Source of the DNA: an uncultured Bacteroidales bacterium
Lineage (GTDB): Bacteria > Bacteroidota > Bacteroidia > Bacteroidales > Paludibacteraceae
Direction of reading: 5' to 3'
NCBI GenBank assembly: GCA_903830915.1
Contig: CAIKVR010000375.1
Coordinates: forward strand, 1 to 64,000
DNA length: 64,000 nt
Positions within the stretch are counted from its first letter, which is position 1. Every line of letters begins with the position of its first letter. The position numbers were made by a program, and so were the translations under genes. Positions 1 to 64,000 of this stretch are shown one piece after another. The notes below the pieces were generated by a model. The model searched no databases and was not told the origin of the DNA. It was given only the letters and a program-made list of their open reading frames with translations.

Positions 1-121
1 CTTTGAGCAGTATTCACTTCAAAGGTGCAACGGTAAATATCATTCCGGAAGGAGAAAACAAGCCCCATACTTTCAGAAAAATTTTATTTATGAGAATCAA
101 TGAATTTAAAATTTATCTGTA

Positions 122-571
122 ATGGCAAAAGGGACAAAGGACATTAACGAGGTTTTTGATTTTACTACTTCGGCTTATTTAGCCGGTGCAAAAGCCATGG
201 TGGTAATGGGCGACAGCCGCGATATGGTGGGTGATGCCAATACACCAACCGACGACATTACCATCAAGGGCATGAAAGAGCAAATCAAATTTGTGAAACG
301 TGGCCAGAACAATAACTTGCCGGCAGAGATGATGGACAAAGTTTACGCCAATGTTACCGTGGCTTCGAATATCGAATTCAATGCGAAAATGGCGTACGGT
401 GATGGCGTAATGGTGATGAAAAAAGTGAAAGACCCGGCAACGAATAAAGTAGTGTTGGAAGAACAACTTGCAAGCGAATATCCAGACATTTTCAAATTCC
501 TGGAGGACAACAACTATGTAAATTCAGTACAGGACTTACTAGTGGTGAAATTCCTTTTAACATATTATTGA
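122..571 (+). pseudogene. Phage-like protein fragment, possibly N-terminal portal-like
   Basis: 149-aa ORF; its ATG overlaps the stop of an upstream frame (TAATG at 120-124). NNNLPAEMMDKVYANVTVASNIEFNAKMAYGDG resembles the N-terminal region of Bacteroidota phage portal-like proteins. ORF ends abruptly and no phage genes follow. Confidence 0.35.
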
Positions 572-666
572 TTTTGTAAGTAAAAAATAAGATCAATTTA
601 TTAATCCAAACTCATATCATGTTTAATCGCAATATTCTAAAAGGTTTTATTGAACAAGATAACAAC

Positions 667-3600
667 TTACTCATCAATCAACTTTTCATAGTCTGGTTTG
701 GAGTTGCTTCTATTTTGTTGCCGATAAATATTGGGTGCTAATCCAAAAAGTTCTTTAAAACATTTATTGAAATAGCGTGGGCTACTGTAACCCAGTTCAT
801 AAGTTATATCAGCAATATTCATTTCAGATATATTAATTAAGTATTCGGCTGCCACTTTGAGCTTTATATTGAGCATAAAATCATTGGGTGTGAGGCCTGT
901 AATACCTTTTATCTTAGCAAAAAGATTGGTGCGACCCAAGGCCATTTCGCGTGCAAAATCATTTACATCGAACGTTGAGTTTTCAAGATTCTTCTTGACG
1001 ATTTCAGTCGCTTTTCTGAGTAATTCCACATCCAATGCTGAAGTTGCGATGCGTTGTGGTTCAAAATTTAACTGTTCGGAGTATTTTTTCTGCAATAGTC
1101 GTCTATTATTAATCAGGTTATTACATCTTGTTATCAATAATTTCACATCGAATGGTTTTGTAATATAATCGTCAGCACCAATTTGCAAGCCTTTCAAATT
1201 TTCTTCGGAAGAGACAATTGCAGTCAGTAAAATCACGGGAATATGGCAAGTGTCAAAGCTTTTCTTAACTCTGCTACAAAGTTCAGTACCCGAAATCCCC
1301 GGCATCATAATATCACTGATTACAATATCTGGCTGAATTCTTCTGACAGCTTCGAAACCATCCAAACCATTTGATGCACTATCAACCTGATATAAAGGTG
1401 AAAATATCTCAACTAAAAAAGCCCGAAGGTCATCATTATCTTCAACTACCAATAACTTCGTAGGCTCTACATTCTTTGCAAATGTATCCTTAATTTCAGT
1501 AATAAAATTGTTGGTATAAACATCTAAAACCGGAATTGTATCGGCATCCACAGCACTTATACGCTGAACAGTTTCATCGAAATGGGCATCGCCTTTTGGC
1601 AGTTTCACAGTGAATGATGATCCTACATTGACCGCACTTTGGACGGTAATAGTTCCATGATGCGATTCCACAATTCCTTTGCACAATGACAATCCAATGC
1701 CAGTACCTTCTGTAGTTTTTGAAGCAAATGTATCAACCTGGTAAAATCGGTCAAAAATCAGGCTCAACTCCTTTTCAGGAATTCCAAAACCAGTGTCATT
1801 GATACAAAATGAGACAGTTTGTTCATTATCTTCCATCACTATTTCAATCTTTCCACCTTCCAAAGTATTCTTAAATGCGTTGGAAAAGATATTGTTCACC
1901 ACCTTTTGCATTTGTTTTTGATCTATCCAAATAAATACATCGGTCGACATGCCAGAAAACCTGAAATCTATTTTCTTTTGCTGAGCATATTCCTGAAAAA
2001 TAATAAAATACTCCGTTAAGAACCGGGTAAAATTCACATACGAAACTTGTAATTTCATAAAACCCTGTTCTTGTTTTCTGAAATCGAGTAACTCATTTAT
2101 CAGTAATTTAAGGCTATCTGCACCACGATAAATGCTTTTGATTTTAGCGGATGCTGCCGGAGATAAATTACTATTTTGCAACAACGTTTCAGCTTGTCCC
2201 AGTATAAGGCTAATTGGTGTACGGAATTCGTGAGATATATTGGTAAAAAACCTAAGTTTTGATTGATTCATTTCTTCTATCTGTTGCTTCTCCTTTTGTT
2301 CAAAGTCCAAAGCTGTTTTAAGCGTAAATCGCTCATTATAAACTTTAAAAAGATAGTAAATTGATATTGACACAAAAATTAGATAAAGAATATACGCCCA
2401 AATTGTATTATAAAATGGAGGTTCAATAGTTATAAGCAAAGTTTTGTTAATATTTTCATTGTTGATTGTTCTAATTTCCAATTCGTAGTTTCCCGGCGAA
2501 AGATTTGTGTAGGTTATATTATTAGGCTTCAGTGCATCCAACCAATCCTTGTCCAATCCTTTAAGTCGATACTTAAATTGCTCACCCACTTTATTGAAAT
2601 CATTTGTGGCAAAACTTATTGAGAAAACTGAATGATAAGGTTTTAGATTTATATTATCGGTAAAGGGAAGTGATTTAGTAAGAATACCCGATTTATCATT
2701 CGGATGAATCTCTTTATTGTCAACAAAAAGAGTTGTAAAAAAGATTGAATGACCAGTTTTGACATTTTTCGATTTAACTTCGAGTCTGGCTGCCATACCC
2801 GAAACGCTTCCAAGGTAAATTTCATTTTTCGAGCTGACCAACAACGACCTTTCATTCAGTGATGCGAGCGGATACCAGCTATTTAATCCTGTATTTGTGA
2901 TTTGTAAAGTTTGTAAATTAAGCCTCGAAACACCCCTGTTGGTAGAAACAATTAGTGATTGATTTGCTATTTCGGCAATTGCAAGAATATTATTATCCAA
3001 CAATCCATTATGTTCATCAATCACTTTGAAGGAATTTGTTTGTCCATCAAATAGGTTAAGACCATATCCTGAAGTGCCAAACCAAAGTCGGTGTTTGCTA
3101 TCCTCAAAAATTGAATTTACCGCATTTCCACTCAGACTATTCGCTTTTTCGGGATTATGTTCATAAAAAGTATATTGATTTGTTTTAAGATTATAACACA
3201 CCAACCCATCCGAAAAACCAATCCATAAGCGCTCCTGGCTATCAACAAAGACTGTTTTACAAAAAATATTGCTTAACAATCCTTCCTTAAAAAATGGGTC
3301 AGATTTACCCGTTTCCGTATTAAAAATGATTACTCCAGCATTTGATGCTATAAATAATTTATTTTTATAGGGATAAATATCATAAATCATGTCACCCATA
3401 AAATTCTCATTATTATCGGGAATAGTTCTGTACAAATCAAACTTCTTGCGTTGAATATCAAATCGGTTCAAACCACCCTCATTGGTGCCAATCCACAAAC
3501 AATTTTTGACTGAATCATAATAAATTGCCATTAAATAATTGGCTGATAACGGGGAGTTTGACGAATTATAAGTCGTAATTTGATCGGTTTTTGGATTTAA

Positions 3601-4680
3601 TGAACATAGACCACCCCCTTCGGTACAAATCCAAATTGACCCTTGTTTGTCTTCCGTCATTTTACGAACTACTGAATGTGACAGTCCCTTAGCGTGTTGA
3701 TAGTAATACTTTAAATTAGAGTGACTTAATGTTGAATAATTGACTCCTGCAAAATAAGTTCCAAACCACATTGTGCCCTCTTTATCTTTAAATATGGATA
3801 AAATAGATTTATAGGAAATGCTTGCCGGATTATCTTTATTGGGTAAAAAACGTAAAATAGTATTATCCTTAGGGTTCAAGCGGCACAATCCGGTAGGTGA
3901 GCCAGTCCAGATATTACCCATCGCATCTTCACAAACAAGTCGTACGAAATTATCTATTAACGAATTTTCATTCCTCGGATCGTGTTTAAAGTTAACTACC
4001 GTTCCATCTTTCGCGAGTTTAATAAGACCGTCTTTAACAGAACAAAGCCACATGTTACCTTTTGAATCTTGATAAATCGAAGCAAAAGCACTTTTTTGGA
4101 ATTTTCTGCTAATCATCAATTTTTTGTCAACAGAAAAAAGACCATTCTTAAATGTAGATAACCATAAATTGCCGTCCATACTTTCAAAGCAAGAATTGAT
4201 AGCTATGTCGGATGATGGCATGCGAAGATAAAGTGAAATTTTATCTTCTTTCGAATTATAGTTGTAAACTTCATTGTCTTTAATCACCCAAAGTCCATTT
4301 TTACCAATCGCTATTGCAGATACCTTTTTGGGAACTATCACTCTGAAATTTTCAGAAATAATATTAAACTCTACAAAAGCATTATTGCAAATCATGTACA
4401 AATTTCCATTGTCAGCTTTCACAATAGAGTTAAATTCTATACCATAAAATCCGGTTTTCTTTGAAGCACTCGGACGAAATACTTTCACGTTTTCTCCATC
4501 GTAACAGTTTAAACCATTGCGGGTTGCAAACCACATTCTGCCTAAATCATCCTGGCAAATCGATTGCACAGTAACCTGTGAAAGCCCTTCATCAGTACTT
4601 AAATGCTCAAACAGAAAATTCTCTGCAGAACTAAATAAAGCTGAATAACAAAGAAGTAAGGCAAAAAAATATCGTTTCAT
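667..4680 (-). CDS. Hybrid two-component system regulator (HTCS): propeller sensor, Y_Y_Y, histidine kinase, receiver, AraC-type HTH
   Basis: 1337 aa; repeated GxxWxGT/GLxR propeller motifs, NISHEFRTPISLILGQ H-box, GTGIGLSLCKGIVESHHG, receiver VISDIMMPGISG, C-terminal HTH with YSSPRYFNKCFKELFGLAPNIYR. Confidence 0.95.
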   Translation of the reverse strand: MKRYFFALLLCYSALFSSAENFLFEHLSTDEGLSQVTVQSICQDDLGRMWFATRNGLNCYDGENVKVFRPSASKKTGFYGIEFNSIVKADNGNLYMICNNAFVEFNIISENFRVIVPKKVSAIAIGKNGLWVIKDNEVYNYNSKEDKISLYLRMPSSDIAINSCFESMDGNLWLSTFKNGLFSVDKKLMISRKFQKSAFASIYQDSKGNMWLCSVKDGLIKLAKDGTVVNFKHDPRNENSLIDNFVRLVCEDAMGNIWTGSPTGLCRLNPKDNTILRFLPNKDNPASISYKSILSIFKDKEGTMWFGTYFAGVNYSTLSHSNLKYYYQHAKGLSHSVVRKMTEDKQGSIWICTEGGGLCSLNPKTDQITTYNSSNSPLSANYLMAIYYDSVKNCLWIGTNEGGLNRFDIQRKKFDLYRTIPDNNENFMGDMIYDIYPYKNKLFIASNAGVIIFNTETGKSDPFFKEGLLSNIFCKTVFVDSQERLWIGFSDGLVCYNLKTNQYTFYEHNPEKANSLSGNAVNSIFEDSKHRLWFGTSGYGLNLFDGQTNSFKVIDEHNGLLDNNILAIAEIANQSLIVSTNRGVSRLNLQTLQITNTGLNSWYPLASLNERSLLVSSKNEIYLGSVSGMAARLEVKSKNVKTGHSIFFTTLFVDNKEIHPNDKSGILTKSLPFTDNINLKPYHSVFSISFATNDFNKVGEQFKYRLKGLDKDWLDALKPNNITYTNLSPGNYELEIRTINNENINKTLLITIEPPFYNTIWAYILYLIFVSISIYYLFKVYNERFTLKTALDFEQKEKQQIEEMNQSKLRFFTNISHEFRTPISLILGQAETLLQNSNLSPAASAKIKSIYRGADSLKLLINELLDFRKQEQGFMKLQVSYVNFTRFLTEYFIIFQEYAQQKKIDFRFSGMSTDVFIWIDQKQMQKVVNNIFSNAFKNTLEGGKIEIVMEDNEQTVSFCINDTGFGIPEKELSLIFDRFYQVDTFASKTTEGTGIGLSLCKGIVESHHGTITVQSAVNVGSSFTVKLPKGDAHFDETVQRISAVDADTIPVLDVYTNNFITEIKDTFAKNVEPTKLLVVEDNDDLRAFLVEIFSPLYQVDSASNGLDGFEAVRRIQPDIVISDIMMPGISGTELCSRVKKSFDTCHIPVILLTAIVSSEENLKGLQIGADDYITKPFDVKLLITRCNNLINNRRLLQKKYSEQLNFEPQRIATSALDVELLRKATEIVKKNLENSTFDVNDFAREMALGRTNLFAKIKGITGLTPNDFMLNIKLKVAAEYLINISEMNIADITYELGYSSPRYFNKCFKELFGLAPNIYRQQNRSNSKPDYEKLIDE

Positions 4681-4914
4681 AATACTGGTTATTTAACAAT
4701 CAAAGATACTCTTTATATTTAAGACAAATGAAATTATAATAAAAGACTTTAGAACCAAGAATTAAGAACCAAGATAAGACGCAGAATGTCAATTATTTAC
4801 GAAATTCAAAGTGTAGGTTATATTTGACGTTTATTATATAATCAATTTATATCCAGATTATTACATCAAATTTAAAACCTGAAATCCCGAAAAATGACTC
4901 CTATTTTAACTCAC

Positions 4915-7731
4915 TTATATTTTTTTTTGAACAAACACTAACCCACCAAGTCCAACTTTGTTCCCTGATGTGCCTTCAATCAAAACACGAATCTCGCATT
5001 TTTCGGTGGCGGCAGGGAAAGGTACTACAAAATCAGCAATTTCAGTTGTAGTTTTGCTTCCAACAAGTTTCTTATTCAACCAGATTTCAGCTTTTCCATT
5101 CAATTTTTTAAATAAAATTGTTCCACCTTCTTTTTGATGCGATTTATAGGCACTGAAAGTAGTTCGGAGAATTAAGTAGCCATCACCATCAAGTTTCTGA
5201 AGATCACCAGGAGCAATTGACATCCAACTGTTCATGTCATTTTCGACAATGTCTTGGTTTGGATCTGGTTTAGTTTTAAACAGAGGCGACATCGTCCATT
5301 TCTCTAAAATCATTTGTGGATATTCAATTGGCACAAAAGGAGCTAATTGGGCTGCAATGATTGGTGTATTGAGTATTGCCGGCTTCATGCCAGCCGCTTT
5401 GGCAGTAAGAACTACCGTCCCACCAACTTCAGCACTTTGAATAATAACTTGTGCCAACCCGTTAAACAAACTGCGTGTACTCCCTTTTTCGGCTTCATGT
5501 GAATTTGGATTGCCATTTCCTAAACCAATAATAGTAGCCGGTCCGCTAATGCTGAACTCCACCGGAATATTGGCAGTAGGAACATGACGACCTTTTGAAT
5601 CAACCACTTCTACCGTAATTGGCATGGCATCCGTCCCGTTACCAGAAAGTGATTTCCGGTCGGGAGTCAATCGTAATTGCTCGGCTTCGCTTGTAGTTTC
5701 AACCTTGAAATTAGAAACTATTTTGCCATTTTTGTAACCAATTGCTTCAAGCTTTCCGGGTTTGTAAGGCACCATCCAGGTATTCATTTCATATTTATCT
5801 ACCTTTTGACCTGAAATTATTTTGCCGTTCAATTTCAAAACCACACTATCAGCATTGCTAAGTGCCATTACTTTTATGGGTTTACCAATAGTATCAGCCG
5901 GCCAGTTCCAATGCGGAACCAGATGCAAAATGGGTTTATTTTCAACCCATTGAGCCTGATGCAGGTAAAAAGCAGTTTTGGGAAATCCACATAGATCCAT
6001 TATTCCAAAAACGGAGCTTGCCGATGGCCACTTGAAGGGTGTTGGTTCACCCCGGTAATCAAATCCTGTCCATACAAAACAACCGGCCAGATAAGGTCGC
6101 TCAGCAACTGCTTTCCACCCAACACGATTTGTTGCACCCCAGGGAGCTGCCTCAGAATCGTAATCTTCAATGACATTTTTTGTTTTATCTGTCTTATATT
6201 CTCCTCGCGTTTGAAATGCCGATACGTCCTCCGAACTGGTCAACTTCATGGTTGGATTGGCTTTGTGAAATTTATCGTAATCGTTAATCTGATAGTTGAA
6301 ACCAACTACGTCAACGGCATGAGAGACGTTTATTGGGGTAAAGAATCCACCATTCATGGCAGCCGTTACAGGGCGCGTGGTATCGAGTTGTTTAACAAAA
6401 TCGGACATTCGGCGTACCATTTCGTAGCCATTTTCGGTTCCTTGCATGGGTTCTTCGTTGAAAACCGACCAAAGAATGACAGAAGGTCGATTTCTGTCAC
6501 GACGAACCAACCATTCCAATTTGCTGGCATATTCGGGTGAAGTATTGAAATTTCGATTTTCGTCCATCACCAATATTCCCAAGCTATCGCACACATCCAA
6601 AAATTCTGTAGAAGGTGGATTGTGAGCGCAACGATAAGCGTTTACACCCATTTCCTTTAATTTTCGAACTCTGAATTCCCACAACGCATCCGGAACGGCA
6701 ACACCTACACCGGCATGATCCTGATGATTGCAGACTCCTTTTAATTTCAAATGTTTATCATTCAAAAAGAAACCCTCATTGGCATCGAACCGAATCGTTC
6801 GGAATCCGCATTTTGTCTGAACTTCATCGGTTGAAATTCCATTTTGCGTCACAACTGTTTTGACTGTGTACAAGGTTGGAGTTTCGGTCGACCACATACT
6901 TGGTGAATTTACGGCAAGTGAAAGATTTACTATAGCATCACCCAGTGGAGCTACTGATGCAGCCTTTTTACCTTGAACGACTAATTTTCCTTTAGCATCA
7001 TACAAGGATACTTCAACTTCAGAATTGGTAGCTAATTTTCCTGAATTATTCAAGGAAACCTCCACGGGAATTTCCCAATTGGTATTCTCTTTTTTTACAG
7101 GATTAGCATACACACCATCTGTTTTAATATGCAGTGGAGACCGTTTTACTAACCAGGTATGACGGTACATGCCGGCACCTTCGTACCACCAACCTTCCAT
7201 CGGATTTGCATCCACACGAATTGCAATGGTGTTTATCTTATCGCCATACGTAGCATAAGGCGTAATGTCAATATACATAGACACATAGCCACTCCAACTG
7301 CGATGAAGGACATGACCATTCACCCAAATAGTGGCATATGTGGAAATTCCATCAAGTTGTAACTCAAGGTGTTTTCCATTGTCTTCGGGCGATAAACTAA
7401 AAGTTCTGCGGTACCAACCAAAACCACGATCACGGTATCCTTGTGAAAGATTCGCATCGGGATTATATCCACCTTCCACAGCCCAATCGTGTGGTAATGT
7501 CAACATTCGCCACGAAGTGTCATCGTAATTTTGCGCTGCTGCTCCCCAGGCTTTTCCGGCTTTGGCATTATTGTACGATGCACTATGACCTTTTATGACT
7601 GCAAAAGGAATATCACCCAACTGAAATCGCCACCCTTTATCCAGTGATAATTTTTCACGGCTACCTGCCGTGACATGATTCTCTGCAAGAAATGAAAAGC
7701 AAAGAATGAAGAGGATAAGGGATCTTTTCAT
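4915..7731 (-). CDS. GH2 family beta-glycosidase (beta-galactosidase/glucuronidase-like) with signal peptide
   Basis: 938 aa; DKGWRFQLGD, WSVFNEEPMQ acid/base region, FVWTGFDYRGEPTPFKWPS, C-terminal Ig-like domains. Confidence 0.92.
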   Translation of the reverse strand: MKRSLILFILCFSFLAENHVTAGSREKLSLDKGWRFQLGDIPFAVIKGHSASYNNAKAGKAWGAAAQNYDDTSWRMLTLPHDWAVEGGYNPDANLSQGYRDRGFGWYRRTFSLSPEDNGKHLELQLDGISTYATIWVNGHVLHRSWSGYVSMYIDITPYATYGDKINTIAIRVDANPMEGWWYEGAGMYRHTWLVKRSPLHIKTDGVYANPVKKENTNWEIPVEVSLNNSGKLATNSEVEVSLYDAKGKLVVQGKKAASVAPLGDAIVNLSLAVNSPSMWSTETPTLYTVKTVVTQNGISTDEVQTKCGFRTIRFDANEGFFLNDKHLKLKGVCNHQDHAGVGVAVPDALWEFRVRKLKEMGVNAYRCAHNPPSTEFLDVCDSLGILVMDENRNFNTSPEYASKLEWLVRRDRNRPSVILWSVFNEEPMQGTENGYEMVRRMSDFVKQLDTTRPVTAAMNGGFFTPINVSHAVDVVGFNYQINDYDKFHKANPTMKLTSSEDVSAFQTRGEYKTDKTKNVIEDYDSEAAPWGATNRVGWKAVAERPYLAGCFVWTGFDYRGEPTPFKWPSASSVFGIMDLCGFPKTAFYLHQAQWVENKPILHLVPHWNWPADTIGKPIKVMALSNADSVVLKLNGKIISGQKVDKYEMNTWMVPYKPGKLEAIGYKNGKIVSNFKVETTSEAEQLRLTPDRKSLSGNGTDAMPITVEVVDSKGRHVPTANIPVEFSISGPATIIGLGNGNPNSHEAEKGSTRSLFNGLAQVIIQSAEVGGTVVLTAKAAGMKPAILNTPIIAAQLAPFVPIEYPQMILEKWTMSPLFKTKPDPNQDIVENDMNSWMSIAPGDLQKLDGDGYLILRTTFSAYKSHQKEGGTILFKKLNGKAEIWLNKKLVGSKTTTEIADFVVPFPAATEKCEIRVLIEGTSGNKVGLGGLVFVQKKI

Positions 7732-7764
7732 GTTTAAAAATTATATTCTTTGATAAAAACAAAA

Positions 7765-9315
7765 TCATTTTTTGAACCCAATGGCATAAACCACCACTTT
7801 AGCACCTATTTGTTTTGAAAATTTGATTGTCAACGAGATATTTTCTTGTTTCCACTGGATTTTCTCCTTGCTACCCAAAATGGAAATTGAAGTAATTGCT
7901 TTGTTTGCGTATTTTGAAAGTTTTCCCAATGAATTGACTTGTATATCTTTGGTTGGGGTGTTCATGCAGAAAACATATAAAACATTGTTTTTTGTTGTGA
8001 AACGAATGTCGGTTTCTTGGTAAGTGCGCACATCTTTTAAGCCACCAAATGGTCCTACCTCCTGATTGCCCAATGTGGTTGGACCCTCGCCATAAATTTT
8101 CCAAGGACGTGAACCATAAATGGCTTCACCATTCACTTGTGTCCAATTTCCAATGCCATCTAGAATTTGTAAAATATCGGGTTCCAATTCACCTTCAGGT
8201 GTTTGAACAACATTAAGTAGCAAATTCCCATTTTTACTTACAACATCGACCAGCAATTGAATTACTTCATCTGCTGTTTTGTATTTCTGTCCGGTTTTAT
8301 AAAACCAGTCACCAACAGAAGTGTCGGTTTGCCAAGGTTCATCACTTATAGAGTCCAACACGCCCTTTTCCACATCTCTCACGAATCTTCCCTTTGAAGG
8401 TTCTTTGCAAAAATATACTGCGTCAAGTTTTCCCTTGTTTTTTTGCATATCCTCATTGTAGAAATGAGCAATCAGACTTCTACCCACTTCATTGCCAAAC
8501 GGAATGGCACAGTCGGAATAAATCAGATCAGGCTTATATTTATCCACCAATTCGGTTATGCTGTTCAGCCATTCTTTTTGCCATACAGGATTTTTCGTCA
8601 TCCAACCTTTATCGTCATCAGCTGCCTTTTCGTGATATAAATCTGCGTATTGCAGATTGTTACCATCGTAGGGTACTCCAGCTTTTTCGCCGGTTTTATC
8701 GGAGCTGTGAGCAGACTGAAACCAAGTGTAACTTGCCGCCAAATGTTCCGAAACGCCAAAGTGCAAACCCGCTTTTTGAGCCGCTTTTTGCCAAAGTCCG
8801 ACCACATCCTTTTTTGGACCCATGTTTACCGAATTCCATTTGTGGATGTTGGAATTCCACAAAAAGAAATTGTCGTGGTGAACGGCCATACTCATAAAGT
8901 ATTTTGCACCCACTTTTTTGTAGAGTGCTATCAGCTCCTCAGGATTAAAGCGTTCCGCCTTCCAAAGTTGAATAATGTCCTTGTAGCCGAATACGGAAGG
9001 GTGGCCGTATTTTTTAAGATGTGATTCATACGCCCAGTGACCGGTTTCGACAACCTTCAGCGTTTTACGATCCACATATCCCGGGCCGAGGTACATATTA
9101 CGTGCATACCAATCGCCCTGACGAGGAACGGCTTGCGGCCCCCAATGCGCCCAAATACCAAATTTCGCATCCCTGAACCAATCGGGATATTTGTATTGCT
9201 GAAGAGACTGATCGGTTGGTTCAAATTTTGCTTTTTCAGCTTCTTGAGCCTGAATTGAAATTGACAATGCCATAAAAGTGGATACAGCAAAAAATTTTAA
9301 AAATGGTTTTTTCAT
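7765..9315 (-). CDS. GH29 alpha-L-fucosidase
   Basis: 516 aa; WFRDAKFGIWAHWGPQAVP, YFMSMAVHHDNF, PDLIYSDCAIPF, NGNLLLNV. Confidence 0.9.
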   Translation of the reverse strand: MKKPFLKFFAVSTFMALSISIQAQEAEKAKFEPTDQSLQQYKYPDWFRDAKFGIWAHWGPQAVPRQGDWYARNMYLGPGYVDRKTLKVVETGHWAYESHLKKYGHPSVFGYKDIIQLWKAERFNPEELIALYKKVGAKYFMSMAVHHDNFFLWNSNIHKWNSVNMGPKKDVVGLWQKAAQKAGLHFGVSEHLAASYTWFQSAHSSDKTGEKAGVPYDGNNLQYADLYHEKAADDDKGWMTKNPVWQKEWLNSITELVDKYKPDLIYSDCAIPFGNEVGRSLIAHFYNEDMQKNKGKLDAVYFCKEPSKGRFVRDVEKGVLDSISDEPWQTDTSVGDWFYKTGQKYKTADEVIQLLVDVVSKNGNLLLNVVQTPEGELEPDILQILDGIGNWTQVNGEAIYGSRPWKIYGEGPTTLGNQEVGPFGGLKDVRTYQETDIRFTTKNNVLYVFCMNTPTKDIQVNSLGKLSKYANKAITSISILGSKEKIQWKQENISLTIKFSKQIGAKVVVYAIGFKK

Positions 9316-9344
9316 TGGTTCATTAATTTATACAGTTATTATTT

Positions 9345-11216
9345 TTATTCAGGTGTCAACGTAATTTCCATCAATCTCATTAACTCGGTTGTAGATATTT
9401 TCAGAGGCTCAATTAAAATATCATGGTTGCCTTTATCCAAAGAAAATTTCCCTAAATCGAGGGTGATGGACTCTCCATCTTTTGGTTGCGGATTAATCTG
9501 AGATTCAATCAATGTGTTACCATCTGCGCTCAGTCTGAAAGTTCCTTCACTTTCTTTGTTTCCAATATATTTCAGGGTGATTTTATAGATGCAACTTGAC
9601 TCAAGTCTTAATGTCCAGCCAATTTTTTGTTCAGTCTTATTCCAATTCTGAACATAGTAGCGATTTGTTTTTCCATCGCCAAAAGTCAGTCCTTTTCCCT
9701 GAATTTTGGCATCAAATACCAGTATTCGGTTGGGTGAAGTCGTAGAAAGAAGTCGTGTTTGGTCGGCAACAATGGCACTTTTCGTCTCGAGAACAATAAC
9801 CGTGTTTATCGTATCGGGTGCCTGTAATGGAATAGCAATACTTAAATCAAGCGGATTGATTCTTTTAACGGCAAGTGACTTTTTTGCTGGATTGGCAAGG
9901 TTCCAAGCCCTTTCAACTTCGCTCTTCAACCCACCAACAATAAGTTTCCCGTTTTTGGGCCAGTTAAAGACATGAAGGTATATTTTGTTTTCCTTTTGTG
10001 TACACACGCCCCAATTTTGAATGGCCAAAGGTGAACGGTCTGTACCATAAATACTTTCGCCGTTTACAGTCATCCATTTTCCGATACCACTTAATATATC
10101 AAGATCCTTCTGATCCATTTTGCCATTGCCCATGGGTCCAACATTCATCAACTCATTTCCACCCTTCGATGCTGATTTTGCCAATAATCGAACGAAAAAA
10201 TCGGCAGTTTTATGACTATTATCCAACTTGTGGTATCCATAGGATTCATTGGTGGTGGGTACGCCTTCCCAGTTTCCAGTTACCGACAAAAACTCGGCAG
10301 GTCTATCGGCAGTATTTTTATAATCGCCAAACTGTGTATTGGCAGTAGAAGCCAATCGCCCATTCACTACCACATTGGGATCAGTTGCCCGTATGGCTTG
10401 AAGTATTCTGAGATTTTCCGAAAAAGGCAATTTATGGGCAGTATCAAACCAAAGCAGATCGGGATGATATTTGGTAAGCAACTCCACAATTTGCGGAATT
10501 GCTTTTTCATCTACGTATTTCACGGCTTTGGGCAGTCGTTCAGGTTGCACATCAAACCAGTTTTTTCCACCATGCAACAGTAGATCTCCACCCGGATTGT
10601 CATATTCCCAATCGTTTCCAGGAGCATCGGGGTGTTCCCAATCAAATGCGTGCGAATAGTAAAACCCGAATTTGATTCCGTTTTTTTTGCAAGCCGCACT
10701 CAACTCAGCCATCGGATCACGCTTGAATGGCGTTTGTTGGAGGATATTAAAATCCGATACTTTCGAATCGTACATTGCAAATCCGTCGTGGTGCTTGGCA
10801 GTAATCACGAAATAACGCATCCCCGCATTTTTTGCTACAGTGATCCATTCGTCTGCATTAAAACCAATGGGATTAAACTGATGTGCCAATTCAAGGTATT
10901 CTTTTCGGGTTATTTTTTGTGAACGCATTATGTGTTCGGCATAGCCATTAACAGGTTTTCCTTTCCACTCTCCTCCCGGCAATGAATAGATTCCCCAATG
11001 AACAAACATACCAAATCGGGCTTCTTTCCACCATGCAATACGTTGGTCAACAGTTTTCATAGAAGCCGTCCACCAACCATTTACGGCTTCATCTATAACT
11101 TTCTGATCACGTGCTTTGGCCTGATTGTACATAATTGCATCCTCGTCACCTTTCTGAGCCCAAATTACAGAAGTCGTAAATAATAGAATGCTTACTAAAA
11201 ATAGAATATTCTTCAT
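9345..11216 (-). CDS. GH29 alpha-L-fucosidase with C-terminal beta-sandwich domain
   Basis: 623 aa; WWKEARFGMFVHWGIYSLPGGEW, YFVITAKHHDGFAMYDS, PDLLWFDTAHKLPF, NELMNVGPMGNG. Confidence 0.92.
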   Translation of the reverse strand: MKNILFLVSILLFTTSVIWAQKGDEDAIMYNQAKARDQKVIDEAVNGWWTASMKTVDQRIAWWKEARFGMFVHWGIYSLPGGEWKGKPVNGYAEHIMRSQKITRKEYLELAHQFNPIGFNADEWITVAKNAGMRYFVITAKHHDGFAMYDSKVSDFNILQQTPFKRDPMAELSAACKKNGIKFGFYYSHAFDWEHPDAPGNDWEYDNPGGDLLLHGGKNWFDVQPERLPKAVKYVDEKAIPQIVELLTKYHPDLLWFDTAHKLPFSENLRILQAIRATDPNVVVNGRLASTANTQFGDYKNTADRPAEFLSVTGNWEGVPTTNESYGYHKLDNSHKTADFFVRLLAKSASKGGNELMNVGPMGNGKMDQKDLDILSGIGKWMTVNGESIYGTDRSPLAIQNWGVCTQKENKIYLHVFNWPKNGKLIVGGLKSEVERAWNLANPAKKSLAVKRINPLDLSIAIPLQAPDTINTVIVLETKSAIVADQTRLLSTTSPNRILVFDAKIQGKGLTFGDGKTNRYYVQNWNKTEQKIGWTLRLESSCIYKITLKYIGNKESEGTFRLSADGNTLIESQINPQPKDGESITLDLGKFSLDKGNHDILIEPLKISTTELMRLMEITLTPE

Positions 11217-11241
11217 TTTAATTTTATTGATTTTGATAAAC

Positions 11242-13446
11242 CTAATTTATTGCTACCATTATTTTCTTTTCAATTTTATCAGACGAAGTTCCCAGCAGGA
11301 TTTCATATTGACCTGCATTTACTTTTTTAGTCTGCGTTGCATCGTTGTAAGTACTCCATTCTCTTATGGGTAATTCAATTGTTACTTTTTGAGTTTCACC
11401 AGCTTTAAGAAAAACTTTTTTAAATCCTTTCAATTCCTTTTTGGGACGCAAAGCAGGGGAGTTGATTTCGGCAATGTAAACCTGAGCCACTTCTGCACCA
11501 TCCTTTTTACCCGTATTGGTTAACATAAAGGAAAGCTTGACAATATCGTTGGCGCCATAAACGGTTGTTACGGTTGTTGGTTTTCCATATTTGAAAGTGG
11601 TATACGACAACCCGAATCCAAATGCAAAAAGAGGTTTTCCGGAAAAGTAGCGATAAGTACGATTCGCCATGCTGTAGTCCAAAAAATCGGGTAAGTCCGC
11701 ATCGTTCTTGTAAAAAGTAATAGGTAACCGCCCCGAAGGATTGTAATCGCCAAAAAGCACATCGGCAATGGCGGTTCCTGCCGATTGTCCGCCATACCAG
11801 GCCTGAAGGATGGCATTTACATTTTCAGCCTCCCACTCCATACCGATAGCACTTCCACTCATGTTTACGAAAACCAGCGGCTTTCCTGTTGACTTGAGGG
11901 CTTTCAACATTGCAGTTTGTATTTTTGGCAAAGCAATGGTTGTTCTGTCACCACCGTTGAAACCTTCTGTTGCTTCCTTGCCGGCATCGCCTTCTTCCCC
12001 TTCGAGTTGTGGAGAAATGCCTCCAAAATAAATAATTACATCTGCTTTTGAAGCTTGCACTACAACTGATTCTATACTTTTATTTTCAATGAGTTTTGTA
12101 TAATTTACACCTGCATCGTAAATCACTTTTACATCTCTACCCAGTTTATTTTTTATTCCTTGCAGTGGAGTCACTATTTCTTGTGGAATTCCATTGTAAT
12201 TTCCCAATTGTACCACTTTATTGTCTGCGTTTGGGCCAATAATAGCAATGGTTTTTATTGACTTTGATAACGGTAATAATTTATTGTTTTTGAGCAATAC
12301 GATAGACTGTCGAGCCATGTCCAATGCATGTTGTTTATGAACATGATTGTTCAGGTTTGAATAAGGAATTTTTGAAAAAGGAACTTTCTCATCGGCGTCA
12401 AACATACCCAACCGAAATCGAATCATGTAAAGTCGTTTCACCGATTCATCCAGCTTAGATTCCGGAATGAGTCCTTCTTTTACCGCATCTTTCAACATTG
12501 GATATGACCACAATTTGTTCCAATCCTCACCACATTCCAAATCAGTGCCGTTCATAACTGCTTTTGCAGCTGCATGTTTAGCATCGTCATCCGTTTTATG
12601 GTGCATCCAAAAATCATTAACAGCTCCACAATCAGAGGTAACGTAACCTGTAAACTTCCATTCATTGCGGAGAATCTGCATCATCAGAGTTTCGCTACCA
12701 CAGCAAGGTTTACCATTGTATCTGTTATAGGCACACATCACCGAGGACACTTTTGCATTGACCACCAAATTGCGAAAAGCCGGCAGATAGGTATCCCACA
12801 AATCGCTTTCGCTTACGCTAATATCAAAAGTGTGTCGTCCGGTTTCAGGTCCGCTATGTACTGCAAAATGCTTTGCACAAGCCGATGTTTTTAGGTATTT
12901 AGAGTCATTTCCCTGCAATCCCTTCACAATAGCCATTCCGAGTTGACCGGTCAAATATGGGTCCTCACCATACGTTTCCTGACCTCGACCCCAACGTGGA
13001 TCGCGAAATATATTGATATTCGGTGTCCAGAAAGTCAAGCCTTTGTATTTAGTTCCTAATTTTCCCTTCTGCAACGATTCGTTGTAAATGGCCCTGGCTT
13101 CGTCGGAAGAAATTTCACCCATTTTCAGTATGGCTTTTCGGTCAAAATTTGCAGCCAGGGCAATAGCCTGAGGAAACACGGTAACCGTATCGCCGGAACG
13201 AGCCACACCATGTAAGGTCTCGTTCCACCAATTATAGGCAGGAATTCCTAACCGTTCTATTGCCGGAGATTGTTCGACCATTTGCGACACTTTTTCTTCG
13301 AGTGTCAGCCTGGAAACCAAGTCATTTACCCTCACTTCAAAACTTAGATTTTCGTTTTGAAATGGGTATTTATTCTCTGCAATTAGCGTATTTTCGTAAG
13401 TGGAGAAAACCAAAAACATTAAACCTAAAACCTTGAATGATTTCAT
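11242..13446 (-). CDS. GH3 beta-glycosidase (beta-glucosidase/beta-xylosidase-like)
   Basis: 734 aa; FTGYVTSDCGAVNDFW nucleophile region, KHFAVHSGPETGRH, C-terminal FnIII-like domain. Confidence 0.93.
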   Translation of the reverse strand: MKSFKVLGLMFLVFSTYENTLIAENKYPFQNENLSFEVRVNDLVSRLTLEEKVSQMVEQSPAIERLGIPAYNWWNETLHGVARSGDTVTVFPQAIALAANFDRKAILKMGEISSDEARAIYNESLQKGKLGTKYKGLTFWTPNINIFRDPRWGRGQETYGEDPYLTGQLGMAIVKGLQGNDSKYLKTSACAKHFAVHSGPETGRHTFDISVSESDLWDTYLPAFRNLVVNAKVSSVMCAYNRYNGKPCCGSETLMMQILRNEWKFTGYVTSDCGAVNDFWMHHKTDDDAKHAAAKAVMNGTDLECGEDWNKLWSYPMLKDAVKEGLIPESKLDESVKRLYMIRFRLGMFDADEKVPFSKIPYSNLNNHVHKQHALDMARQSIVLLKNNKLLPLSKSIKTIAIIGPNADNKVVQLGNYNGIPQEIVTPLQGIKNKLGRDVKVIYDAGVNYTKLIENKSIESVVVQASKADVIIYFGGISPQLEGEEGDAGKEATEGFNGGDRTTIALPKIQTAMLKALKSTGKPLVFVNMSGSAIGMEWEAENVNAILQAWYGGQSAGTAIADVLFGDYNPSGRLPITFYKNDADLPDFLDYSMANRTYRYFSGKPLFAFGFGLSYTTFKYGKPTTVTTVYGANDIVKLSFMLTNTGKKDGAEVAQVYIAEINSPALRPKKELKGFKKVFLKAGETQKVTIELPIREWSTYNDATQTKKVNAGQYEILLGTSSDKIEKKIMVAIN

Positions 13447-13468
13447 AATTTTATGATTATTGAATTTA

Positions 13469-14737
13469 CTATTTTTGAAAATTAATATAGAACAAATTCA
13501 TCAAGAAATTCTTGTCTTTGAGAGCCGATAAACCATTCAGCATTTTTTTGCTTTCGGGGTATTTATCTTGCGTATATAAATAAACTTCATAAACATCTGA
13601 AGGATTGACTTTCTCTTTATATTCCCATTTTTTTGTTCCCAAAATATATGGATTAACAAAATCGATAGCGGTCTTTAAGCCAACAGTCTGAGGTGCTCTT
13701 ATTTCCCACAGATTCAACCCAACTTTATCCCCTAGTATACAGAGATTTACAAATCCCCGTAAATTCATTCCTGTATATCCCCACGGATTGGCTCTGTCAA
13801 GTTCTTTTGGCATAGAGCCATCTGGCTCTATCTGGGTTGCCATACGTAATGTCGGAACTTGTGACAACACATCATAAGCCTGTTGTTTTTCACCAATATA
13901 AAGCAAGCAACTTGAAAGTAAAATATCATAATAAACGCCGTGATTATTTGTCATTTGAGATTCCTTTTTCCCATTCTCGCTTTGTTGTAACCAAACTGAG
14001 AACTTTCCAATCCAACTTTTAAGTGCTGCATCGTCATCTTTGTTCCAAAATTTTGAAGTTTCAAGCATGGCAACCGCATTCAACACATTTGGGTAACTGT
14101 TGGCTTCAATAATTCCGTAATAAGCGCCACGCCCCAATTTTGGGTCATTGGGAACAAATTGTGCAAAATCCATATCCGGATTCATTTTGGTAGCTTCATT
14201 TATATACCAAACCCTCAATTGTGAAACTGCTGCCTGAGCATATTCTTGTTTCCCCGAAAACCACCATGCCAGCGTAAAATTCCATACACGGTCGGCCATT
14301 TTATACATACGGCGCGAATCAAATTTTATAACTCCTGCCTCATTGGTTTTACCGTCCTTTCTTATCCACGGTTTTGTGGCATCTAAACTGTCCGGCCAGA
14401 AATACTTGGACAAGCTGCAATAGGCATGCATATCGCCATTGACATACGCTGCAGCTTCGGAAGACTTTTGGGTGACAGCTACGTCAGGTTCCAAGAGCAT
14501 TTTATCTGCTTTTTTATAAACCTCTTTCAACTTCATTTGAATGGAATCTGAATTATTTGCCAATTTCCGGGCTTGTATTAAATTCTGCTCATACAAGGTA
14601 AAGCTACGAAGTTTTTTTTCGCCCGATTCAATCTTTGATACTTTTGAAGTTGAAATTTGATTTTTCGGTTTTTCGGAAGCAAAGCTATACACAAAGGCAA
14701 TTGTCAATAAAGCAATTAATACACTATTTTTTCTCAT
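13469..14737 (-). CDS. Alginate-lyase-fold protein (PL38-like candidate polysaccharide lyase)
   Basis: 422 aa; signal peptide; SQMTNNHGVYYDILLSSCLLYIG, RMYKMADRVWNFTLAWWFSG, GSMPKELDRANPWGYTGMNLRGF match the alginate_lyase alpha-barrel family. Confidence 0.75.
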   Translation of the reverse strand: MRKNSVLIALLTIAFVYSFASEKPKNQISTSKVSKIESGEKKLRSFTLYEQNLIQARKLANNSDSIQMKLKEVYKKADKMLLEPDVAVTQKSSEAAAYVNGDMHAYCSLSKYFWPDSLDATKPWIRKDGKTNEAGVIKFDSRRMYKMADRVWNFTLAWWFSGKQEYAQAAVSQLRVWYINEATKMNPDMDFAQFVPNDPKLGRGAYYGIIEANSYPNVLNAVAMLETSKFWNKDDDAALKSWIGKFSVWLQQSENGKKESQMTNNHGVYYDILLSSCLLYIGEKQQAYDVLSQVPTLRMATQIEPDGSMPKELDRANPWGYTGMNLRGFVNLCILGDKVGLNLWEIRAPQTVGLKTAIDFVNPYILGTKKWEYKEKVNPSDVYEVYLYTQDKYPESKKMLNGLSALKDKNFLMNLFYINFQK

Positions 14738-14745
14738 TTCTCTAT

Positions 14746-15528
14746 TTATTTATTTTTTGTCCACTGTAAATCGTCTATATACAAATAATTATCATACGAA
14801 GGAATTACACCACCTCCACCTGGAAATGATTCGAATGATAATTTAGTTATTTTACGACCAGTTTCCACTCTAACAAAACGCATGGTATCCACATCAATTT
14901 TCTTGACACCATTGCACCAGACTTCTATTCGTCCATCTGCTTTATCCACAGAACTTTGCATGCTAACAGTGAGTTTTATGGTATTCCATTTTCCACGGGG
15001 CATGGAATACTTTTGATTGCCAGGATTGTTGCCATATTTACCCTTCATTTCGCAATAATAGACATACAATTGATTAGAAATGGAATCACCATGCGCATCA
15101 AACTGAATTCGCACACTTCCACCATCTCCGTTGGTACGTGCTTCTTCGGCCCTTCCACCGTTATAAATTGCACCAATATTGAATCCAAATTGCTTTCCAT
15201 GCAACCCTTTCTCGAAAGTATCATCGTATTTAATGCGGTATTGGAGTGTATATTGGTCGGCAGCTTCAATTTGTGGTTGTGCCGAAGCGCCGGTATTATC
15301 AACCTTCACACCTTTCTTAAAAGTTATTTTGTACACGTTGTTTTCGATTTTTGCAAATCCACGGTTATCGAAATATTTTCCATTCCCAAAATCTTTCGCA
15401 AGCATTTCGCTAGTGTAAGGTCCATTGGGAAGATTGAAATTTACAGCTTTTTTAGCAAAAACAGCTTGTGCAAAAATTGAACTTGAAAGTCCACAAAACA
15501 TTGACATTAGCAAAATTGATTTTTTCAT
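14746..15528 (-). CDS. PL14-like / concanavalin-type jelly-roll protein, candidate polysaccharide lyase
   Basis: 260 aa; signal peptide; KGLHGKQFGFNIGAIYNGG, SVRIQFDAHGD, YVYYCEM, PRGKWNTIKLTVSM, DGRIEVWCNGVKKIDVDTMRFV, LSFESFPGG. Confidence 0.6.
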   Translation of the reverse strand: MKKSILLMSMFCGLSSSIFAQAVFAKKAVNFNLPNGPYTSEMLAKDFGNGKYFDNRGFAKIENNVYKITFKKGVKVDNTGASAQPQIEAADQYTLQYRIKYDDTFEKGLHGKQFGFNIGAIYNGGRAEEARTNGDGGSVRIQFDAHGDSISNQLYVYYCEMKGKYGNNPGNQKYSMPRGKWNTIKLTVSMQSSVDKADGRIEVWCNGVKKIDVDTMRFVRVETGRKITKLSFESFPGGGGVIPSYDNYLYIDDLQWTKNK

Positions 15529-15561
15529 GCGAATACTATTGATTAATTATTGATAATTTTT

Positions 15562-17109
15562 TTATTTCACTTCTTCCTCAGACACATCCACCGCTACGGC
15601 AGAATTGATATTATCTGTTCTAAATGGGTAAGCTGCAAGTCCTTCCATGTTTTGCAAATTTGTCATAGCGCCATCGGTATAAGCATATCGAACTGCCACC
15701 GGTTTGCTTACATTGGGTGATGATACAACAACTGTTTGACCCTCAATTATTGCTTTTGCAGGATAGAATTTGGCATCCTCACCTGCAATTTTAAAGCATC
15801 TCAAATAACTGCTGTCTTTTGTAGTCAAGCCACCAACTAACGATTCCTTTTTGTAACTGATAATTATTTTATCGCCAATGATTTGGTGTGATTTATACAC
15901 AGGACCGAGATATTGAACTTTCTGTTCGTAATCTTTCGCCAAAGCCCATAAAGCAAGACGAATGCCTACATCTTTTTTATTACGGGGATGAGAATCGGAA
16001 CGTTCATCAGCATTTTGCATTAAATCGCTGGTGACAATAATACCTGTTTTGGGAATGGTCATGATGGCACTTTGGCAATCACGAAAAATGCCCCTGCCAA
16101 ATTTAGTGTCGTTCGCTTGCTTGTCTTTGTAAAACCTCGGGGTCATTTGCACGGCATAAAAAGAGAAATCAGTTCCCCAATCTTTACGCCAATCCTTTAT
16201 CATAGCGAGATTTGCTTTGGTATAGATTTCATTATCTCCAACATTCGATTCACCCTGATACCAAATAACCCCTTTGATGGCAAAGGGAATGATGGGTGCT
16301 ATCATGGCATTATAAAAAAGATAGGGTTTTTTAGTTGTTGAACTAACGACCGGATCAACATATTTCTTTTTCAAAACCGAATCGGCTTCCAATACATCCC
16401 TTTTTAACCAGCACTGAATAGCAGAACCGGAAAAAGCATCTTGTATCAAACCAATGGGTACATTCACATTTTTGTTGGTATATAATTGTCGACCAAAATA
16501 ATAAGCGACAGCCGAAAAATTAGCAACAGTGGCAGTCGAACAACTTGTCCAAGAGCCGCTGCAATTAACCTGCGGTATTTGGGCACTGTCTTTTTTTACA
16601 TTGAAAAGTCGGATATTCGGGTAATTTGCAGCTTGCATTTCATTGTTATAATCAACTGCATCAAAGCGTTTTTCCAATGCTTTCAATGAAATCTCCATAT
16701 TCGATTGCCCGGCACAAACCCAAACTTCTCCTATCAAAATATTATCAAAACTTATTGAGTTTACTTGTCCCTTTACCGAAAGTGTATAAATTGGAGCTTG
16801 ACCTGCGTTAGCTTTCGGTGTTTCAATTTTTGCTTTCCATTTTCCATCAATTCCGACGGTAGTTTTTTTAGTTTTTCCCCAACTAGCAATTATTTCTATC
16901 TTATCTCCCGATTTTCCCCAACCCCAAATTGGTACTTGGGTGTTTTGCTGTAACACCATGTTGTTTCCAAAGATATTGGGCATTGTGATAGTTGCAGTTT
17001 CAGTTCTGGAAATGGTATTTTGTTGACCAAAACCAGTGCCAATAGTTGCAAAAAACAATACAACAAAAAGTAATATTTTTGCACAATCTTGTATCGAAAA
17101 CTTTCTCAT
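15562..17109 (-). CDS. Sialate O-acetylesterase-family (SASA) esterase
   Basis: 515 aa; GEVWVCAGQSNMEISLK, IWYQGESNVGDNEIY, SAVAYYFGRQLY. Confidence 0.9.
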   Translation of the reverse strand: MRKFSIQDCAKILLFVVLFFATIGTGFGQQNTISRTETATITMPNIFGNNMVLQQNTQVPIWGWGKSGDKIEIIASWGKTKKTTVGIDGKWKAKIETPKANAGQAPIYTLSVKGQVNSISFDNILIGEVWVCAGQSNMEISLKALEKRFDAVDYNNEMQAANYPNIRLFNVKKDSAQIPQVNCSGSWTSCSTATVANFSAVAYYFGRQLYTNKNVNVPIGLIQDAFSGSAIQCWLKRDVLEADSVLKKKYVDPVVSSTTKKPYLFYNAMIAPIIPFAIKGVIWYQGESNVGDNEIYTKANLAMIKDWRKDWGTDFSFYAVQMTPRFYKDKQANDTKFGRGIFRDCQSAIMTIPKTGIIVTSDLMQNADERSDSHPRNKKDVGIRLALWALAKDYEQKVQYLGPVYKSHQIIGDKIIISYKKESLVGGLTTKDSSYLRCFKIAGEDAKFYPAKAIIEGQTVVVSSPNVSKPVAVRYAYTDGAMTNLQNMEGLAAYPFRTDNINSAVAVDVSEEEVK

Positions 17110-17162
17110 ATCATTCTTTTTTGGGAATTGAAAATTTTGTTGTAAATATACGGACTATTCGA

Positions 17163-18710
17163 TTACTCTTTCAGTTTCACTTCATAAGTCGGCACATTAG
17201 TTTCATCTAACTTCATCTTAAAGCATAAAGCATAATTCGATGGCAAAGTGCTGGGAAGTTGTATGATAAGTGCATCGGCAGTACGTTCAAATTTAATTTT
17301 TTCGTTGCTGCCCAACATTTGAATTTCGTTAATTTTACCAATTAAAGTTAAGGTTGATGATAGTGATTTTATCGACACTTCTTTGGTAGGAGTATTCAGC
17401 ACAAAAGCATAAAGATACCCTCCTTTGGTGGTAAACCGAATATCTTGTGCGGTATATGAATTTCTTTGTTCTTTAAACGACCCGGCTTGCGTCTTTGTAG
17501 GACCTTCGCCATAGACAAACCAAGGGCGAGTGCCATAAATTCCTTCTCCGTTTACTTTCAACCATGCACCAATTTCACGCAATAAGGCAATCTGATTTTC
17601 GGGCAATGTTCCATCACTTCTCAGACCCACATTCAATAGCAAATTGCCATTTTTACTGACTATGTCAATCAAATTTCCAACAAGTATATCAGCAGTAAAT
17701 CCATTATCGCATTTCCAATAAAACCAACCGCTTCGTTGAATATCTGTATCTGTTTGCCAAGGATCAGCACGCAAAAATTCCAATTGACCACGTTCAATAT
17801 CCCACACAAACGCTCTTTTATCAGGGCCGTATTTCAGATTCAATACCGCTTCCAATTTGCCGTTGTGATTTTTCATACTTTCGTTATAGTAATGAGCTGC
17901 AAGTTCATAGCCATAATTCATTTTTCCTTGGTTGCCCGGAAGTCCACCATCGAAATAGATTAAATCGGGTTTGTAATTGTCGATAATTTCTTTGGTGCGC
18001 ATAAACCAATATTTCATCCATTTATCATCTTTTTCAAAATCTATTTTATAATTACTGCAATAGAAATCGGCATATTTGGGGTCGGCACCATCATATTTTC
18101 TCGCAGTTTTCAAAAAGTACGGAGCTCTATCCACGTGCGATGATACTCCAAAGCGCATTCCGTATTTATCTGCAGCTTCTTTCCAACCTTTCAGAATATC
18201 TTTGTGTGGTCCCATATTGTACGAATTCCATGGATTCATGGATTTATACATGTCGAAATTATCATGATGTACAGCAACCGGAACTATGTATTTTGCTCCA
18301 ATTTCCTTATAAAATCCAACCAAAGAATCTGGATTCCATTTTTCGGCTTTGAACAATGGAATAAAATCTTTGTATCCGAATTTATTCAAATCACCGTATC
18401 TTTTTATATGCCAGGCCATTACTTTTGCTGCGCCAATGCTATCCTTTTTAGAATCACCTTCGCCGGGACCGTACATATATTTGGCATACCAGCTACCGCC
18501 ATACTGACGGTTTTCGTCGATGGCAGACATGATTCCCCAATGCATAAAAATGCCGAATTTAGCATCTCTAAACCATTCGGGACATTGATAATTCTCTGCA
18601 ATGGATTTCAGGTTCGGTTCAAATTTCTGAGCTGTAATTTTTTGCGGAATGAACTGACTGAAAAGAAACAAGTTCGCAAATATCAGTTGACACACTTTTC
18701 CTGACTTCAT
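17163..18710 (-). CDS. GH29 alpha-L-fucosidase
   Basis: 515 aa; WFRDAKFGIFMHWGIMSAI, YIVPVAVHHDNFDMY, PDLIYFDGGLPG, NGNLLLNVGLRSDG. Confidence 0.92.
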   Translation of the reverse strand: MKSGKVCQLIFANLFLFSQFIPQKITAQKFEPNLKSIAENYQCPEWFRDAKFGIFMHWGIMSAIDENRQYGGSWYAKYMYGPGEGDSKKDSIGAAKVMAWHIKRYGDLNKFGYKDFIPLFKAEKWNPDSLVGFYKEIGAKYIVPVAVHHDNFDMYKSMNPWNSYNMGPHKDILKGWKEAADKYGMRFGVSSHVDRAPYFLKTARKYDGADPKYADFYCSNYKIDFEKDDKWMKYWFMRTKEIIDNYKPDLIYFDGGLPGNQGKMNYGYELAAHYYNESMKNHNGKLEAVLNLKYGPDKRAFVWDIERGQLEFLRADPWQTDTDIQRSGWFYWKCDNGFTADILVGNLIDIVSKNGNLLLNVGLRSDGTLPENQIALLREIGAWLKVNGEGIYGTRPWFVYGEGPTKTQAGSFKEQRNSYTAQDIRFTTKGGYLYAFVLNTPTKEVSIKSLSSTLTLIGKINEIQMLGSNEKIKFERTADALIIQLPSTLPSNYALCFKMKLDETNVPTYEVKLKE

Positions 18711-18736
18711 AATTTTATTGTTATGGTGTAAGTTAT

Positions 18737-21421
18737 TTAGATAATCACCTTCTTTGTAACGTTTTCTCCATTTTTATTGCTAAAACGCACTATATAAAGC
18801 CCATTAGCCAAATTTGTATTCAATTGACTTACAGCCATCACCTCTAATATTTTTGCACCTTGTAGATTATAAACCTGAATCGTTCCTGTTTCGGAAGCAA
18901 TGATGGTTTTTCCATGTATGCTCAAAATTAAAGATGTTTTGAAATCATTAAACGGAGTTTCATTGGAAGCCAGCACAACGTTGTTATTCCATGTTTCTGT
19001 ACGGAATGGACATGCCAGTAAACCTTCTGCATTTGTTAGATTTGGTTGAGCGGTAGATGTATAGGCAAACCATACTTTGGTTGGAACTGTTACACTTGTA
19101 GAAGAAACGACAACCGTACTGCCGCTAATGGTTGCAATAGCATCATAAAGAACATTATCAGCACCGGCAATTTGAAAGTTTGTCAAAGTTGCACCATCTT
19201 TAGAAATCAGTCCGCCACCAATGGTTTCGGGCAGAAAATTGATAATCATTTTTCCGTCTTGTATGGAACTTGACTTGTAAATTGGACCAGCATAAACAAT
19301 ATTTTGACCATAATTTTTGGCTTTTGCCCACAATGCCAAACGTTTACTTGGAGTTTGTTTGTCCAATGGATGGATATTCGTAAGTTCGCCCACATCCAAT
19401 GTGACTGCCATACCAGTATTTTTCAATGCTAATAAATTTGTTTGGGCTTCGCGCAATGCAGGCCAATAAGTATTGTTATAAGCAGGTAGTTGCACGTAAT
19501 AAAATGGAAAATCGCCAAGTCCCCACAAGCTTCTCCAATCTTGAATCATGGTGCCACATAGTTTTGTGTAGGTATCTGGTTTTCCTGCATTGGCTTCGCC
19601 TTGATACCACAATGCCCCTTTTATGCCATAAGGAATTATTGGCGCCAGCATTCCGTTATACAACCAACTTGGCTTCAATTGATCCAATGATATAGAAGAA
19701 GGACTTGCCACAAAAGGATCGAGATAAATGGATTTCAACTGTGGATCGGCAGCGAGGGTTTCACTTTTTGTCCAGGCTTCGCAGGTTGAACTTCCCCAAG
19801 CAGCTTCTATCAATCCAATAGGTATATTAATGGTTGGGTCGGTAACTAATTCACGTCCAAAATAATAAGCAATTGCGGAGAAGCTACCAATGGTTGAAGG
19901 ACTGCATAGACTCCATGTACCACTTATAGCATTATTTTGGACAGTTTGTACAGCATTTGCTCCAATATTGAGAATTCGGATAGTTGGATAATTCGCTGCG
20001 GCTATTTCAACCGCACTATTATAAGCAGTAGTAACACTCAGTGCCATATTCGATTGTCCAGAACAAATCCAAACATCGCCAACCAGAATGTTACTTAGCG
20101 AAATTGTATTATTTGCCCCTTTGAAAGTGAGAGTATATTGTGGTGCTTGTCCCGAAACAGCTTTTGGCGTTTGAATTTTGGTAGTCCATTTTCCATCCAC
20201 ACCAACGGTTGCATTTGCCGTTGCACCCCAACTAGCTGTAATTACTATATTGTCGTTTGCTGCGCCCCATCCCCAAAGTGAAACCATCATATCTTGTTGA
20301 AGAACCATGTTGCTATTTATCACTTTTGGAAATATAATCTGATTCCCCACAGTTGTGCTAACCTGAGCTGATGAAGCCGATAATTCAGAATCACTAAAAT
20401 TAAGGTTGTCTCCTTTTGCCACTACCTTGTAAGTGTAAGTATAACCAATTGATGCGCCCGAGAACATATAAGTTGAAACCGCTTGTCCGACTAAGTTTGT
20501 TGTTTTGACCAAATTTCCACCCTGATAAATATTTACATCATAGCTCACTGCATTTGCAGAAGTTGTCCAATTTGCAGTAAAACCTGTATTGGTAATGGCT
20601 GTAGCTGCTGAGATTACGGGTGTTGATATTTTTGGCAGTTTTATACCTAAAGCATCCGGCCAATTATCGCTGAAACGCATTCCTGCCATTTTACCTGTAA
20701 AGGTGGCACGTAAATTTATCCCTTCAATACATTTTAGTGCTGCAGTTGTAACCGATGTAGTGGCTTCAGGAGTTACTGGTTCTGTATCACCAATAACAGG
20801 ATTTACAAATACCGAAAGGATTTCAGTACCTGTGGCAGACGGAATGATTTTTGCAACCACTAAATAGGTTTGATTTTTATTGAGCAAAGTTGTACCAACA
20901 ACAGCGGCTTCAGCATTAAATTGCACACCAACTGAATAACCTGTACCGTTTGTTTGCACTAAAACTTTTCCCCGTTGATATGTACCTAAAAATTGACTGC
21001 CAAACATAAGAAAAGCATCAGCGCTCCTAAACGAAGATATATTTATCAGTGAACTCAAATAAAAAGGCTTCCCTGTGTAAACAGTGGTAGAAGATGTCAA
21101 CGGATAAAATGCGTTATTTCTGGTTGGTGTTGCTTGCGAAAATACAATTGCCTTTCCCAGATTATTGTCAGCATAGTTTGAGTAACTTAATGTGCTAGCT
21201 TCAACTGTTGGAGAAACTAATACCGACAGGGCAGTCCACTCATTTGTAAGAATTGGGGCTGAAGTGTTTGCATAAACATCTCTAACCAAATCTGTACCGT
21301 TAACGTTTATAGCACCCTCAGCCAAAAATGAATTGTAGTCAATAGGCAAAGTTTGCGGATAGGTGGCTTTTGCAAATAACGAAAAGGCACAGAAAGTTAG
21401 AAAAAAGGTGATTTTTTTCAT
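18737..21421 (-). CDS. Modular SASA-type acetylesterase: N-terminal YPQTLPIDY module, FnIII, SASA domain, T9SS tail
   Basis: 894 aa; module aa ~21-258; GDVWICSGQSNMALS and LWYQGEANAGKPDTY; C-terminal IQVYNLQGAKILEV...NLANGLYIVRFSNKNGENVTKKVII. Confidence 0.88.
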   Translation of the reverse strand: MKKITFFLTFCAFSLFAKATYPQTLPIDYNSFLAEGAINVNGTDLVRDVYANTSAPILTNEWTALSVLVSPTVEASTLSYSNYADNNLGKAIVFSQATPTRNNAFYPLTSSTTVYTGKPFYLSSLINISSFRSADAFLMFGSQFLGTYQRGKVLVQTNGTGYSVGVQFNAEAAVVGTTLLNKNQTYLVVAKIIPSATGTEILSVFVNPVIGDTEPVTPEATTSVTTAALKCIEGINLRATFTGKMAGMRFSDNWPDALGIKLPKISTPVISAATAITNTGFTANWTTSANAVSYDVNIYQGGNLVKTTNLVGQAVSTYMFSGASIGYTYTYKVVAKGDNLNFSDSELSASSAQVSTTVGNQIIFPKVINSNMVLQQDMMVSLWGWGAANDNIVITASWGATANATVGVDGKWTTKIQTPKAVSGQAPQYTLTFKGANNTISLSNILVGDVWICSGQSNMALSVTTAYNSAVEIAAANYPTIRILNIGANAVQTVQNNAISGTWSLCSPSTIGSFSAIAYYFGRELVTDPTINIPIGLIEAAWGSSTCEAWTKSETLAADPQLKSIYLDPFVASPSSISLDQLKPSWLYNGMLAPIIPYGIKGALWYQGEANAGKPDTYTKLCGTMIQDWRSLWGLGDFPFYYVQLPAYNNTYWPALREAQTNLLALKNTGMAVTLDVGELTNIHPLDKQTPSKRLALWAKAKNYGQNIVYAGPIYKSSSIQDGKMIINFLPETIGGGLISKDGATLTNFQIAGADNVLYDAIATISGSTVVVSSTSVTVPTKVWFAYTSTAQPNLTNAEGLLACPFRTETWNNNVVLASNETPFNDFKTSLILSIHGKTIIASETGTIQVYNLQGAKILEVMAVSQLNTNLANGLYIVRFSNKNGENVTKKVII
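20648..21361 (-). repeat. YPQTLPIDY module copy 1 (in SASA protein, N-terminal)
   Basis: YPQTLPIDYNSF...STLSYSNYADNNLGKAIV...FVNPVIGDTEPVTPEATTS...RATFTGKMAGMRFSDNW. Confidence 0.85.
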
Positions 21422-21504
21422 TCGAAATTGATTATTTAAAGCTTATAAAAAATGTGTTGTTTGGAATATTTTGAAAAGGTTGCAATTATCCTGGCCAATT
21501 CAAA

Positions 21505-22551
21505 TCAATTCGGTTTTGCAGTCAAAATAGAACCATCGTTCAGTATATAAAAATTATCGAACCAGGTATTCGTGTTTGGAGGCAAAATAAAATAAAGCTG
21601 CGAACACACTGGATTGTCATAAGGAGTTGCACGTAAATGGGTTCTAATTTTGTCGCTGCTCACCACTTCAGTTCCGTTTCTAAAGGCATGAAAAATACTA
21701 TCAATCCCAATACTCATGCTGAAGTCTTCGTAGGAATTTAAGGCCATACTACCAAGCGGGCTCACCCGGTCAGACAAAAGGTCGGTCCATGTGGAAGTAT
21801 TCGTGGTGGGTGTATAAACCAACATTCTAATCTTTAAATTCTTGGTCGTACCAGTCGCTGCAGGAAGCATTGACCAATTGATTTCTTTGAGATAGGGCTT
21901 TTCTTTATTGATCAATGGTGTGTTAAACACGATTCGTTGCTGCACATTGGCCAAAATATTCGGAAAAGTTTCGAATCCCATATTGAAAAGCATTGAGAAT
22001 GGAATTTGCAAATTGCCTTTTGTAAAAGGATAAATATAATATATGGCACCTGTGCTAGTTGGATTCGAAGAGGTTAGCATTATTTTCCACAAATTTTGCT
22101 TGTTTGGAAATGTTATTGAATCGTTCATACTGTAGCTTGCTTTTGCGGCATTATAATAAATAAAACCTGCATTATTTTTGCCATTATCAAAGTTCTCAAA
22201 CAGGTAATAATTTATTACATTCATCTTTGATTCCCTAACGCTGGATTTATCACCAATTTTAGCTGTAACTTTAACGGTGTAAATACCGGCCACATTGGGA
22301 GCTACCCATGTATTTTCGAACACGTTATCTGGCACCAAAAAACTTCCACCATCGCATTCCCAATGATATTGGACGTTTTTTAGGTCATTGGTTTCAACTC
22401 CGGCCCACATTACTACTTTTTCGCCCAGATAGAATTGCTGACCGTATTTACTGAGTGTTACAATATCAATTTGCACATCGTCCTTACAAGACGAAATGAC
22501 CAGCAAGATAGTGCAAAGCACAATACTATTTATATATTTTAAGGCATTCAT
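21505..22551 (-). CDS. PKD/Ig-like lipoprotein in SusE/F-like position (putative surface glycan-binding protein)
   Basis: 348 aa; lipobox LLVISSCKDD; Ig/PKD-like YHWECDGGSF...WVAPNVAGIYTVKVTAK; downstream of SusCD. Confidence 0.65.
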   Translation of the reverse strand: MNALKYINSIVLCTILLVISSCKDDVQIDIVTLSKYGQQFYLGEKVVMWAGVETNDLKNVQYHWECDGGSFLVPDNVFENTWVAPNVAGIYTVKVTAKIGDKSSVRESKMNVINYYLFENFDNGKNNAGFIYYNAAKASYSMNDSITFPNKQNLWKIMLTSSNPTSTGAIYYIYPFTKGNLQIPFSMLFNMGFETFPNILANVQQRIVFNTPLINKEKPYLKEINWSMLPAATGTTKNLKIRMLVYTPTTNTSTWTDLLSDRVSPLGSMALNSYEDFSMSIGIDSIFHAFRNGTEVVSSDKIRTHLRATPYDNPVCSQLYFILPPNTNTWFDNFYILNDGSILTAKPN

Positions 22552-22585
22552 GTTTTCGTGATTTTATAGTTAATTATCTTGTTTT

Positions 22586-23269
22586 TTAATTTGCCAATTG
22601 CACTTTGCTGGGAGGAAGAATATAGCGATCCAACACATGTACAGCTCCCGAGTTGGTACATTCAAGACCAGCTGTACGGGGAAGAATAATCTCAAAAGTC
22701 CAGGTCTTCAAAGATGTACTATATCCTTTATTACTTTGAAAGTTCATATTTGCATATCGGTCGTTAACCAATACAAAACTCATTTTACAGGAATCGGGGG
22801 TGGCATAGGTATTTGCCCATACTCGAGTGGCAGTAAGTTGTTTATAATTGTAGGTTCCTTTAACGACGTGATACTTTAAAAATTCACGAACCTGTTCCAC
22901 CGGATAATTGTACCATGAACCTGCATAGACTTTTAAAGCCGGATTAATAGGATCCAAAAAATAATTTACTTTAAAGTAGGCTGTTGCATTATCCAGATTT
23001 GATAGGGCCGCATCGGTCATCAAAATATAAGTATTCCCTTCTTTCTCGTATAGGGTATCCAATCCTGAATATACAATTGCCTCGTTCATGCTGGTAAACA
23101 AATCGGGACGTGAGCGAATAAATTCTAATACTGTTTTATTCATTTTTGGATTCAGAGGTTGATGTACATAGGTGACATCTTGCTGTAAATCCAGTCCCGC
23201 AAGTGTACAGCTGGTTATTGTGCTCAATACCAGCATTATTACGAAAATATATTTTAGTGAGTGTGTCAT
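22586..23269 (-). CDS. Fasciclin-like domain lipoprotein
   Basis: 227 aa; lipobox STITSCTLAG; YILMTDAALSNLD..., VREFLKYHVVKGTYNYKQL, SGAVHVLDRYILPPSKV resembles the fasciclin fold. Confidence 0.65.
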   Translation of the reverse strand: MTHSLKYIFVIMLVLSTITSCTLAGLDLQQDVTYVHQPLNPKMNKTVLEFIRSRPDLFTSMNEAIVYSGLDTLYEKEGNTYILMTDAALSNLDNATAYFKVNYFLDPINPALKVYAGSWYNYPVEQVREFLKYHVVKGTYNYKQLTATRVWANTYATPDSCKMSFVLVNDRYANMNFQSNKGYSTSLKTWTFEIILPRTAGLECTNSGAVHVLDRYILPPSKVQLAN

Positions 23270-23289
23270 ATTGATCTTATTTAAATTGA

Positions 23290-24885
23290 TTATTCTGAAT
23301 ATGGTGGATTCTGATTACCTCTCAATTTATAGTTCGTCTGAAAAGCAGCTGTTACAATAGGGGAAAGAATCCTTCCCTGATTTGCTCCGATGAAATCTAC
23401 TGAACCAAGCCTGTTATGCATGACCGGATCCATTATTTTATGAAAGTAATCATAGCTAATGGTATCAGTACTGGCACGAATCAGATCGAACCATCGTTTT
23501 CCTTCTCCAAAAAATTCAATGCGTCTTTCTTTCATAATGCAGTCTATTACACCACTTTGGGTATTTGGACTTGGGAAATCGGTTAATACAGCAGTCACAT
23601 TGTATCCCACCCGGCTTCGTACAATATTAACTACATCCAATGCTTTTTGCATGGAAACATTATCCCCTTTTCTGGCGAATATTTCGGCTTTCATCAATTC
23701 AATATCGGCATACCGATAAATTGGCGTTTTGGCCGTACAGTACGATGAAGATTCAAACGCAAAGCCACCAGTCTTGCCACTACCATCGATACGTGCCAGT
23801 GCCGGATTCCACGCATAATACTTACCACATTTAGTAGCTCCTGCATTGTTAGAGCTATATAATGCCGCGGTACTATACGTAATTGTATCAAAGCACATGG
23901 CTTTACGACCATCGCCTACCCTGCTGTATAAATCATTCATCAATTCCGGGCTGAAAGGATACGCACTCGTATTAGAACTGCTGCCCAACTTGCCTCCAAG
24001 CCCATTGGCAACATTATTTTTAGTATAATCATAAAACAACGAAAAAATAGATTCTTTGGAGTTTTCGGGAGTTGTGAATATTGTCTTCCAATCGCTTTTA
24101 TTGGTAATCCAGCCATAATACCCTAAATTTTCAAAACTTGTAATATCATTTGCAGCACTGTTATAATCGCGAAACCACATATTAACATCAGCTCTTAAAG
24201 CCCAGGCTGCACCTATAGAAAATGAATAAGTACGATTCGATTTTGAAATGTACAAAATACAGCTATCAATATCGTTCAAAATTTTAGTTTTACAGGAATC
24301 TAACGATTGGCGTGAAAAATAAATATCGGTAGATAGTTTTGTAATCGGCTCTGAAGGTAATATTGGCATTCTGCCCCACACGCGCACTCCATAAAAATAC
24401 ATCAAAGCCCGAATACCGTAACATTGCCCCATATAATCGTTAAAATATGTTTTCCCTGAGATTGCTGAATTATTTGTGATTAGAATTTTGTTTTTTATCA
24501 TCTCCGGAAAATATTTCAACCCATAATTGCAACTTGTAATTGTATTGTAAAGATTATCCCAACTAACGGTGTTGGTTAAGAGCGTACTGCTGGCCGATAA
24601 TGAATTGGTGTATAAAAGATTTGTCAAACTGTTTCCGGTGGTGAAAAACTGGATCAAAACATTGTCTGAACGTCCTTCGCCCCAGTCGATAGAATTATTT
24701 TGCAAAGTTCTCAACATGCTATCATAAATCCCAGCCATCCATGCATCTGCATCTGAACTCGATTTCCAAAATCCATTCGGATCAACGGTTGATATAGGCG
24801 TTTTATCCAAAAAATCATCACACGAAGTAACTGTAATGAAAGTTACAAAGCTTAGTACAAGTGATATTTTAGTTAGTATTTTCAT
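23290..24885 (-). CDS. susD: SusD/RagB family outer-membrane nutrient-binding lipoprotein
   Basis: 531 aa; lipobox VTSCDDFLDKTP; YADIELMKAEIFARKGD; IMKERRIEFFGEGKRWFDLIR. Confidence 0.95.
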   Translation of the reverse strand: MKILTKISLVLSFVTFITVTSCDDFLDKTPISTVDPNGFWKSSSDADAWMAGIYDSMLRTLQNNSIDWGEGRSDNVLIQFFTTGNSLTNLLYTNSLSASSTLLTNTVSWDNLYNTITSCNYGLKYFPEMIKNKILITNNSAISGKTYFNDYMGQCYGIRALMYFYGVRVWGRMPILPSEPITKLSTDIYFSRQSLDSCKTKILNDIDSCILYISKSNRTYSFSIGAAWALRADVNMWFRDYNSAANDITSFENLGYYGWITNKSDWKTIFTTPENSKESIFSLFYDYTKNNVANGLGGKLGSSSNTSAYPFSPELMNDLYSRVGDGRKAMCFDTITYSTAALYSSNNAGATKCGKYYAWNPALARIDGSGKTGGFAFESSSYCTAKTPIYRYADIELMKAEIFARKGDNVSMQKALDVVNIVRSRVGYNVTAVLTDFPSPNTQSGVIDCIMKERRIEFFGEGKRWFDLIRASTDTISYDYFHKIMDPVMHNRLGSVDFIGANQGRILSPIVTAAFQTNYKLRGNQNPPYSE

Positions 24886-24915
24886 GGTTTAATTATTTTT
24901 AAATGGTTCAACTGA

Positions 24916-27900
24916 TTAAAGTTTTATATTAATTCCAAAACCAAATTCTCGTTTAAAGGGGTATCTTCCGGTATCTTTTCCGGGAGTCAACACAGAATTC
25001 TGGGCTACATTAGGATCGTATCCGCTATAATTTGTCCATATAGCCAGATTAGAAGCATAACAATAGACATCCAACGAAGTTAAATACAGTTTTTTAATCC
25101 ATTTTGTATTGAATGAATAGCCAAATTTTACATTTTGTAAACGGATAAAAGAGCCATCTTCCAGATAGTAACTGCTGTTGCTTCGCATGTTGTCGGCTGC
25201 TGCATTCATCAACGTATTCATGGGAGTTTCCTGACCTGGATATTTCCATGTATTCATAACAGCAAAGGGTGTTGGAGTAGAGGTGCTTGTACTTGTCTGA
25301 TTGTTTCGTACTCTGGCAAATTCATTGTATATCATATTTCCGAAAGTGCCAACAAACATGAAACTCAGGTTAAATTTTTTATAAGTCAAATCGTTGCTCC
25401 AGGCACCGTTCCATTTTGGCTGCCCACTACCGAGAATTTGCCGATCATTACTGCTCACATCGCCATCTATATTTCCATTTTTATCAGCAACTTCAGCCCA
25501 AATTATATCACCACCCATACTCACTACTCCATTCGTAGTTTTCTTGCTTATTGTACCTGTATATGCAGTACCATCAGGTAAAGTATAGTCCATAAAAAGC
25601 GGTTGCAGATTCTTTCCAACGAGAACATTACCCTGGTCATCTTTCTGAAATACAGGAGTTAGGTGCGTTTTAAAGTCCGAAGTCCAGGCATTCGATTCGT
25701 TATATGCGTACACACCTAAATACTTGTATCCAAAGAATGTACCAGCCGGAAATCCTTTGCCAACCCACCATATATCATTGGCAAAATCGACACCGGCTAA
25801 ATCGGTTATCATATTGTTGTTTTTAGAATAATTGATATTGGTATTCCAGGTAAAATCTTTTGTCTTTATTGGCACGGCTTTAATTGAAAGCTCAAGTCCG
25901 TTATTTTGAATTGCCCCAACATTCATCCATGTATTTGCCGAACCTATTTCCAATGGCATAGGCATACTATAAAGCAAGTTGGTGGTATTTTTGATATAAT
26001 AATCACCTACAAAACTAATTCTACCATTTAAAAAGGTCAAATCTAATCCAAAATCTTTCTGATCGGTCTGTTCCCACTTGAGATCAGGATTGGCCAAATT
26101 GTTACTGATTGCCAATCCGGAAACCGAATTATAGGCATACCCACCGACTAAATATTGTAATTGGGATGCATAGTTTCCAATGCGTTCATTGCCGGTTATA
26201 CCCCATCCAACTCTCAATTTAGCATCATCCAATGCTGGTTTTGCCCAGCTAAAGAAACTTTCATCTGAGAAACGCCAACCGGCTGACAATGAAGGGAATG
26301 TACCCCAGCGATTATTGGCACCAAAACGGGAAGACCCATCTCTACGAACCGTTCCACTTATCAGATACCTTCCTTTGTAATCATATCGACCACGAAAAAA
26401 GAAACCTGCCATCGAATGTTCTTCAGCATAAGAATTTGTACCTGAACCAATGAATTGATTAATCGAATTGGCAGTTGTAACTGCTTCAGTGGCATAACCC
26501 TTCCCCTCGAATCCGATATTGTAAGTATTCCAATACTCAACGGTTGTACCCAATACCGCTTCTATATTGTGTATTTTATTAATCGACTTTTTAAAAGTTA
26601 AGTATGCATTGCCTGCCAGATTATAGTTCAATCCCATATTTTCTCTTCCGTATGCATAAGGTGGTAATGCAGTACTCAAAACTGCCGGAGTGAAATACTT
26701 ATTTTGTAACACATCAAATTTTCCTGAACCATCAATATGTAAAACAAAATCACTATTCAGATTAAAATCAAAAGATTGTAAAAGCGCAAGATTATATGCT
26801 CCCTGATTGTTTTGGATTAAATTTGCCTGAGCCATTGGGTTCAATTGTCCGGCCATATTATAGGCATAAGACCCATCGGGATAATTTAAAATAAACTCTG
26901 CCGGGCGCTTTAAAGCCATCTGTAATGTCGTTCCTTCGTCCACAACATTTCGTGATGTATTCCCCAAATTTAAGCGGGTACTCATGCTCCATTTTTGACT
27001 CGGTTTGTAATCAATATTGAATCGAGCAGTAATACGGTTCAACCAGGAGTTGAGTATAATTCCTTGTTCGCTATACATTTGCACACTGCTGAAATACTTC
27101 AACTCTTTCGTTCCACCAGAAATTGTCAAGTCCAATTGATTGCGAACCGCCGTACGCGTCAACAAATCCTGATAATCGTTATCCGAATTCTTACTTAATG
27201 AAAGTGAATCGAGAGCTGTCCACTGCACTCCATATTTTGTGAGGTTTTGCCATATTCTCCGATTAAAAGCATTTGACTGAGGAAGTTTATGTGCGAGGTT
27301 AGAATAACTATTCAAATACCGAACATCAAATTTCGGCTTGTTTTCGGTTCCCAATTTAGTTGTAACTATAATTACGCCGTTTGCCGAACGTGAACCGTAA
27401 ATGGAAGCTGATGCAGCATCTTTCAAAATCTCAATAGATTTAATATCATTCGGATTTATTGAAGAAATATCATCCATGGTCATTCCATCCACTATGTACA
27501 AGGGATTTACTCCTCCATCCGACAACGTTGAAACACCCCTGATGCGAATAGAAGCAGGTTCACCCGGAGCACCCGAAGCCGTATTGATTTGAACTCCGGC
27601 TGCAGCACCTTGTAAGGCATCGTAAATATTTACAGGCATTCGTTTCTCAATCAAATCATTACTAACTGAAACTACCGACCCAAGAATATCCCGCTTCTTT
27701 ACAGAACCATAACCGGCTTTCACTTCTACATTACCCAATGTTGTTGAGGATTCTTCGAGCTTTACATTTAGAACAGCATTTTTAACGACTTCTTCAACCG
27801 GTATGTAACCTAAATAACTAAACACAAGCACATCGCCTTTTTCCAGTTTAATAGAATATTGACCTTTCAAATCAGTAACAGTTCCAAATCTTTTACCCTT

Positions 27901-28098
27901 AATTTTTACATTTACTGCAATTATTGGAGTCTCATCCTTAGCATCGGTCACAATACCTGATACGTTGAAAGCTTGACCTTTTTCCTGTGCGCTTACACTA
28001 AAAATACTGCTTGAAAATAATATCAAAGCACAAACACCAACAATGTTGAAAAATTGGAATGAAAACAGCTTGTCAAATATGATTTTGATTTTTTTCAT
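24916..28098 (-). CDS. susC: SusC/RagA family TonB-dependent outer-membrane transporter
   Basis: 1060 aa; carboxypeptidase-regulatory-like N-terminus, plug IRIRGVSTLSDGGVNPLYIVDGM, SIEILKDAASASIYGSRSANGVIIVTTK. Confidence 0.97.
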   Translation of the reverse strand: MKKIKIIFDKLFSFQFFNIVGVCALILFSSSIFSVSAQEKGQAFNVSGIVTDAKDETPIIAVNVKIKGKRFGTVTDLKGQYSIKLEKGDVLVFSYLGYIPVEEVVKNAVLNVKLEESSTTLGNVEVKAGYGSVKKRDILGSVVSVSNDLIEKRMPVNIYDALQGAAAGVQINTASGAPGEPASIRIRGVSTLSDGGVNPLYIVDGMTMDDISSINPNDIKSIEILKDAASASIYGSRSANGVIIVTTKLGTENKPKFDVRYLNSYSNLAHKLPQSNAFNRRIWQNLTKYGVQWTALDSLSLSKNSDNDYQDLLTRTAVRNQLDLTISGGTKELKYFSSVQMYSEQGIILNSWLNRITARFNIDYKPSQKWSMSTRLNLGNTSRNVVDEGTTLQMALKRPAEFILNYPDGSYAYNMAGQLNPMAQANLIQNNQGAYNLALLQSFDFNLNSDFVLHIDGSGKFDVLQNKYFTPAVLSTALPPYAYGRENMGLNYNLAGNAYLTFKKSINKIHNIEAVLGTTVEYWNTYNIGFEGKGYATEAVTTANSINQFIGSGTNSYAEEHSMAGFFFRGRYDYKGRYLISGTVRRDGSSRFGANNRWGTFPSLSAGWRFSDESFFSWAKPALDDAKLRVGWGITGNERIGNYASQLQYLVGGYAYNSVSGLAISNNLANPDLKWEQTDQKDFGLDLTFLNGRISFVGDYYIKNTTNLLYSMPMPLEIGSANTWMNVGAIQNNGLELSIKAVPIKTKDFTWNTNINYSKNNNMITDLAGVDFANDIWWVGKGFPAGTFFGYKYLGVYAYNESNAWTSDFKTHLTPVFQKDDQGNVLVGKNLQPLFMDYTLPDGTAYTGTISKKTTNGVVSMGGDIIWAEVADKNGNIDGDVSSNDRQILGSGQPKWNGAWSNDLTYKKFNLSFMFVGTFGNMIYNEFARVRNNQTSTSTSTPTPFAVMNTWKYPGQETPMNTLMNAAADNMRSNSSYYLEDGSFIRLQNVKFGYSFNTKWIKKLYLTSLDVYCYASNLAIWTNYSGYDPNVAQNSVLTPGKDTGRYPFKREFGFGINIKL

Positions 28099-28181
28099 AA
28101 ATTATAGAATTAAAAGTTAACCGATGTGTAATCTGTTGTTTGTAAAAGTACGCCATAAACAATTGATAACACGATAAATAT

Positions 28182-28208
28182 GTTCAATTCATTTGATACT
28201 ATTGTTCA
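28182..28208 (-). promoter_or_regulatory. 27-bp operator-like element upstream of susC
   Basis: + strand GTTCAATTCATTTGATACTATTGTTCA; near -7 box TACTTTTA (minus strand) at 28143-28150. Confidence 0.7.
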
Positions 28209-28249
28209 TTGAAGAAAATTTATTTTTTTCACAAAACCCTGAAAATATT

Positions 28250-31200
28250 TTAGTTTGGAATTGTCGCTTTCAGGGTCGTTAAGTCTCCGTTTTGATGAAT
28301 AAACCGCAGAATATAAAGCCCATTTGGCAAATTTGTATTCAATCGATTTACATCCCGTGCTTCTGATATTTTTGAACCCTGCAAATTGTAAACCTGAATC
28401 GTTCCGGTTTCCGAAGTCATAATAGTATTGTTTGAAACTGAAATACGGATTGAATTTATTGGATTATCCAAACCCGTCAAAGTATCTTTTTTTACTACAT
28501 CCGCCCAATTGTCACTAAAACGAAGTCCGGCAATTGTGCCCGTTGGTGTGGCGCGAAAGCCTATAGATTGAATTTTCGTGAGGATTGCGGCGGCTGAAGT
28601 GGTGGCTTCAGGAGTTACAGGTTCTGAACCGCCAATGGTCGGATTCACAAAAACGGATAAAAATTCAGTTCCCGACGCTGCCGGCGTAATTTTCAACACC
28701 ACTAAATACGTTGTCCCAAAATTTAAAACTGTATTCCCATACACAACGGTTTCGGCACTGCTCTGAACTCCCAAGCTATAACCGATTCCATTCGACGTGG
28801 GATACAGTTTTCCACGTGCATAATTTCCCACATAATCTTTGCCAAACAGCATAAAAGCATCACCGGTCTTAATGGCCGAAAAATTAATTAATGCACAGAT
28901 ATAAAATGATTTTCCGGTATATTCAGTCCCTGAAGTCAGACTGTAATAGGCATATCTTCTGTTTCCATCTGAAACAATTGCTTTTCCAAGTTTATTGTCG
29001 CAATAATTTAAATAACTCAACGTGCTATTTTCTACTGTTGAAGAGCCCGGGGTTATTGATCCGGCAATATTGTTCCACTGATTTGGCAAAATAGGCAAAG
29101 TATAAGTGGCATAAGTCACTTTTACCAAAGAATCAGTTCCCATTGCCGAAGAAGAAAAAAAAGACTTGTAGTTTAACGGCAAAATCTGGGGATATGCACT
29201 TACTTCTGTCCCATTTTTTAATAATATAAACTTGTTTTGGGTTTTTCCACAAGAACTTCCCTTGGTAAATGTAAATGTCAAGGTTTTGGATGAATTGGCA
29301 GCTGTTACAGTGACATTCAGTACCAAGTTGGATTGAACAGGATTTGAAGCTGATATAATCATTGAATCGCCAACAAATTTGGACATTATCAAACAAGGCT
29401 GATCCACATCAATGATAAAGTTAGGAATGGAAATATTTCCTTTTGCATAAAATGCAGCCTGAGTAATATTCAGTGCGGTTTGTCTTACTGCTTGAATGCT
29501 GTTAGTATTGGCAATTACCTGAACCGGAATGGCGGCAGCATAAGCCGAAACGCCTTGTTGATTCACACCCGGAAGAATGATATATTGATACGTGGCGTTT
29601 GTTGGTTTTGTGCCATGGTCAATCCACAAACTAAAAACACTGGCAGTAATGGCAGTTGTAGAACCCTGACCAACATCGCTCCAACTTCCGGTAACGGATT
29701 TATTGCTTACTTTGACATTCGAAGATTGAGGAAAAATATACCCAATGCTATCCTGCAAAACCCATTTTGGCGAAGTTAAACTATACTCATTTCCATTTGC
29801 CAAAGTCACATTATCGGCCACCACATTACTTTTTAGAAAACATTGATTCAGAGTTGTATTAACGGTCTTCGCCAATGTGCAAGTTATCCCTGCTCCCAAT
29901 GCAACTATTTCTTTATCAAAATAAAACCATGTCTTTTTTGCCGTTGTACTAAATTTATTCACCGATAGGACCGACATGCCATAATTGCCATCAGAAACTC
30001 CACCTACAAAAGTTTCTGTTTGATTTAAATTCTGTGATGGAAAAACAGGAATGGTATCGGGACATGTTACGCCCGGTACGTGCGACCATCTCCAAAGCGG
30101 AAAGATATTGAAATATTCAGTCCCATTGCGGGTTATAAATTGTAATCCAAACGGATTCCAATAACCATTTCGGTTATCACCGCTAAAACTTTCTGTGCCA
30201 ACTGTCCGGTTTGAGCACATTCTCACCGATGCATAATAAGCACTTCGTTGGTGAACCATAAAATCACCATTCCAAAAAAACTGATTCCCCAAAAAGCTAT
30301 ACTTGTTTCCAGTTCCAGCAATATGCTTATACAGTGCATCATAGGTCGGCTTATTGGCAGGTAAAAGGGTTGAAATCAAAGTCAACAAGGGCTGCATGTA
30401 ATTTTTGGTAGTTCCTTCAATGGCAATACCTCTGCCTTCGCCATAATCGTGAAACCATGCATTGCGGTATAACTTACAGGTATTCAGTAGTAAATCCGAC
30501 AAAACCCGCAATCTATTTGGAGAAACAGCGAAAGTTGTTCCACTCACCTTTATGGCATAAGGTATCTGATCCTCCAGAAATGAACGTCCATAACCGCAGT
30601 TATAAAATTGTGCTCCATGTTGAAAAAAACTATAATCTTCCTGAATACCAACACCATCTGTAGCCGTAGAAGTTTGAACGTGACCGCTATATTTTAATAT
30701 ATCGAGCTGCATCTGAATGCTGTCAAGTGCCGACCTCATATCAGCCGAATCTTTCAGCAAAATGCCTCTGTGCAACTTTTGCCCCAAAATCCACACTAAA
30801 TTCTGACCTTCTACCCAACTTGGATCGGGTCGCTGTGTGGATAATAACGAACAGCCCTTGAGCAATAAAGTATTGGAGATGGAACCTTGCATCAAGATAA
30901 GTACCTTTTGCAAATAGTCTTGCTGGCCAATGTCAAAATCAAACCAATTGCTATAATAAAATGTAAAAACATTTGTACACCAATAATCCAAACCGTTGGT
31001 TATGGCTGTGAGCATTGCCGGAGAATGATATTCAATATGACTTGAAGTTTGATAGGAACCCGCCATAGTGTTCAATCTACTTAAATGAGTGATAGGAAAG
31101 CTATTCACATAATCCAAATCAGACCATGAACCATTTGCATTCATACTCGTTCTGGTGGCAGTTGCTGAACTATGGCTTGATGACATATAATCCGTAAAAA

Positions 31201-31297
31201 ACCTTGACCTGATTGTTTCAATATCCGACAAAGCCTGCGCTTCTAAACCTACCAAGATATTGGATAATAGAAAGAATATAAGTATTGATTTTTTCAT
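28250..31297 (-). CDS. PL8-family lyase fused to C-terminal YPQTLPIDY module and T9SS tail
   Basis: 1015 aa; SNWFDFDIGQQ, GIQEDYSFFQHGAQFYNCGYGRSF, GTESFSGDNRNGYWNPFG; module aa ~702-937; C-terminal T9SS tail. Confidence 0.85.
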   Translation of the reverse strand: MKKSILIFFLLSNILVGLEAQALSDIETIRSRFFTDYMSSSHSSATATRTSMNANGSWSDLDYVNSFPITHLSRLNTMAGSYQTSSHIEYHSPAMLTAITNGLDYWCTNVFTFYYSNWFDFDIGQQDYLQKVLILMQGSISNTLLLKGCSLLSTQRPDPSWVEGQNLVWILGQKLHRGILLKDSADMRSALDSIQMQLDILKYSGHVQTSTATDGVGIQEDYSFFQHGAQFYNCGYGRSFLEDQIPYAIKVSGTTFAVSPNRLRVLSDLLLNTCKLYRNAWFHDYGEGRGIAIEGTTKNYMQPLLTLISTLLPANKPTYDALYKHIAGTGNKYSFLGNQFFWNGDFMVHQRSAYYASVRMCSNRTVGTESFSGDNRNGYWNPFGLQFITRNGTEYFNIFPLWRWSHVPGVTCPDTIPVFPSQNLNQTETFVGGVSDGNYGMSVLSVNKFSTTAKKTWFYFDKEIVALGAGITCTLAKTVNTTLNQCFLKSNVVADNVTLANGNEYSLTSPKWVLQDSIGYIFPQSSNVKVSNKSVTGSWSDVGQGSTTAITASVFSLWIDHGTKPTNATYQYIILPGVNQQGVSAYAAAIPVQVIANTNSIQAVRQTALNITQAAFYAKGNISIPNFIIDVDQPCLIMSKFVGDSMIISASNPVQSNLVLNVTVTAANSSKTLTFTFTKGSSCGKTQNKFILLKNGTEVSAYPQILPLNYKSFFSSSAMGTDSLVKVTYATYTLPILPNQWNNIAGSITPGSSTVENSTLSYLNYCDNKLGKAIVSDGNRRYAYYSLTSGTEYTGKSFYICALINFSAIKTGDAFMLFGKDYVGNYARGKLYPTSNGIGYSLGVQSSAETVVYGNTVLNFGTTYLVVLKITPAASGTEFLSVFVNPTIGGSEPVTPEATTSAAAILTKIQSIGFRATPTGTIAGLRFSDNWADVVKKDTLTGLDNPINSIRISVSNNTIMTSETGTIQVYNLQGSKISEARDVNRLNTNLPNGLYILRFIHQNGDLTTLKATIPN
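28487..29194 (-). repeat. YPQTLPIDY module copy 2 (C-terminal to PL8)
   Basis: YPQILPLNYKSFF...STLSYLNYCDNKLGKAIV...FVNPTIGGSEPVTPEATTS...RATPTGTIAGLRFSDNWADVVK. Confidence 0.85.
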
Positions 31298-31332
31298 TTG
31301 TTTTTGAGTTCATTCATTAACATTATCTTTGT

Positions 31333-34300
31333 CTAAAATGCGAATTTTCGGCTTACACATTCTCCTATTTCATTCGTAAAACGGACTATATAAAGTCCTC
31401 TATCTAAATTCGTAATCAATCGACTAACATCTTTCGATTCTAGCAACTTTTTTCCCAGCAAGTTGTAAATCTGAATGGTTCCCACCTCGGAAGTATTGAT
31501 GGTTTTCCCTGATAACGAGATAGATAAGTCGGTGTTAGGGATTGCTATCCCGGTATCCTTACTTTTTGCTTTCACCACGTCCGCCCATTTATTGCTAAAA
31601 CGAAGTCCGGCAATTTTTCCGGTTGGGGTGGCGCGGAAAACGAGTCCCTGTATTTTTGTCAGGGCAGCGACAGGCGAAATAGTGGCTTCGGGTATTTCCG
31701 GTTCTGCACTGCCGATGCCGGGATTTATAAACACCGAAAGGGTTTCTGTACCGCTAGGTGCCGGGGTAATTTTCAATACAACCAGGTAGGTCGTGTTGAA
31801 ATTCAGCACCCTCGTTCCAAATACGCCGGCTTCAGTGGCGAATTGCACGCCAAGATTGAAACCCGATCCGCTTGTTTGCGGGATTAATTTCCCTCGATTG
31901 AAGGTGCCAAAGTAATTCTGGGAAAAGAATATAAAAGCATCATTAGATCTGATGGCCGAGAAATTAATCAATGCACTGAGATAAAATGGCCTTTCGGAGT
32001 ATTCCGAACCGGTACTGAGGGAATAAACGGAACTAAATCTGTTGGGGGAGCTCACAATTGCCTTTCCAGCCTTGTTATCAATATAGTTCAAGTAGCTCAA
32101 GGTGCTGTTCTCAACCGTGGGAGATACAAATGATGCCTGGATTGAATTAGACCATTCATTCTGAATAATAGGTGTGAGTACAGTACTTCCCTCATAAATA
32201 TTCCTTACCAAATCTGTGGTGTTTGTATTCAAAGCCTCCGTGGCAAAAAACGAGTTGTAGTCTATGGGCAATGTTTGTGAATAATGCACGATTTCGACAC
32301 CCGGAACTTTGTTGGATGAACCAGTATAATCACCGTTTGGAAAAAAATATTTTAATATTTTTGTTGGAGAGTTCGCATAGTTGAGCGTCACGTTAAGGAC
32401 GGTTTTAATCTGCCCCGGATCCGAAACCGTGATCTCAATCGAGTCTTTGCTCTGGTCTATCAACAATGCACAGGGCTGATCCACACTCACCGTCAATCCG
32501 GCATCAATCACCAAGTTACCTATAACATAAAACACAGCTCCCGTTAGTTTTTGAACGCTCTGTGTAACTGCCTGTAAGCTGCTTGTGTTGCTCAGAATTT
32601 TAATAGGCAGGTTGTTGGAATAACCTGGAACATCCGCCAAAACTATGTCTGGCACGATAATATAGGAATATGAGGCATTGGCAGGTTTGATACCATGAGA
32701 CATCCACACATTGAATACTGAATTCGTAACAGGAGTGGTAGGTTGCGACGTGTTTAGAATCGACCACATATTTGTACGGGCAGAATTAGACACTTTAATA
32801 TTGGTGGCTTGGGGGAAAACATAACTAACATTGTCGTGAAACACCCATTTTACAGCGGTATAAGCCATATCTGTTACTGTGGAAATAGCTGTACCGTCAA
32901 CAGTTACAGTTCCATGAAGCAGACTTTGTGCTAGGGTGGTGTTTACATTATTGGCATTGGTAGAAGTAATTCCAGCGCCCAAACAAACCGTTTCGTTATC
33001 GAACATAAACCACGATTTTTTGGCAGTAAGGCTCTGTTTGCTTAAATCCATTGCTGCCACACCGCACTGCCCATTGCTCACCCCGCCAACAAAAGTCGTG
33101 GTCTGGGTGGATTCACTAAACGTGGGCGTTTCTTGGGTAGCCGTAGTGCCTGGTATACGGGTCCAGTCCCACAATGGGAAAATGCTTGAAAATTCACTGG
33201 CATCCTTCATCAAACAAGTTGCCCCAAAAGGCAACCAAAAACCCTTCAGATTCTCGCCATTAATACTCTCAGTTCCTTGTGTACGGGCAGAACACATTTT
33301 GACAGATAAATGATATTTAGCTCTTCGATGAGCCATATAATCAGCTGTGTAAAACATTTTATTCCTGGTCAAAACATCATCTTTTGTGCCATTAATATGG
33401 TTTATCAAGTTTTGATAATCAACAGAAAAAGCAGGGTCAACTCCAATCATATTGGTCAAATAGGCCTTCAAGCTTGAACTTGAAATAGCAGCACTTCTAC
33501 TAATGTCTCGACCGGTGACTCCAAAATCATATTGTCCTCGCCGAATCAACCACTGATTGCCGTCAAGAGCTAAATTCCGTATAATCCCTATATAGGTAGC
33601 GGAGAATCCCATACTTAATCCCCGCATTAAATACATCCAGCTTGATATATCGCCAATAAACGACTCCCCATAACCACCATTGTAAATCTGTTGACCATGA
33701 AACAAAAAAGCATTATCCGACTGTATTCCATTATTTCCTTTTGAAGAAATAATGATAGTAGACTGAATATACTTTATACCAGTGCTAATATCGTTTGGAT
33801 TATTCTGTACCGTACCACGAATAAGTAAGCCGGAAGCTTCCCAAACCAAGTTGGCTCCAGTACAAGAAGATGAAGTGATGTTCACTGTCAAATACCCACA
33901 AGCAGAAGTCATAGTGGCAGGTTGAAGATAATTCTTCATCAATGCCAAAATGGGTCCAATCTCAAGTTGTTGACCAATATCCTGATACCACCAATTGACT
34001 GATGTGAATCCACCCGTAAACCATACGTTCAGTCCTTTTTCAATGCCTGCCAAAAGACTTACGGAAAGGGATGAACTCTTGTCGGTTTGTTCACAATAAG
34101 ACTTTGACATAAATTTAACACGTGTCAAATGATTTACCGGATCCCAATTGGTTCCGCTCTTGTCGGCGTAATCAATATCCGACCAACGACCAGTGCTCAG
34201 TTGGGAAGTTACTAAAGTGACATCACCTTTTGTACCATCGTAATATTTTGTATAAAGCCGGCTATAAAGTTCCGCCATTTCGTCTATGGCAGAGACCTTG

Positions 34301-34383
34301 ACAGAGCCCATTAAAAAGATAATTAAAATAAGAAGTATTTTTTTCAAAAAAAGAAATTTGGGTTTTGAGCTTTGTGTTTTCAT
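31333..34383 (-). CDS. PL8-family lyase fused to C-terminal YPQTLPIDY module and T9SS tail
   Basis: 1016 aa; NWWYQDIGQQLEIGP, IQSDNAFLFHGQQIYNGGYGESF, GRDISRSAA, GTESINGENLKGFW; module followed by T9SS tail. Confidence 0.87.
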   Translation of the reverse strand: MKTQSSKPKFLFLKKILLILIIFLMGSVKVSAIDEMAELYSRLYTKYYDGTKGDVTLVTSQLSTGRWSDIDYADKSGTNWDPVNHLTRVKFMSKSYCEQTDKSSSLSVSLLAGIEKGLNVWFTGGFTSVNWWYQDIGQQLEIGPILALMKNYLQPATMTSACGYLTVNITSSSCTGANLVWEASGLLIRGTVQNNPNDISTGIKYIQSTIIISSKGNNGIQSDNAFLFHGQQIYNGGYGESFIGDISSWMYLMRGLSMGFSATYIGIIRNLALDGNQWLIRRGQYDFGVTGRDISRSAAISSSSLKAYLTNMIGVDPAFSVDYQNLINHINGTKDDVLTRNKMFYTADYMAHRRAKYHLSVKMCSARTQGTESINGENLKGFWLPFGATCLMKDASEFSSIFPLWDWTRIPGTTATQETPTFSESTQTTTFVGGVSNGQCGVAAMDLSKQSLTAKKSWFMFDNETVCLGAGITSTNANNVNTTLAQSLLHGTVTVDGTAISTVTDMAYTAVKWVFHDNVSYVFPQATNIKVSNSARTNMWSILNTSQPTTPVTNSVFNVWMSHGIKPANASYSYIIVPDIVLADVPGYSNNLPIKILSNTSSLQAVTQSVQKLTGAVFYVIGNLVIDAGLTVSVDQPCALLIDQSKDSIEITVSDPGQIKTVLNVTLNYANSPTKILKYFFPNGDYTGSSNKVPGVEIVHYSQTLPIDYNSFFATEALNTNTTDLVRNIYEGSTVLTPIIQNEWSNSIQASFVSPTVENSTLSYLNYIDNKAGKAIVSSPNRFSSVYSLSTGSEYSERPFYLSALINFSAIRSNDAFIFFSQNYFGTFNRGKLIPQTSGSGFNLGVQFATEAGVFGTRVLNFNTTYLVVLKITPAPSGTETLSVFINPGIGSAEPEIPEATISPVAALTKIQGLVFRATPTGKIAGLRFSNKWADVVKAKSKDTGIAIPNTDLSISLSGKTINTSEVGTIQIYNLLGKKLLESKDVSRLITNLDRGLYIVRFTNEIGECVSRKFAF
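31570..32283 (-). repeat. YPQTLPIDY module copy 3 (C-terminal to PL8)
   Basis: YSQTLPIDYNSFF...STLSYLNYIDNKAGKAIV...FINPGIGSAEPEIPEAT...RATPTGKIAGLRFSNKWADVVK. Confidence 0.85.
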
Positions 34384-34415
34384 AATACTAAATTCTATTT
34401 TGTAGTGAGCTTATC

Positions 34416-35756
34416 CTATTTTTTTTGAGTAGATGTTATAAATTCAGTTTTATTCGTTTTCTTCCAATCTTCCAACCAAAGTTTGTATTGTTGAAGCTGT
34501 CCTGAATATTTTTTCTCAACAGCCAAATTAATCATTTCTCCCGGATCATTTTTGATGTTGAAAAGTTGCTCGCGCTGTTCCCCTCTGTCATAAAGGATAT
34601 ATTTGAATTTTGGCGTTCGAAGCATCCACCCATTAGTTACTCCCCTGTCGAACATGGTTTCCGAAACAATGAAGGGATGAAGCTCAGTGCTGTCTCCGTT
34701 GTTTTCCAAAACCGAACGAAGGCTTTTACCATGGCAAAGTATGGGCAATTTGACTTCTGAATAGTCGCATATTGTAGCGAAAAAATCAATGCAGCTATTC
34801 ACGAGTTGTCCCTTTACTTGTCCGGCATTTTTTGCTTTCGGGAGTCGTATAATAAGGGGTACATTTAGCACTTCTTCATACAAAACCGATTTCTGATTCC
34901 AATGGTGTGCTCCGAGTCCATCGCCATGATCACTCGAAAAAACAATGATTGTATTGTCCAGCAAATTGTTTGTTTTCAATGCTGAAATAATTTTTCCTAT
35001 TTCGCCATCAACCTGCTCTACCAATCTGTAATAAGCATCGCGATAAAGCCTCCATTCGTCCGCTGTAAAATTGGTCGTGGGGTACAATAGGCTTTTGTTA
35101 GTTGTTTGTTCCAAACGAATGGCGCTGGGCTCATAAGGCGCAATTGCATAGTTAAATGGTATATTTGGACACTCGGCCAACGGCGAAGGTTTGAGTTTTG
35201 TGTTTGGCAATTTTTCACCCCTTGCATACTCGCAAATGTTATGTGGATTATTAAAAGAGGCAACCATAAAAAAAGGAGTAAGGTGTTTTTCTGCAAGAAA
35301 CCCCGAACAAGCGTCAGCCAATCCACTATCGTTGAATTTGTGCAGTACCCTGAATCCCCATTCGTCTGACTCCATGCTTGCCGTCGGCAAATGCCATTTG
35401 CCAGCATAAGCGCATTCATAACCTGCATTTTTCAGAAGATTTCCGAGCGTATTTGGGCGAATCTCCTTTGCAATTTGTGACTCATTGACCATCATTTGAG
35501 TATAGCCCGAGGGTATTCCTGTAAACATACTAGCCCGTGATGGCGTACTCAAAGGGCTGGCACAGTAGGCATTTGTGAACCGAATTCCCTCTGTAGCCAA
35601 TAGGTCAATATTCGGGGTATTAAGATCTGTATTTCCTGCACAACTCATGACCGAAGCCGTTTGCTGATCGGTAAATATATACACTATGTTGGGTCTTTGT
35701 GCCAAACAACTGCTCGCCAAACAACTGCCTGCAATGCCGTACAAGAGTTTTTTCAT
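34416..35756 (-). CDS. S1-family sulfatase, Ser-type
   Basis: 446 aa; PNIVYIFTDQQTA, STPSRASMFTG (S-x-P-S-R formylglycine site), IIVFSSDHGDGLGAHHWNQKS. Confidence 0.93.
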   Translation of the reverse strand: MKKLLYGIAGSCLASSCLAQRPNIVYIFTDQQTASVMSCAGNTDLNTPNIDLLATEGIRFTNAYCASPLSTPSRASMFTGIPSGYTQMMVNESQIAKEIRPNTLGNLLKNAGYECAYAGKWHLPTASMESDEWGFRVLHKFNDSGLADACSGFLAEKHLTPFFMVASFNNPHNICEYARGEKLPNTKLKPSPLAECPNIPFNYAIAPYEPSAIRLEQTTNKSLLYPTTNFTADEWRLYRDAYYRLVEQVDGEIGKIISALKTNNLLDNTIIVFSSDHGDGLGAHHWNQKSVLYEEVLNVPLIIRLPKAKNAGQVKGQLVNSCIDFFATICDYSEVKLPILCHGKSLRSVLENNGDSTELHPFIVSETMFDRGVTNGWMLRTPKFKYILYDRGEQREQLFNIKNDPGEMINLAVEKKYSGQLQQYKLWLEDWKKTNKTEFITSTQKK

Positions 35757-35802
35757 TGCAATAAATGATATTCAGATGAATAACAGAATAAACTTTAATG
35801 TT

Positions 35803-37890
35803 TTATTTTAAATCTAGCATTTTAGTTTGCGTTGCCCCACCGGCACTACTTGACGTAAATGTAAAAGAAATACTAGATTTTTCTGCTGCATTTTTTCGCA
35901 TAATATTAACATTCAGCATTTTATTTGACCAATCGGGATTGGACGCTGAAATGGACAAACCGCTTTTTGTTTCCTTTATCATGAGCAAACAAGGCTGATC
36001 AACATCCACTGTATATAATTTGGTTGTAACTTTTCCTTTTTGATAAAATGCTATTTGCGTAATGCCCAATTCATTGTGACGAACCGCTTGTAAGTTAGAG
36101 TCATTTTGAATGAACTGAACAGGTAATTTCGACACATATTTGACCAACTCATTTTTCTCAATGTCAGGCACAATTATGTATTGATAGCTTTCGTTGGTCG
36201 GCTTCACGCCATGACTTAGCCAAAGAGAAAATACACCGGAAGTAAATTTTTTGTCAGAACCTTGCCCAATATCGCTCCAACTTCCGGTTTCTTCCATATT
36301 TCTTATGCTAATATCATATTTATCAGGAAATACATATCCAATTTTATCGTGCAATACCCATTTGATGTTCTGGAGCTTAGACTCACTGCCCGACTCCAAT
36401 ACTTTTCCATCCACCATCACATCTCCAACCAGGTAGCATTGGTTCAATGTGGTGTTCACTTCTTGTTTTGCAGTGGAAGCAATTCCAGTTCCCAACGCAA
36501 CAATTTCTTTATCGAAGAAAAACCAGGCTTTTTTTGCTTTTGTGTTGAATTTATTCATTGTCAAAACTGACATGCCATATTTTCCATCGGACACACCACC
36601 TACAAACTTCTCGGTTTGACTTTGATTCTGGGCTGTAAACCGAGGAACTGTGTCCGGACAAGTTACGCCCGGTACATGCGACCATTTCCAAAGTGGGAAA
36701 ATACTGGAATATTCGGTACCATTTCGGGTAATAAATTGAATACCAAACGGATTCCAATAACCATTTCGGTTATCGCCACTAAAGCTTTCGGTGCCAACAG
36801 TACGATCGGAGCACATTCTCACCGATGCATAATAGGCATTGCGCTGCTGAACCATAAAATCGCCATTCCAAAAATAGGTATTTCCCTGAAAACTGGAAGA
36901 GGCGCCAGTTCCGGCAAAATGATCCAATAAAGCCTGACATTCACTCTTTTTTTGTGGATTTAAGATAGAAATCATCGTTAATAATGGTACCATATAATTC
37001 TTTGTACCTCCATCAATGGCTATGCCTCTACCTTCGGCAGGGTCGTGAAACAATGAATTGCGGTACAACTTACAGGTAGTAAGGAAGTAGTTTGACAAAA
37101 CATCCAATCGTTGTGGTGTCAGTGCAAAACAGGTTCCTCTCACCATCATAGCATACGAAATTTGATCCTGCAAAAATGTGCGTCCATAACCGCAGTTGTA
37201 GAACTGGGCACCATGTTGAAAAAAGCTGTAATCTTCCTGGATACCAACCCCAAAGCTGCCATCGCCTTTTTGTATTTTTCCACTGTATTTCACAATTTCA
37301 AGCTGCATTTGAATACTGTCAAGTGCACTTCTCATATCAGCAGAATCTCTCAACAAAACACCTCTATGCAATTTCTGACCCATGATCCAAACCAGATTCT
37401 GACCTTCCACCCAACGCGATGTTGGTCGCATGGTCGATAAATAGGTAGTTCCTGTTAGAATCAAATCGTTGGAAATAAATCCCTGCATCAAAATCAGGAT
37501 TTTTTGCAGCGGAATTTGCTGTCCAATATCCATCACCCACCAATTTGAGCTTAAGCCCTTTTTGCTTTTAAACCAAAAATCAAGCCCCCGAGATATTGCC
37601 TCCAGCATAGCAGGAGATTGATATTCAGCATTTTTTGATGACTGATAGGAAGCAGCCATTTTTAGCAATCTATCCAAATGGGCGGTTGGAAAATCTTTCA
37701 CATAATCCAGATCCTGCCATTTGCCAGATGCATCTTGCGAAGTTCTGGTAGAAGTTGCAGTACTATGGCTTGCTGATAAATATTCCGCGTAAAATCTTGA
37801 TCTTACAGTTTCAATATCGGTCAATGCTTGTGCTTTAGAAGCTGTAAATACAAAGCAAATGAAGATAAATATCAGTGTCGATTTTTTCAT
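35803..37890 (-). CDS. PL8-family lyase without module or T9SS tail (start set at internal MKKSTL; ORF track start is 37917)
   Basis: SNWWVMDIGQQIPLQ, GIQEDYSFFQHGAQFYNCGYGRTF, GTESFSGDNRNGYWNPFG; ends FTFTSSSAGGATQTKMLDLK*. Confidence 0.87.
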   Translation of the reverse strand: MKKSTLIFIFICFVFTASKAQALTDIETVRSRFYAEYLSASHSTATSTRTSQDASGKWQDLDYVKDFPTAHLDRLLKMAASYQSSKNAEYQSPAMLEAISRGLDFWFKSKKGLSSNWWVMDIGQQIPLQKILILMQGFISNDLILTGTTYLSTMRPTSRWVEGQNLVWIMGQKLHRGVLLRDSADMRSALDSIQMQLEIVKYSGKIQKGDGSFGVGIQEDYSFFQHGAQFYNCGYGRTFLQDQISYAMMVRGTCFALTPQRLDVLSNYFLTTCKLYRNSLFHDPAEGRGIAIDGGTKNYMVPLLTMISILNPQKKSECQALLDHFAGTGASSSFQGNTYFWNGDFMVQQRNAYYASVRMCSDRTVGTESFSGDNRNGYWNPFGIQFITRNGTEYSSIFPLWKWSHVPGVTCPDTVPRFTAQNQSQTEKFVGGVSDGKYGMSVLTMNKFNTKAKKAWFFFDKEIVALGTGIASTAKQEVNTTLNQCYLVGDVMVDGKVLESGSESKLQNIKWVLHDKIGYVFPDKYDISIRNMEETGSWSDIGQGSDKKFTSGVFSLWLSHGVKPTNESYQYIIVPDIEKNELVKYVSKLPVQFIQNDSNLQAVRHNELGITQIAFYQKGKVTTKLYTVDVDQPCLLMIKETKSGLSISASNPDWSNKMLNVNIMRKNAAEKSSISFTFTSSSAGGATQTKMLDLK

Positions 37891-37990
37891 TTTGAGCATT
37901 GGTACAAATAAGTCCACTGAATAAAGTTAAAATTCATTTCTTTAGAGAACCGAAAATACTTTATACAGTGGACTTAAAATTACTTCTTAT

Positions 37991-40099
37991 TTAAAATGCG
38001 ATTTTTTGATTTGTAGTTTGTCCTTTTTCATTCGTGAAACGAACGATATATAAACCTGATACTAAATCAGTTTTCAAACTACTCACATCTTTTGCGTTTA
38101 ACACTTGTTTTCCCTGAAGGTTGAAAACACTTATTTCCCCTTTTTCAGAGCTGAAAATGTTTCTTCCTATAACTGTCAAAGAACTTGCTACGGTTTGGTT
38201 ATCTAAAGCTGTAGTATTACTTGGTGTTACCGAAGCAGAAGCAACTGATTGATACGAATCGGAAAAAGCAATATCTCCATCACCGATTGCCGATACCTTG
38301 TAGGTGTAAGGACTATTGGTTATTAAACCTGTTACGGCAACACTTTCGGTAGTTTGACCCGTAACAGTTATAACTTTCCGAACAACTAATGCGGCATCAG
38401 AAACTCTTACAACATAACCACCTGAAGCATTTGGAACTTGTGTCCAATTGGCAGTAAAACCAGTTGTAGTTATAGCAGAAGCAGTTCCAACAGTTGGTGC
38501 AGGAAGTGTTGCCGGATTAGTAGTCCGGGTAATGACCTGATATACTGAAAGTCCGCTGGTAAAGCTATTTTCAATCCTGAATTTTGTAGGTACAGTTCTC
38601 GATATTGAAATTACAAAAATACCTTCTACAGAATTCATTGTACTATAATTTCCAACAACAGCCCAACCATTTCCAACAAATTCCTTTACAACAAAACCTT
38701 TATTATCAGAACTGGACTTAGCATGAATTTCAATTTGCTCCACACTATTTACGGTTGGGAAAGCCAACATGCTGCCATAAGTGGAGTAATCTAACGATAT
38801 ATTGTTTACATGCACTTCCGCTTTTGGACCATTATTGCCCACTCCACGAATATAACCCTTTACCAAATCAAATCCATTTGCCGACGAACTCGGGAATACA
38901 CCAGCTATAGGATATGGAAATTCTGTTGAACCATTTAGTACTGTTCCCCAGGTTCCATCACCTAAATCCGTTCTAATGGTAGCTTTGTTATCAGTATTTG
39001 TAGAAATTACTTCTTTTGCAGGTATTGAAGGATCTGAATCACTAAAAGTAGTTCCGTTACCTTTTGATATTACTTTATAGTTATAAATAAGGCCGGAAGG
39101 TAAACCGGTAATAGCCAGACTTGCAGTGCCTTGACCTACAGCATTGGTTGTACTTACCAAATTTGAACCCAAATATACATTTACATCATAACCGACTGCA
39201 TTAGCATCCGGTGTCCAATGAGCTGTGAAACCTGTGGCGGAAATACCATCTGCATCCTGAACTGCCGGGGCAGTAAGCTTTGTAACATAAGGTTTAACAA
39301 CATCTGCCCAATTATCGCTAAAACGCATTCCTGCCATTTTACCAGTAAACGTGGCACGTATGTTTATCCCTTTTATATATAACAACTGTGATGGAGTGAT
39401 TGATGTAGTAGCTTCAGGAGTTACTGGCTCTGTGCCACCAATAACAGGATTTACAAACACCGAAATTATTTCGGTACCTCCAGCAGCAGCTGGAGAAATT
39501 TTTGCAACAACTAAATAAGTTGTATTTTTATTAAGCAATGTAGTACCATTCACAGCGGTTTCAGTATTAAATTGAACACCTAGCGAAAAACCCGCACCAT
39601 TTGTTACTACTTGAACTTTCCCTCGTTGAAAAGTACCTAGAATTTGACTGCCAAACATAAGAAAAGGATCAGCACTTCTAAAGGATGACATATTTATCAA
39701 TGTGCTCAGATAAAATGGTTTCCCTGTGTAAGCAGTATTTAAAGATGTTAGCGGATAGTAAGCGTTATTTCTGGTTGGTGTTGCTGGTGAAAACACAATA
39801 TTCTTTCCAAGGTTATTGTCAATGTAGTTTGAATAACTTAATGTACTGGCTTCAACTGTTGGAGATACCAATGGTGTTACTGCATATTGAAAAGTCCATT
39901 CATTTGGTAGAATGGGTGTTGCAGGCGATGGAGCTGGTGTTTGATTAGGATATACATCTCGTACCAAATCGGTACCGTTAACGTTTATAGCCGATGCAGC
40001 AAAAAACTGGCTATAATCAATGGGCAAGGTTTGTGGATAAATTGCTTTTGCCGCCAAAGTCAACCCACAAAGAGCTAATAATAATGTAATTTTTTTCAT
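37991..40099 (-). CDS. T9SS cargo protein: YPQTLPIDY module, FnIII, FGDGTWG module, FnIII, T9SS tail
   Basis: 702 aa; module aa ~21-269; LGDGTWGTV...ITRTT block; tail ISVFNLQGKQVLNAKDVSSLKTDLVSGLYIVRFTNEKGQTTNQKIAF. Confidence 0.75.
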   Translation of the reverse strand: MKKITLLLALCGLTLAAKAIYPQTLPIDYSQFFAASAINVNGTDLVRDVYPNQTPAPSPATPILPNEWTFQYAVTPLVSPTVEASTLSYSNYIDNNLGKNIVFSPATPTRNNAYYPLTSLNTAYTGKPFYLSTLINMSSFRSADPFLMFGSQILGTFQRGKVQVVTNGAGFSLGVQFNTETAVNGTTLLNKNTTYLVVAKISPAAAGGTEIISVFVNPVIGGTEPVTPEATTSITPSQLLYIKGINIRATFTGKMAGMRFSDNWADVVKPYVTKLTAPAVQDADGISATGFTAHWTPDANAVGYDVNVYLGSNLVSTTNAVGQGTASLAITGLPSGLIYNYKVISKGNGTTFSDSDPSIPAKEVISTNTDNKATIRTDLGDGTWGTVLNGSTEFPYPIAGVFPSSSANGFDLVKGYIRGVGNNGPKAEVHVNNISLDYSTYGSMLAFPTVNSVEQIEIHAKSSSDNKGFVVKEFVGNGWAVVGNYSTMNSVEGIFVISISRTVPTKFRIENSFTSGLSVYQVITRTTNPATLPAPTVGTASAITTTGFTANWTQVPNASGGYVVRVSDAALVVRKVITVTGQTTESVAVTGLITNSPYTYKVSAIGDGDIAFSDSYQSVASASVTPSNTTALDNQTVASSLTVIGRNIFSSEKGEISVFNLQGKQVLNAKDVSSLKTDLVSGLYIVRFTNEKGQTTNQKIAF
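39293..40039 (-). repeat. YPQTLPIDY module copy 4 (N-terminal)
   Basis: YPQTLPIDYSQFF...FVNPVIGGTEPVTPEATTS...RATFTGKMAGMRFSDNWADVVK. Confidence 0.85.
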
Positions 40100-40256
40100 G
40101 TGAATGTTTTTTTGTTTATTTATTTGTTGTAATTAAAAGTTTGTGCATTTATTCATATTTATCTGATATTTATTTTTTAAAACATCATGAATCTTCTTGT
40201 ATCTTATTCTTTTATGCAAAGATATATTCGAAAATTTTGCAGAAAGTGATAGAAAA

Positions 40257-40283
40257 GTTCGTTTTATTTGATAGAATTGTTCA
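40257..40283 (-). promoter_or_regulatory. 27-bp operator-like element upstream of the 40099 transcription unit
   Basis: + strand GTTCGTTTTATTTGATAGAATTGTTCA; -7 box TATCTTTG (minus strand) at 40217-40224. Confidence 0.7.
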
Positions 40284-40333
40284 AAAAGCAAACGGTAGTA
40301 TTTACCGCTTGCATTTACAAAATTTTCAACTAA

Positions 40334-42139
40334 TTATCTTGTCGAAAAAATAAGTTTTTTGGTAGTACTTTGTCCATTATGATTGGTGAAACGCACAACG
40401 TATAGTCCATTCGTTAAATTGGTATTCAATTTACTTACTTCTTTTGCCTGTAATAATTTAGTTCCTAGCAAGTTGTACACCTCCATATTTCCTACCTCGG
40501 AAGCAATAATTGTATTGCCAATAACAGATAAAGTGCTTGATACATTTAGTTCGTTTAAAGCAGTAAGTTTGGGAGTAGTAATTATCTGTGTAATAGATAA
40601 TACAGAATAACTACCCGTTTCAATTCTGAATTTTGCAGGAACAGACAAAGGTATTGAATAGCTAAAAATCTCTTCTATACCCGCTGCAGCAGCAATGGTA
40701 AAAGTAGTGACAGTCGTCCATGTAGTGCCCACCAATTCTTTTAATAGCATTTTTCTGGTTGTGGCTGAACCTGAAAAGGCATGAATCTCAACTTTTTCAA
40801 CACTATTTAAAGTAGGAAAATCCACCATTCCAACTACCAATGGCGTTGAGGAGTTAAGTGCAAGTAATTGAATGGCATTTGTATGCGATTCGCCATTAGG
40901 CCCTAAATACGTTCCCGATTTTAATGTCCCGCTTGCCACTATAAATCCATTTTCCGACCATGGGGTTGCAGTTCTGTCAGTTGTAACACCCCAAGATCCA
41001 TCTCCAAAGTTTGTATTGATGGCAGCTATTGCACCTAAGGTTTGAACGTTTATAATTGCAGATGGATCAGAGTTGGCAAAATTAATTCCATCTCCTTTTG
41101 CCTGCACTTTGAAGTTATAAAGCAAACCCGAAGGCAATGCCGAAATATCCAAACTTGAAGAAGCTTGACCGCTAACAGTGGAAGTACTATACAAGTTTGT
41201 TCCTAAATATACATCCACATCGTAAGCTGTTGCATTTGCTACGGGTGTCCAATGGGCGGTAAACCCCGTGGCAGTAACATTACTAGCATCCTGAACAACT
41301 GGCACCGATAGTTTTGGAACATAAACTTTTACAACGTCCTCCCAATTGTCACTAAAGCGAAGACCAGACATTTTACCCGTAAAAGTAGCACGTAAAGATA
41401 TTCCATCAATATTTTTCAAAGCTGAGGTTGCAACTGATGTTGTGGCTTCAGGAGTTGCCGGTTCAGCACCGCCAAGAACTGGATTTACAAAAACCGAAAG
41501 GGTTTCTGTTCCGGTAGCAACTGGAGTTATTTTCACAACTATTAAATAAGTTTGATTCAAATTTAGTAAAGTGCTCCCATTCACAGCTGTTTCAGCAGAT
41601 TCGGTATTAAAAAGCACTCCAAGTGAGTAACCTGTTCCGTTCGTCATTGCATGCACTCTTCCTCGCACATAATTACCCAAAACAGTATTCCCGAAAAACA
41701 GAAAAGCATCTCCTGTCCTGAAGGATGACATATTTATCAGCGCACTCAGATAAAATGATTTTCCTGTGTATGCAGTAGCGGAAGATGTCAATGGATAGTA
41801 GGCACTATTTCTGGTTGGCGTTACCAATGGAAATACCACTGCCTTTCCAGCATTATTGTCAATATAGTTTGAGTAACTTAATGTACTAGGTTCAACCAAA
41901 GGAGAAACTAGTGGTGTAGCAGCATATTGCGCTGTCCATTCATTTGCCATAATGGTTGTAGCAGGTACTGGCGTTGGCGTTTGATTGGGATATACATCCC
42001 GTACCAAATCGGTACCGTTAGCGTTTATTGCCGTAGGGGCAAAAAACTGGTTGTAGTCAATAGGCAATGTTTGTGGGTAAGTGGCTTTTGCCACTAAAGT
42101 CAACCCACAAAGGGCTAATAATAATGTAAGTTTTTTCAT
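40334..42139 (-). CDS. T9SS cargo protein: YPQTLPIDY module, FnIII, FGDGTWG module, T9SS tail
   Basis: 601 aa; module aa ~21-271; FGDGSWGVT block; tail MEVYNLLGTKLLQAKEVSKLNTNLTNGLYVVRFTNHNGQSTTKKLIF. Confidence 0.75.
   Translation of the reverse strand: MKKLTLLLALCGLTLVAKATYPQTLPIDYNQFFAPTAINANGTDLVRDVYPNQTPTPVPATTIMANEWTAQYAATPLVSPLVEPSTLSYSNYIDNNAGKAVVFPLVTPTRNSAYYPLTSSATAYTGKSFYLSALINMSSFRTGDAFLFFGNTVLGNYVRGRVHAMTNGTGYSLGVLFNTESAETAVNGSTLLNLNQTYLIVVKITPVATGTETLSVFVNPVLGGAEPATPEATTSVATSALKNIDGISLRATFTGKMSGLRFSDNWEDVVKVYVPKLSVPVVQDASNVTATGFTAHWTPVANATAYDVDVYLGTNLYSTSTVSGQASSSLDISALPSGLLYNFKVQAKGDGINFANSDPSAIINVQTLGAIAAINTNFGDGSWGVTTDRTATPWSENGFIVASGTLKSGTYLGPNGESHTNAIQLLALNSSTPLVVGMVDFPTLNSVEKVEIHAFSGSATTRKMLLKELVGTTWTTVTTFTIAAAAGIEEIFSYSIPLSVPAKFRIETGSYSVLSITQIITTPKLTALNELNVSSTLSVIGNTIIASEVGNMEVYNLLGTKLLQAKEVSKLNTNLTNGLYVVRFTNHNGQSTTKKLIFSTR
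41327..42079 (-). repeat. YPQTLPIDY module copy 5 (N-terminal)
   Basis: YPQTLPIDYNQFF...FVNPVLGGAEPATPEATTS...RATFTGKMSGLRFSDNWEDVVK. Confidence 0.85.
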
Positions 42140-42202
42140 GAAAAGTAATTTTTAAAGAATGTTTATTTAAAAAGTAAATAATTTGTAAGAATGTCAATTC
42201 AG

Positions 42203-42240
42203 ATTTCTTAACAAAAAATTTTAGCCCCCTGTTAAGAAAT
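42203..42240 (-). terminator. Hairpin between the stand-alone module gene and the next module gene (possible terminator or attenuator)
   Basis: Perfect 11-bp inverted repeat ATTTCTTAACA / TGTTAAGAAAT, 16-nt loop, just downstream of the 42254 stop. Confidence 0.4.
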
Positions 42241-42253
42241 AATATATTATGAA

Positions 42254-43015
42254 CTATTTTACCACATCAGCCCATTTGTCACTAAAGCGAAGACCGGCAA
42301 TTTTTCCTCTCGCAGTGGCACGTAAAACGATAGCTTGAATTTGCCTCAAAATCGGCGTTTCTGTGGAAGTGGTGGCTTCGGCAGTGGTTGGCTCTGTAGC
42401 ACCAATGCTTGGATTTACGAATACTGAAAGAGATTCTGCCCCTGATGTAGATGGTGTAATTTTCAGCACAACCAAATAGGTCTGGTTTTTATTTAGAATA
42501 GTTGCTCCGGTTACAATAGGTTCAGCATTACTCTGCACTCCCAAGCTATAACCCTTTCCGTTGGTCATTGGGTAGAGTTTTCCTCTCAGGTAGTTGCCCC
42601 AGTAATCTTTTGAAAAAGTAAGAATAAAATCAGCATTCCTTATGGATGACAAGTTAATCAAAGCACTCAGATAAAATGCCTTTCCTGAATATTCCGAACC
42701 CTTGGTAAGACTGTAAACAGCATATTTTCTGGATGATTCAGTTACAACAGCTTTTCCCATATTATTATCACAATAACTCGTATAAGTCAATGTATTGGGT
42801 ACAACTGCGGCAGACCCTGAAGCGAGATTGTTCCATTGATTGGCAAGAATAGGAGATTTCAATGGAATCTCATAAATTGCTTTTATCAACGAATCAGGTC
42901 CGATTGCCGAAGGGGCGAAAAATGATTTGTAATCAATGGGCAAAGTTTGTGGATACTGTGCTTTAGCAACTAAAGTAACTACACAAAGCGCAAATAAAAA
43001 TATTAATTTTTTCAT
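42254..43015 (-). CDS. Stand-alone secreted YPQTLPIDY-module protein
   Basis: 253 aa; signal peptide followed only by the repeated module; stop directly after RFSDKWADVVK; no T9SS tail. Confidence 0.75.
   Translation of the reverse strand: MKKLIFLFALCVVTLVAKAQYPQTLPIDYKSFFAPSAIGPDSLIKAIYEIPLKSPILANQWNNLASGSAAVVPNTLTYTSYCDNNMGKAVVTESSRKYAVYSLTKGSEYSGKAFYLSALINLSSIRNADFILTFSKDYWGNYLRGKLYPMTNGKGYSLGVQSNAEPIVTGATILNKNQTYLVVLKITPSTSGAESLSVFVNPSIGATEPTTAEATTSTETPILRQIQAIVLRATARGKIAGLRFSDKWADVVK
42257..42955 (-). repeat. YPQTLPIDY module copy 6 (stand-alone)
   Basis: YPQTLPIDYKSFF...FVNPSIGATEPTTAEATTS...RATARGKIAGLRFSDKWADVVK*. Confidence 0.85.
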
Positions 43016-43066
43016 GAAACAATAATCTAAAGGTGAATAATGTGTTTTTATTTTGTTTCCGTTTTC

Positions 43067-43234
43067 TTAGCCTATCATTGTTTTAAACGGATCTGTATGG
43101 AAGTATTCGGGAACATTTATTCTTGCTTCACCAGGTGCCTGTGGAGGTGTTGACTCAAGCTGTAGTGATATTTCATTATCCAGTTCAACACGTTCAATCT
43201 GTGGAGTTATATATCCTTGTTTTATTGTTTTCAT
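43067..43234 (-). CDS. Small (~55 aa) protein MKTIKQGYITPQIERVELDNEISLQLESTPPQAPGEARINVPEYFHTDPFKTMIG
   Basis: Short ORF between PUL genes, same strand; internal Met at 43234 favoured over ORF-track start 43330; resembles short 'KPxIExVELDxExSLxLES' proteins common in Bacteroidales. Confidence 0.5.
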   Translation of the reverse strand: MKTIKQGYITPQIERVELDNEISLQLESTPPQAPGEARINVPEYFHTDPFKTMIG

Positions 43235-43359
43235 GCTGTTTGATTTTATGTTTAATTTCATAATTCTTAGGATTTCCTTATTCCCACCAACTCCCATGTT
43301 GGAATTGGTGGTACTTAAAGGCGTAAACAAATCATTGTTAAGGTATTTATTTTAAATAA

Positions 43360-46300
43360 TCAATCAATAATTACTCTTTTTGTTGCAGTCTTACCGGCAT
43401 TTACAACTGTTACCAAATATACTCCGGGAACAAAGGTGTTGTCAAATTCAGTAATAGTACTTTTCAGTTGTTTTGTGGCTAGTTTTTGTCCTATGGCATT
43501 GTAAACTGAAACCGTATTTTGAGAATTCAAATTTCCGTTGTAATTGACAATTATCTGATTGTTTCCATTTTGTGAAACCGATATTTTGTCAAAATTACTA
43601 TCTGTTGAATTCATACTTGTAGTAATCGAAGGCGATTTAAACATAAGGGTAAACCGATTGGAAGTTGCCGCAACATCCGATGCAAATGTATAAGCACTCC
43701 CATCAGTTAAGTTCCATTCAACCAAATTAGCAGGATTCTGATAATCTTTCAGAATAATTTCAGTTTCCGGTTCAAAATTTTTGAATTCACTTGCTTTAAT
43801 TGTAAATGAGTTTGACTGTCCGGTTGTAAATCCAATCGGTAATTCAGTATTGTAGCTTATACTGCTCATACCATTAACAACCATCTGTTCAGTTCCAAGC
43901 AATGTGTAAATCTCGGGCATTGAAGCACTGCCATTGGTCATTTTAGGTGAATCAAAATCATCGTAACTGTTCGATGCACCCGAATTGAATAAAATGATTG
44001 TTTCGTCATTATTCGTTCCGTTTGAAATCTGCAACCGTAAAACCTGTTGTGTGGCATTCTTTGCTGAAGGAGCTCTGAAATTATTTGTACTTACATCTTT
44101 GTGTGCACGCATTAAATTACTAAATTTAAGTGTACCTGAAGTATTACTGCCTGTTGATTTTACTCTTACCCAAAATGATTGCATTGGTGGAATTAAGCCT
44201 GTAACTGCTCCTATTTGATTGTTATTTGTTCCAACGCCTCCTGTTTCGTTATATGTATCAAAAACATAACCGGGTGTTGATGCTGTATTTTGAGTACGAT
44301 ACCAAATCGATGTCAACAAGTTTGTTGTTCCTGTGTTATTCACATCAATGGCCGACATCCAGTTTATATACGAAGGATATGGATTTCCAACCAGATTAAA
44401 TCCTCGTTTTGCTTGTCCATTTTCGGTTCGATAAACTGTTATTGTTTTGTCGCCCGTATTCAATGCTCCTCCGTTAAATGTAACAGTAGCAGTACTTGTT
44501 GGTTTAAAAATATATCCGGTCATTACACCCATCGTTTCAGGTGTTGAAACATAATCCCAAATTGCACTTCCAGGATTTCCGGTTACACCCGTATTCGGTT
44601 CGTTATATTTCCAAAGTGTACCTGCAGGTAAAATGCTGCTCGATGCCGAAGCTACCGGACTTGAAATATACCAGTTTCTTCCTGCTGTCATGTATTGTTG
44701 AACGCTGGCAATTCCGGTTATATTGGTAGTTCCGTTATCAACATAGGTACCTGTACCCGATGCATCGCTATTTATGCTAAAGTTTGTAGCAGTAAGCGTA
44801 CTGCCCGAATTATTTGTTACTTTTCCGCCACGGGCAATGCTAATACTGTAAACGGTTGCATCGCCATTAATTGTCAATACTCCTCCTGATGCCACGGTTA
44901 CAACACTGGATGCTGTCAAACTTAAATCACTCGAATTTTGAGCTGTCGAAACCGTTGTAAATAAACCTTTAACCACTTCAGCCCAAGTGTCGCTAAAACG
45001 AATTCCTCCAATTTTGCCAGTTGGTGCCGTGCGAAAAACAAGTGATTGAATTTTTCCCAAAGCAAAGGGTGCTGTAAGTGTAGCTTCAACAGCTGTAGCT
45101 CCCTCTGTTCCACCAATAACTGGGTTTACAAACATAGTAAGGGACTCGTTTCCAGAAGCTGCCGGTGTAATCTTCAAAACTACCAAATAAGTTTGATTTT
45201 TATTTAGTACTGTTGTTCCCATTGTGTTGGCTTCACTTGCTAGTTGCAATCCTAAATTATAACCAGTCCCATTGGCAACAGCCCAAAGTTTCCATCTACT
45301 AAAATTACCTGCATAATCTCTACTAAACTGAAAGAATGCGACAGACCCAAAGGCTGAGAAATTAATCAAAGCACTCAGATAATATGGCTTTCCGGTATAT
45401 TCTGAACCTGAAGTCAAGCTATATGTACCGTATTTAGCGGCTCCAGCAGTTACAATTTGCTTTCCTAAGCCATTATCTATATAATTTGAGTAACTTAGTG
45501 TACTGTTTTCTATAGTAGGAGATACTAATCCAGTGCCAAGATTTGTCCATTGATTTGCCTGGATTGGGTCTGAATATACAGCATAAGTAGTTCTTACCAA
45601 ATCAGTACCATTTGGATTAATTGCTCCTGCAGCAAAAAAAGAATTATAGTCAATTACCCCGGAAAATCCAGTTTTTGTAATCACCCCTCCCGGAGTTGTT
45701 ACACTTACACTTCCTGAAGTTCCCGAAGCAACGACAGCTGTAATTGAAGTAGCACTGGCCACGCTATATGATGTGGCAGATATCCCGCCAAAGCTAACTG
45801 CCGTAGCACCAGTGAAATTTGTACCTGTGATGGTTACTGTTGTGCCAGAAACTGCGCTAGTTGGAGTAAATGACGTAATGGTTGGTGCAGGAACAGGTTT
45901 TACTGCGTCCGTCCAATTATCGCAGATGCGAAGACCGGCAATTTTTCCAAGTTGATAATGTTGTTTAATAGCTATTGCATGAATACTACCAAGATCTTTA
46001 AGCGCTGTAGCAATTGTAATCGTTGGACTAGGTTCTGTTTCGCCAATAGTCGGATTTACAAATAACGAAACAGTTTCTGTTCCTGTTGAAGTTGGATTAA
46101 TTTTCAATACAAGCAAATAGGTCTGACCTAAAGTGAAGTGTGTAGGTGAATTAGTAGTAGTTTCACTATTATACTTAAGTCCTAAATAATATCCACCTGA
46201 ACCGTCAGTAGTAACCATAATTTTACCTCGTTGGACATTACCTGTATGATCCTTAGAAAAACTTACAATGTAATCAGTAGCAGGGGAAGTGATATTCACT

Positions 46301-46671
46301 AATACACTAACATAAAAATTCGTCCCAGTGTATTCCGTGCCTGCTGTTAGACTGTAAACCGAGATACGATTTGTACAATTCCCGAGTATTATGGCTTTCC
46401 CTACATTGTTATCAATGTAGTTTGAATAATTCAACGTATTAGCTTCAACAATAGGATTGCTACCTGTAGTATAACTAGTGCCCAAGTTCCATTGATTTGC
46501 CAAAATGGCATCTCCAGTTGTTGCATAAACTCCTTTTTCCAAAGCAGGATTTGTTCCCAATGCACTGGCAGCAAAAAACTGACTGTAATCAATCGGCAAT
46601 GTTTGCGGATAAATTGCTTTTGCCACTAACGCAAAAGCGAATAGTGCCAATAATAATGTAATTTTTTTCAT
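43360..46671 (-). CDS. Large T9SS surface protein with two YPQTLPIDY modules separated by an IPT/TIG domain
   Basis: 1103 aa; modules at aa ~21-258 and ~338-568; ITSFTPTSAVSGTTVTITGTNFTGATAVSFGG (IPT/TIG); ISVSQNGNNQIIVNYNG...VSVYNAIGQKLATKQL...GVYLVTVVNAGKTATKRVIID tail. Confidence 0.8.
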   Translation of the reverse strand: MKKITLLLALFAFALVAKAIYPQTLPIDYSQFFAASALGTNPALEKGVYATTGDAILANQWNLGTSYTTGSNPIVEANTLNYSNYIDNNVGKAIILGNCTNRISVYSLTAGTEYTGTNFYVSVLVNITSPATDYIVSFSKDHTGNVQRGKIMVTTDGSGGYYLGLKYNSETTTNSPTHFTLGQTYLLVLKINPTSTGTETVSLFVNPTIGETEPSPTITIATALKDLGSIHAIAIKQHYQLGKIAGLRICDNWTDAVKPVPAPTITSFTPTSAVSGTTVTITGTNFTGATAVSFGGISATSYSVASATSITAVVASGTSGSVSVTTPGGVITKTGFSGVIDYNSFFAAGAINPNGTDLVRTTYAVYSDPIQANQWTNLGTGLVSPTIENSTLSYSNYIDNGLGKQIVTAGAAKYGTYSLTSGSEYTGKPYYLSALINFSAFGSVAFFQFSRDYAGNFSRWKLWAVANGTGYNLGLQLASEANTMGTTVLNKNQTYLVVLKITPAASGNESLTMFVNPVIGGTEGATAVEATLTAPFALGKIQSLVFRTAPTGKIGGIRFSDTWAEVVKGLFTTVSTAQNSSDLSLTASSVVTVASGGVLTINGDATVYSISIARGGKVTNNSGSTLTATNFSINSDASGTGTYVDNGTTNITGIASVQQYMTAGRNWYISSPVASASSSILPAGTLWKYNEPNTGVTGNPGSAIWDYVSTPETMGVMTGYIFKPTSTATVTFNGGALNTGDKTITVYRTENGQAKRGFNLVGNPYPSYINWMSAIDVNNTGTTNLLTSIWYRTQNTASTPGYVFDTYNETGGVGTNNNQIGAVTGLIPPMQSFWVRVKSTGSNTSGTLKFSNLMRAHKDVSTNNFRAPSAKNATQQVLRLQISNGTNNDETIILFNSGASNSYDDFDSPKMTNGSASMPEIYTLLGTEQMVVNGMSSISYNTELPIGFTTGQSNSFTIKASEFKNFEPETEIILKDYQNPANLVEWNLTDGSAYTFASDVAATSNRFTLMFKSPSITTSMNSTDSNFDKISVSQNGNNQIIVNYNGNLNSQNTVSVYNAIGQKLATKQLKSTITEFDNTFVPGVYLVTVVNAGKTATKRVIID
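44968..45660 (-). repeat. YPQTLPIDY module copy 7 (second in large T9SS protein)
   Basis: VIDYNSFFAAGAINPNGTDLVR...STLSYSNYIDNGLGKQIV...FVNPVIGGTEGATAVEAT...GKIGGIRFSDTWAEVVK; approximate edges. Confidence 0.8.
45898..46611 (-). repeat. YPQTLPIDY module copy 8 (first in large T9SS protein)
   Basis: YPQTLPIDYSQFF...NTLNYSNYIDNNVGKAII...LFVNPTIGETEPSPT...LGKIAGLRICDNWTDAVK; most divergent copy. Confidence 0.8.
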
Positions 46672-47080
46672 AAGAGTAAAATTTTAAAAATGTTGATTTA
46701 AAATGAAATTTTAAGTTTATTATTCTATTTATAATGAAGATGAATCGATGAGTTATATTATTTTTTTTAACCTGTTGCAAATTTTCTTTCAGCTGCAAAC
46801 AAAGCGAATGCTGCCGTTAATTTAAGTGATTTCTATTTCATTTTATTGAGTTTTTTTTTATGCAAAGTATTAGAGTGTAAAGTTTATTATTATACATACA
46901 AACAGTATTACATAATTTATAAAATAATTTACATAATTCACACTATTTGTAATCGTTATATAAGTTTCAAAAAAACGAAACATATCATTTCAGTTTTACT
47001 ATTAAATTATATAATAAACTGTTGAACTAATCTAAAATCAAATGAGATTCACAACTTATCTTTGTGAGAGGTGAATTGGT

Positions 47081-49945
47081 TTATTTTGTCAATACTTTGA
47101 ACACTGCATCTTGCCTAGTACTCTTTACTTTTACAATATACAATCCATTTTGAGGGATATTAAAAGATTTATTTTGTGTACTAATTATCAACCTGCCCAT
47201 ACAATCAAATACTTTTGTCTCTGTTTTTTCAGAAGTTTCAATATTTATGTTGTTACCGTTTATCTTAATTCCGGCATTAGTTCCTATCAATATTTCTTTT
47301 ACATCGGTTGCATTAGCAAGTGCTTCTTCAATAAAAGCATCGGTTTCGGTAGTAACTTGTGTCTCATAGGGTCCAAAACCATTATGTCCATAGCCAGGAA
47401 TGGTGGTGAATTTATATTTTGCTCCCGCAGTTTCCAAAGCTGCCGCAAGTGCCACCGACTGGCTGTAGTAAATGGATGCATCGGCATCTCCGTGTACAAG
47501 ATAAGTAGCCGGTGAACTGGCTGTTACATACGTAATGGGTGATACCGTCCGAACAAAGTCCATATTGGTGGTATAAGTACCCAACCAATTCACCCAACCA
47601 CCATAATACATCAAATTAACCATGTCGCAGGGTGCAGAGCGGGCTGTAACAGCAAGCACTTTAATATCGCCGTTATAGGGCGGACAATCATTGTCGAACA
47701 TTTTGTTGTTTTGCAAATAAGCAGCCATCAAAGCCAAATGTGCACCAGCCGACGTGCCTTGCAATATAATCTTGTTCTTATCAATATTCAAGGTTTGAGC
47801 ATGATTCAGTACATAAAGCAATGCTCCGCGCACATCTTCAACTGCTGCAGGGGCCAACGCCTCACCGGTCATTCGGTATTCGATGCGTGCAATGGCGTAA
47901 CCTTTGGCAAAATAGCTTCCGAAAGCACTTGCACCTTCTTTGAAACCACCAACCCATGCACCACCATGAATGCCCATTATGATAGGTGCCGGGGTCGTTG
48001 CATTGGTGGGATAATAAATATCCATGCGGCAGTTGGTACTGTTCACGGTTTTGTAGTTCACATCCAACAAAGCACTGTAATTAGAAGGATAACCAACTAT
48101 TTTCATGGTTTGAAAATTGAGCGTAATGGCTTTCGAGAGATTGGTGGCATTTCCAATTTCAGCAAATGCACCTGCAGAAACAGTCAGAGTTTGGGTTGCA
48201 TTAATGGTATTGCTTGGAATCATCGCTACCGGAATGGTGACCACATTGGCCAAAATAGTGCAACTGCCCAGCTGAATAGAAACCGCATTGAGCAGAATGG
48301 TTCCCGTGGCGGTTTGTATGTTTCTATTGAAAGTAAGCGTTATTGTTTTCTGAATATTGGAATATGCAAGTTCGCCCTCTACCGGTGATGAACTTCTAAG
48401 AGTCACTTCTGACGATTGTTGTAAGGTGCGTGTAAATATTTTGTAAATACTAAGGGAGCTCCCTGTATTATTGGCAATCCGAAGTTTTGTTGCCGAGCTG
48501 CGTAACAATGGAATGGTATAAACACTATCGGGTGTGTTTCGGGTAATATAGGTGCCAATGATTTGCCACACACTTCCTACTAGTTCTTCCAATCGGAATG
48601 AACTTCCGGTAGTGCCGGTTGCAGCATGAATTTCAATCTCACCTACAGTTTCCAGTAATGGAAACTCAACCAGGGCAGCTTCTGAACTTCCACCAATAAT
48701 AAATCTGTTGGTATGTATTTCTCCTGTTGGACAGGTTGCTGTACTTTTATAAAGATAGCCCTTTATAATATTAAATCCATTGATGATAGCGGTAGGATAG
48801 GTACCGTAAGTCAGATATGAAGTGGCAGCTGTTCCCCAAGTGCCATCACCAAAATCAGTTTTGATGTAACTTACCGAAATTGGTGCTAAAGTTGTTATAT
48901 TGGCAGAGGAAGCAGACAAATTAGAATCATCGTTGACAATTCCATCCCCTTTTGCCACTATCTTATACGTATAAATCATACTTCCGGTCAAACCGCTAAT
49001 GACCAGACTAGAAGTGCTTTGCCCGGTTACAGTGGTAGAACTAACTAAGCTTGTTCCTTGATATAGTTTTACAATATAACCTATTGCATTGGCCACGGGT
49101 ATCCAATTGGCGGTAAAACTTGTTTCGGTAATTAAGGTAGCTGAGCCAACAGTTGGTGTAGTGATTTTTGGAAGTCCTACTTTTACTGCATCTGCCCAAT
49201 TGTCGCTAAAACGAAGACCAGCAATTTTGCCTGTTGGTGTAGCACGCAATGTAATGGCTTGTATTTTTGATAACGCAAAAGCCAATGAAAGCGTAGCTTC
49301 TGGAGTTGTTGGTTCTGCGCCCCCAATTACAGGATTTATATACAGCGAAAAGGATTCAGTGCCAGAAAGTGCTGGTGTAACTTTCAATACAATTAAATAC
49401 GTCTCACCAAATTTCAATAAAGTTGGTGTCACATTAGTTACAGCAGTTTCAGTATTTTGTTGCACACCTAAATTAAAACCCGTTGTGCCATTAGTTAATG
49501 TGGTCACTCTCCAACGAAGGTAGTTGCCATACACATCTCTGCTAAAAAATAGAAAGGCATCATTATTCCTGATGGCCGAGAAATTAATCAATGCGCTGAG
49601 ATAAAACGGTTTTCCAGTATATTCCGAACCGTTAGTGAGACTATAGCTTCCGTAACGTCTGTTTCCACTCACCACCACTGATTTTCCAAAATTATTGTCG
49701 CAATAAGTGGAATAACTCAGTGCGCTATTTTCAACAAGTGAAGTTCCCAATACAAGATTATTCCATTGATTTGCCAAAATTGCGGCACTTGTATTTGTAT
49801 ATGTGGCTTTTACTAACGAATCGGCACCCATTGCAGTTGCATTAAAAAACTGGCTGTAATCAATGGGTAAAGTTTGTGGATAGCTTGCTTTTACAATAAA
49901 AGTAAATGCACAAAAAGAGAATAATATGATTGTAATCCTTTTCAT
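47081..49945 (-). CDS. Modular alpha/beta-hydrolase esterase: YPQTLPIDY module, FnIII, FGDGTWG module, Big_5-like domain, esterase, T9SS tail
   Basis: 954 aa; MGIHGGAWVGG oxyanion region, ILQGTSAGAHLAL nucleophile elbow, VHGDADASIYY, PGYGHNGFGPYE; C-terminal VFDCMGRLIIS...NGLYIVKVKS. Confidence 0.85.
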   Translation of the reverse strand: MKRITIILFSFCAFTFIVKASYPQTLPIDYSQFFNATAMGADSLVKATYTNTSAAILANQWNNLVLGTSLVENSALSYSTYCDNNFGKSVVVSGNRRYGSYSLTNGSEYTGKPFYLSALINFSAIRNNDAFLFFSRDVYGNYLRWRVTTLTNGTTGFNLGVQQNTETAVTNVTPTLLKFGETYLIVLKVTPALSGTESFSLYINPVIGGAEPTTPEATLSLAFALSKIQAITLRATPTGKIAGLRFSDNWADAVKVGLPKITTPTVGSATLITETSFTANWIPVANAIGYIVKLYQGTSLVSSTTVTGQSTSSLVISGLTGSMIYTYKIVAKGDGIVNDDSNLSASSANITTLAPISVSYIKTDFGDGTWGTAATSYLTYGTYPTAIINGFNIIKGYLYKSTATCPTGEIHTNRFIIGGSSEAALVEFPLLETVGEIEIHAATGTTGSSFRLEELVGSVWQIIGTYITRNTPDSVYTIPLLRSSATKLRIANNTGSSLSIYKIFTRTLQQSSEVTLRSSSPVEGELAYSNIQKTITLTFNRNIQTATGTILLNAVSIQLGSCTILANVVTIPVAMIPSNTINATQTLTVSAGAFAEIGNATNLSKAITLNFQTMKIVGYPSNYSALLDVNYKTVNSTNCRMDIYYPTNATTPAPIIMGIHGGAWVGGFKEGASAFGSYFAKGYAIARIEYRMTGEALAPAAVEDVRGALLYVLNHAQTLNIDKNKIILQGTSAGAHLALMAAYLQNNKMFDNDCPPYNGDIKVLAVTARSAPCDMVNLMYYGGWVNWLGTYTTNMDFVRTVSPITYVTASSPATYLVHGDADASIYYSQSVALAAALETAGAKYKFTTIPGYGHNGFGPYETQVTTETDAFIEEALANATDVKEILIGTNAGIKINGNNINIETSEKTETKVFDCMGRLIISTQNKSFNIPQNGLYIVKVKSTRQDAVFKVLTK
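49184..49882 (-). repeat. YPQTLPIDY module copy 9 (N-terminal to esterase)
   Basis: YPQTLPIDYSQFF...SALSYSTYCDNNFGKSVV...YINPVIGGAEPTTPEAT...RATPTGKIAGLRFSDNWADAVK. Confidence 0.85.
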
Positions 49946-49977
49946 TTTTAGTATTATATCCTTTAATGACTTTGTGA

Positions 49978-51186
49978 TTATTTCTTTGTATTGTTTTTCT
50001 GTCTTGTTAACGCCTCCATAAAATAATAGTCGGCATAATTAAGCGGCACATTAATCTCAGCACCCCAAGGCAAAAAACCGGTACTTTGTTTTAATAAAAA
50101 ACCCCTGTTTTCACCTAATTTCGACTTGTAATCCTTTTCTAAACTTAGAAGAATTTTATTTGCCAACAGATTATACTTTAATGTATTACTCTGATCTAAA
50201 GTTGCTAATTCTAAAAGTGCCGATGCCATTACCGATGCTGCCGAAGCATCTTTGGGAACATTAGGTATTTTAGGTGCGTCAAAGTCCCAAAACGGAACGA
50301 GATCTGTGGGCATATTTTTATTATTGAAAATAAAATTGGCAATCTTCTCCGTCTGATCCAAATATTTTTTATCCCCTGTTTCTCTATACATAAAGGTGAA
50401 CCCATATAATGCCCATGCTTGTCCCCTCGCCCACGAAGATTCATCACTGTAACCCTGATAGGTCATTTTCAGTCTGGCATTTCCGGTAATGCTATCATAA
50501 TCAATCACATGATAACAACTTCCATTATCTCTGAAATGGTTCCGTAATGTTTTATCGGCGTGACTGACTGCTATTTTGTAAAATGAAGAATCCTTTGTTT
50601 CATGAAACGCCCAAAAAAGCAATTCTAGATTCATCATATTGTCTATTATTACCGGATATTGCCACTTTTCTTTATTAAAATCCCATGAACGGATACAACC
50701 CACCTTAGGATTAAATCGTTTACACAAGGACGTTGCCGATTGAATTAATACTTCTTTGTAATGAGCTGATTTAGTAAGTCGGTAACCATTGCCATAACTA
50801 CAATACATCATAAATCCAACATCATGATTTCCTGTGTTGAATTGCTGGCTTTCGAGGATTTCGGTATATTTAATTGCTTGTCGTTTCCAAAAAAGGTCAT
50901 TCGTGTTTTCGTACAAATACCACAACGAACCTGGGAAAAACCCGCTTGTCCAGTCCTCGGGAGCAACTAACATCAATTCTCCGTTAGGCATTAATGATCG
51001 TGGAAAGATTTTATTTGTCAGACATTTATGTTCTGTTTGTTTTTTTTCAATTTCCTTTAATGCAAACCGATATTGTTTGTCAACAAAACTCAAAATACCC
51101 GAATTGGTTAATGGTTTCGAAAAACAAGATATTATTATCAAGTAAAATAAAAAAGTGAGTGCGGCAATTTTTCTAAATCGATTCAT
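49978..51186 (-). CDS. GH88 unsaturated glucuronyl hydrolase
   Basis: 402 aa; DWTSGFFPGSLWYLYE, HDVGFMMYCSYGNGYRLT, IIDNMMNLELLFWA, ESSWARGQAWALYGFTFMYRET, DASAASVMASALLEL. Confidence 0.93.
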   Translation of the reverse strand: MNRFRKIAALTFLFYLIIISCFSKPLTNSGILSFVDKQYRFALKEIEKKQTEHKCLTNKIFPRSLMPNGELMLVAPEDWTSGFFPGSLWYLYENTNDLFWKRQAIKYTEILESQQFNTGNHDVGFMMYCSYGNGYRLTKSAHYKEVLIQSATSLCKRFNPKVGCIRSWDFNKEKWQYPVIIDNMMNLELLFWAFHETKDSSFYKIAVSHADKTLRNHFRDNGSCYHVIDYDSITGNARLKMTYQGYSDESSWARGQAWALYGFTFMYRETGDKKYLDQTEKIANFIFNNKNMPTDLVPFWDFDAPKIPNVPKDASAASVMASALLELATLDQSNTLKYNLLANKILLSLEKDYKSKLGENRGFLLKQSTGFLPWGAEINVPLNYADYYFMEALTRQKNNTKK

Positions 51187-51282
51187 AGTTTGGCTTTGTA
51201 TGATATTATTTTATATCTGAAAATCAGTTGGTTTTATCGATACAAAGATATAGTAGTGTAGTTTGGCTAGACTGACAAGAAC

Positions 51283-51309
51283 GTTCGTTTCATTTGATAC
51301 TATTGTTCA
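51283..51309 (-). promoter_or_regulatory. 27-bp operator-like element upstream of GH88
   Basis: + strand GTTCGTTTCATTTGATACTATTGTTCA; -7 box TATCTTTG (minus strand) at 51243-51250. Confidence 0.72.
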
Positions 51310-51487
51310 GTAAATACAATTTTCTATGGATTTAATTCTATAGCAATTGGAATCAAATTGAATTAAATTTGATCAAAACCTGGCGTGAACTTGGTGTAAA
51401 TGAAAAACACCAACCCAATGAACGGATAAGTGTTTTTATTTCCATTGTAACCCAATTGTTTTGAACTAGTTACTGGGTTTTTATAAT

Positions 51488-51864
51488 GAAAATACTGTTC
51501 TTATTAATGACTGTTCTAAAACAAGACAAAGTGCAATTTGGCAATCAGCTTTCAAATGAGCATTTAAGAATCACAATTTGAATACCATTGAAATTCCTTA
51601 TTATTTGAAAATTGAAAAGAAAAATAGCTAAGGTTTTCCTCCTGCAATCGGTTGCAATATGAATTTTCTGCAAATTGGTGATAATATTTTTGTTCCTACG
51701 TTAATATCCCTGATGATGAAAAAGCTGTTAAACAATACGAAAATGATTTATTTAAAGGAAAGAATGTTCTATCAATTAATTCTGAGAAAATTGCTGAAAG
51801 AGGTGGTGTCCTTAACTGTATATCTTGGAATATACTAAGAACTAAACAAAAGGAAAGCGGTTAG
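51488..51864 (+). pseudogene. Decayed agmatine deiminase / peptidylarginine deiminase-family gene (C-terminal part)
   Basis: Frame 1: ENTVLINDCSKTRQSAIWQSAFK*AFKNHNLNTIEIPYYLKIEKKNS*GFPPAIGCNMNFLQIGDNIFVPT; after a frameshift: NIPDDEKAVKQYENDLFKGKNVLSINSEKIAERGGVLNCISWNI. Two in-frame stops plus a frameshift. Confidence 0.7.
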
Positions 51865-52256
51865 GCTTCGCATGTAAGATAATTACAGGCAGCTCCACAA
51901 ATACCGAGCAAGTGAGTACAGAGCCAAACTTGTTTGAGCTATGCTGAGTGCAGTTGGTATTCTTGAAAAAAAATCACCAGCCGCACAAAATCAACGCTTT
52001 TGCCCTGCTTCACTGCCCGAAAGACCAATAATATTCCCCACCTCCTTTTCAATTGTTGCAGTAAAAAATTAATTCGAGTTTTATTTCCATGTGCTTGCGG
52101 TCTGTTCATTCCACAATTCACGCATTCATTCCATTTCACTTATAGGCTGTAATCCTCCCACAAATAAATCAACACACAAACAGCCAGTTATACCGAAGGA
52201 ATGCTTCAAATTATTCAAAAGTAAAAGTACTTTAATTATTCATCTGATAATAAGTA

Positions 52257-52637
52257 CTATGCTACCAACACAGTAGCTTTCGAATTTTTAAAAACAAAGT
52301 CAATTACTTTGACATTGAGTTTATCAATTGGCGAAAAATCCTTGTTGATATAACCTTCAGTAACACGATGAGCAGATGCATGGTTTAGTGCAAAGCCAAC
52401 CAATTCTGTCGAAGCACCACAATCGTTTTGTGCTATTGTTGCCCATGAATGACGAAAAGTATATGTAGTGATATTTTCTTTTACCTTAGCAATTGTTGCA
52501 ACTTCTTTCAATCCCATATCTATTGATTTCAAAAAACCATTTTCAGAACAAATTTTATCTGAAAATGAAAAGAGCTTATTTGCACCCTTATATTTATCAA
52601 ATAACGGCATTATACATTCTGGAATAGTTATTTCCAT
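52257..52637 (-). pseudogene. Truncated tyrosine recombinase (phage/ICE-type integrase), C-terminal catalytic part
   Basis: TYTFRHSWATIAQNDCGAS...LNHASAHRVTEGYI (HxxR and Tyr nucleophile regions). Frame continues upstream as SGINVVDFYYKYKTDREGNKLHYIRHKVKAKRGNNAK but is cut by a stop (TAG); N-terminal domain missing. Confidence 0.75.
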
Positions 52638-52863
52638 TTTGGCATTGTTACCACGTTTAGCTTTGACCTTATGCCTTATATAGTGGAGTTTATTTCCTTC
52701 CCTGTCTGTTTTATACTTATAATAAAAATCAACAACATTTATCCCTGACTAACTTAAATTAGGATGGAAATTTATTGTACAATGTACATTTGCATTAAAA
52801 TATGGCAATTAATGGCAGTCCGAAAATTTGGGTGGGGCAAATGTGGGGCAAATTTCCTAAAAC

Positions 52864-52904
52864 AAAAAAGCTAAAACGCTTATTAATTGCGTTTTAGCTT
52901 TTTT
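52864..52904 (-). terminator. Intrinsic terminator downstream of tRNA-Asn (bidirectional shape)
   Basis: Perfect 16-bp inverted repeat AAAAAAGCTAAAACGC / GCGTTTTAGCTTTTTT with a 9-nt loop. Confidence 0.8.
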
Positions 52905-52909
52905 AACAG

Positions 52910-52983
52910 CTCTCCCTCTTGGACTTGAACCAAGGACCCTCTGATTAACAGTCAGATGCTCTAACCAACTGAGCTAAGGAAGA
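52910..52983 (-). tRNA. tRNA-Asn (anticodon GTT)
   Basis: Minus strand TCTTCCT-TA-GCTC-AGTTGGTTA-GAGC-A-TCTGA-CTGTTAA-TCAGA-GGGTC-CTTGG-TTCAAGT-CCAAG-AGGGAGA-G folds as a full cloverleaf. Confidence 0.96.
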
Positions 52984-53076
52984 ATTTTTGCTGTACATTT
53001 TTTCAAATGCGTTGCAAAAGTAATAGGTTTTATTGAAATATGCAATATCTTTGCAGAAAAATAAGGATTAATTTTT

Positions 53077-54057
53077 ATGAAGAAAGTATTAGGGATGGGT
53101 AATGCCCTGACAGACATTTTATTGCAGATTGACAATGACAACATTTTATTGTCTTTAAATTTGCCAAAAGGCGGAATGCAATTAATAAATACCGAGCGGT
53201 CTGAGCAAATTAGCGCAGCAGTAAGTGAATTTAACAAGATAATGGCTACCGGAGGTTCTGCATCAAATACCATCAACGGTATTACAAAGCTTGGAATGAA
53301 TGCCGGATTTGTCGGCAAAATAGGAAAGGATGATATTGGGCTATTTTTCACAAACGATTCTGTAAATAATGGCGTTGAACCACAATTATTATTAAGCGAA
53401 ACGCCTTCCGGACGCTGTATTGTGTTGGTTTCACCGGATAGTGAACGTACACTTTGTACTTACCTCGGGGCTGCCTGCGAACTTGAAGCCGGAGATTTAA
53501 ATCCTGAAATGTTTGTTGGGTATCATATTTTCCATATTGAAGGTTATTTGGTTCAAAACCATGATTTGATTCGTACCGCTGTAAAAATGGCTAAAGAAGC
53601 AGGACTGAAAGTTTCTATTGACCTGGCAAGTTATAATGTGGTTGAAGCAAATTTAGATTTTTTGCATGAAATTGTAAATGAATATGTAGATATCGTTTTT
53701 GCAAACGAAGAAGAAGCACGTGCTTTTACCGGCAAAGAACCTAAAGAAGCATTGATCCATATTTCGGATCATTGCGATATTGCGGTGGTAAAGGTGGGTA
53801 AGGAAGGCTCGTATATTAAATCAGGTGACAAGCATGTTCAGATTAAACCCCGATTGGCCAATGCTATAGATACCACAGGTGCGGGTGATTTATATGCTGC
53901 CGGATTCTTATATGGACTGGCTAATGATTATTCACTTGAAGTTTGCGGAGAAATTGGATCATTGGTTTCGGGCAATGTGGTAGAAGTGCTTGGAGCTAAA
54001 ATGACTGATGCTGTTTGGGAAGAAATTCATGCTGAAATACGGAAAATAGTAAACTAG
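53077..54057 (+). CDS. PfkB-family carbohydrate/nucleoside kinase
   Basis: 326 aa; GGSASNTINGITKLG, DTTGAGDLYAAGFLYG. Confidence 0.93.
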   Translation: MKKVLGMGNALTDILLQIDNDNILLSLNLPKGGMQLINTERSEQISAAVSEFNKIMATGGSASNTINGITKLGMNAGFVGKIGKDDIGLFFTNDSVNNGVEPQLLLSETPSGRCIVLVSPDSERTLCTYLGAACELEAGDLNPEMFVGYHIFHIEGYLVQNHDLIRTAVKMAKEAGLKVSIDLASYNVVEANLDFLHEIVNEYVDIVFANEEEARAFTGKEPKEALIHISDHCDIAVVKVGKEGSYIKSGDKHVQIKPRLANAIDTTGAGDLYAAGFLYGLANDYSLEVCGEIGSLVSGNVVEVLGAKMTDAVWEEIHAEIRKIVN

Positions 54058-54206
54058 TTTGAAAGTTTATAACGTTAATACAGTTTATAATTGTATGTTT
54101 ATCAAACATTTGTATCATACCACTTGCCACTATCTGCTTACCACTTGCCACTTACTGTTTACTGATAACTGATAACTGATAACTGTTTACTGATAACTGT
54201 TGAATA

Positions 54207-55118
54207 ATGTTTAAATCGCTAAAAATATATATTGCCATTGTTCTTTCCATGATTTTTTGGTCATTTTCGTTTATCTGGACGAGGGTGGCTATTCTATCAT
54301 TTCCTCCGATGACGTTGATTACGCTTCGGTTAATACTGGCATCAGCATTGCTTTTGGGAGTTCTGAAAATTACAGGGCGATTTCAACTAATTCGAAAAAC
54401 TGATTTAAAGTTGTTTCTCTTTCTGGCTCTATTTGAACCTTTTTTGTATTATGTTGGTGAAACTTTTGGGTTGACAAGGATTGAATCTACACCCGCAGCA
54501 GTGATTATTTCAACCATTCCGCTTTTTGCTCCGGTGTTTGCTTTTATCATTCTGCGCGAACGCATTGGTTGGTCAACGATGCTCGGGATTCTACTTTCGC
54601 TTATAGGTGTATTTTTTGTGATTTACGAACAAGGTAAAGGTTTTAAGGCTAATCCTGTGGGTGTGGCATTAATGTTTATGGCAGTATTTTCGGCAATCGG
54701 ATACGCTACTATTTTGAAAAAAATTCCTAGTTATTACAACAACATGTCGGTTATTTTTTATCAAAGTCTGTTTGGGCTAATTTATTTTATCCCTACTTTT
54801 TTTCTGACCGATTATTCATCTATACAAAGCATAAAAGTTAGTAATCAATCGCTTTTGGCATTATTCATGCTGGCATTATTTGCTTCAGTTATTGCATTTG
54901 TGCTGTTTGCAGGTGCTGTTCGCAAAATTGGTGTAACCCGTACCAATGTTTTTGTGAACCTGATACCTGTATTTACGGCCATTTTATCCTGGTTGATATT
55001 AGACGAAGTATTAACTTTGTGGAAAGGATTTGGGATTGCCGTGGTAGTAGCAGGATTATTTGTAAGTCAATGGAATAGCTACAAAACAATCAAAATTACA
55101 AGCGAAGATATTTTATAG
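54207..55118 (+). CDS. EamA/DMT-superfamily permease
   Basis: 303 aa; ten hydrophobic segments, duplicated EamA pattern (FWSFSFIWTRVAI..., FVNLIPVFTAILSWLILDE). Confidence 0.9.
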   Translation: MFKSLKIYIAIVLSMIFWSFSFIWTRVAILSFPPMTLITLRLILASALLLGVLKITGRFQLIRKTDLKLFLFLALFEPFLYYVGETFGLTRIESTPAAVIISTIPLFAPVFAFIILRERIGWSTMLGILLSLIGVFFVIYEQGKGFKANPVGVALMFMAVFSAIGYATILKKIPSYYNNMSVIFYQSLFGLIYFIPTFFLTDYSSIQSIKVSNQSLLALFMLALFASVIAFVLFAGAVRKIGVTRTNVFVNLIPVFTAILSWLILDEVLTLWKGFGIAVVVAGLFVSQWNSYKTIKITSEDIL

Positions 55119-55139
55119 CATTTTATATCAGTTTAGATT

Positions 55140-55865
55140 ATGAGCCAAAAGAAGAGTCTGCTTTTTGTAATTTATCAATGGGTTCTGGCATTCCCAATCA
55201 TGTTGGTCATAACTACTGTTGTAGCCCTTTCCACAATTTTGCTTTCTCCATTATTACCAAACAGTAAATTAGCTTATCATCCGGCTAAAATCTGGGCCAG
55301 ACTTTCATGTTACATTTCATTTGTTCGTGTTAAAATAAGTGGACTAGAACAGTTAAATCCCCGTCAGTCTTATGTTTTCGCACTCAATCATCAGAGTATT
55401 TTCGATATCTTCGTGGTGTATGGTTGGTTGCCATACATTTTTAAATGGATGATGAAAGCCGAACTTCGCAAAATTCCGTTGGTGGGAAAAGCATGTGAAT
55501 CGGCCGGACATATTTTTATAAACCGTTCTAACCCTATGGCAACCAAACACAGTCTTGATAAAGCTGAAGCACAGCTTAAAAATGGCATTTCCCTGGTTGT
55601 ATTTCCCGAAGGTACCCGCACAAAAACGGGTGAAATGGGTGTTTTCAAACGGGGAGCTTTCCGCGTTGCTACCGATTTATCCCTGCCGATTGTCCCTGTC
55701 ACTATTAGGGGCAGTTTCGACCGACTTCATCGTAATTCACTACATATCATTCCCGGTACCATAGAACTGATTATACATCAACCAATTGATGCAGCTCCTT
55801 TCCTACCCGACCACACTGCTGAACTTATCCAGAAAACATGGGATGAGATTCATTCAGCTTTGTAA
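55140..55865 (+). CDS. plsC: 1-acyl-sn-glycerol-3-phosphate acyltransferase
   Basis: 241 aa; FALNHQSIFDIF (NHxxxxD), VVFPEGTRTKTGEMGVFKRGAF. Confidence 0.93.
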   Translation: MSQKKSLLFVIYQWVLAFPIMLVITTVVALSTILLSPLLPNSKLAYHPAKIWARLSCYISFVRVKISGLEQLNPRQSYVFALNHQSIFDIFVVYGWLPYIFKWMMKAELRKIPLVGKACESAGHIFINRSNPMATKHSLDKAEAQLKNGISLVVFPEGTRTKTGEMGVFKRGAFRVATDLSLPIVPVTIRGSFDRLHRNSLHIIPGTIELIIHQPIDAAPFLPDHTAELIQKTWDEIHSAL

Positions 55866-56009
55866 ATGCATAAGCACATTTAACTATTTAATGTGGATTG
55901 CTTTACAATTACGCATCCAAAAAAAGACTGGTAAAATAATTTTTAAATATTCACGTTATTTTTTCAGTTTCAAAAAAAGCTGAAATCGATTTATTAAAAA
56001 AATACATAT

Positions 56010-57272
56010 ATGACTAAAACCCATTTTAGAGTTGTATTAATTATTGGAGTCCTATTTCTTACTATCAATACTTTTGGTGCTGAACCCGATAGTTTGAAAA
56101 CCAGAAGAAACTACAGATCCTATTCTTTAATTATTCAGGACTCTCCTGTTGGATTAACTACCATGCATCAATCGAATGAAAATTATTTAAGCGTTTACAG
56201 GCTGTTAAGTAATGAGTTGTATAAAAACGTGAAACCTAAAACAGGTTTATTGATTCAAACCATTTCAGAGCTATTTTTGTACCCGTTAACTCATGAAGAA
56301 GGTCATCGTTCTATCTTAACTTCGTTGGGTATTGGTTCTATTTCCCAACCGCTTTACAATTTACAGGGAATAGCTTATGTAAACGGAGTGCGGGATGCTG
56401 AACTACAAAACCTCAGAGATAACGACTTGCCCGATTATGTCCGGTTACATACAGCAGGAATTGAATCGGATTATATGCTAGGAAATAAAGCAGAAGAAGA
56501 TATTGTATTCAAGTTTGACTCTAAGAGAAACCTTTTTGTAGAAGTCTATTTTAGAAAACTTCTAACTATGGCTTATTATACGGCAAGTTTAATTCCGTCA
56601 TTAAGCCCTAATCTGAAAGAAAACTCCAATGAACTATTAAACGACATTGTTGGACATGATGTATATGGCGCTATAAAAAATCTTCATCGCCCCAATATTC
56701 CGTTTTACCGCTACACCGATTATAAAGATATGACTTCTGAGGAAAGGAAATTTGTGGAACGTGTAGGTTACAGAGCAATTTTAAACATAGCCAGTCCGGT
56801 TTTTTTCAAACCCTTGAATATTATTAAGACCGAAAAACTAAAATTAAGTGTTAGTACCGGCTATACTATGTGTCCATTTGGTGATTTTATCGATGAGAAT
56901 TTCTTAATTCAATACCATCAGAAATATAATATTCACGCATATTTACGTCAATTTGAGAATCGCAACACTTGGTTTATGGGCGGCGGAATAAGTTTAATAG
57001 ATTATCAAATCACCCCAAAGTTTAATACAACTTTAGCGGGTCATTTGTGGAGTCAGCCAAAGAACCTGGACTTCAATACTACAGAATCTCAGTTTGGTGG
57101 CTCGGGCGATTTACTATTTAAATACATAATATTGGAGAATCAATCACATAATTCTATGAGTATTGATTTAGGTCTAAATTATAAAACAGTTGGATTTTTG
57201 CCCGAAGAAGTAATTATGAAAGAACATGTTGGGGTACGAATTGGTTTCACAGTTAATTTGATTCAAAAATAA
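56010..57272 (+). CDS. Conserved hypothetical exported protein with HEEGH motif
   Basis: 420 aa; N-terminal signal peptide, LYPLTHEEGHRSILTSLG, barrel-like C-terminus ending GVRIGFTVNLIQK. Confidence 0.6.
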   Translation: MTKTHFRVVLIIGVLFLTINTFGAEPDSLKTRRNYRSYSLIIQDSPVGLTTMHQSNENYLSVYRLLSNELYKNVKPKTGLLIQTISELFLYPLTHEEGHRSILTSLGIGSISQPLYNLQGIAYVNGVRDAELQNLRDNDLPDYVRLHTAGIESDYMLGNKAEEDIVFKFDSKRNLFVEVYFRKLLTMAYYTASLIPSLSPNLKENSNELLNDIVGHDVYGAIKNLHRPNIPFYRYTDYKDMTSEERKFVERVGYRAILNIASPVFFKPLNIIKTEKLKLSVSTGYTMCPFGDFIDENFLIQYHQKYNIHAYLRQFENRNTWFMGGGISLIDYQITPKFNTTLAGHLWSQPKNLDFNTTESQFGGSGDLLFKYIILENQSHNSMSIDLGLNYKTVGFLPEEVIMKEHVGVRIGFTVNLIQK

Positions 57273-57426
57273 TGTCCCAGTTCTTTCATTCTAAATTATC
57301 TAGTATGCGCTAAAAAGCTTTCTTAAATGGATAATTACACTCGAGAAAGGTATTTATACAATATTTTTTAGACGCAAGGAACATACATTTAGATATGTAT
57401 CTCACATAAACTAAATACGAAAAACC

Positions 57427-58305
57427 ATGGATAATAAAAATATCAACAAAACTAAGAGTTGGTCACACTTAATTACATTTTTTATTTCATATATTTTCTT
57501 TGTTGGCATTTTTCAGACAATAGGAATCTATTTAGCCGGACTCAATCTTGATAATTTCAGATCTGTTATAAGGTCTTCAAGCCAAAATTTTACAATTCAA
57601 TTTTTCTCATTAACAGGTACGGTTTTAATAATTTGGTTATTCCGTAAATACAACAATAACAAAACATTTATTAGTTTAGGATTTAGCAAAAATCATATTG
57701 CAAAAGATCTTTTTTTTGGAGTTTTATTCGGGGTTTTGATTATGTTTTCGGGGTTTATTTGCTTACTGTATTTTAAACAAATTGAATTCGTTAGCTTTCA
57801 ACTCAATATAAAAGATTTATTATTGAGTTTTGGTGTTTTCATATTTGTAGCTTTGACCGAAGAATTATTATTTCGAGGTTATATTCTTAGTAATCTAATG
57901 GATTCATTCAATAAATATGTAGCACTAACAATTTCAGCCATCTTTTTCAGTTTAATGCATGCCCCCAACCCCCATATAAGTTTAATGGGATTAATTGCAA
58001 TTGCAATTGCTGGGTTTTTATTCGGATTACCTTATATTTATAACAGGTCGTTATGGTTTCCTATTGCTTTACATTTTAGTTGGAATTTCTGTCAAGGAAG
58101 TATTTTTGGTTTTAATGTCAGCGGAACGCAACAATATTCACTGATAAATACGATATACAGTAAGGCATCTTTATGGAATGGTGGTGCATTTGGCTTTGAA
58201 GGTTCTGTCCTTTGTGTTTTTTTGTCAGTAGTGAGTTTGTTTTTGATTTATGTGATTTTCAGGAAAAGAGAATCTTCATATTTGGTATTAAATGAGAATA
58301 ACTAA
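57427..58305 (+). CDS. CPBP family intramembrane glutamic endopeptidase
   Basis: 292 aa; VALTEELLFRGYIL, ISAIFFSLMHAPNPH, ALHFSWNFCQGSIFG. Confidence 0.92.
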   Translation: MDNKNINKTKSWSHLITFFISYIFFVGIFQTIGIYLAGLNLDNFRSVIRSSSQNFTIQFFSLTGTVLIIWLFRKYNNNKTFISLGFSKNHIAKDLFFGVLFGVLIMFSGFICLLYFKQIEFVSFQLNIKDLLLSFGVFIFVALTEELLFRGYILSNLMDSFNKYVALTISAIFFSLMHAPNPHISLMGLIAIAIAGFLFGLPYIYNRSLWFPIALHFSWNFCQGSIFGFNVSGTQQYSLINTIYSKASLWNGGAFGFEGSVLCVFLSVVSLFLIYVIFRKRESSYLVLNENN

Positions 58306-58480
58306 TTTTGAATTTTGAACAGTCTATTCTTACCATACCACCATTACTATATATTAAACCTTTCAAATATAACTAATTTGATTAGATTGAAAGACATAAT
58401 TATAACCACAAAAAGCTACAAACCACACTTCAAGTCCTAAACAGAATAATTTCCAGTTCAAAAAAGTGGGAGTGCATTTA

Positions 58481-58981
58481 TTATTCTTCAATCACAGCAA
58501 AATCGGCAATATGCTCATCCACATAAGCAGCCAGTAAAGCAGTTTGTCCTTCCTCCATATCGAAATACCATTCTTCAAGGTCGTCGAACACTTCAAAATC
58601 GACGTATAGAGCGTTGAATTCTTCGTCAGTGGTTTCACGTTCTAGCTCTTTTTTGTTTGGTTCGTAGATTTCTTTGGCTTTATAAATCAGCTTTGAAAGT
58701 TCCGTCAAACCATATTGTCGCATGGCTTTAGCAAACGGATTTCCGAAAATATAGCCGCCATAACCATTCTGAATGAGTTGCACAAACCCACCATCGCGCA
58801 TTTCGGTGGTAAAAAAATGCCATGCCAGTAGTGTGTGCTGATTTCCATTCAGCAAAGGCATCGTTTTTTCGTTGAGTTTTCCACCAATTGACTCCAGATA
58901 GGCATTTATAAATACCTGAAGAAATTCGTCCATGCTTTTTTCGGCTGCTGCAGCTAATTCGCTGTCTGTAATTTTTATCAT
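58481..58981 (-). CDS. DMP19-like (DUF4375) protein
   Basis: 166 aa; LAWHFFTTEMRDGGFVQLIQNGYGGYIFGNPFAKAMRQYG. Confidence 0.7.
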   Translation of the reverse strand: MIKITDSELAAAAEKSMDEFLQVFINAYLESIGGKLNEKTMPLLNGNQHTLLAWHFFTTEMRDGGFVQLIQNGYGGYIFGNPFAKAMRQYGLTELSKLIYKAKEIYEPNKKELERETTDEEFNALYVDFEVFDDLEEWYFDMEEGQTALLAAYVDEHIADFAVIEE

Positions 58982-59023
58982 GTTTGAGTTTGAAAGTTTG
59001 TAAAGTTCAAAAGTTTTAAAGTT

Positions 59024-61387
59024 TTAAAGTAGAATATCCGCAGTATAAGCTGGTAATTCAATCGTCAGTTTGTGATGTGAAATGTTGAAACTATGATCGA
59101 ATGTTGTTTTTAAATGACGCCCTTTTAGTATTTCTGGTAATTCCACTTCAATTGATTTGGGTTTGTTTGAATTGTTTATCACTACAATTGCTTCGTCCCT
59201 GAAGTATTTACGGGCATATACCCAGCTGTTTTTGGTTGTTTGAATGTTGATAAAATCCCCGTAAATCAACACCGGATTTTCGGCACGCAGGTGGGCAAGA
59301 ACCGAAACTTGTTGAAGCAGATTTGCTTCGCGCTTGTTCAATCCGTCAAATTTCATCATACGGCGACAGTCGGGGTCGTTAGCTCCGGTCAGACCAATTT
59401 CATCACCATAAAAAATGACCGGAATACCGGGAATAGTCATGTTGAACGTATGCATAAGCAGTAATTTATCGTAAGCAGTCGAATCGGTAATTCCTATATT
59501 ACGTTGCCAACCTGCTGCTTTGGAGTCTTCTCCAAACTTCAAATCGCCCGATGCGAGTGCCATAAAGCGTGGTTTGTCGTGATTACCGGAAATATTGCCC
59601 ATCAAATTATGCCCACCATAAATATACAAACTAGAATTCAACACCGTTTGAACCTGACTAAAGTCACTTCCACCTACTCCTGCAAATGTTGTGTTGGCAA
59701 TATCGTACACATTGAAATCAAACTGTCCGTCGAGCATTCCGGTTGTGAGATAACTGCTTATCAGTTCAGGACTACCATAGGTTTCACCAATCTGGTAGAG
59801 GTTTTTTCCTTTGTTTGCTTTTTTGATTTTCAGGGTGAGTTCACGCCAGAATTCTTCGGTAATATGCTTTGTGGCATCGTGACGAAAACCATCCAACTTG
59901 AATTCTTTCAGCCAGTACATAGCAGAATCAGTCATCATATCCACCACTTTCGGATTGCCAAGGTCAAGCGTTGGCATGAAAGTGTCGAACCAGGTAGTGA
60001 GCCGGTGTTCGTCCCATTTTTCAGTGTTCAATGTTCCATCGGGCAAATATAGTGATGTTGTAAACTCAGGATGTTGTTTGTAAAACGGATGTTCTACATG
60101 CACATGGTGCGCCACATAATCCAGCAACACGTTTATGTTATTTTGATGAGCATCTTCAACCAAATTCTTTAATTCTTTATTAGAGCCAAAGCGGAAATCT
60201 ACTTTTGATGAAGATATAGGCCAATAACCATGATAGCCTGAGAATTTGGTGTTCATCGGTTTGTAGTATCCATAAGGTTCAGTCGGATTTTGGTTCAGTG
60301 GTGAAATCCACAACGTGTTTACTCCGAGTTTTTTGAAATATTCGTTATCAATGGTCTGTTTGATACCTGCTATATCACCGCCCCAATAATCTACTTTCGG
60401 ATTCACATCAGGCCTGTTCATAGGATGATCATTCTTCTTGTCACCATTTTTGAACCGGTCAACCAACGCAAAATACATGATTTGAGCCTGTTTGTCACCG
60501 CGTGTAATTTGTTTTGATGTTGTCAGAACCCGTCCGTTTTGAAGCGGAATTAGTAAATCGTTACTCACACCAAATTCGTTGCTTGCCCATACACGAATGT
60601 ACGAACGTTCTAACTTTGAAGCTTCTGTAGGAATATGAAAAATAACTTTTCCCTGTTTAATTTTCACAACATTTGCTGGCAGTAAAATATTTTGCCAATA
60701 AACGAAAACATTTTTTACTTCGTTCTGACTAGTCAGTTTCACAGTCGAACCGAAAAAACGATTTGTGAATAGTCGTGGAAACTTTTCACCATTCCCTTTC
60801 ACCTGCAAAATAGAATTAAATTTACCGTAGCCATTATCCACTTTATTTGGATTGCTTGGGTCGTGATTCTGACTGCCATCAAGCACGAGCTGATATAAAT
60901 ACGAGCCAGGGCTCAGATTCAGTGTAACTTCGTACAAACCTTTGCTGTTTAATTGCAAATTAGGTGTGCGGGAAGCTGTCCAATCGTTCATTTGTCCCGC
61001 AATCTGAACACGATTGTAGGTTCTGCCCTGCGGATTGAAGGTGAAAGTATAATCCGATTTGTTGGTTTTGCGGCAAGGCACCGAATATGCCACACCTTTC
61101 AGCCAAATTTTTATATCCACAAAGGTCTCCATTTCTTTTGTTGCACTTAGTGTTGCGGTAAGTTTATCGGCAGCCACCTTGCACTTCAAAAATGATGAAG
61201 AACTTGTCACGGAATCAATCTCAGCAGGATTGAATGTAAAATCCTGCAAATAAACCTTGTTGTCGCCAATTCTCAGGGTGACTAAGGAGTTGAGATTCTT
61301 ATTGTTCTCAGAATCAACAGGAACATTTAATTTCGGTTGGCAGGCAACCAGCACTAGAAACAGTGGGAAAACATTTAATTTCTTCAT
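59024..61387 (-). CDS. GH13 alpha-amylase family lipoprotein (cyclomaltodextrinase/SusG-like)
   Basis: 787 aa; LVLVACQPK lipobox; NDWTASRTPNLQL CBM48-like; LDGFRHDATKHI, GETYG, ISGNHDKPRF. Confidence 0.93.
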   Translation of the reverse strand: MKKLNVFPLFLVLVACQPKLNVPVDSENNKNLNSLVTLRIGDNKVYLQDFTFNPAEIDSVTSSSSFLKCKVAADKLTATLSATKEMETFVDIKIWLKGVAYSVPCRKTNKSDYTFTFNPQGRTYNRVQIAGQMNDWTASRTPNLQLNSKGLYEVTLNLSPGSYLYQLVLDGSQNHDPSNPNKVDNGYGKFNSILQVKGNGEKFPRLFTNRFFGSTVKLTSQNEVKNVFVYWQNILLPANVVKIKQGKVIFHIPTEASKLERSYIRVWASNEFGVSNDLLIPLQNGRVLTTSKQITRGDKQAQIMYFALVDRFKNGDKKNDHPMNRPDVNPKVDYWGGDIAGIKQTIDNEYFKKLGVNTLWISPLNQNPTEPYGYYKPMNTKFSGYHGYWPISSSKVDFRFGSNKELKNLVEDAHQNNINVLLDYVAHHVHVEHPFYKQHPEFTTSLYLPDGTLNTEKWDEHRLTTWFDTFMPTLDLGNPKVVDMMTDSAMYWLKEFKLDGFRHDATKHITEEFWRELTLKIKKANKGKNLYQIGETYGSPELISSYLTTGMLDGQFDFNVYDIANTTFAGVGGSDFSQVQTVLNSSLYIYGGHNLMGNISGNHDKPRFMALASGDLKFGEDSKAAGWQRNIGITDSTAYDKLLLMHTFNMTIPGIPVIFYGDEIGLTGANDPDCRRMMKFDGLNKREANLLQQVSVLAHLRAENPVLIYGDFINIQTTKNSWVYARKYFRDEAIVVINNSNKPKSIEVELPEILKGRHLKTTFDHSFNISHHKLTIELPAYTADILL

Positions 61388-61390
61388 GGA

Positions 61391-63127
61391 TTATTTCAAA
61401 AATAAATTTGCATCTATGTTATTCAAATTAATATTGTCAGGTTTGTTGAAGTAAATACTCATTTTACTCACCACCAGTTTATAATCATTACCGATTATTT
61501 CAAACTTTTTCGTACTGACAGCACTTTGATTCAGGTCTTTTCTTATCAGTGAATCAATCTTTTGCTTCAGCGATATAGTGATAAATACACTAGTCTCTTT
61601 ATTTTTAAACACCTGAATATCTGTGTTTTTTAAGGTAATAAGATAGTCGTTATCTTCAAATACTTTTGAATCATTTTTTTGCTTTTTCAGAATTAGCAAA
61701 GCACTATATGGTTTCAGGTCTATCCTTTGATTTCTCTTTTCAACAGTAATATTAATGTATTTAGTACTATCATTTACTTCTTCAACTTTAACTGATTCCG
61801 AATCAAACCATTCACCTTTTTTTGAAAAAAGTTTGTATTCTGTATCCTTAAAATACATGTTCAGACTTTGTTTCCCATAAGTTTGTCGCGTATAATTTAT
61901 TTTTTCAGAGAGTCGGGCAGAAGTTGTCGAATCGAGTTTGTTAATAATAGCTGAATCTGCAATCAGTTTTCCGTTTTTTAATAATTTTGAATCAGTGAGT
62001 GTTTGTCCTATATCCTTAATCATAAATTGTTTCGTAATATTAAAAACACTCCAAGGACCTACAGACGATAGAAATAGGATAGTAATAAATGAAATGACAA
62101 TCCATTTTATATGGCGTGATTGAGTTATAAACAGGTAAATGCAGATACCATAAAGCCACACATTCAGTATGATCACGTAAAGGCGGTTAATTGTAATTCC
62201 ATAATCGCTGAAACGACGTGAAATGCCCACTGACATTAGTACTAATAACGGCAATAGTATGACAGAAAAGTATTTAGAAAGAGTATTTACCAGTTTGTTT
62301 TCAGTTTCTGATCTGAGCGGATACACAATATGCATTGTCAAGAAACCACCTAAACCAAGTACTGAGACAAGCATTGAAACCCAACCATTTGGCAATTCCC
62401 ATTTAACGATAATCTGAAACAGATATACATAAAGAATCAGTGTGTACAATGCCAGAATTGGAAGAAAGATGTACAATCCCAGAATCTTGAAAAATGTATT
62501 GAAATTTAATATTGGTTTATGCATTTCAGTTTTCGGAGTGAGATTGGCTAACAGAAATACAGGACCAAAATAGATATAACAGATAACCGCCAGATTTTCG
62601 TAAATTTTGTTTTCAATAGGAACTTTGAACAATTCTTTGAGTGACAGAATCGCAAGGCTTAAACCTGCAAACAAAACCTGAGAAAAAAGGCCGGCTATAA
62701 GCGATTGAATTACAATCGTCTTGCTGAATTCCCAAAATGGAGCATCATTTTCCCTTCTCAAAAAAGGGATAGCGAAAATCGACAGAATGAATGAAATGCC
62801 AATGGCAATTACCTTGAAAAAATGTACTGATTCAAATTTGTCGGGAAGTGTGAGGCAATAAACCACTAATAAAATAATACTAAGAATATTTATCGCATTT
62901 CGGAGTAAAATGTTTTTTATACGCTCAGCAAATAGCGAAACGGAGAGATTAAGAAAAATCCCGAGTGAAAAAATAACCCACAAATAGGGTTTAATATCAA
63001 TGTGTTGTCTGTTTATTTTAAGCAGAAATAGAAAACCAAGACCTAAAACAAAAAACAAAACAAATGGAAAACGTGCAGCTACAAGCTGTAGTTTCGCTAA
63101 CAGGTTTTTTATTGAAATTTTTTTCAT
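61391..63127 (-). CDS. DUF4153-like multi-pass membrane protein
   Basis: 578 aa; multiple hydrophobic helices, FPFVLFFVLGLGFLFLLK..., soluble C-terminal region. Confidence 0.6.
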   Translation of the reverse strand: MKKISIKNLLAKLQLVAARFPFVLFFVLGLGFLFLLKINRQHIDIKPYLWVIFSLGIFLNLSVSLFAERIKNILLRNAINILSIILLVVYCLTLPDKFESVHFFKVIAIGISFILSIFAIPFLRRENDAPFWEFSKTIVIQSLIAGLFSQVLFAGLSLAILSLKELFKVPIENKIYENLAVICYIYFGPVFLLANLTPKTEMHKPILNFNTFFKILGLYIFLPILALYTLILYVYLFQIIVKWELPNGWVSMLVSVLGLGGFLTMHIVYPLRSETENKLVNTLSKYFSVILLPLLVLMSVGISRRFSDYGITINRLYVIILNVWLYGICIYLFITQSRHIKWIVISFITILFLSSVGPWSVFNITKQFMIKDIGQTLTDSKLLKNGKLIADSAIINKLDSTTSARLSEKINYTRQTYGKQSLNMYFKDTEYKLFSKKGEWFDSESVKVEEVNDSTKYINITVEKRNQRIDLKPYSALLILKKQKNDSKVFEDNDYLITLKNTDIQVFKNKETSVFITISLKQKIDSLIRKDLNQSAVSTKKFEIIGNDYKLVVSKMSIYFNKPDNINLNNIDANLFLK

Positions 63128-63138
63128 GACCTTAATGT

Positions 63139-63996
63139 TTAATTGATTTCAAATATTTGTACTGATTTTGCAGGAATTTTCAGCGGATCATTTAGTGTAT
63201 ATGAATTATTTATTGACATTTCGCCATTTCCATAATTATTGATCACATCTATTGCAGAATTTTTACCAGCAAGCATTTCTTTGAAACGACTCAATTCTAA
63301 ACTTTTATCAATCAGATTATTATTAGTAACAACCATTACTGTTTTATCTTTATTATACCGAAAAAAAACGTAGATACCATTTTCAGGAATAAATTGTTTC
63401 ATCTTTCCATTCTGAAGCACCGGATTGTTCTTTCTATAATTAAGTAACAATTTCGTGTAATTAAAAATCTCATTTTCTTCAGCGGTACGACCTTCGGCAG
63501 TAAAAGCATTACGTTTGTCGGTAGTCCAACCTCCGGGAAAATCGAACCGGTGTCCCTGATAATCACCCGGGATTCCGTCAATCATAATCTCAGTTCCATA
63601 ATAAATTTGCGGATAACCACGTACTGTTATTAGCAATGCCAAACCCATTTTGTATTTTCTAATATCACGTTTTACACTGGTTGAATAACGGTCAATATCA
63701 TGATTATCAAGAAAATTCATAATCATGTTGGGATTAGGATAAACAAAGTCCTGGGCGAAGTGACTATAGAAACGAGCCATACCAGCATCCCAGCTTTCCT
63801 GCTCGTTAAATGACTCGCTTAAAACATCTTTCAGACAGAAATCCATCACGCTTGTCAATCTGGAATCAAATCCGTCTTTATTGTTATTGCCCGACTGATA
63901 ATAAGCAATTTGAGCTGGAGTTTTCACCCAACATTCGCCCACCACATTCATTTTCGGATATTCATCACGAATGGATTGAATGAACTTTGCAGCCAC
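63139..63996 (-). CDS. GH13 alpha-amylase / neopullulanase-like, C-terminal part (gene runs past the window end)
   Basis: NVVGECWVKTPAQIAYYQSG, MNFLDNHDIDRY, QIYYGTEIMIDGIPGDYQGHRFDFPGGW; C-terminal beta domain. Confidence 0.9.
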   Translation of the reverse strand: MAAKFIQSIRDEYPKMNVVGECWVKTPAQIAYYQSGNNNKDGFDSRLTSVMDFCLKDVLSESFNEQESWDAGMARFYSHFAQDFVYPNPNMIMNFLDNHDIDRYSTSVKRDIRKYKMGLALLITVRGYPQIYYGTEIMIDGIPGDYQGHRFDFPGGWTTDKRNAFTAEGRTAEENEIFNYTKLLLNYRKNNPVLQNGKMKQFIPENGIYVFFRYNKDKTVMVVTNNNLIDKSLELSRFKEMLAGKNSAIDVINNYGNGEMSINNSYTLNDPLKIPAKSVQIFEIN

Positions 63997-64000
63997 ATGA

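Follow-up and report, generated by a model that had tools for sequence, protein, structure and literature searches.

A recurrent jelly-roll module on T9SS-exported proteins of a Bacteroidales polysaccharide locus is a candidate substrate-targeting cassette

Why should one module of about 235 amino acids recur among the proteins of a single polysaccharide utilisation locus, joined here to a lyase, there to an esterase, and elsewhere to no enzyme at all? The locus in question (4915-51186, minus strand, from domain scans) lies in a 64,000-nucleotide stretch of DNA from an uncultured Bacteroidales bacterium of the Paludibacteraceae (contig CAIKVR010000375.1), called the window below. It encodes a GH2 enzyme, three GH29 enzymes, a GH3 enzyme, a sulfatase, a GH88-type unsaturated uronyl hydrolase and a BD-FAE hydrolase, together with three PL8 lyases, an Alginate_lyase-family protein, a PL14-like protein, two SASA esterases, SusC/SusD and two putative lipoproteins. 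Judged from what is known of these families, this repertoire suggests that the target is a polysaccharide rich in uronic acids, acetylated, containing fucose and possibly sulfated. Starch-type alpha-amylase-like proteins, recognised by eye only, are encoded apart from the PL8 locus, at 59024-63996 of the window (minus strand).

An initial annotation had placed nine copies of the module, here M1, in eight minus-strand proteins, and a search of the window's genome with the copy in 42254 (proteins are named by their first coordinate) recovered all nine, at E-values of 7e-165 to 4e-63; they range over 20651-49888, so that the outer coordinates originally given were about right. In six proteins M1 is N-terminal, directly behind the signal peptide. 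These are the SASA esterase 18737-21421 (M1 at 20651-21364, then an fn3-like stretch, the SASA domain and a T9SS tail); the BD-FAE alpha/beta-hydrolase 47081-49945 (M1 at 49184-49888); the non-catalytic proteins 37991-40099 (M1-fn3-M2-fn3-T9SS tail, with M1 at 39296-40045), 40334-42139 (M1-fn3-M2-T9SS tail, with M1 at 41330-42085) and 43360-46671 (a first, N-terminal copy at 45901-46617 and a second at 44971-45654); and 42254-43015, the entire mature protein of which is M1 (42257-42961), with no T9SS tail. In the two PL8 lyases 28250-31297 and 31333-34383, M1 (28490-29197 and 31573-32277, respectively) follows the catalytic domain and precedes the sorting tail at the C terminus. The hosts had thus been assigned correctly (two PL8 lyases, a SASA esterase, an alpha/beta-hydrolase, non-catalytic proteins and one stand-alone protein), and a domain scan of the locus proteins agrees that M1 is joined to different enzymes within one glycan locus. 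A truncated T9SS tail downstream of 42254 was looked for in the 115-bp gap and not seen. Between 42254 and 43360 there is also a small ORF of ~70 aa (window ~43060-43290, minus strand), which starts MKTIKQGYITPQIERVELDNEISLQLESTPP.

The nine copies can be aligned along their whole length of ~235 positions; 44 columns are invariant, and mean column identity is 64%. With the 42254 copy the other eight share 50-62% identity, and over all pairs the range is 41-79%. Pairwise dN/dS values of 0.14-0.31 indicate purifying selection on all copies, and most pairs are close to saturated at synonymous sites; the copies are therefore not recent and are all constrained. Chance or low-complexity repetition can be rejected as their source, given E-values of 4e-63 or better and this purifying selection. 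In a tree of 125 modules the nine form one group (support 96/19), eight of them with support of 100/99, and among the modules closest to them are those at the N terminus of BD-FAE esterases from alginate-type (PL6/PL17) loci in congeners. The nine copies are one local expansion.

No Pfam or NCBIfam model fits M1 among the 52 members scanned, isolated matches to unrelated families being confined to one member each; the earlier statement that M1 has no named family accordingly holds for these two collections, in single-protein and profile searches alike. Searches of PDB sequences, likewise with single proteins and with profiles, gave no convincing match to solved chains. The AlphaFold2 model (52-row alignment) is all-beta, with a pLDDT of 93.4 and a pTM of 0.92, and Foldseek returned 154 PDB matches at E<=0.001, the top of the list being mostly concanavalin-like jelly rolls. 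The initial annotation had predicted just such a sandwich and proposed structure prediction as a check, and on that check the prediction stands. The nearest structures (E 1e-6 to 1e-5) are the calreticulin lectin domain, AbnA domain 4, TtX122, galectin-9, CBM40 (the sialic-acid-binding domain of Vibrio cholerae sialidase) and PL20/PL36 lyases. M1 therefore shares with the concanavalin A-like superfamily (LamG, galectin, calreticulin and the CBM40-type sialidase lectin domain) a predicted jelly-roll sandwich, at a Foldseek probability of 1.0, as well as, in the window's locus, a position adjoining carbohydrate enzymes. It differs from that superfamily in lacking any Pfam or NCBIfam match and in a TM-score of only about 0.5 at 8-16% identity, for which reason M1 is a separate family inside a known fold. 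This fold class holds both binding and non-binding domains; glycan binding by M1 is plausible.

The PL8 lyases offer the best computational argument that M1 resembles a carbohydrate-binding module (CBM). All three PL8 proteins of the locus contain the NLVW and HGxQxYNxGYG motifs, in which we take the catalytic Asn, His and Tyr to lie. One of them, 35803-37917 (minus strand), has neither M1 nor a sorting tail. With it the PL8 part of 28250 shares 62.6% identity, as against 37.8% with the module-bearing 31333, which implies that fusion to M1 took place, or was undone, on more than one occasion; 28250 and 35803, both on the minus strand, are probably the exported and the periplasmic version of one enzyme. 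The slot which M1 occupies between PL8 and T9SS tail is CBM-like, and elsewhere it is filled by LamG-like or F5/8-type domains. A PL8 of the same genome (contig C393, L131:2682-5816) has a Big_2 and a Laminin_G_3/3keto-disac_hyd-like domain before its T9SS tail, and a PL8 of the congener G025 has an F5_F8_type_C domain between PL8 and tail, both the Laminin_G_3 and the F5/8 matches falling below Pfam's curated cutoffs. These Laminin_G_3-like and F5/8 type C (CBM32-like) domains, while sharing the place of M1, belong to other sequence families and, as far as seen, are not multiplied across a locus. The gene at L131:2682-5816 adjoins those of a GH2-type enzyme and of a weakly heparinase II/III-like protein.

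The association with the type IX secretion system (T9SS) is close. A T9SS sorting domain ends seven of the eight M1 proteins, the exception being 42254; when tested against TIGR04183 and PF18962, six of the seven tailed proteins exceeded the TIGR04183 cutoff (23 bits), 47081 fell short of it (17.6), and 42254 gave no match. M1 is present in 7/7 tailed and 1/16 untailed locus proteins (n=23; Fisher p 3e-5, which is only descriptive because the locus proteins have shared ancestry), the untailed calls for SusC, SusD, 21505 and 22586 having been made by eye rather than by HMM. The tails of 18737, 28250, 31333 and 40334 are 54-63% identical. In this locus M1 and the T9SS sorting tail travel together, as a cassette.

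Three of the M1 proteins carry a second unnamed module of ~165 aa, M2, on the minus strand at 48392-48895 (in 47081), 40550-41050 (in 40334) and 38501-39007 (in 37991), and M2 is also found behind M1 and fn3 in the esterases of the PL6/PL17 loci. Its model (pLDDT 89.7) matches 8x8h, 8wc1 and CBM6, CBM35 and CBM36 structures. The entries 8x8h and 8wc1 are described as the carbohydrate-binding domain of a putative pectate lyase; no sequence similarity between M2 and any of the structures matched was found, and a literature search on 8wc1 and 8x8h found no paper. Two paralogous esterases retain M2 and have an unrelated N-terminal region in place of M1 (L015:2522-4873 and L082:3820-6177, both with M2 and BD-FAE regions, L015 also with a Big_5-like one); the replacing region has no Pfam or NCBIfam match in either protein.

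M1 is not confined to the window's locus, an option that we rejected on finding relatives in the same genome, in related genomes and in a sample of the phylum. Further, more distant copies lie on contigs C180, C212, C314 and C377 of the window's own genome, and the family is present in 18 of 60 relatives and in about a fifth (62/297) of the genomes sampled across the phylum, with members also in Ignavibacteria, Flavobacteria, Hymenobacteraceae, Prevotellaceae and one Verrucomicrobia bin. A common layout is signal peptide, M1 and T9SS tail. Among 72 full-length relatives, a T9SS tail was found in 43, fn3 domains in 12, and a catalytic domain of the families listed in two, both BD-FAE; 42 are of 480 aa or less, with little beyond module and tail, although the short flanks of many loci bias the set towards small proteins. 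M1-family modules also occur on SASA esterases in two congeners (G002 and G006). As M1 matches no Pfam or NCBIfam family, proteins consisting mainly of it are labelled hypothetical or by their tail only; public records of the relatives read 'hypothetical' or 'T9SS type A sorting domain-containing protein', and one long relative is annotated as cellulose-binding-domain-containing, a label that may refer to another domain.

Most of the family lies outside glycan loci, and as a whole it is not a glycan-locus module. Near 28 distantly related M1 loci we found no homologue of the glycan enzymes of the window's locus, and one SusC only; in a Pfam scan of 92 neighbours of distant M1, the 25 most frequent families included no glycoside hydrolase or lyase, which is weak negative evidence. 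The congeners G022 and G015 each have four copies in a locus (L084:1-17498 and L085:6322-18646) where M1 neighbours a beta-aspartyl-peptidase (375.8 bits against a cutoff of 331 in G022), the C4-dicarboxylate transporter DctA and an M14 (zinc) carboxypeptidase, with SusC/SusD alongside in G022; no recognised glycan enzyme was present among the proteins scanned. All eight modules form one clade (support 100/100). Amplification proceeds locus by locus, each drawing on its own M1 clade, with nine copies in the window and four each in L084 and L085. Isoaspartyl dipeptidases perform the last step of cyanophycin breakdown (PMC10206079), so that these could possibly be SusCD-type uptake loci for a cyanophycin-like or isoaspartyl peptide polymer. 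L084/L085 and the surroundings of the 28 distant loci weaken the case for a strictly glycan-bound M1.

Domain 4 of AbnA, a GH43 arabinanase (5hon; E 1.7e-6), is like M1 an accessory jelly-roll on a polysaccharide-degrading enzyme, but it is only 14% identical (TMq 0.44), and enzyme, host phylum and secretion route are all different. TtX122 of Teredinibacter turnerae (8q2a, 8q29; TM about 0.5) is likewise a jelly-roll of secreted multimodular proteins; these are, however, proteobacterial redox proteins, and no sequence relation to M1 was found. Expressed TtX122 displayed neither clear enzyme activity nor detectable binding to plant cell-wall glycans (PMC10916295). The initial annotation had also invoked the logic of the cellulosome, in which, as here, a single module type is common to several enzymes of one degradation system. 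That part is not supported: dockerin and cohesin differ from M1 in fold and size, and no cohesin/dockerin-type domain was reported in the M1 proteins (Pfam, NCBIfam) or in ten further locus proteins (Pfam), so that cellulosome-style assembly through M1 was rejected for want of partner domains.

We favour, at a probability of roughly 0.55, the reading of M1 as a CBM-like substrate-targeting module of T9SS-exported proteins. Within the window's locus a single ancestral M1, akin to the module that opens an esterase of alginate-type loci, would have duplicated, and as a concanavalin-like beta-sandwich that binds a ligand would have served as an interchangeable targeting cassette on proteins that leave the cell: the two PL8 lyases, the acetylesterase, the feruloyl-esterase-like hydrolase and the non-catalytic surface proteins. 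With a ligand that would be set locus by locus, fusion to M1 would keep these exported proteins at one shared target, for which the likeliest candidate is the acetylated and fucosylated polysaccharide, rich in uronic acids, that is broken down by the locus; such tethering would be expected to raise the efficiency of the enzymes. We count in favour the fold, the PL8 slot, the link to the tail, the local expansion, purifying selection, the fold of M2 and the SASA fusions elsewhere. A CBM is a contiguous module in carbohydrate-active enzymes, and M1 is found as such in two PL8 lyases, a SASA esterase and a BD-FAE hydrolase here, and in BD-FAE and SASA enzymes elsewhere. Against it we count the few catalytic partners in the family, the non-glycan loci, the peptide-type L084/L085 and the want of glycan binding by TtX122.

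Amplification by each locus of its own M1 clade regardless of substrate class, the commonness of enzyme-free M1 proteins and the strong link to T9SS tails would also suit a module that binds something other than the substrate, such as a polymer of the cell surface, a second M1 or a common component of the outer membrane, and thereby collects exported proteins on the surface. This we consider unlikely, given that T9SS proteins are usually anchored through their C-terminal domain with no extra module of this kind, that no partner domain has been identified, and that M1 has its PL8 slot in common with LamG-like and F5/8-type domains. It is rather improbable that M1 binds nothing and serves as a structural spacer or as a folding or export aid for T9SS cargo: the stand-alone 42254, without a tail, has no other part to hold at a distance, yet shows pairwise dN/dS values of 0.15-0.31; proteins that are essentially module plus tail are common; and a lectin-type sandwich of 235 aa is large for a spacer. 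Consistent with such a role, on the other hand, are the wide spread of the family, mostly without catalytic partners and co-occurring with T9SS tails, and the replacement of M1 by an unrelated N-terminal region in the two paralogous esterases.

Least credible, and in our judgement very improbable, is that M1 is an enzyme in its own right, a lyase or hydrolase of polysaccharides, weak or undescribed, on the jelly-roll scaffold that PL20 and PL36 also have. Foldseek does return the glucuronan lyase 2zzj and the alginate lyase Aly36B, and R126 and E147 are invariant in the nine copies; the TM-scores with these lyases are only 0.33-0.49, however, two copies are already fused to complete PL8 lyases, and the charged residues conserved across the whole family (K167, E190, R214 and R225) form no apparent catalytic-centre pattern. 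The aromatic residues W43, Y60, Y63, Y97 and W230 are conserved as well.

With nine copies on the exported proteins of one locus, among them a stand-alone protein of 253 aa, the ligand of the substrate-targeting module proposed here is directly testable. More tentatively, and with some doubt on our part, M1 may found a large and so far uncatalogued family of adhesive jelly-roll modules linked to T9SS, the specificity of which, for a glycan or a peptide polymer, is fixed locus by locus, an amplified M1 serving as the shared targeting code of secreted enzymes and surface proteins. The recurrence of locus-specific amplification suggests a general principle for the targeting of T9SS proteins, one that extends beyond glycans.
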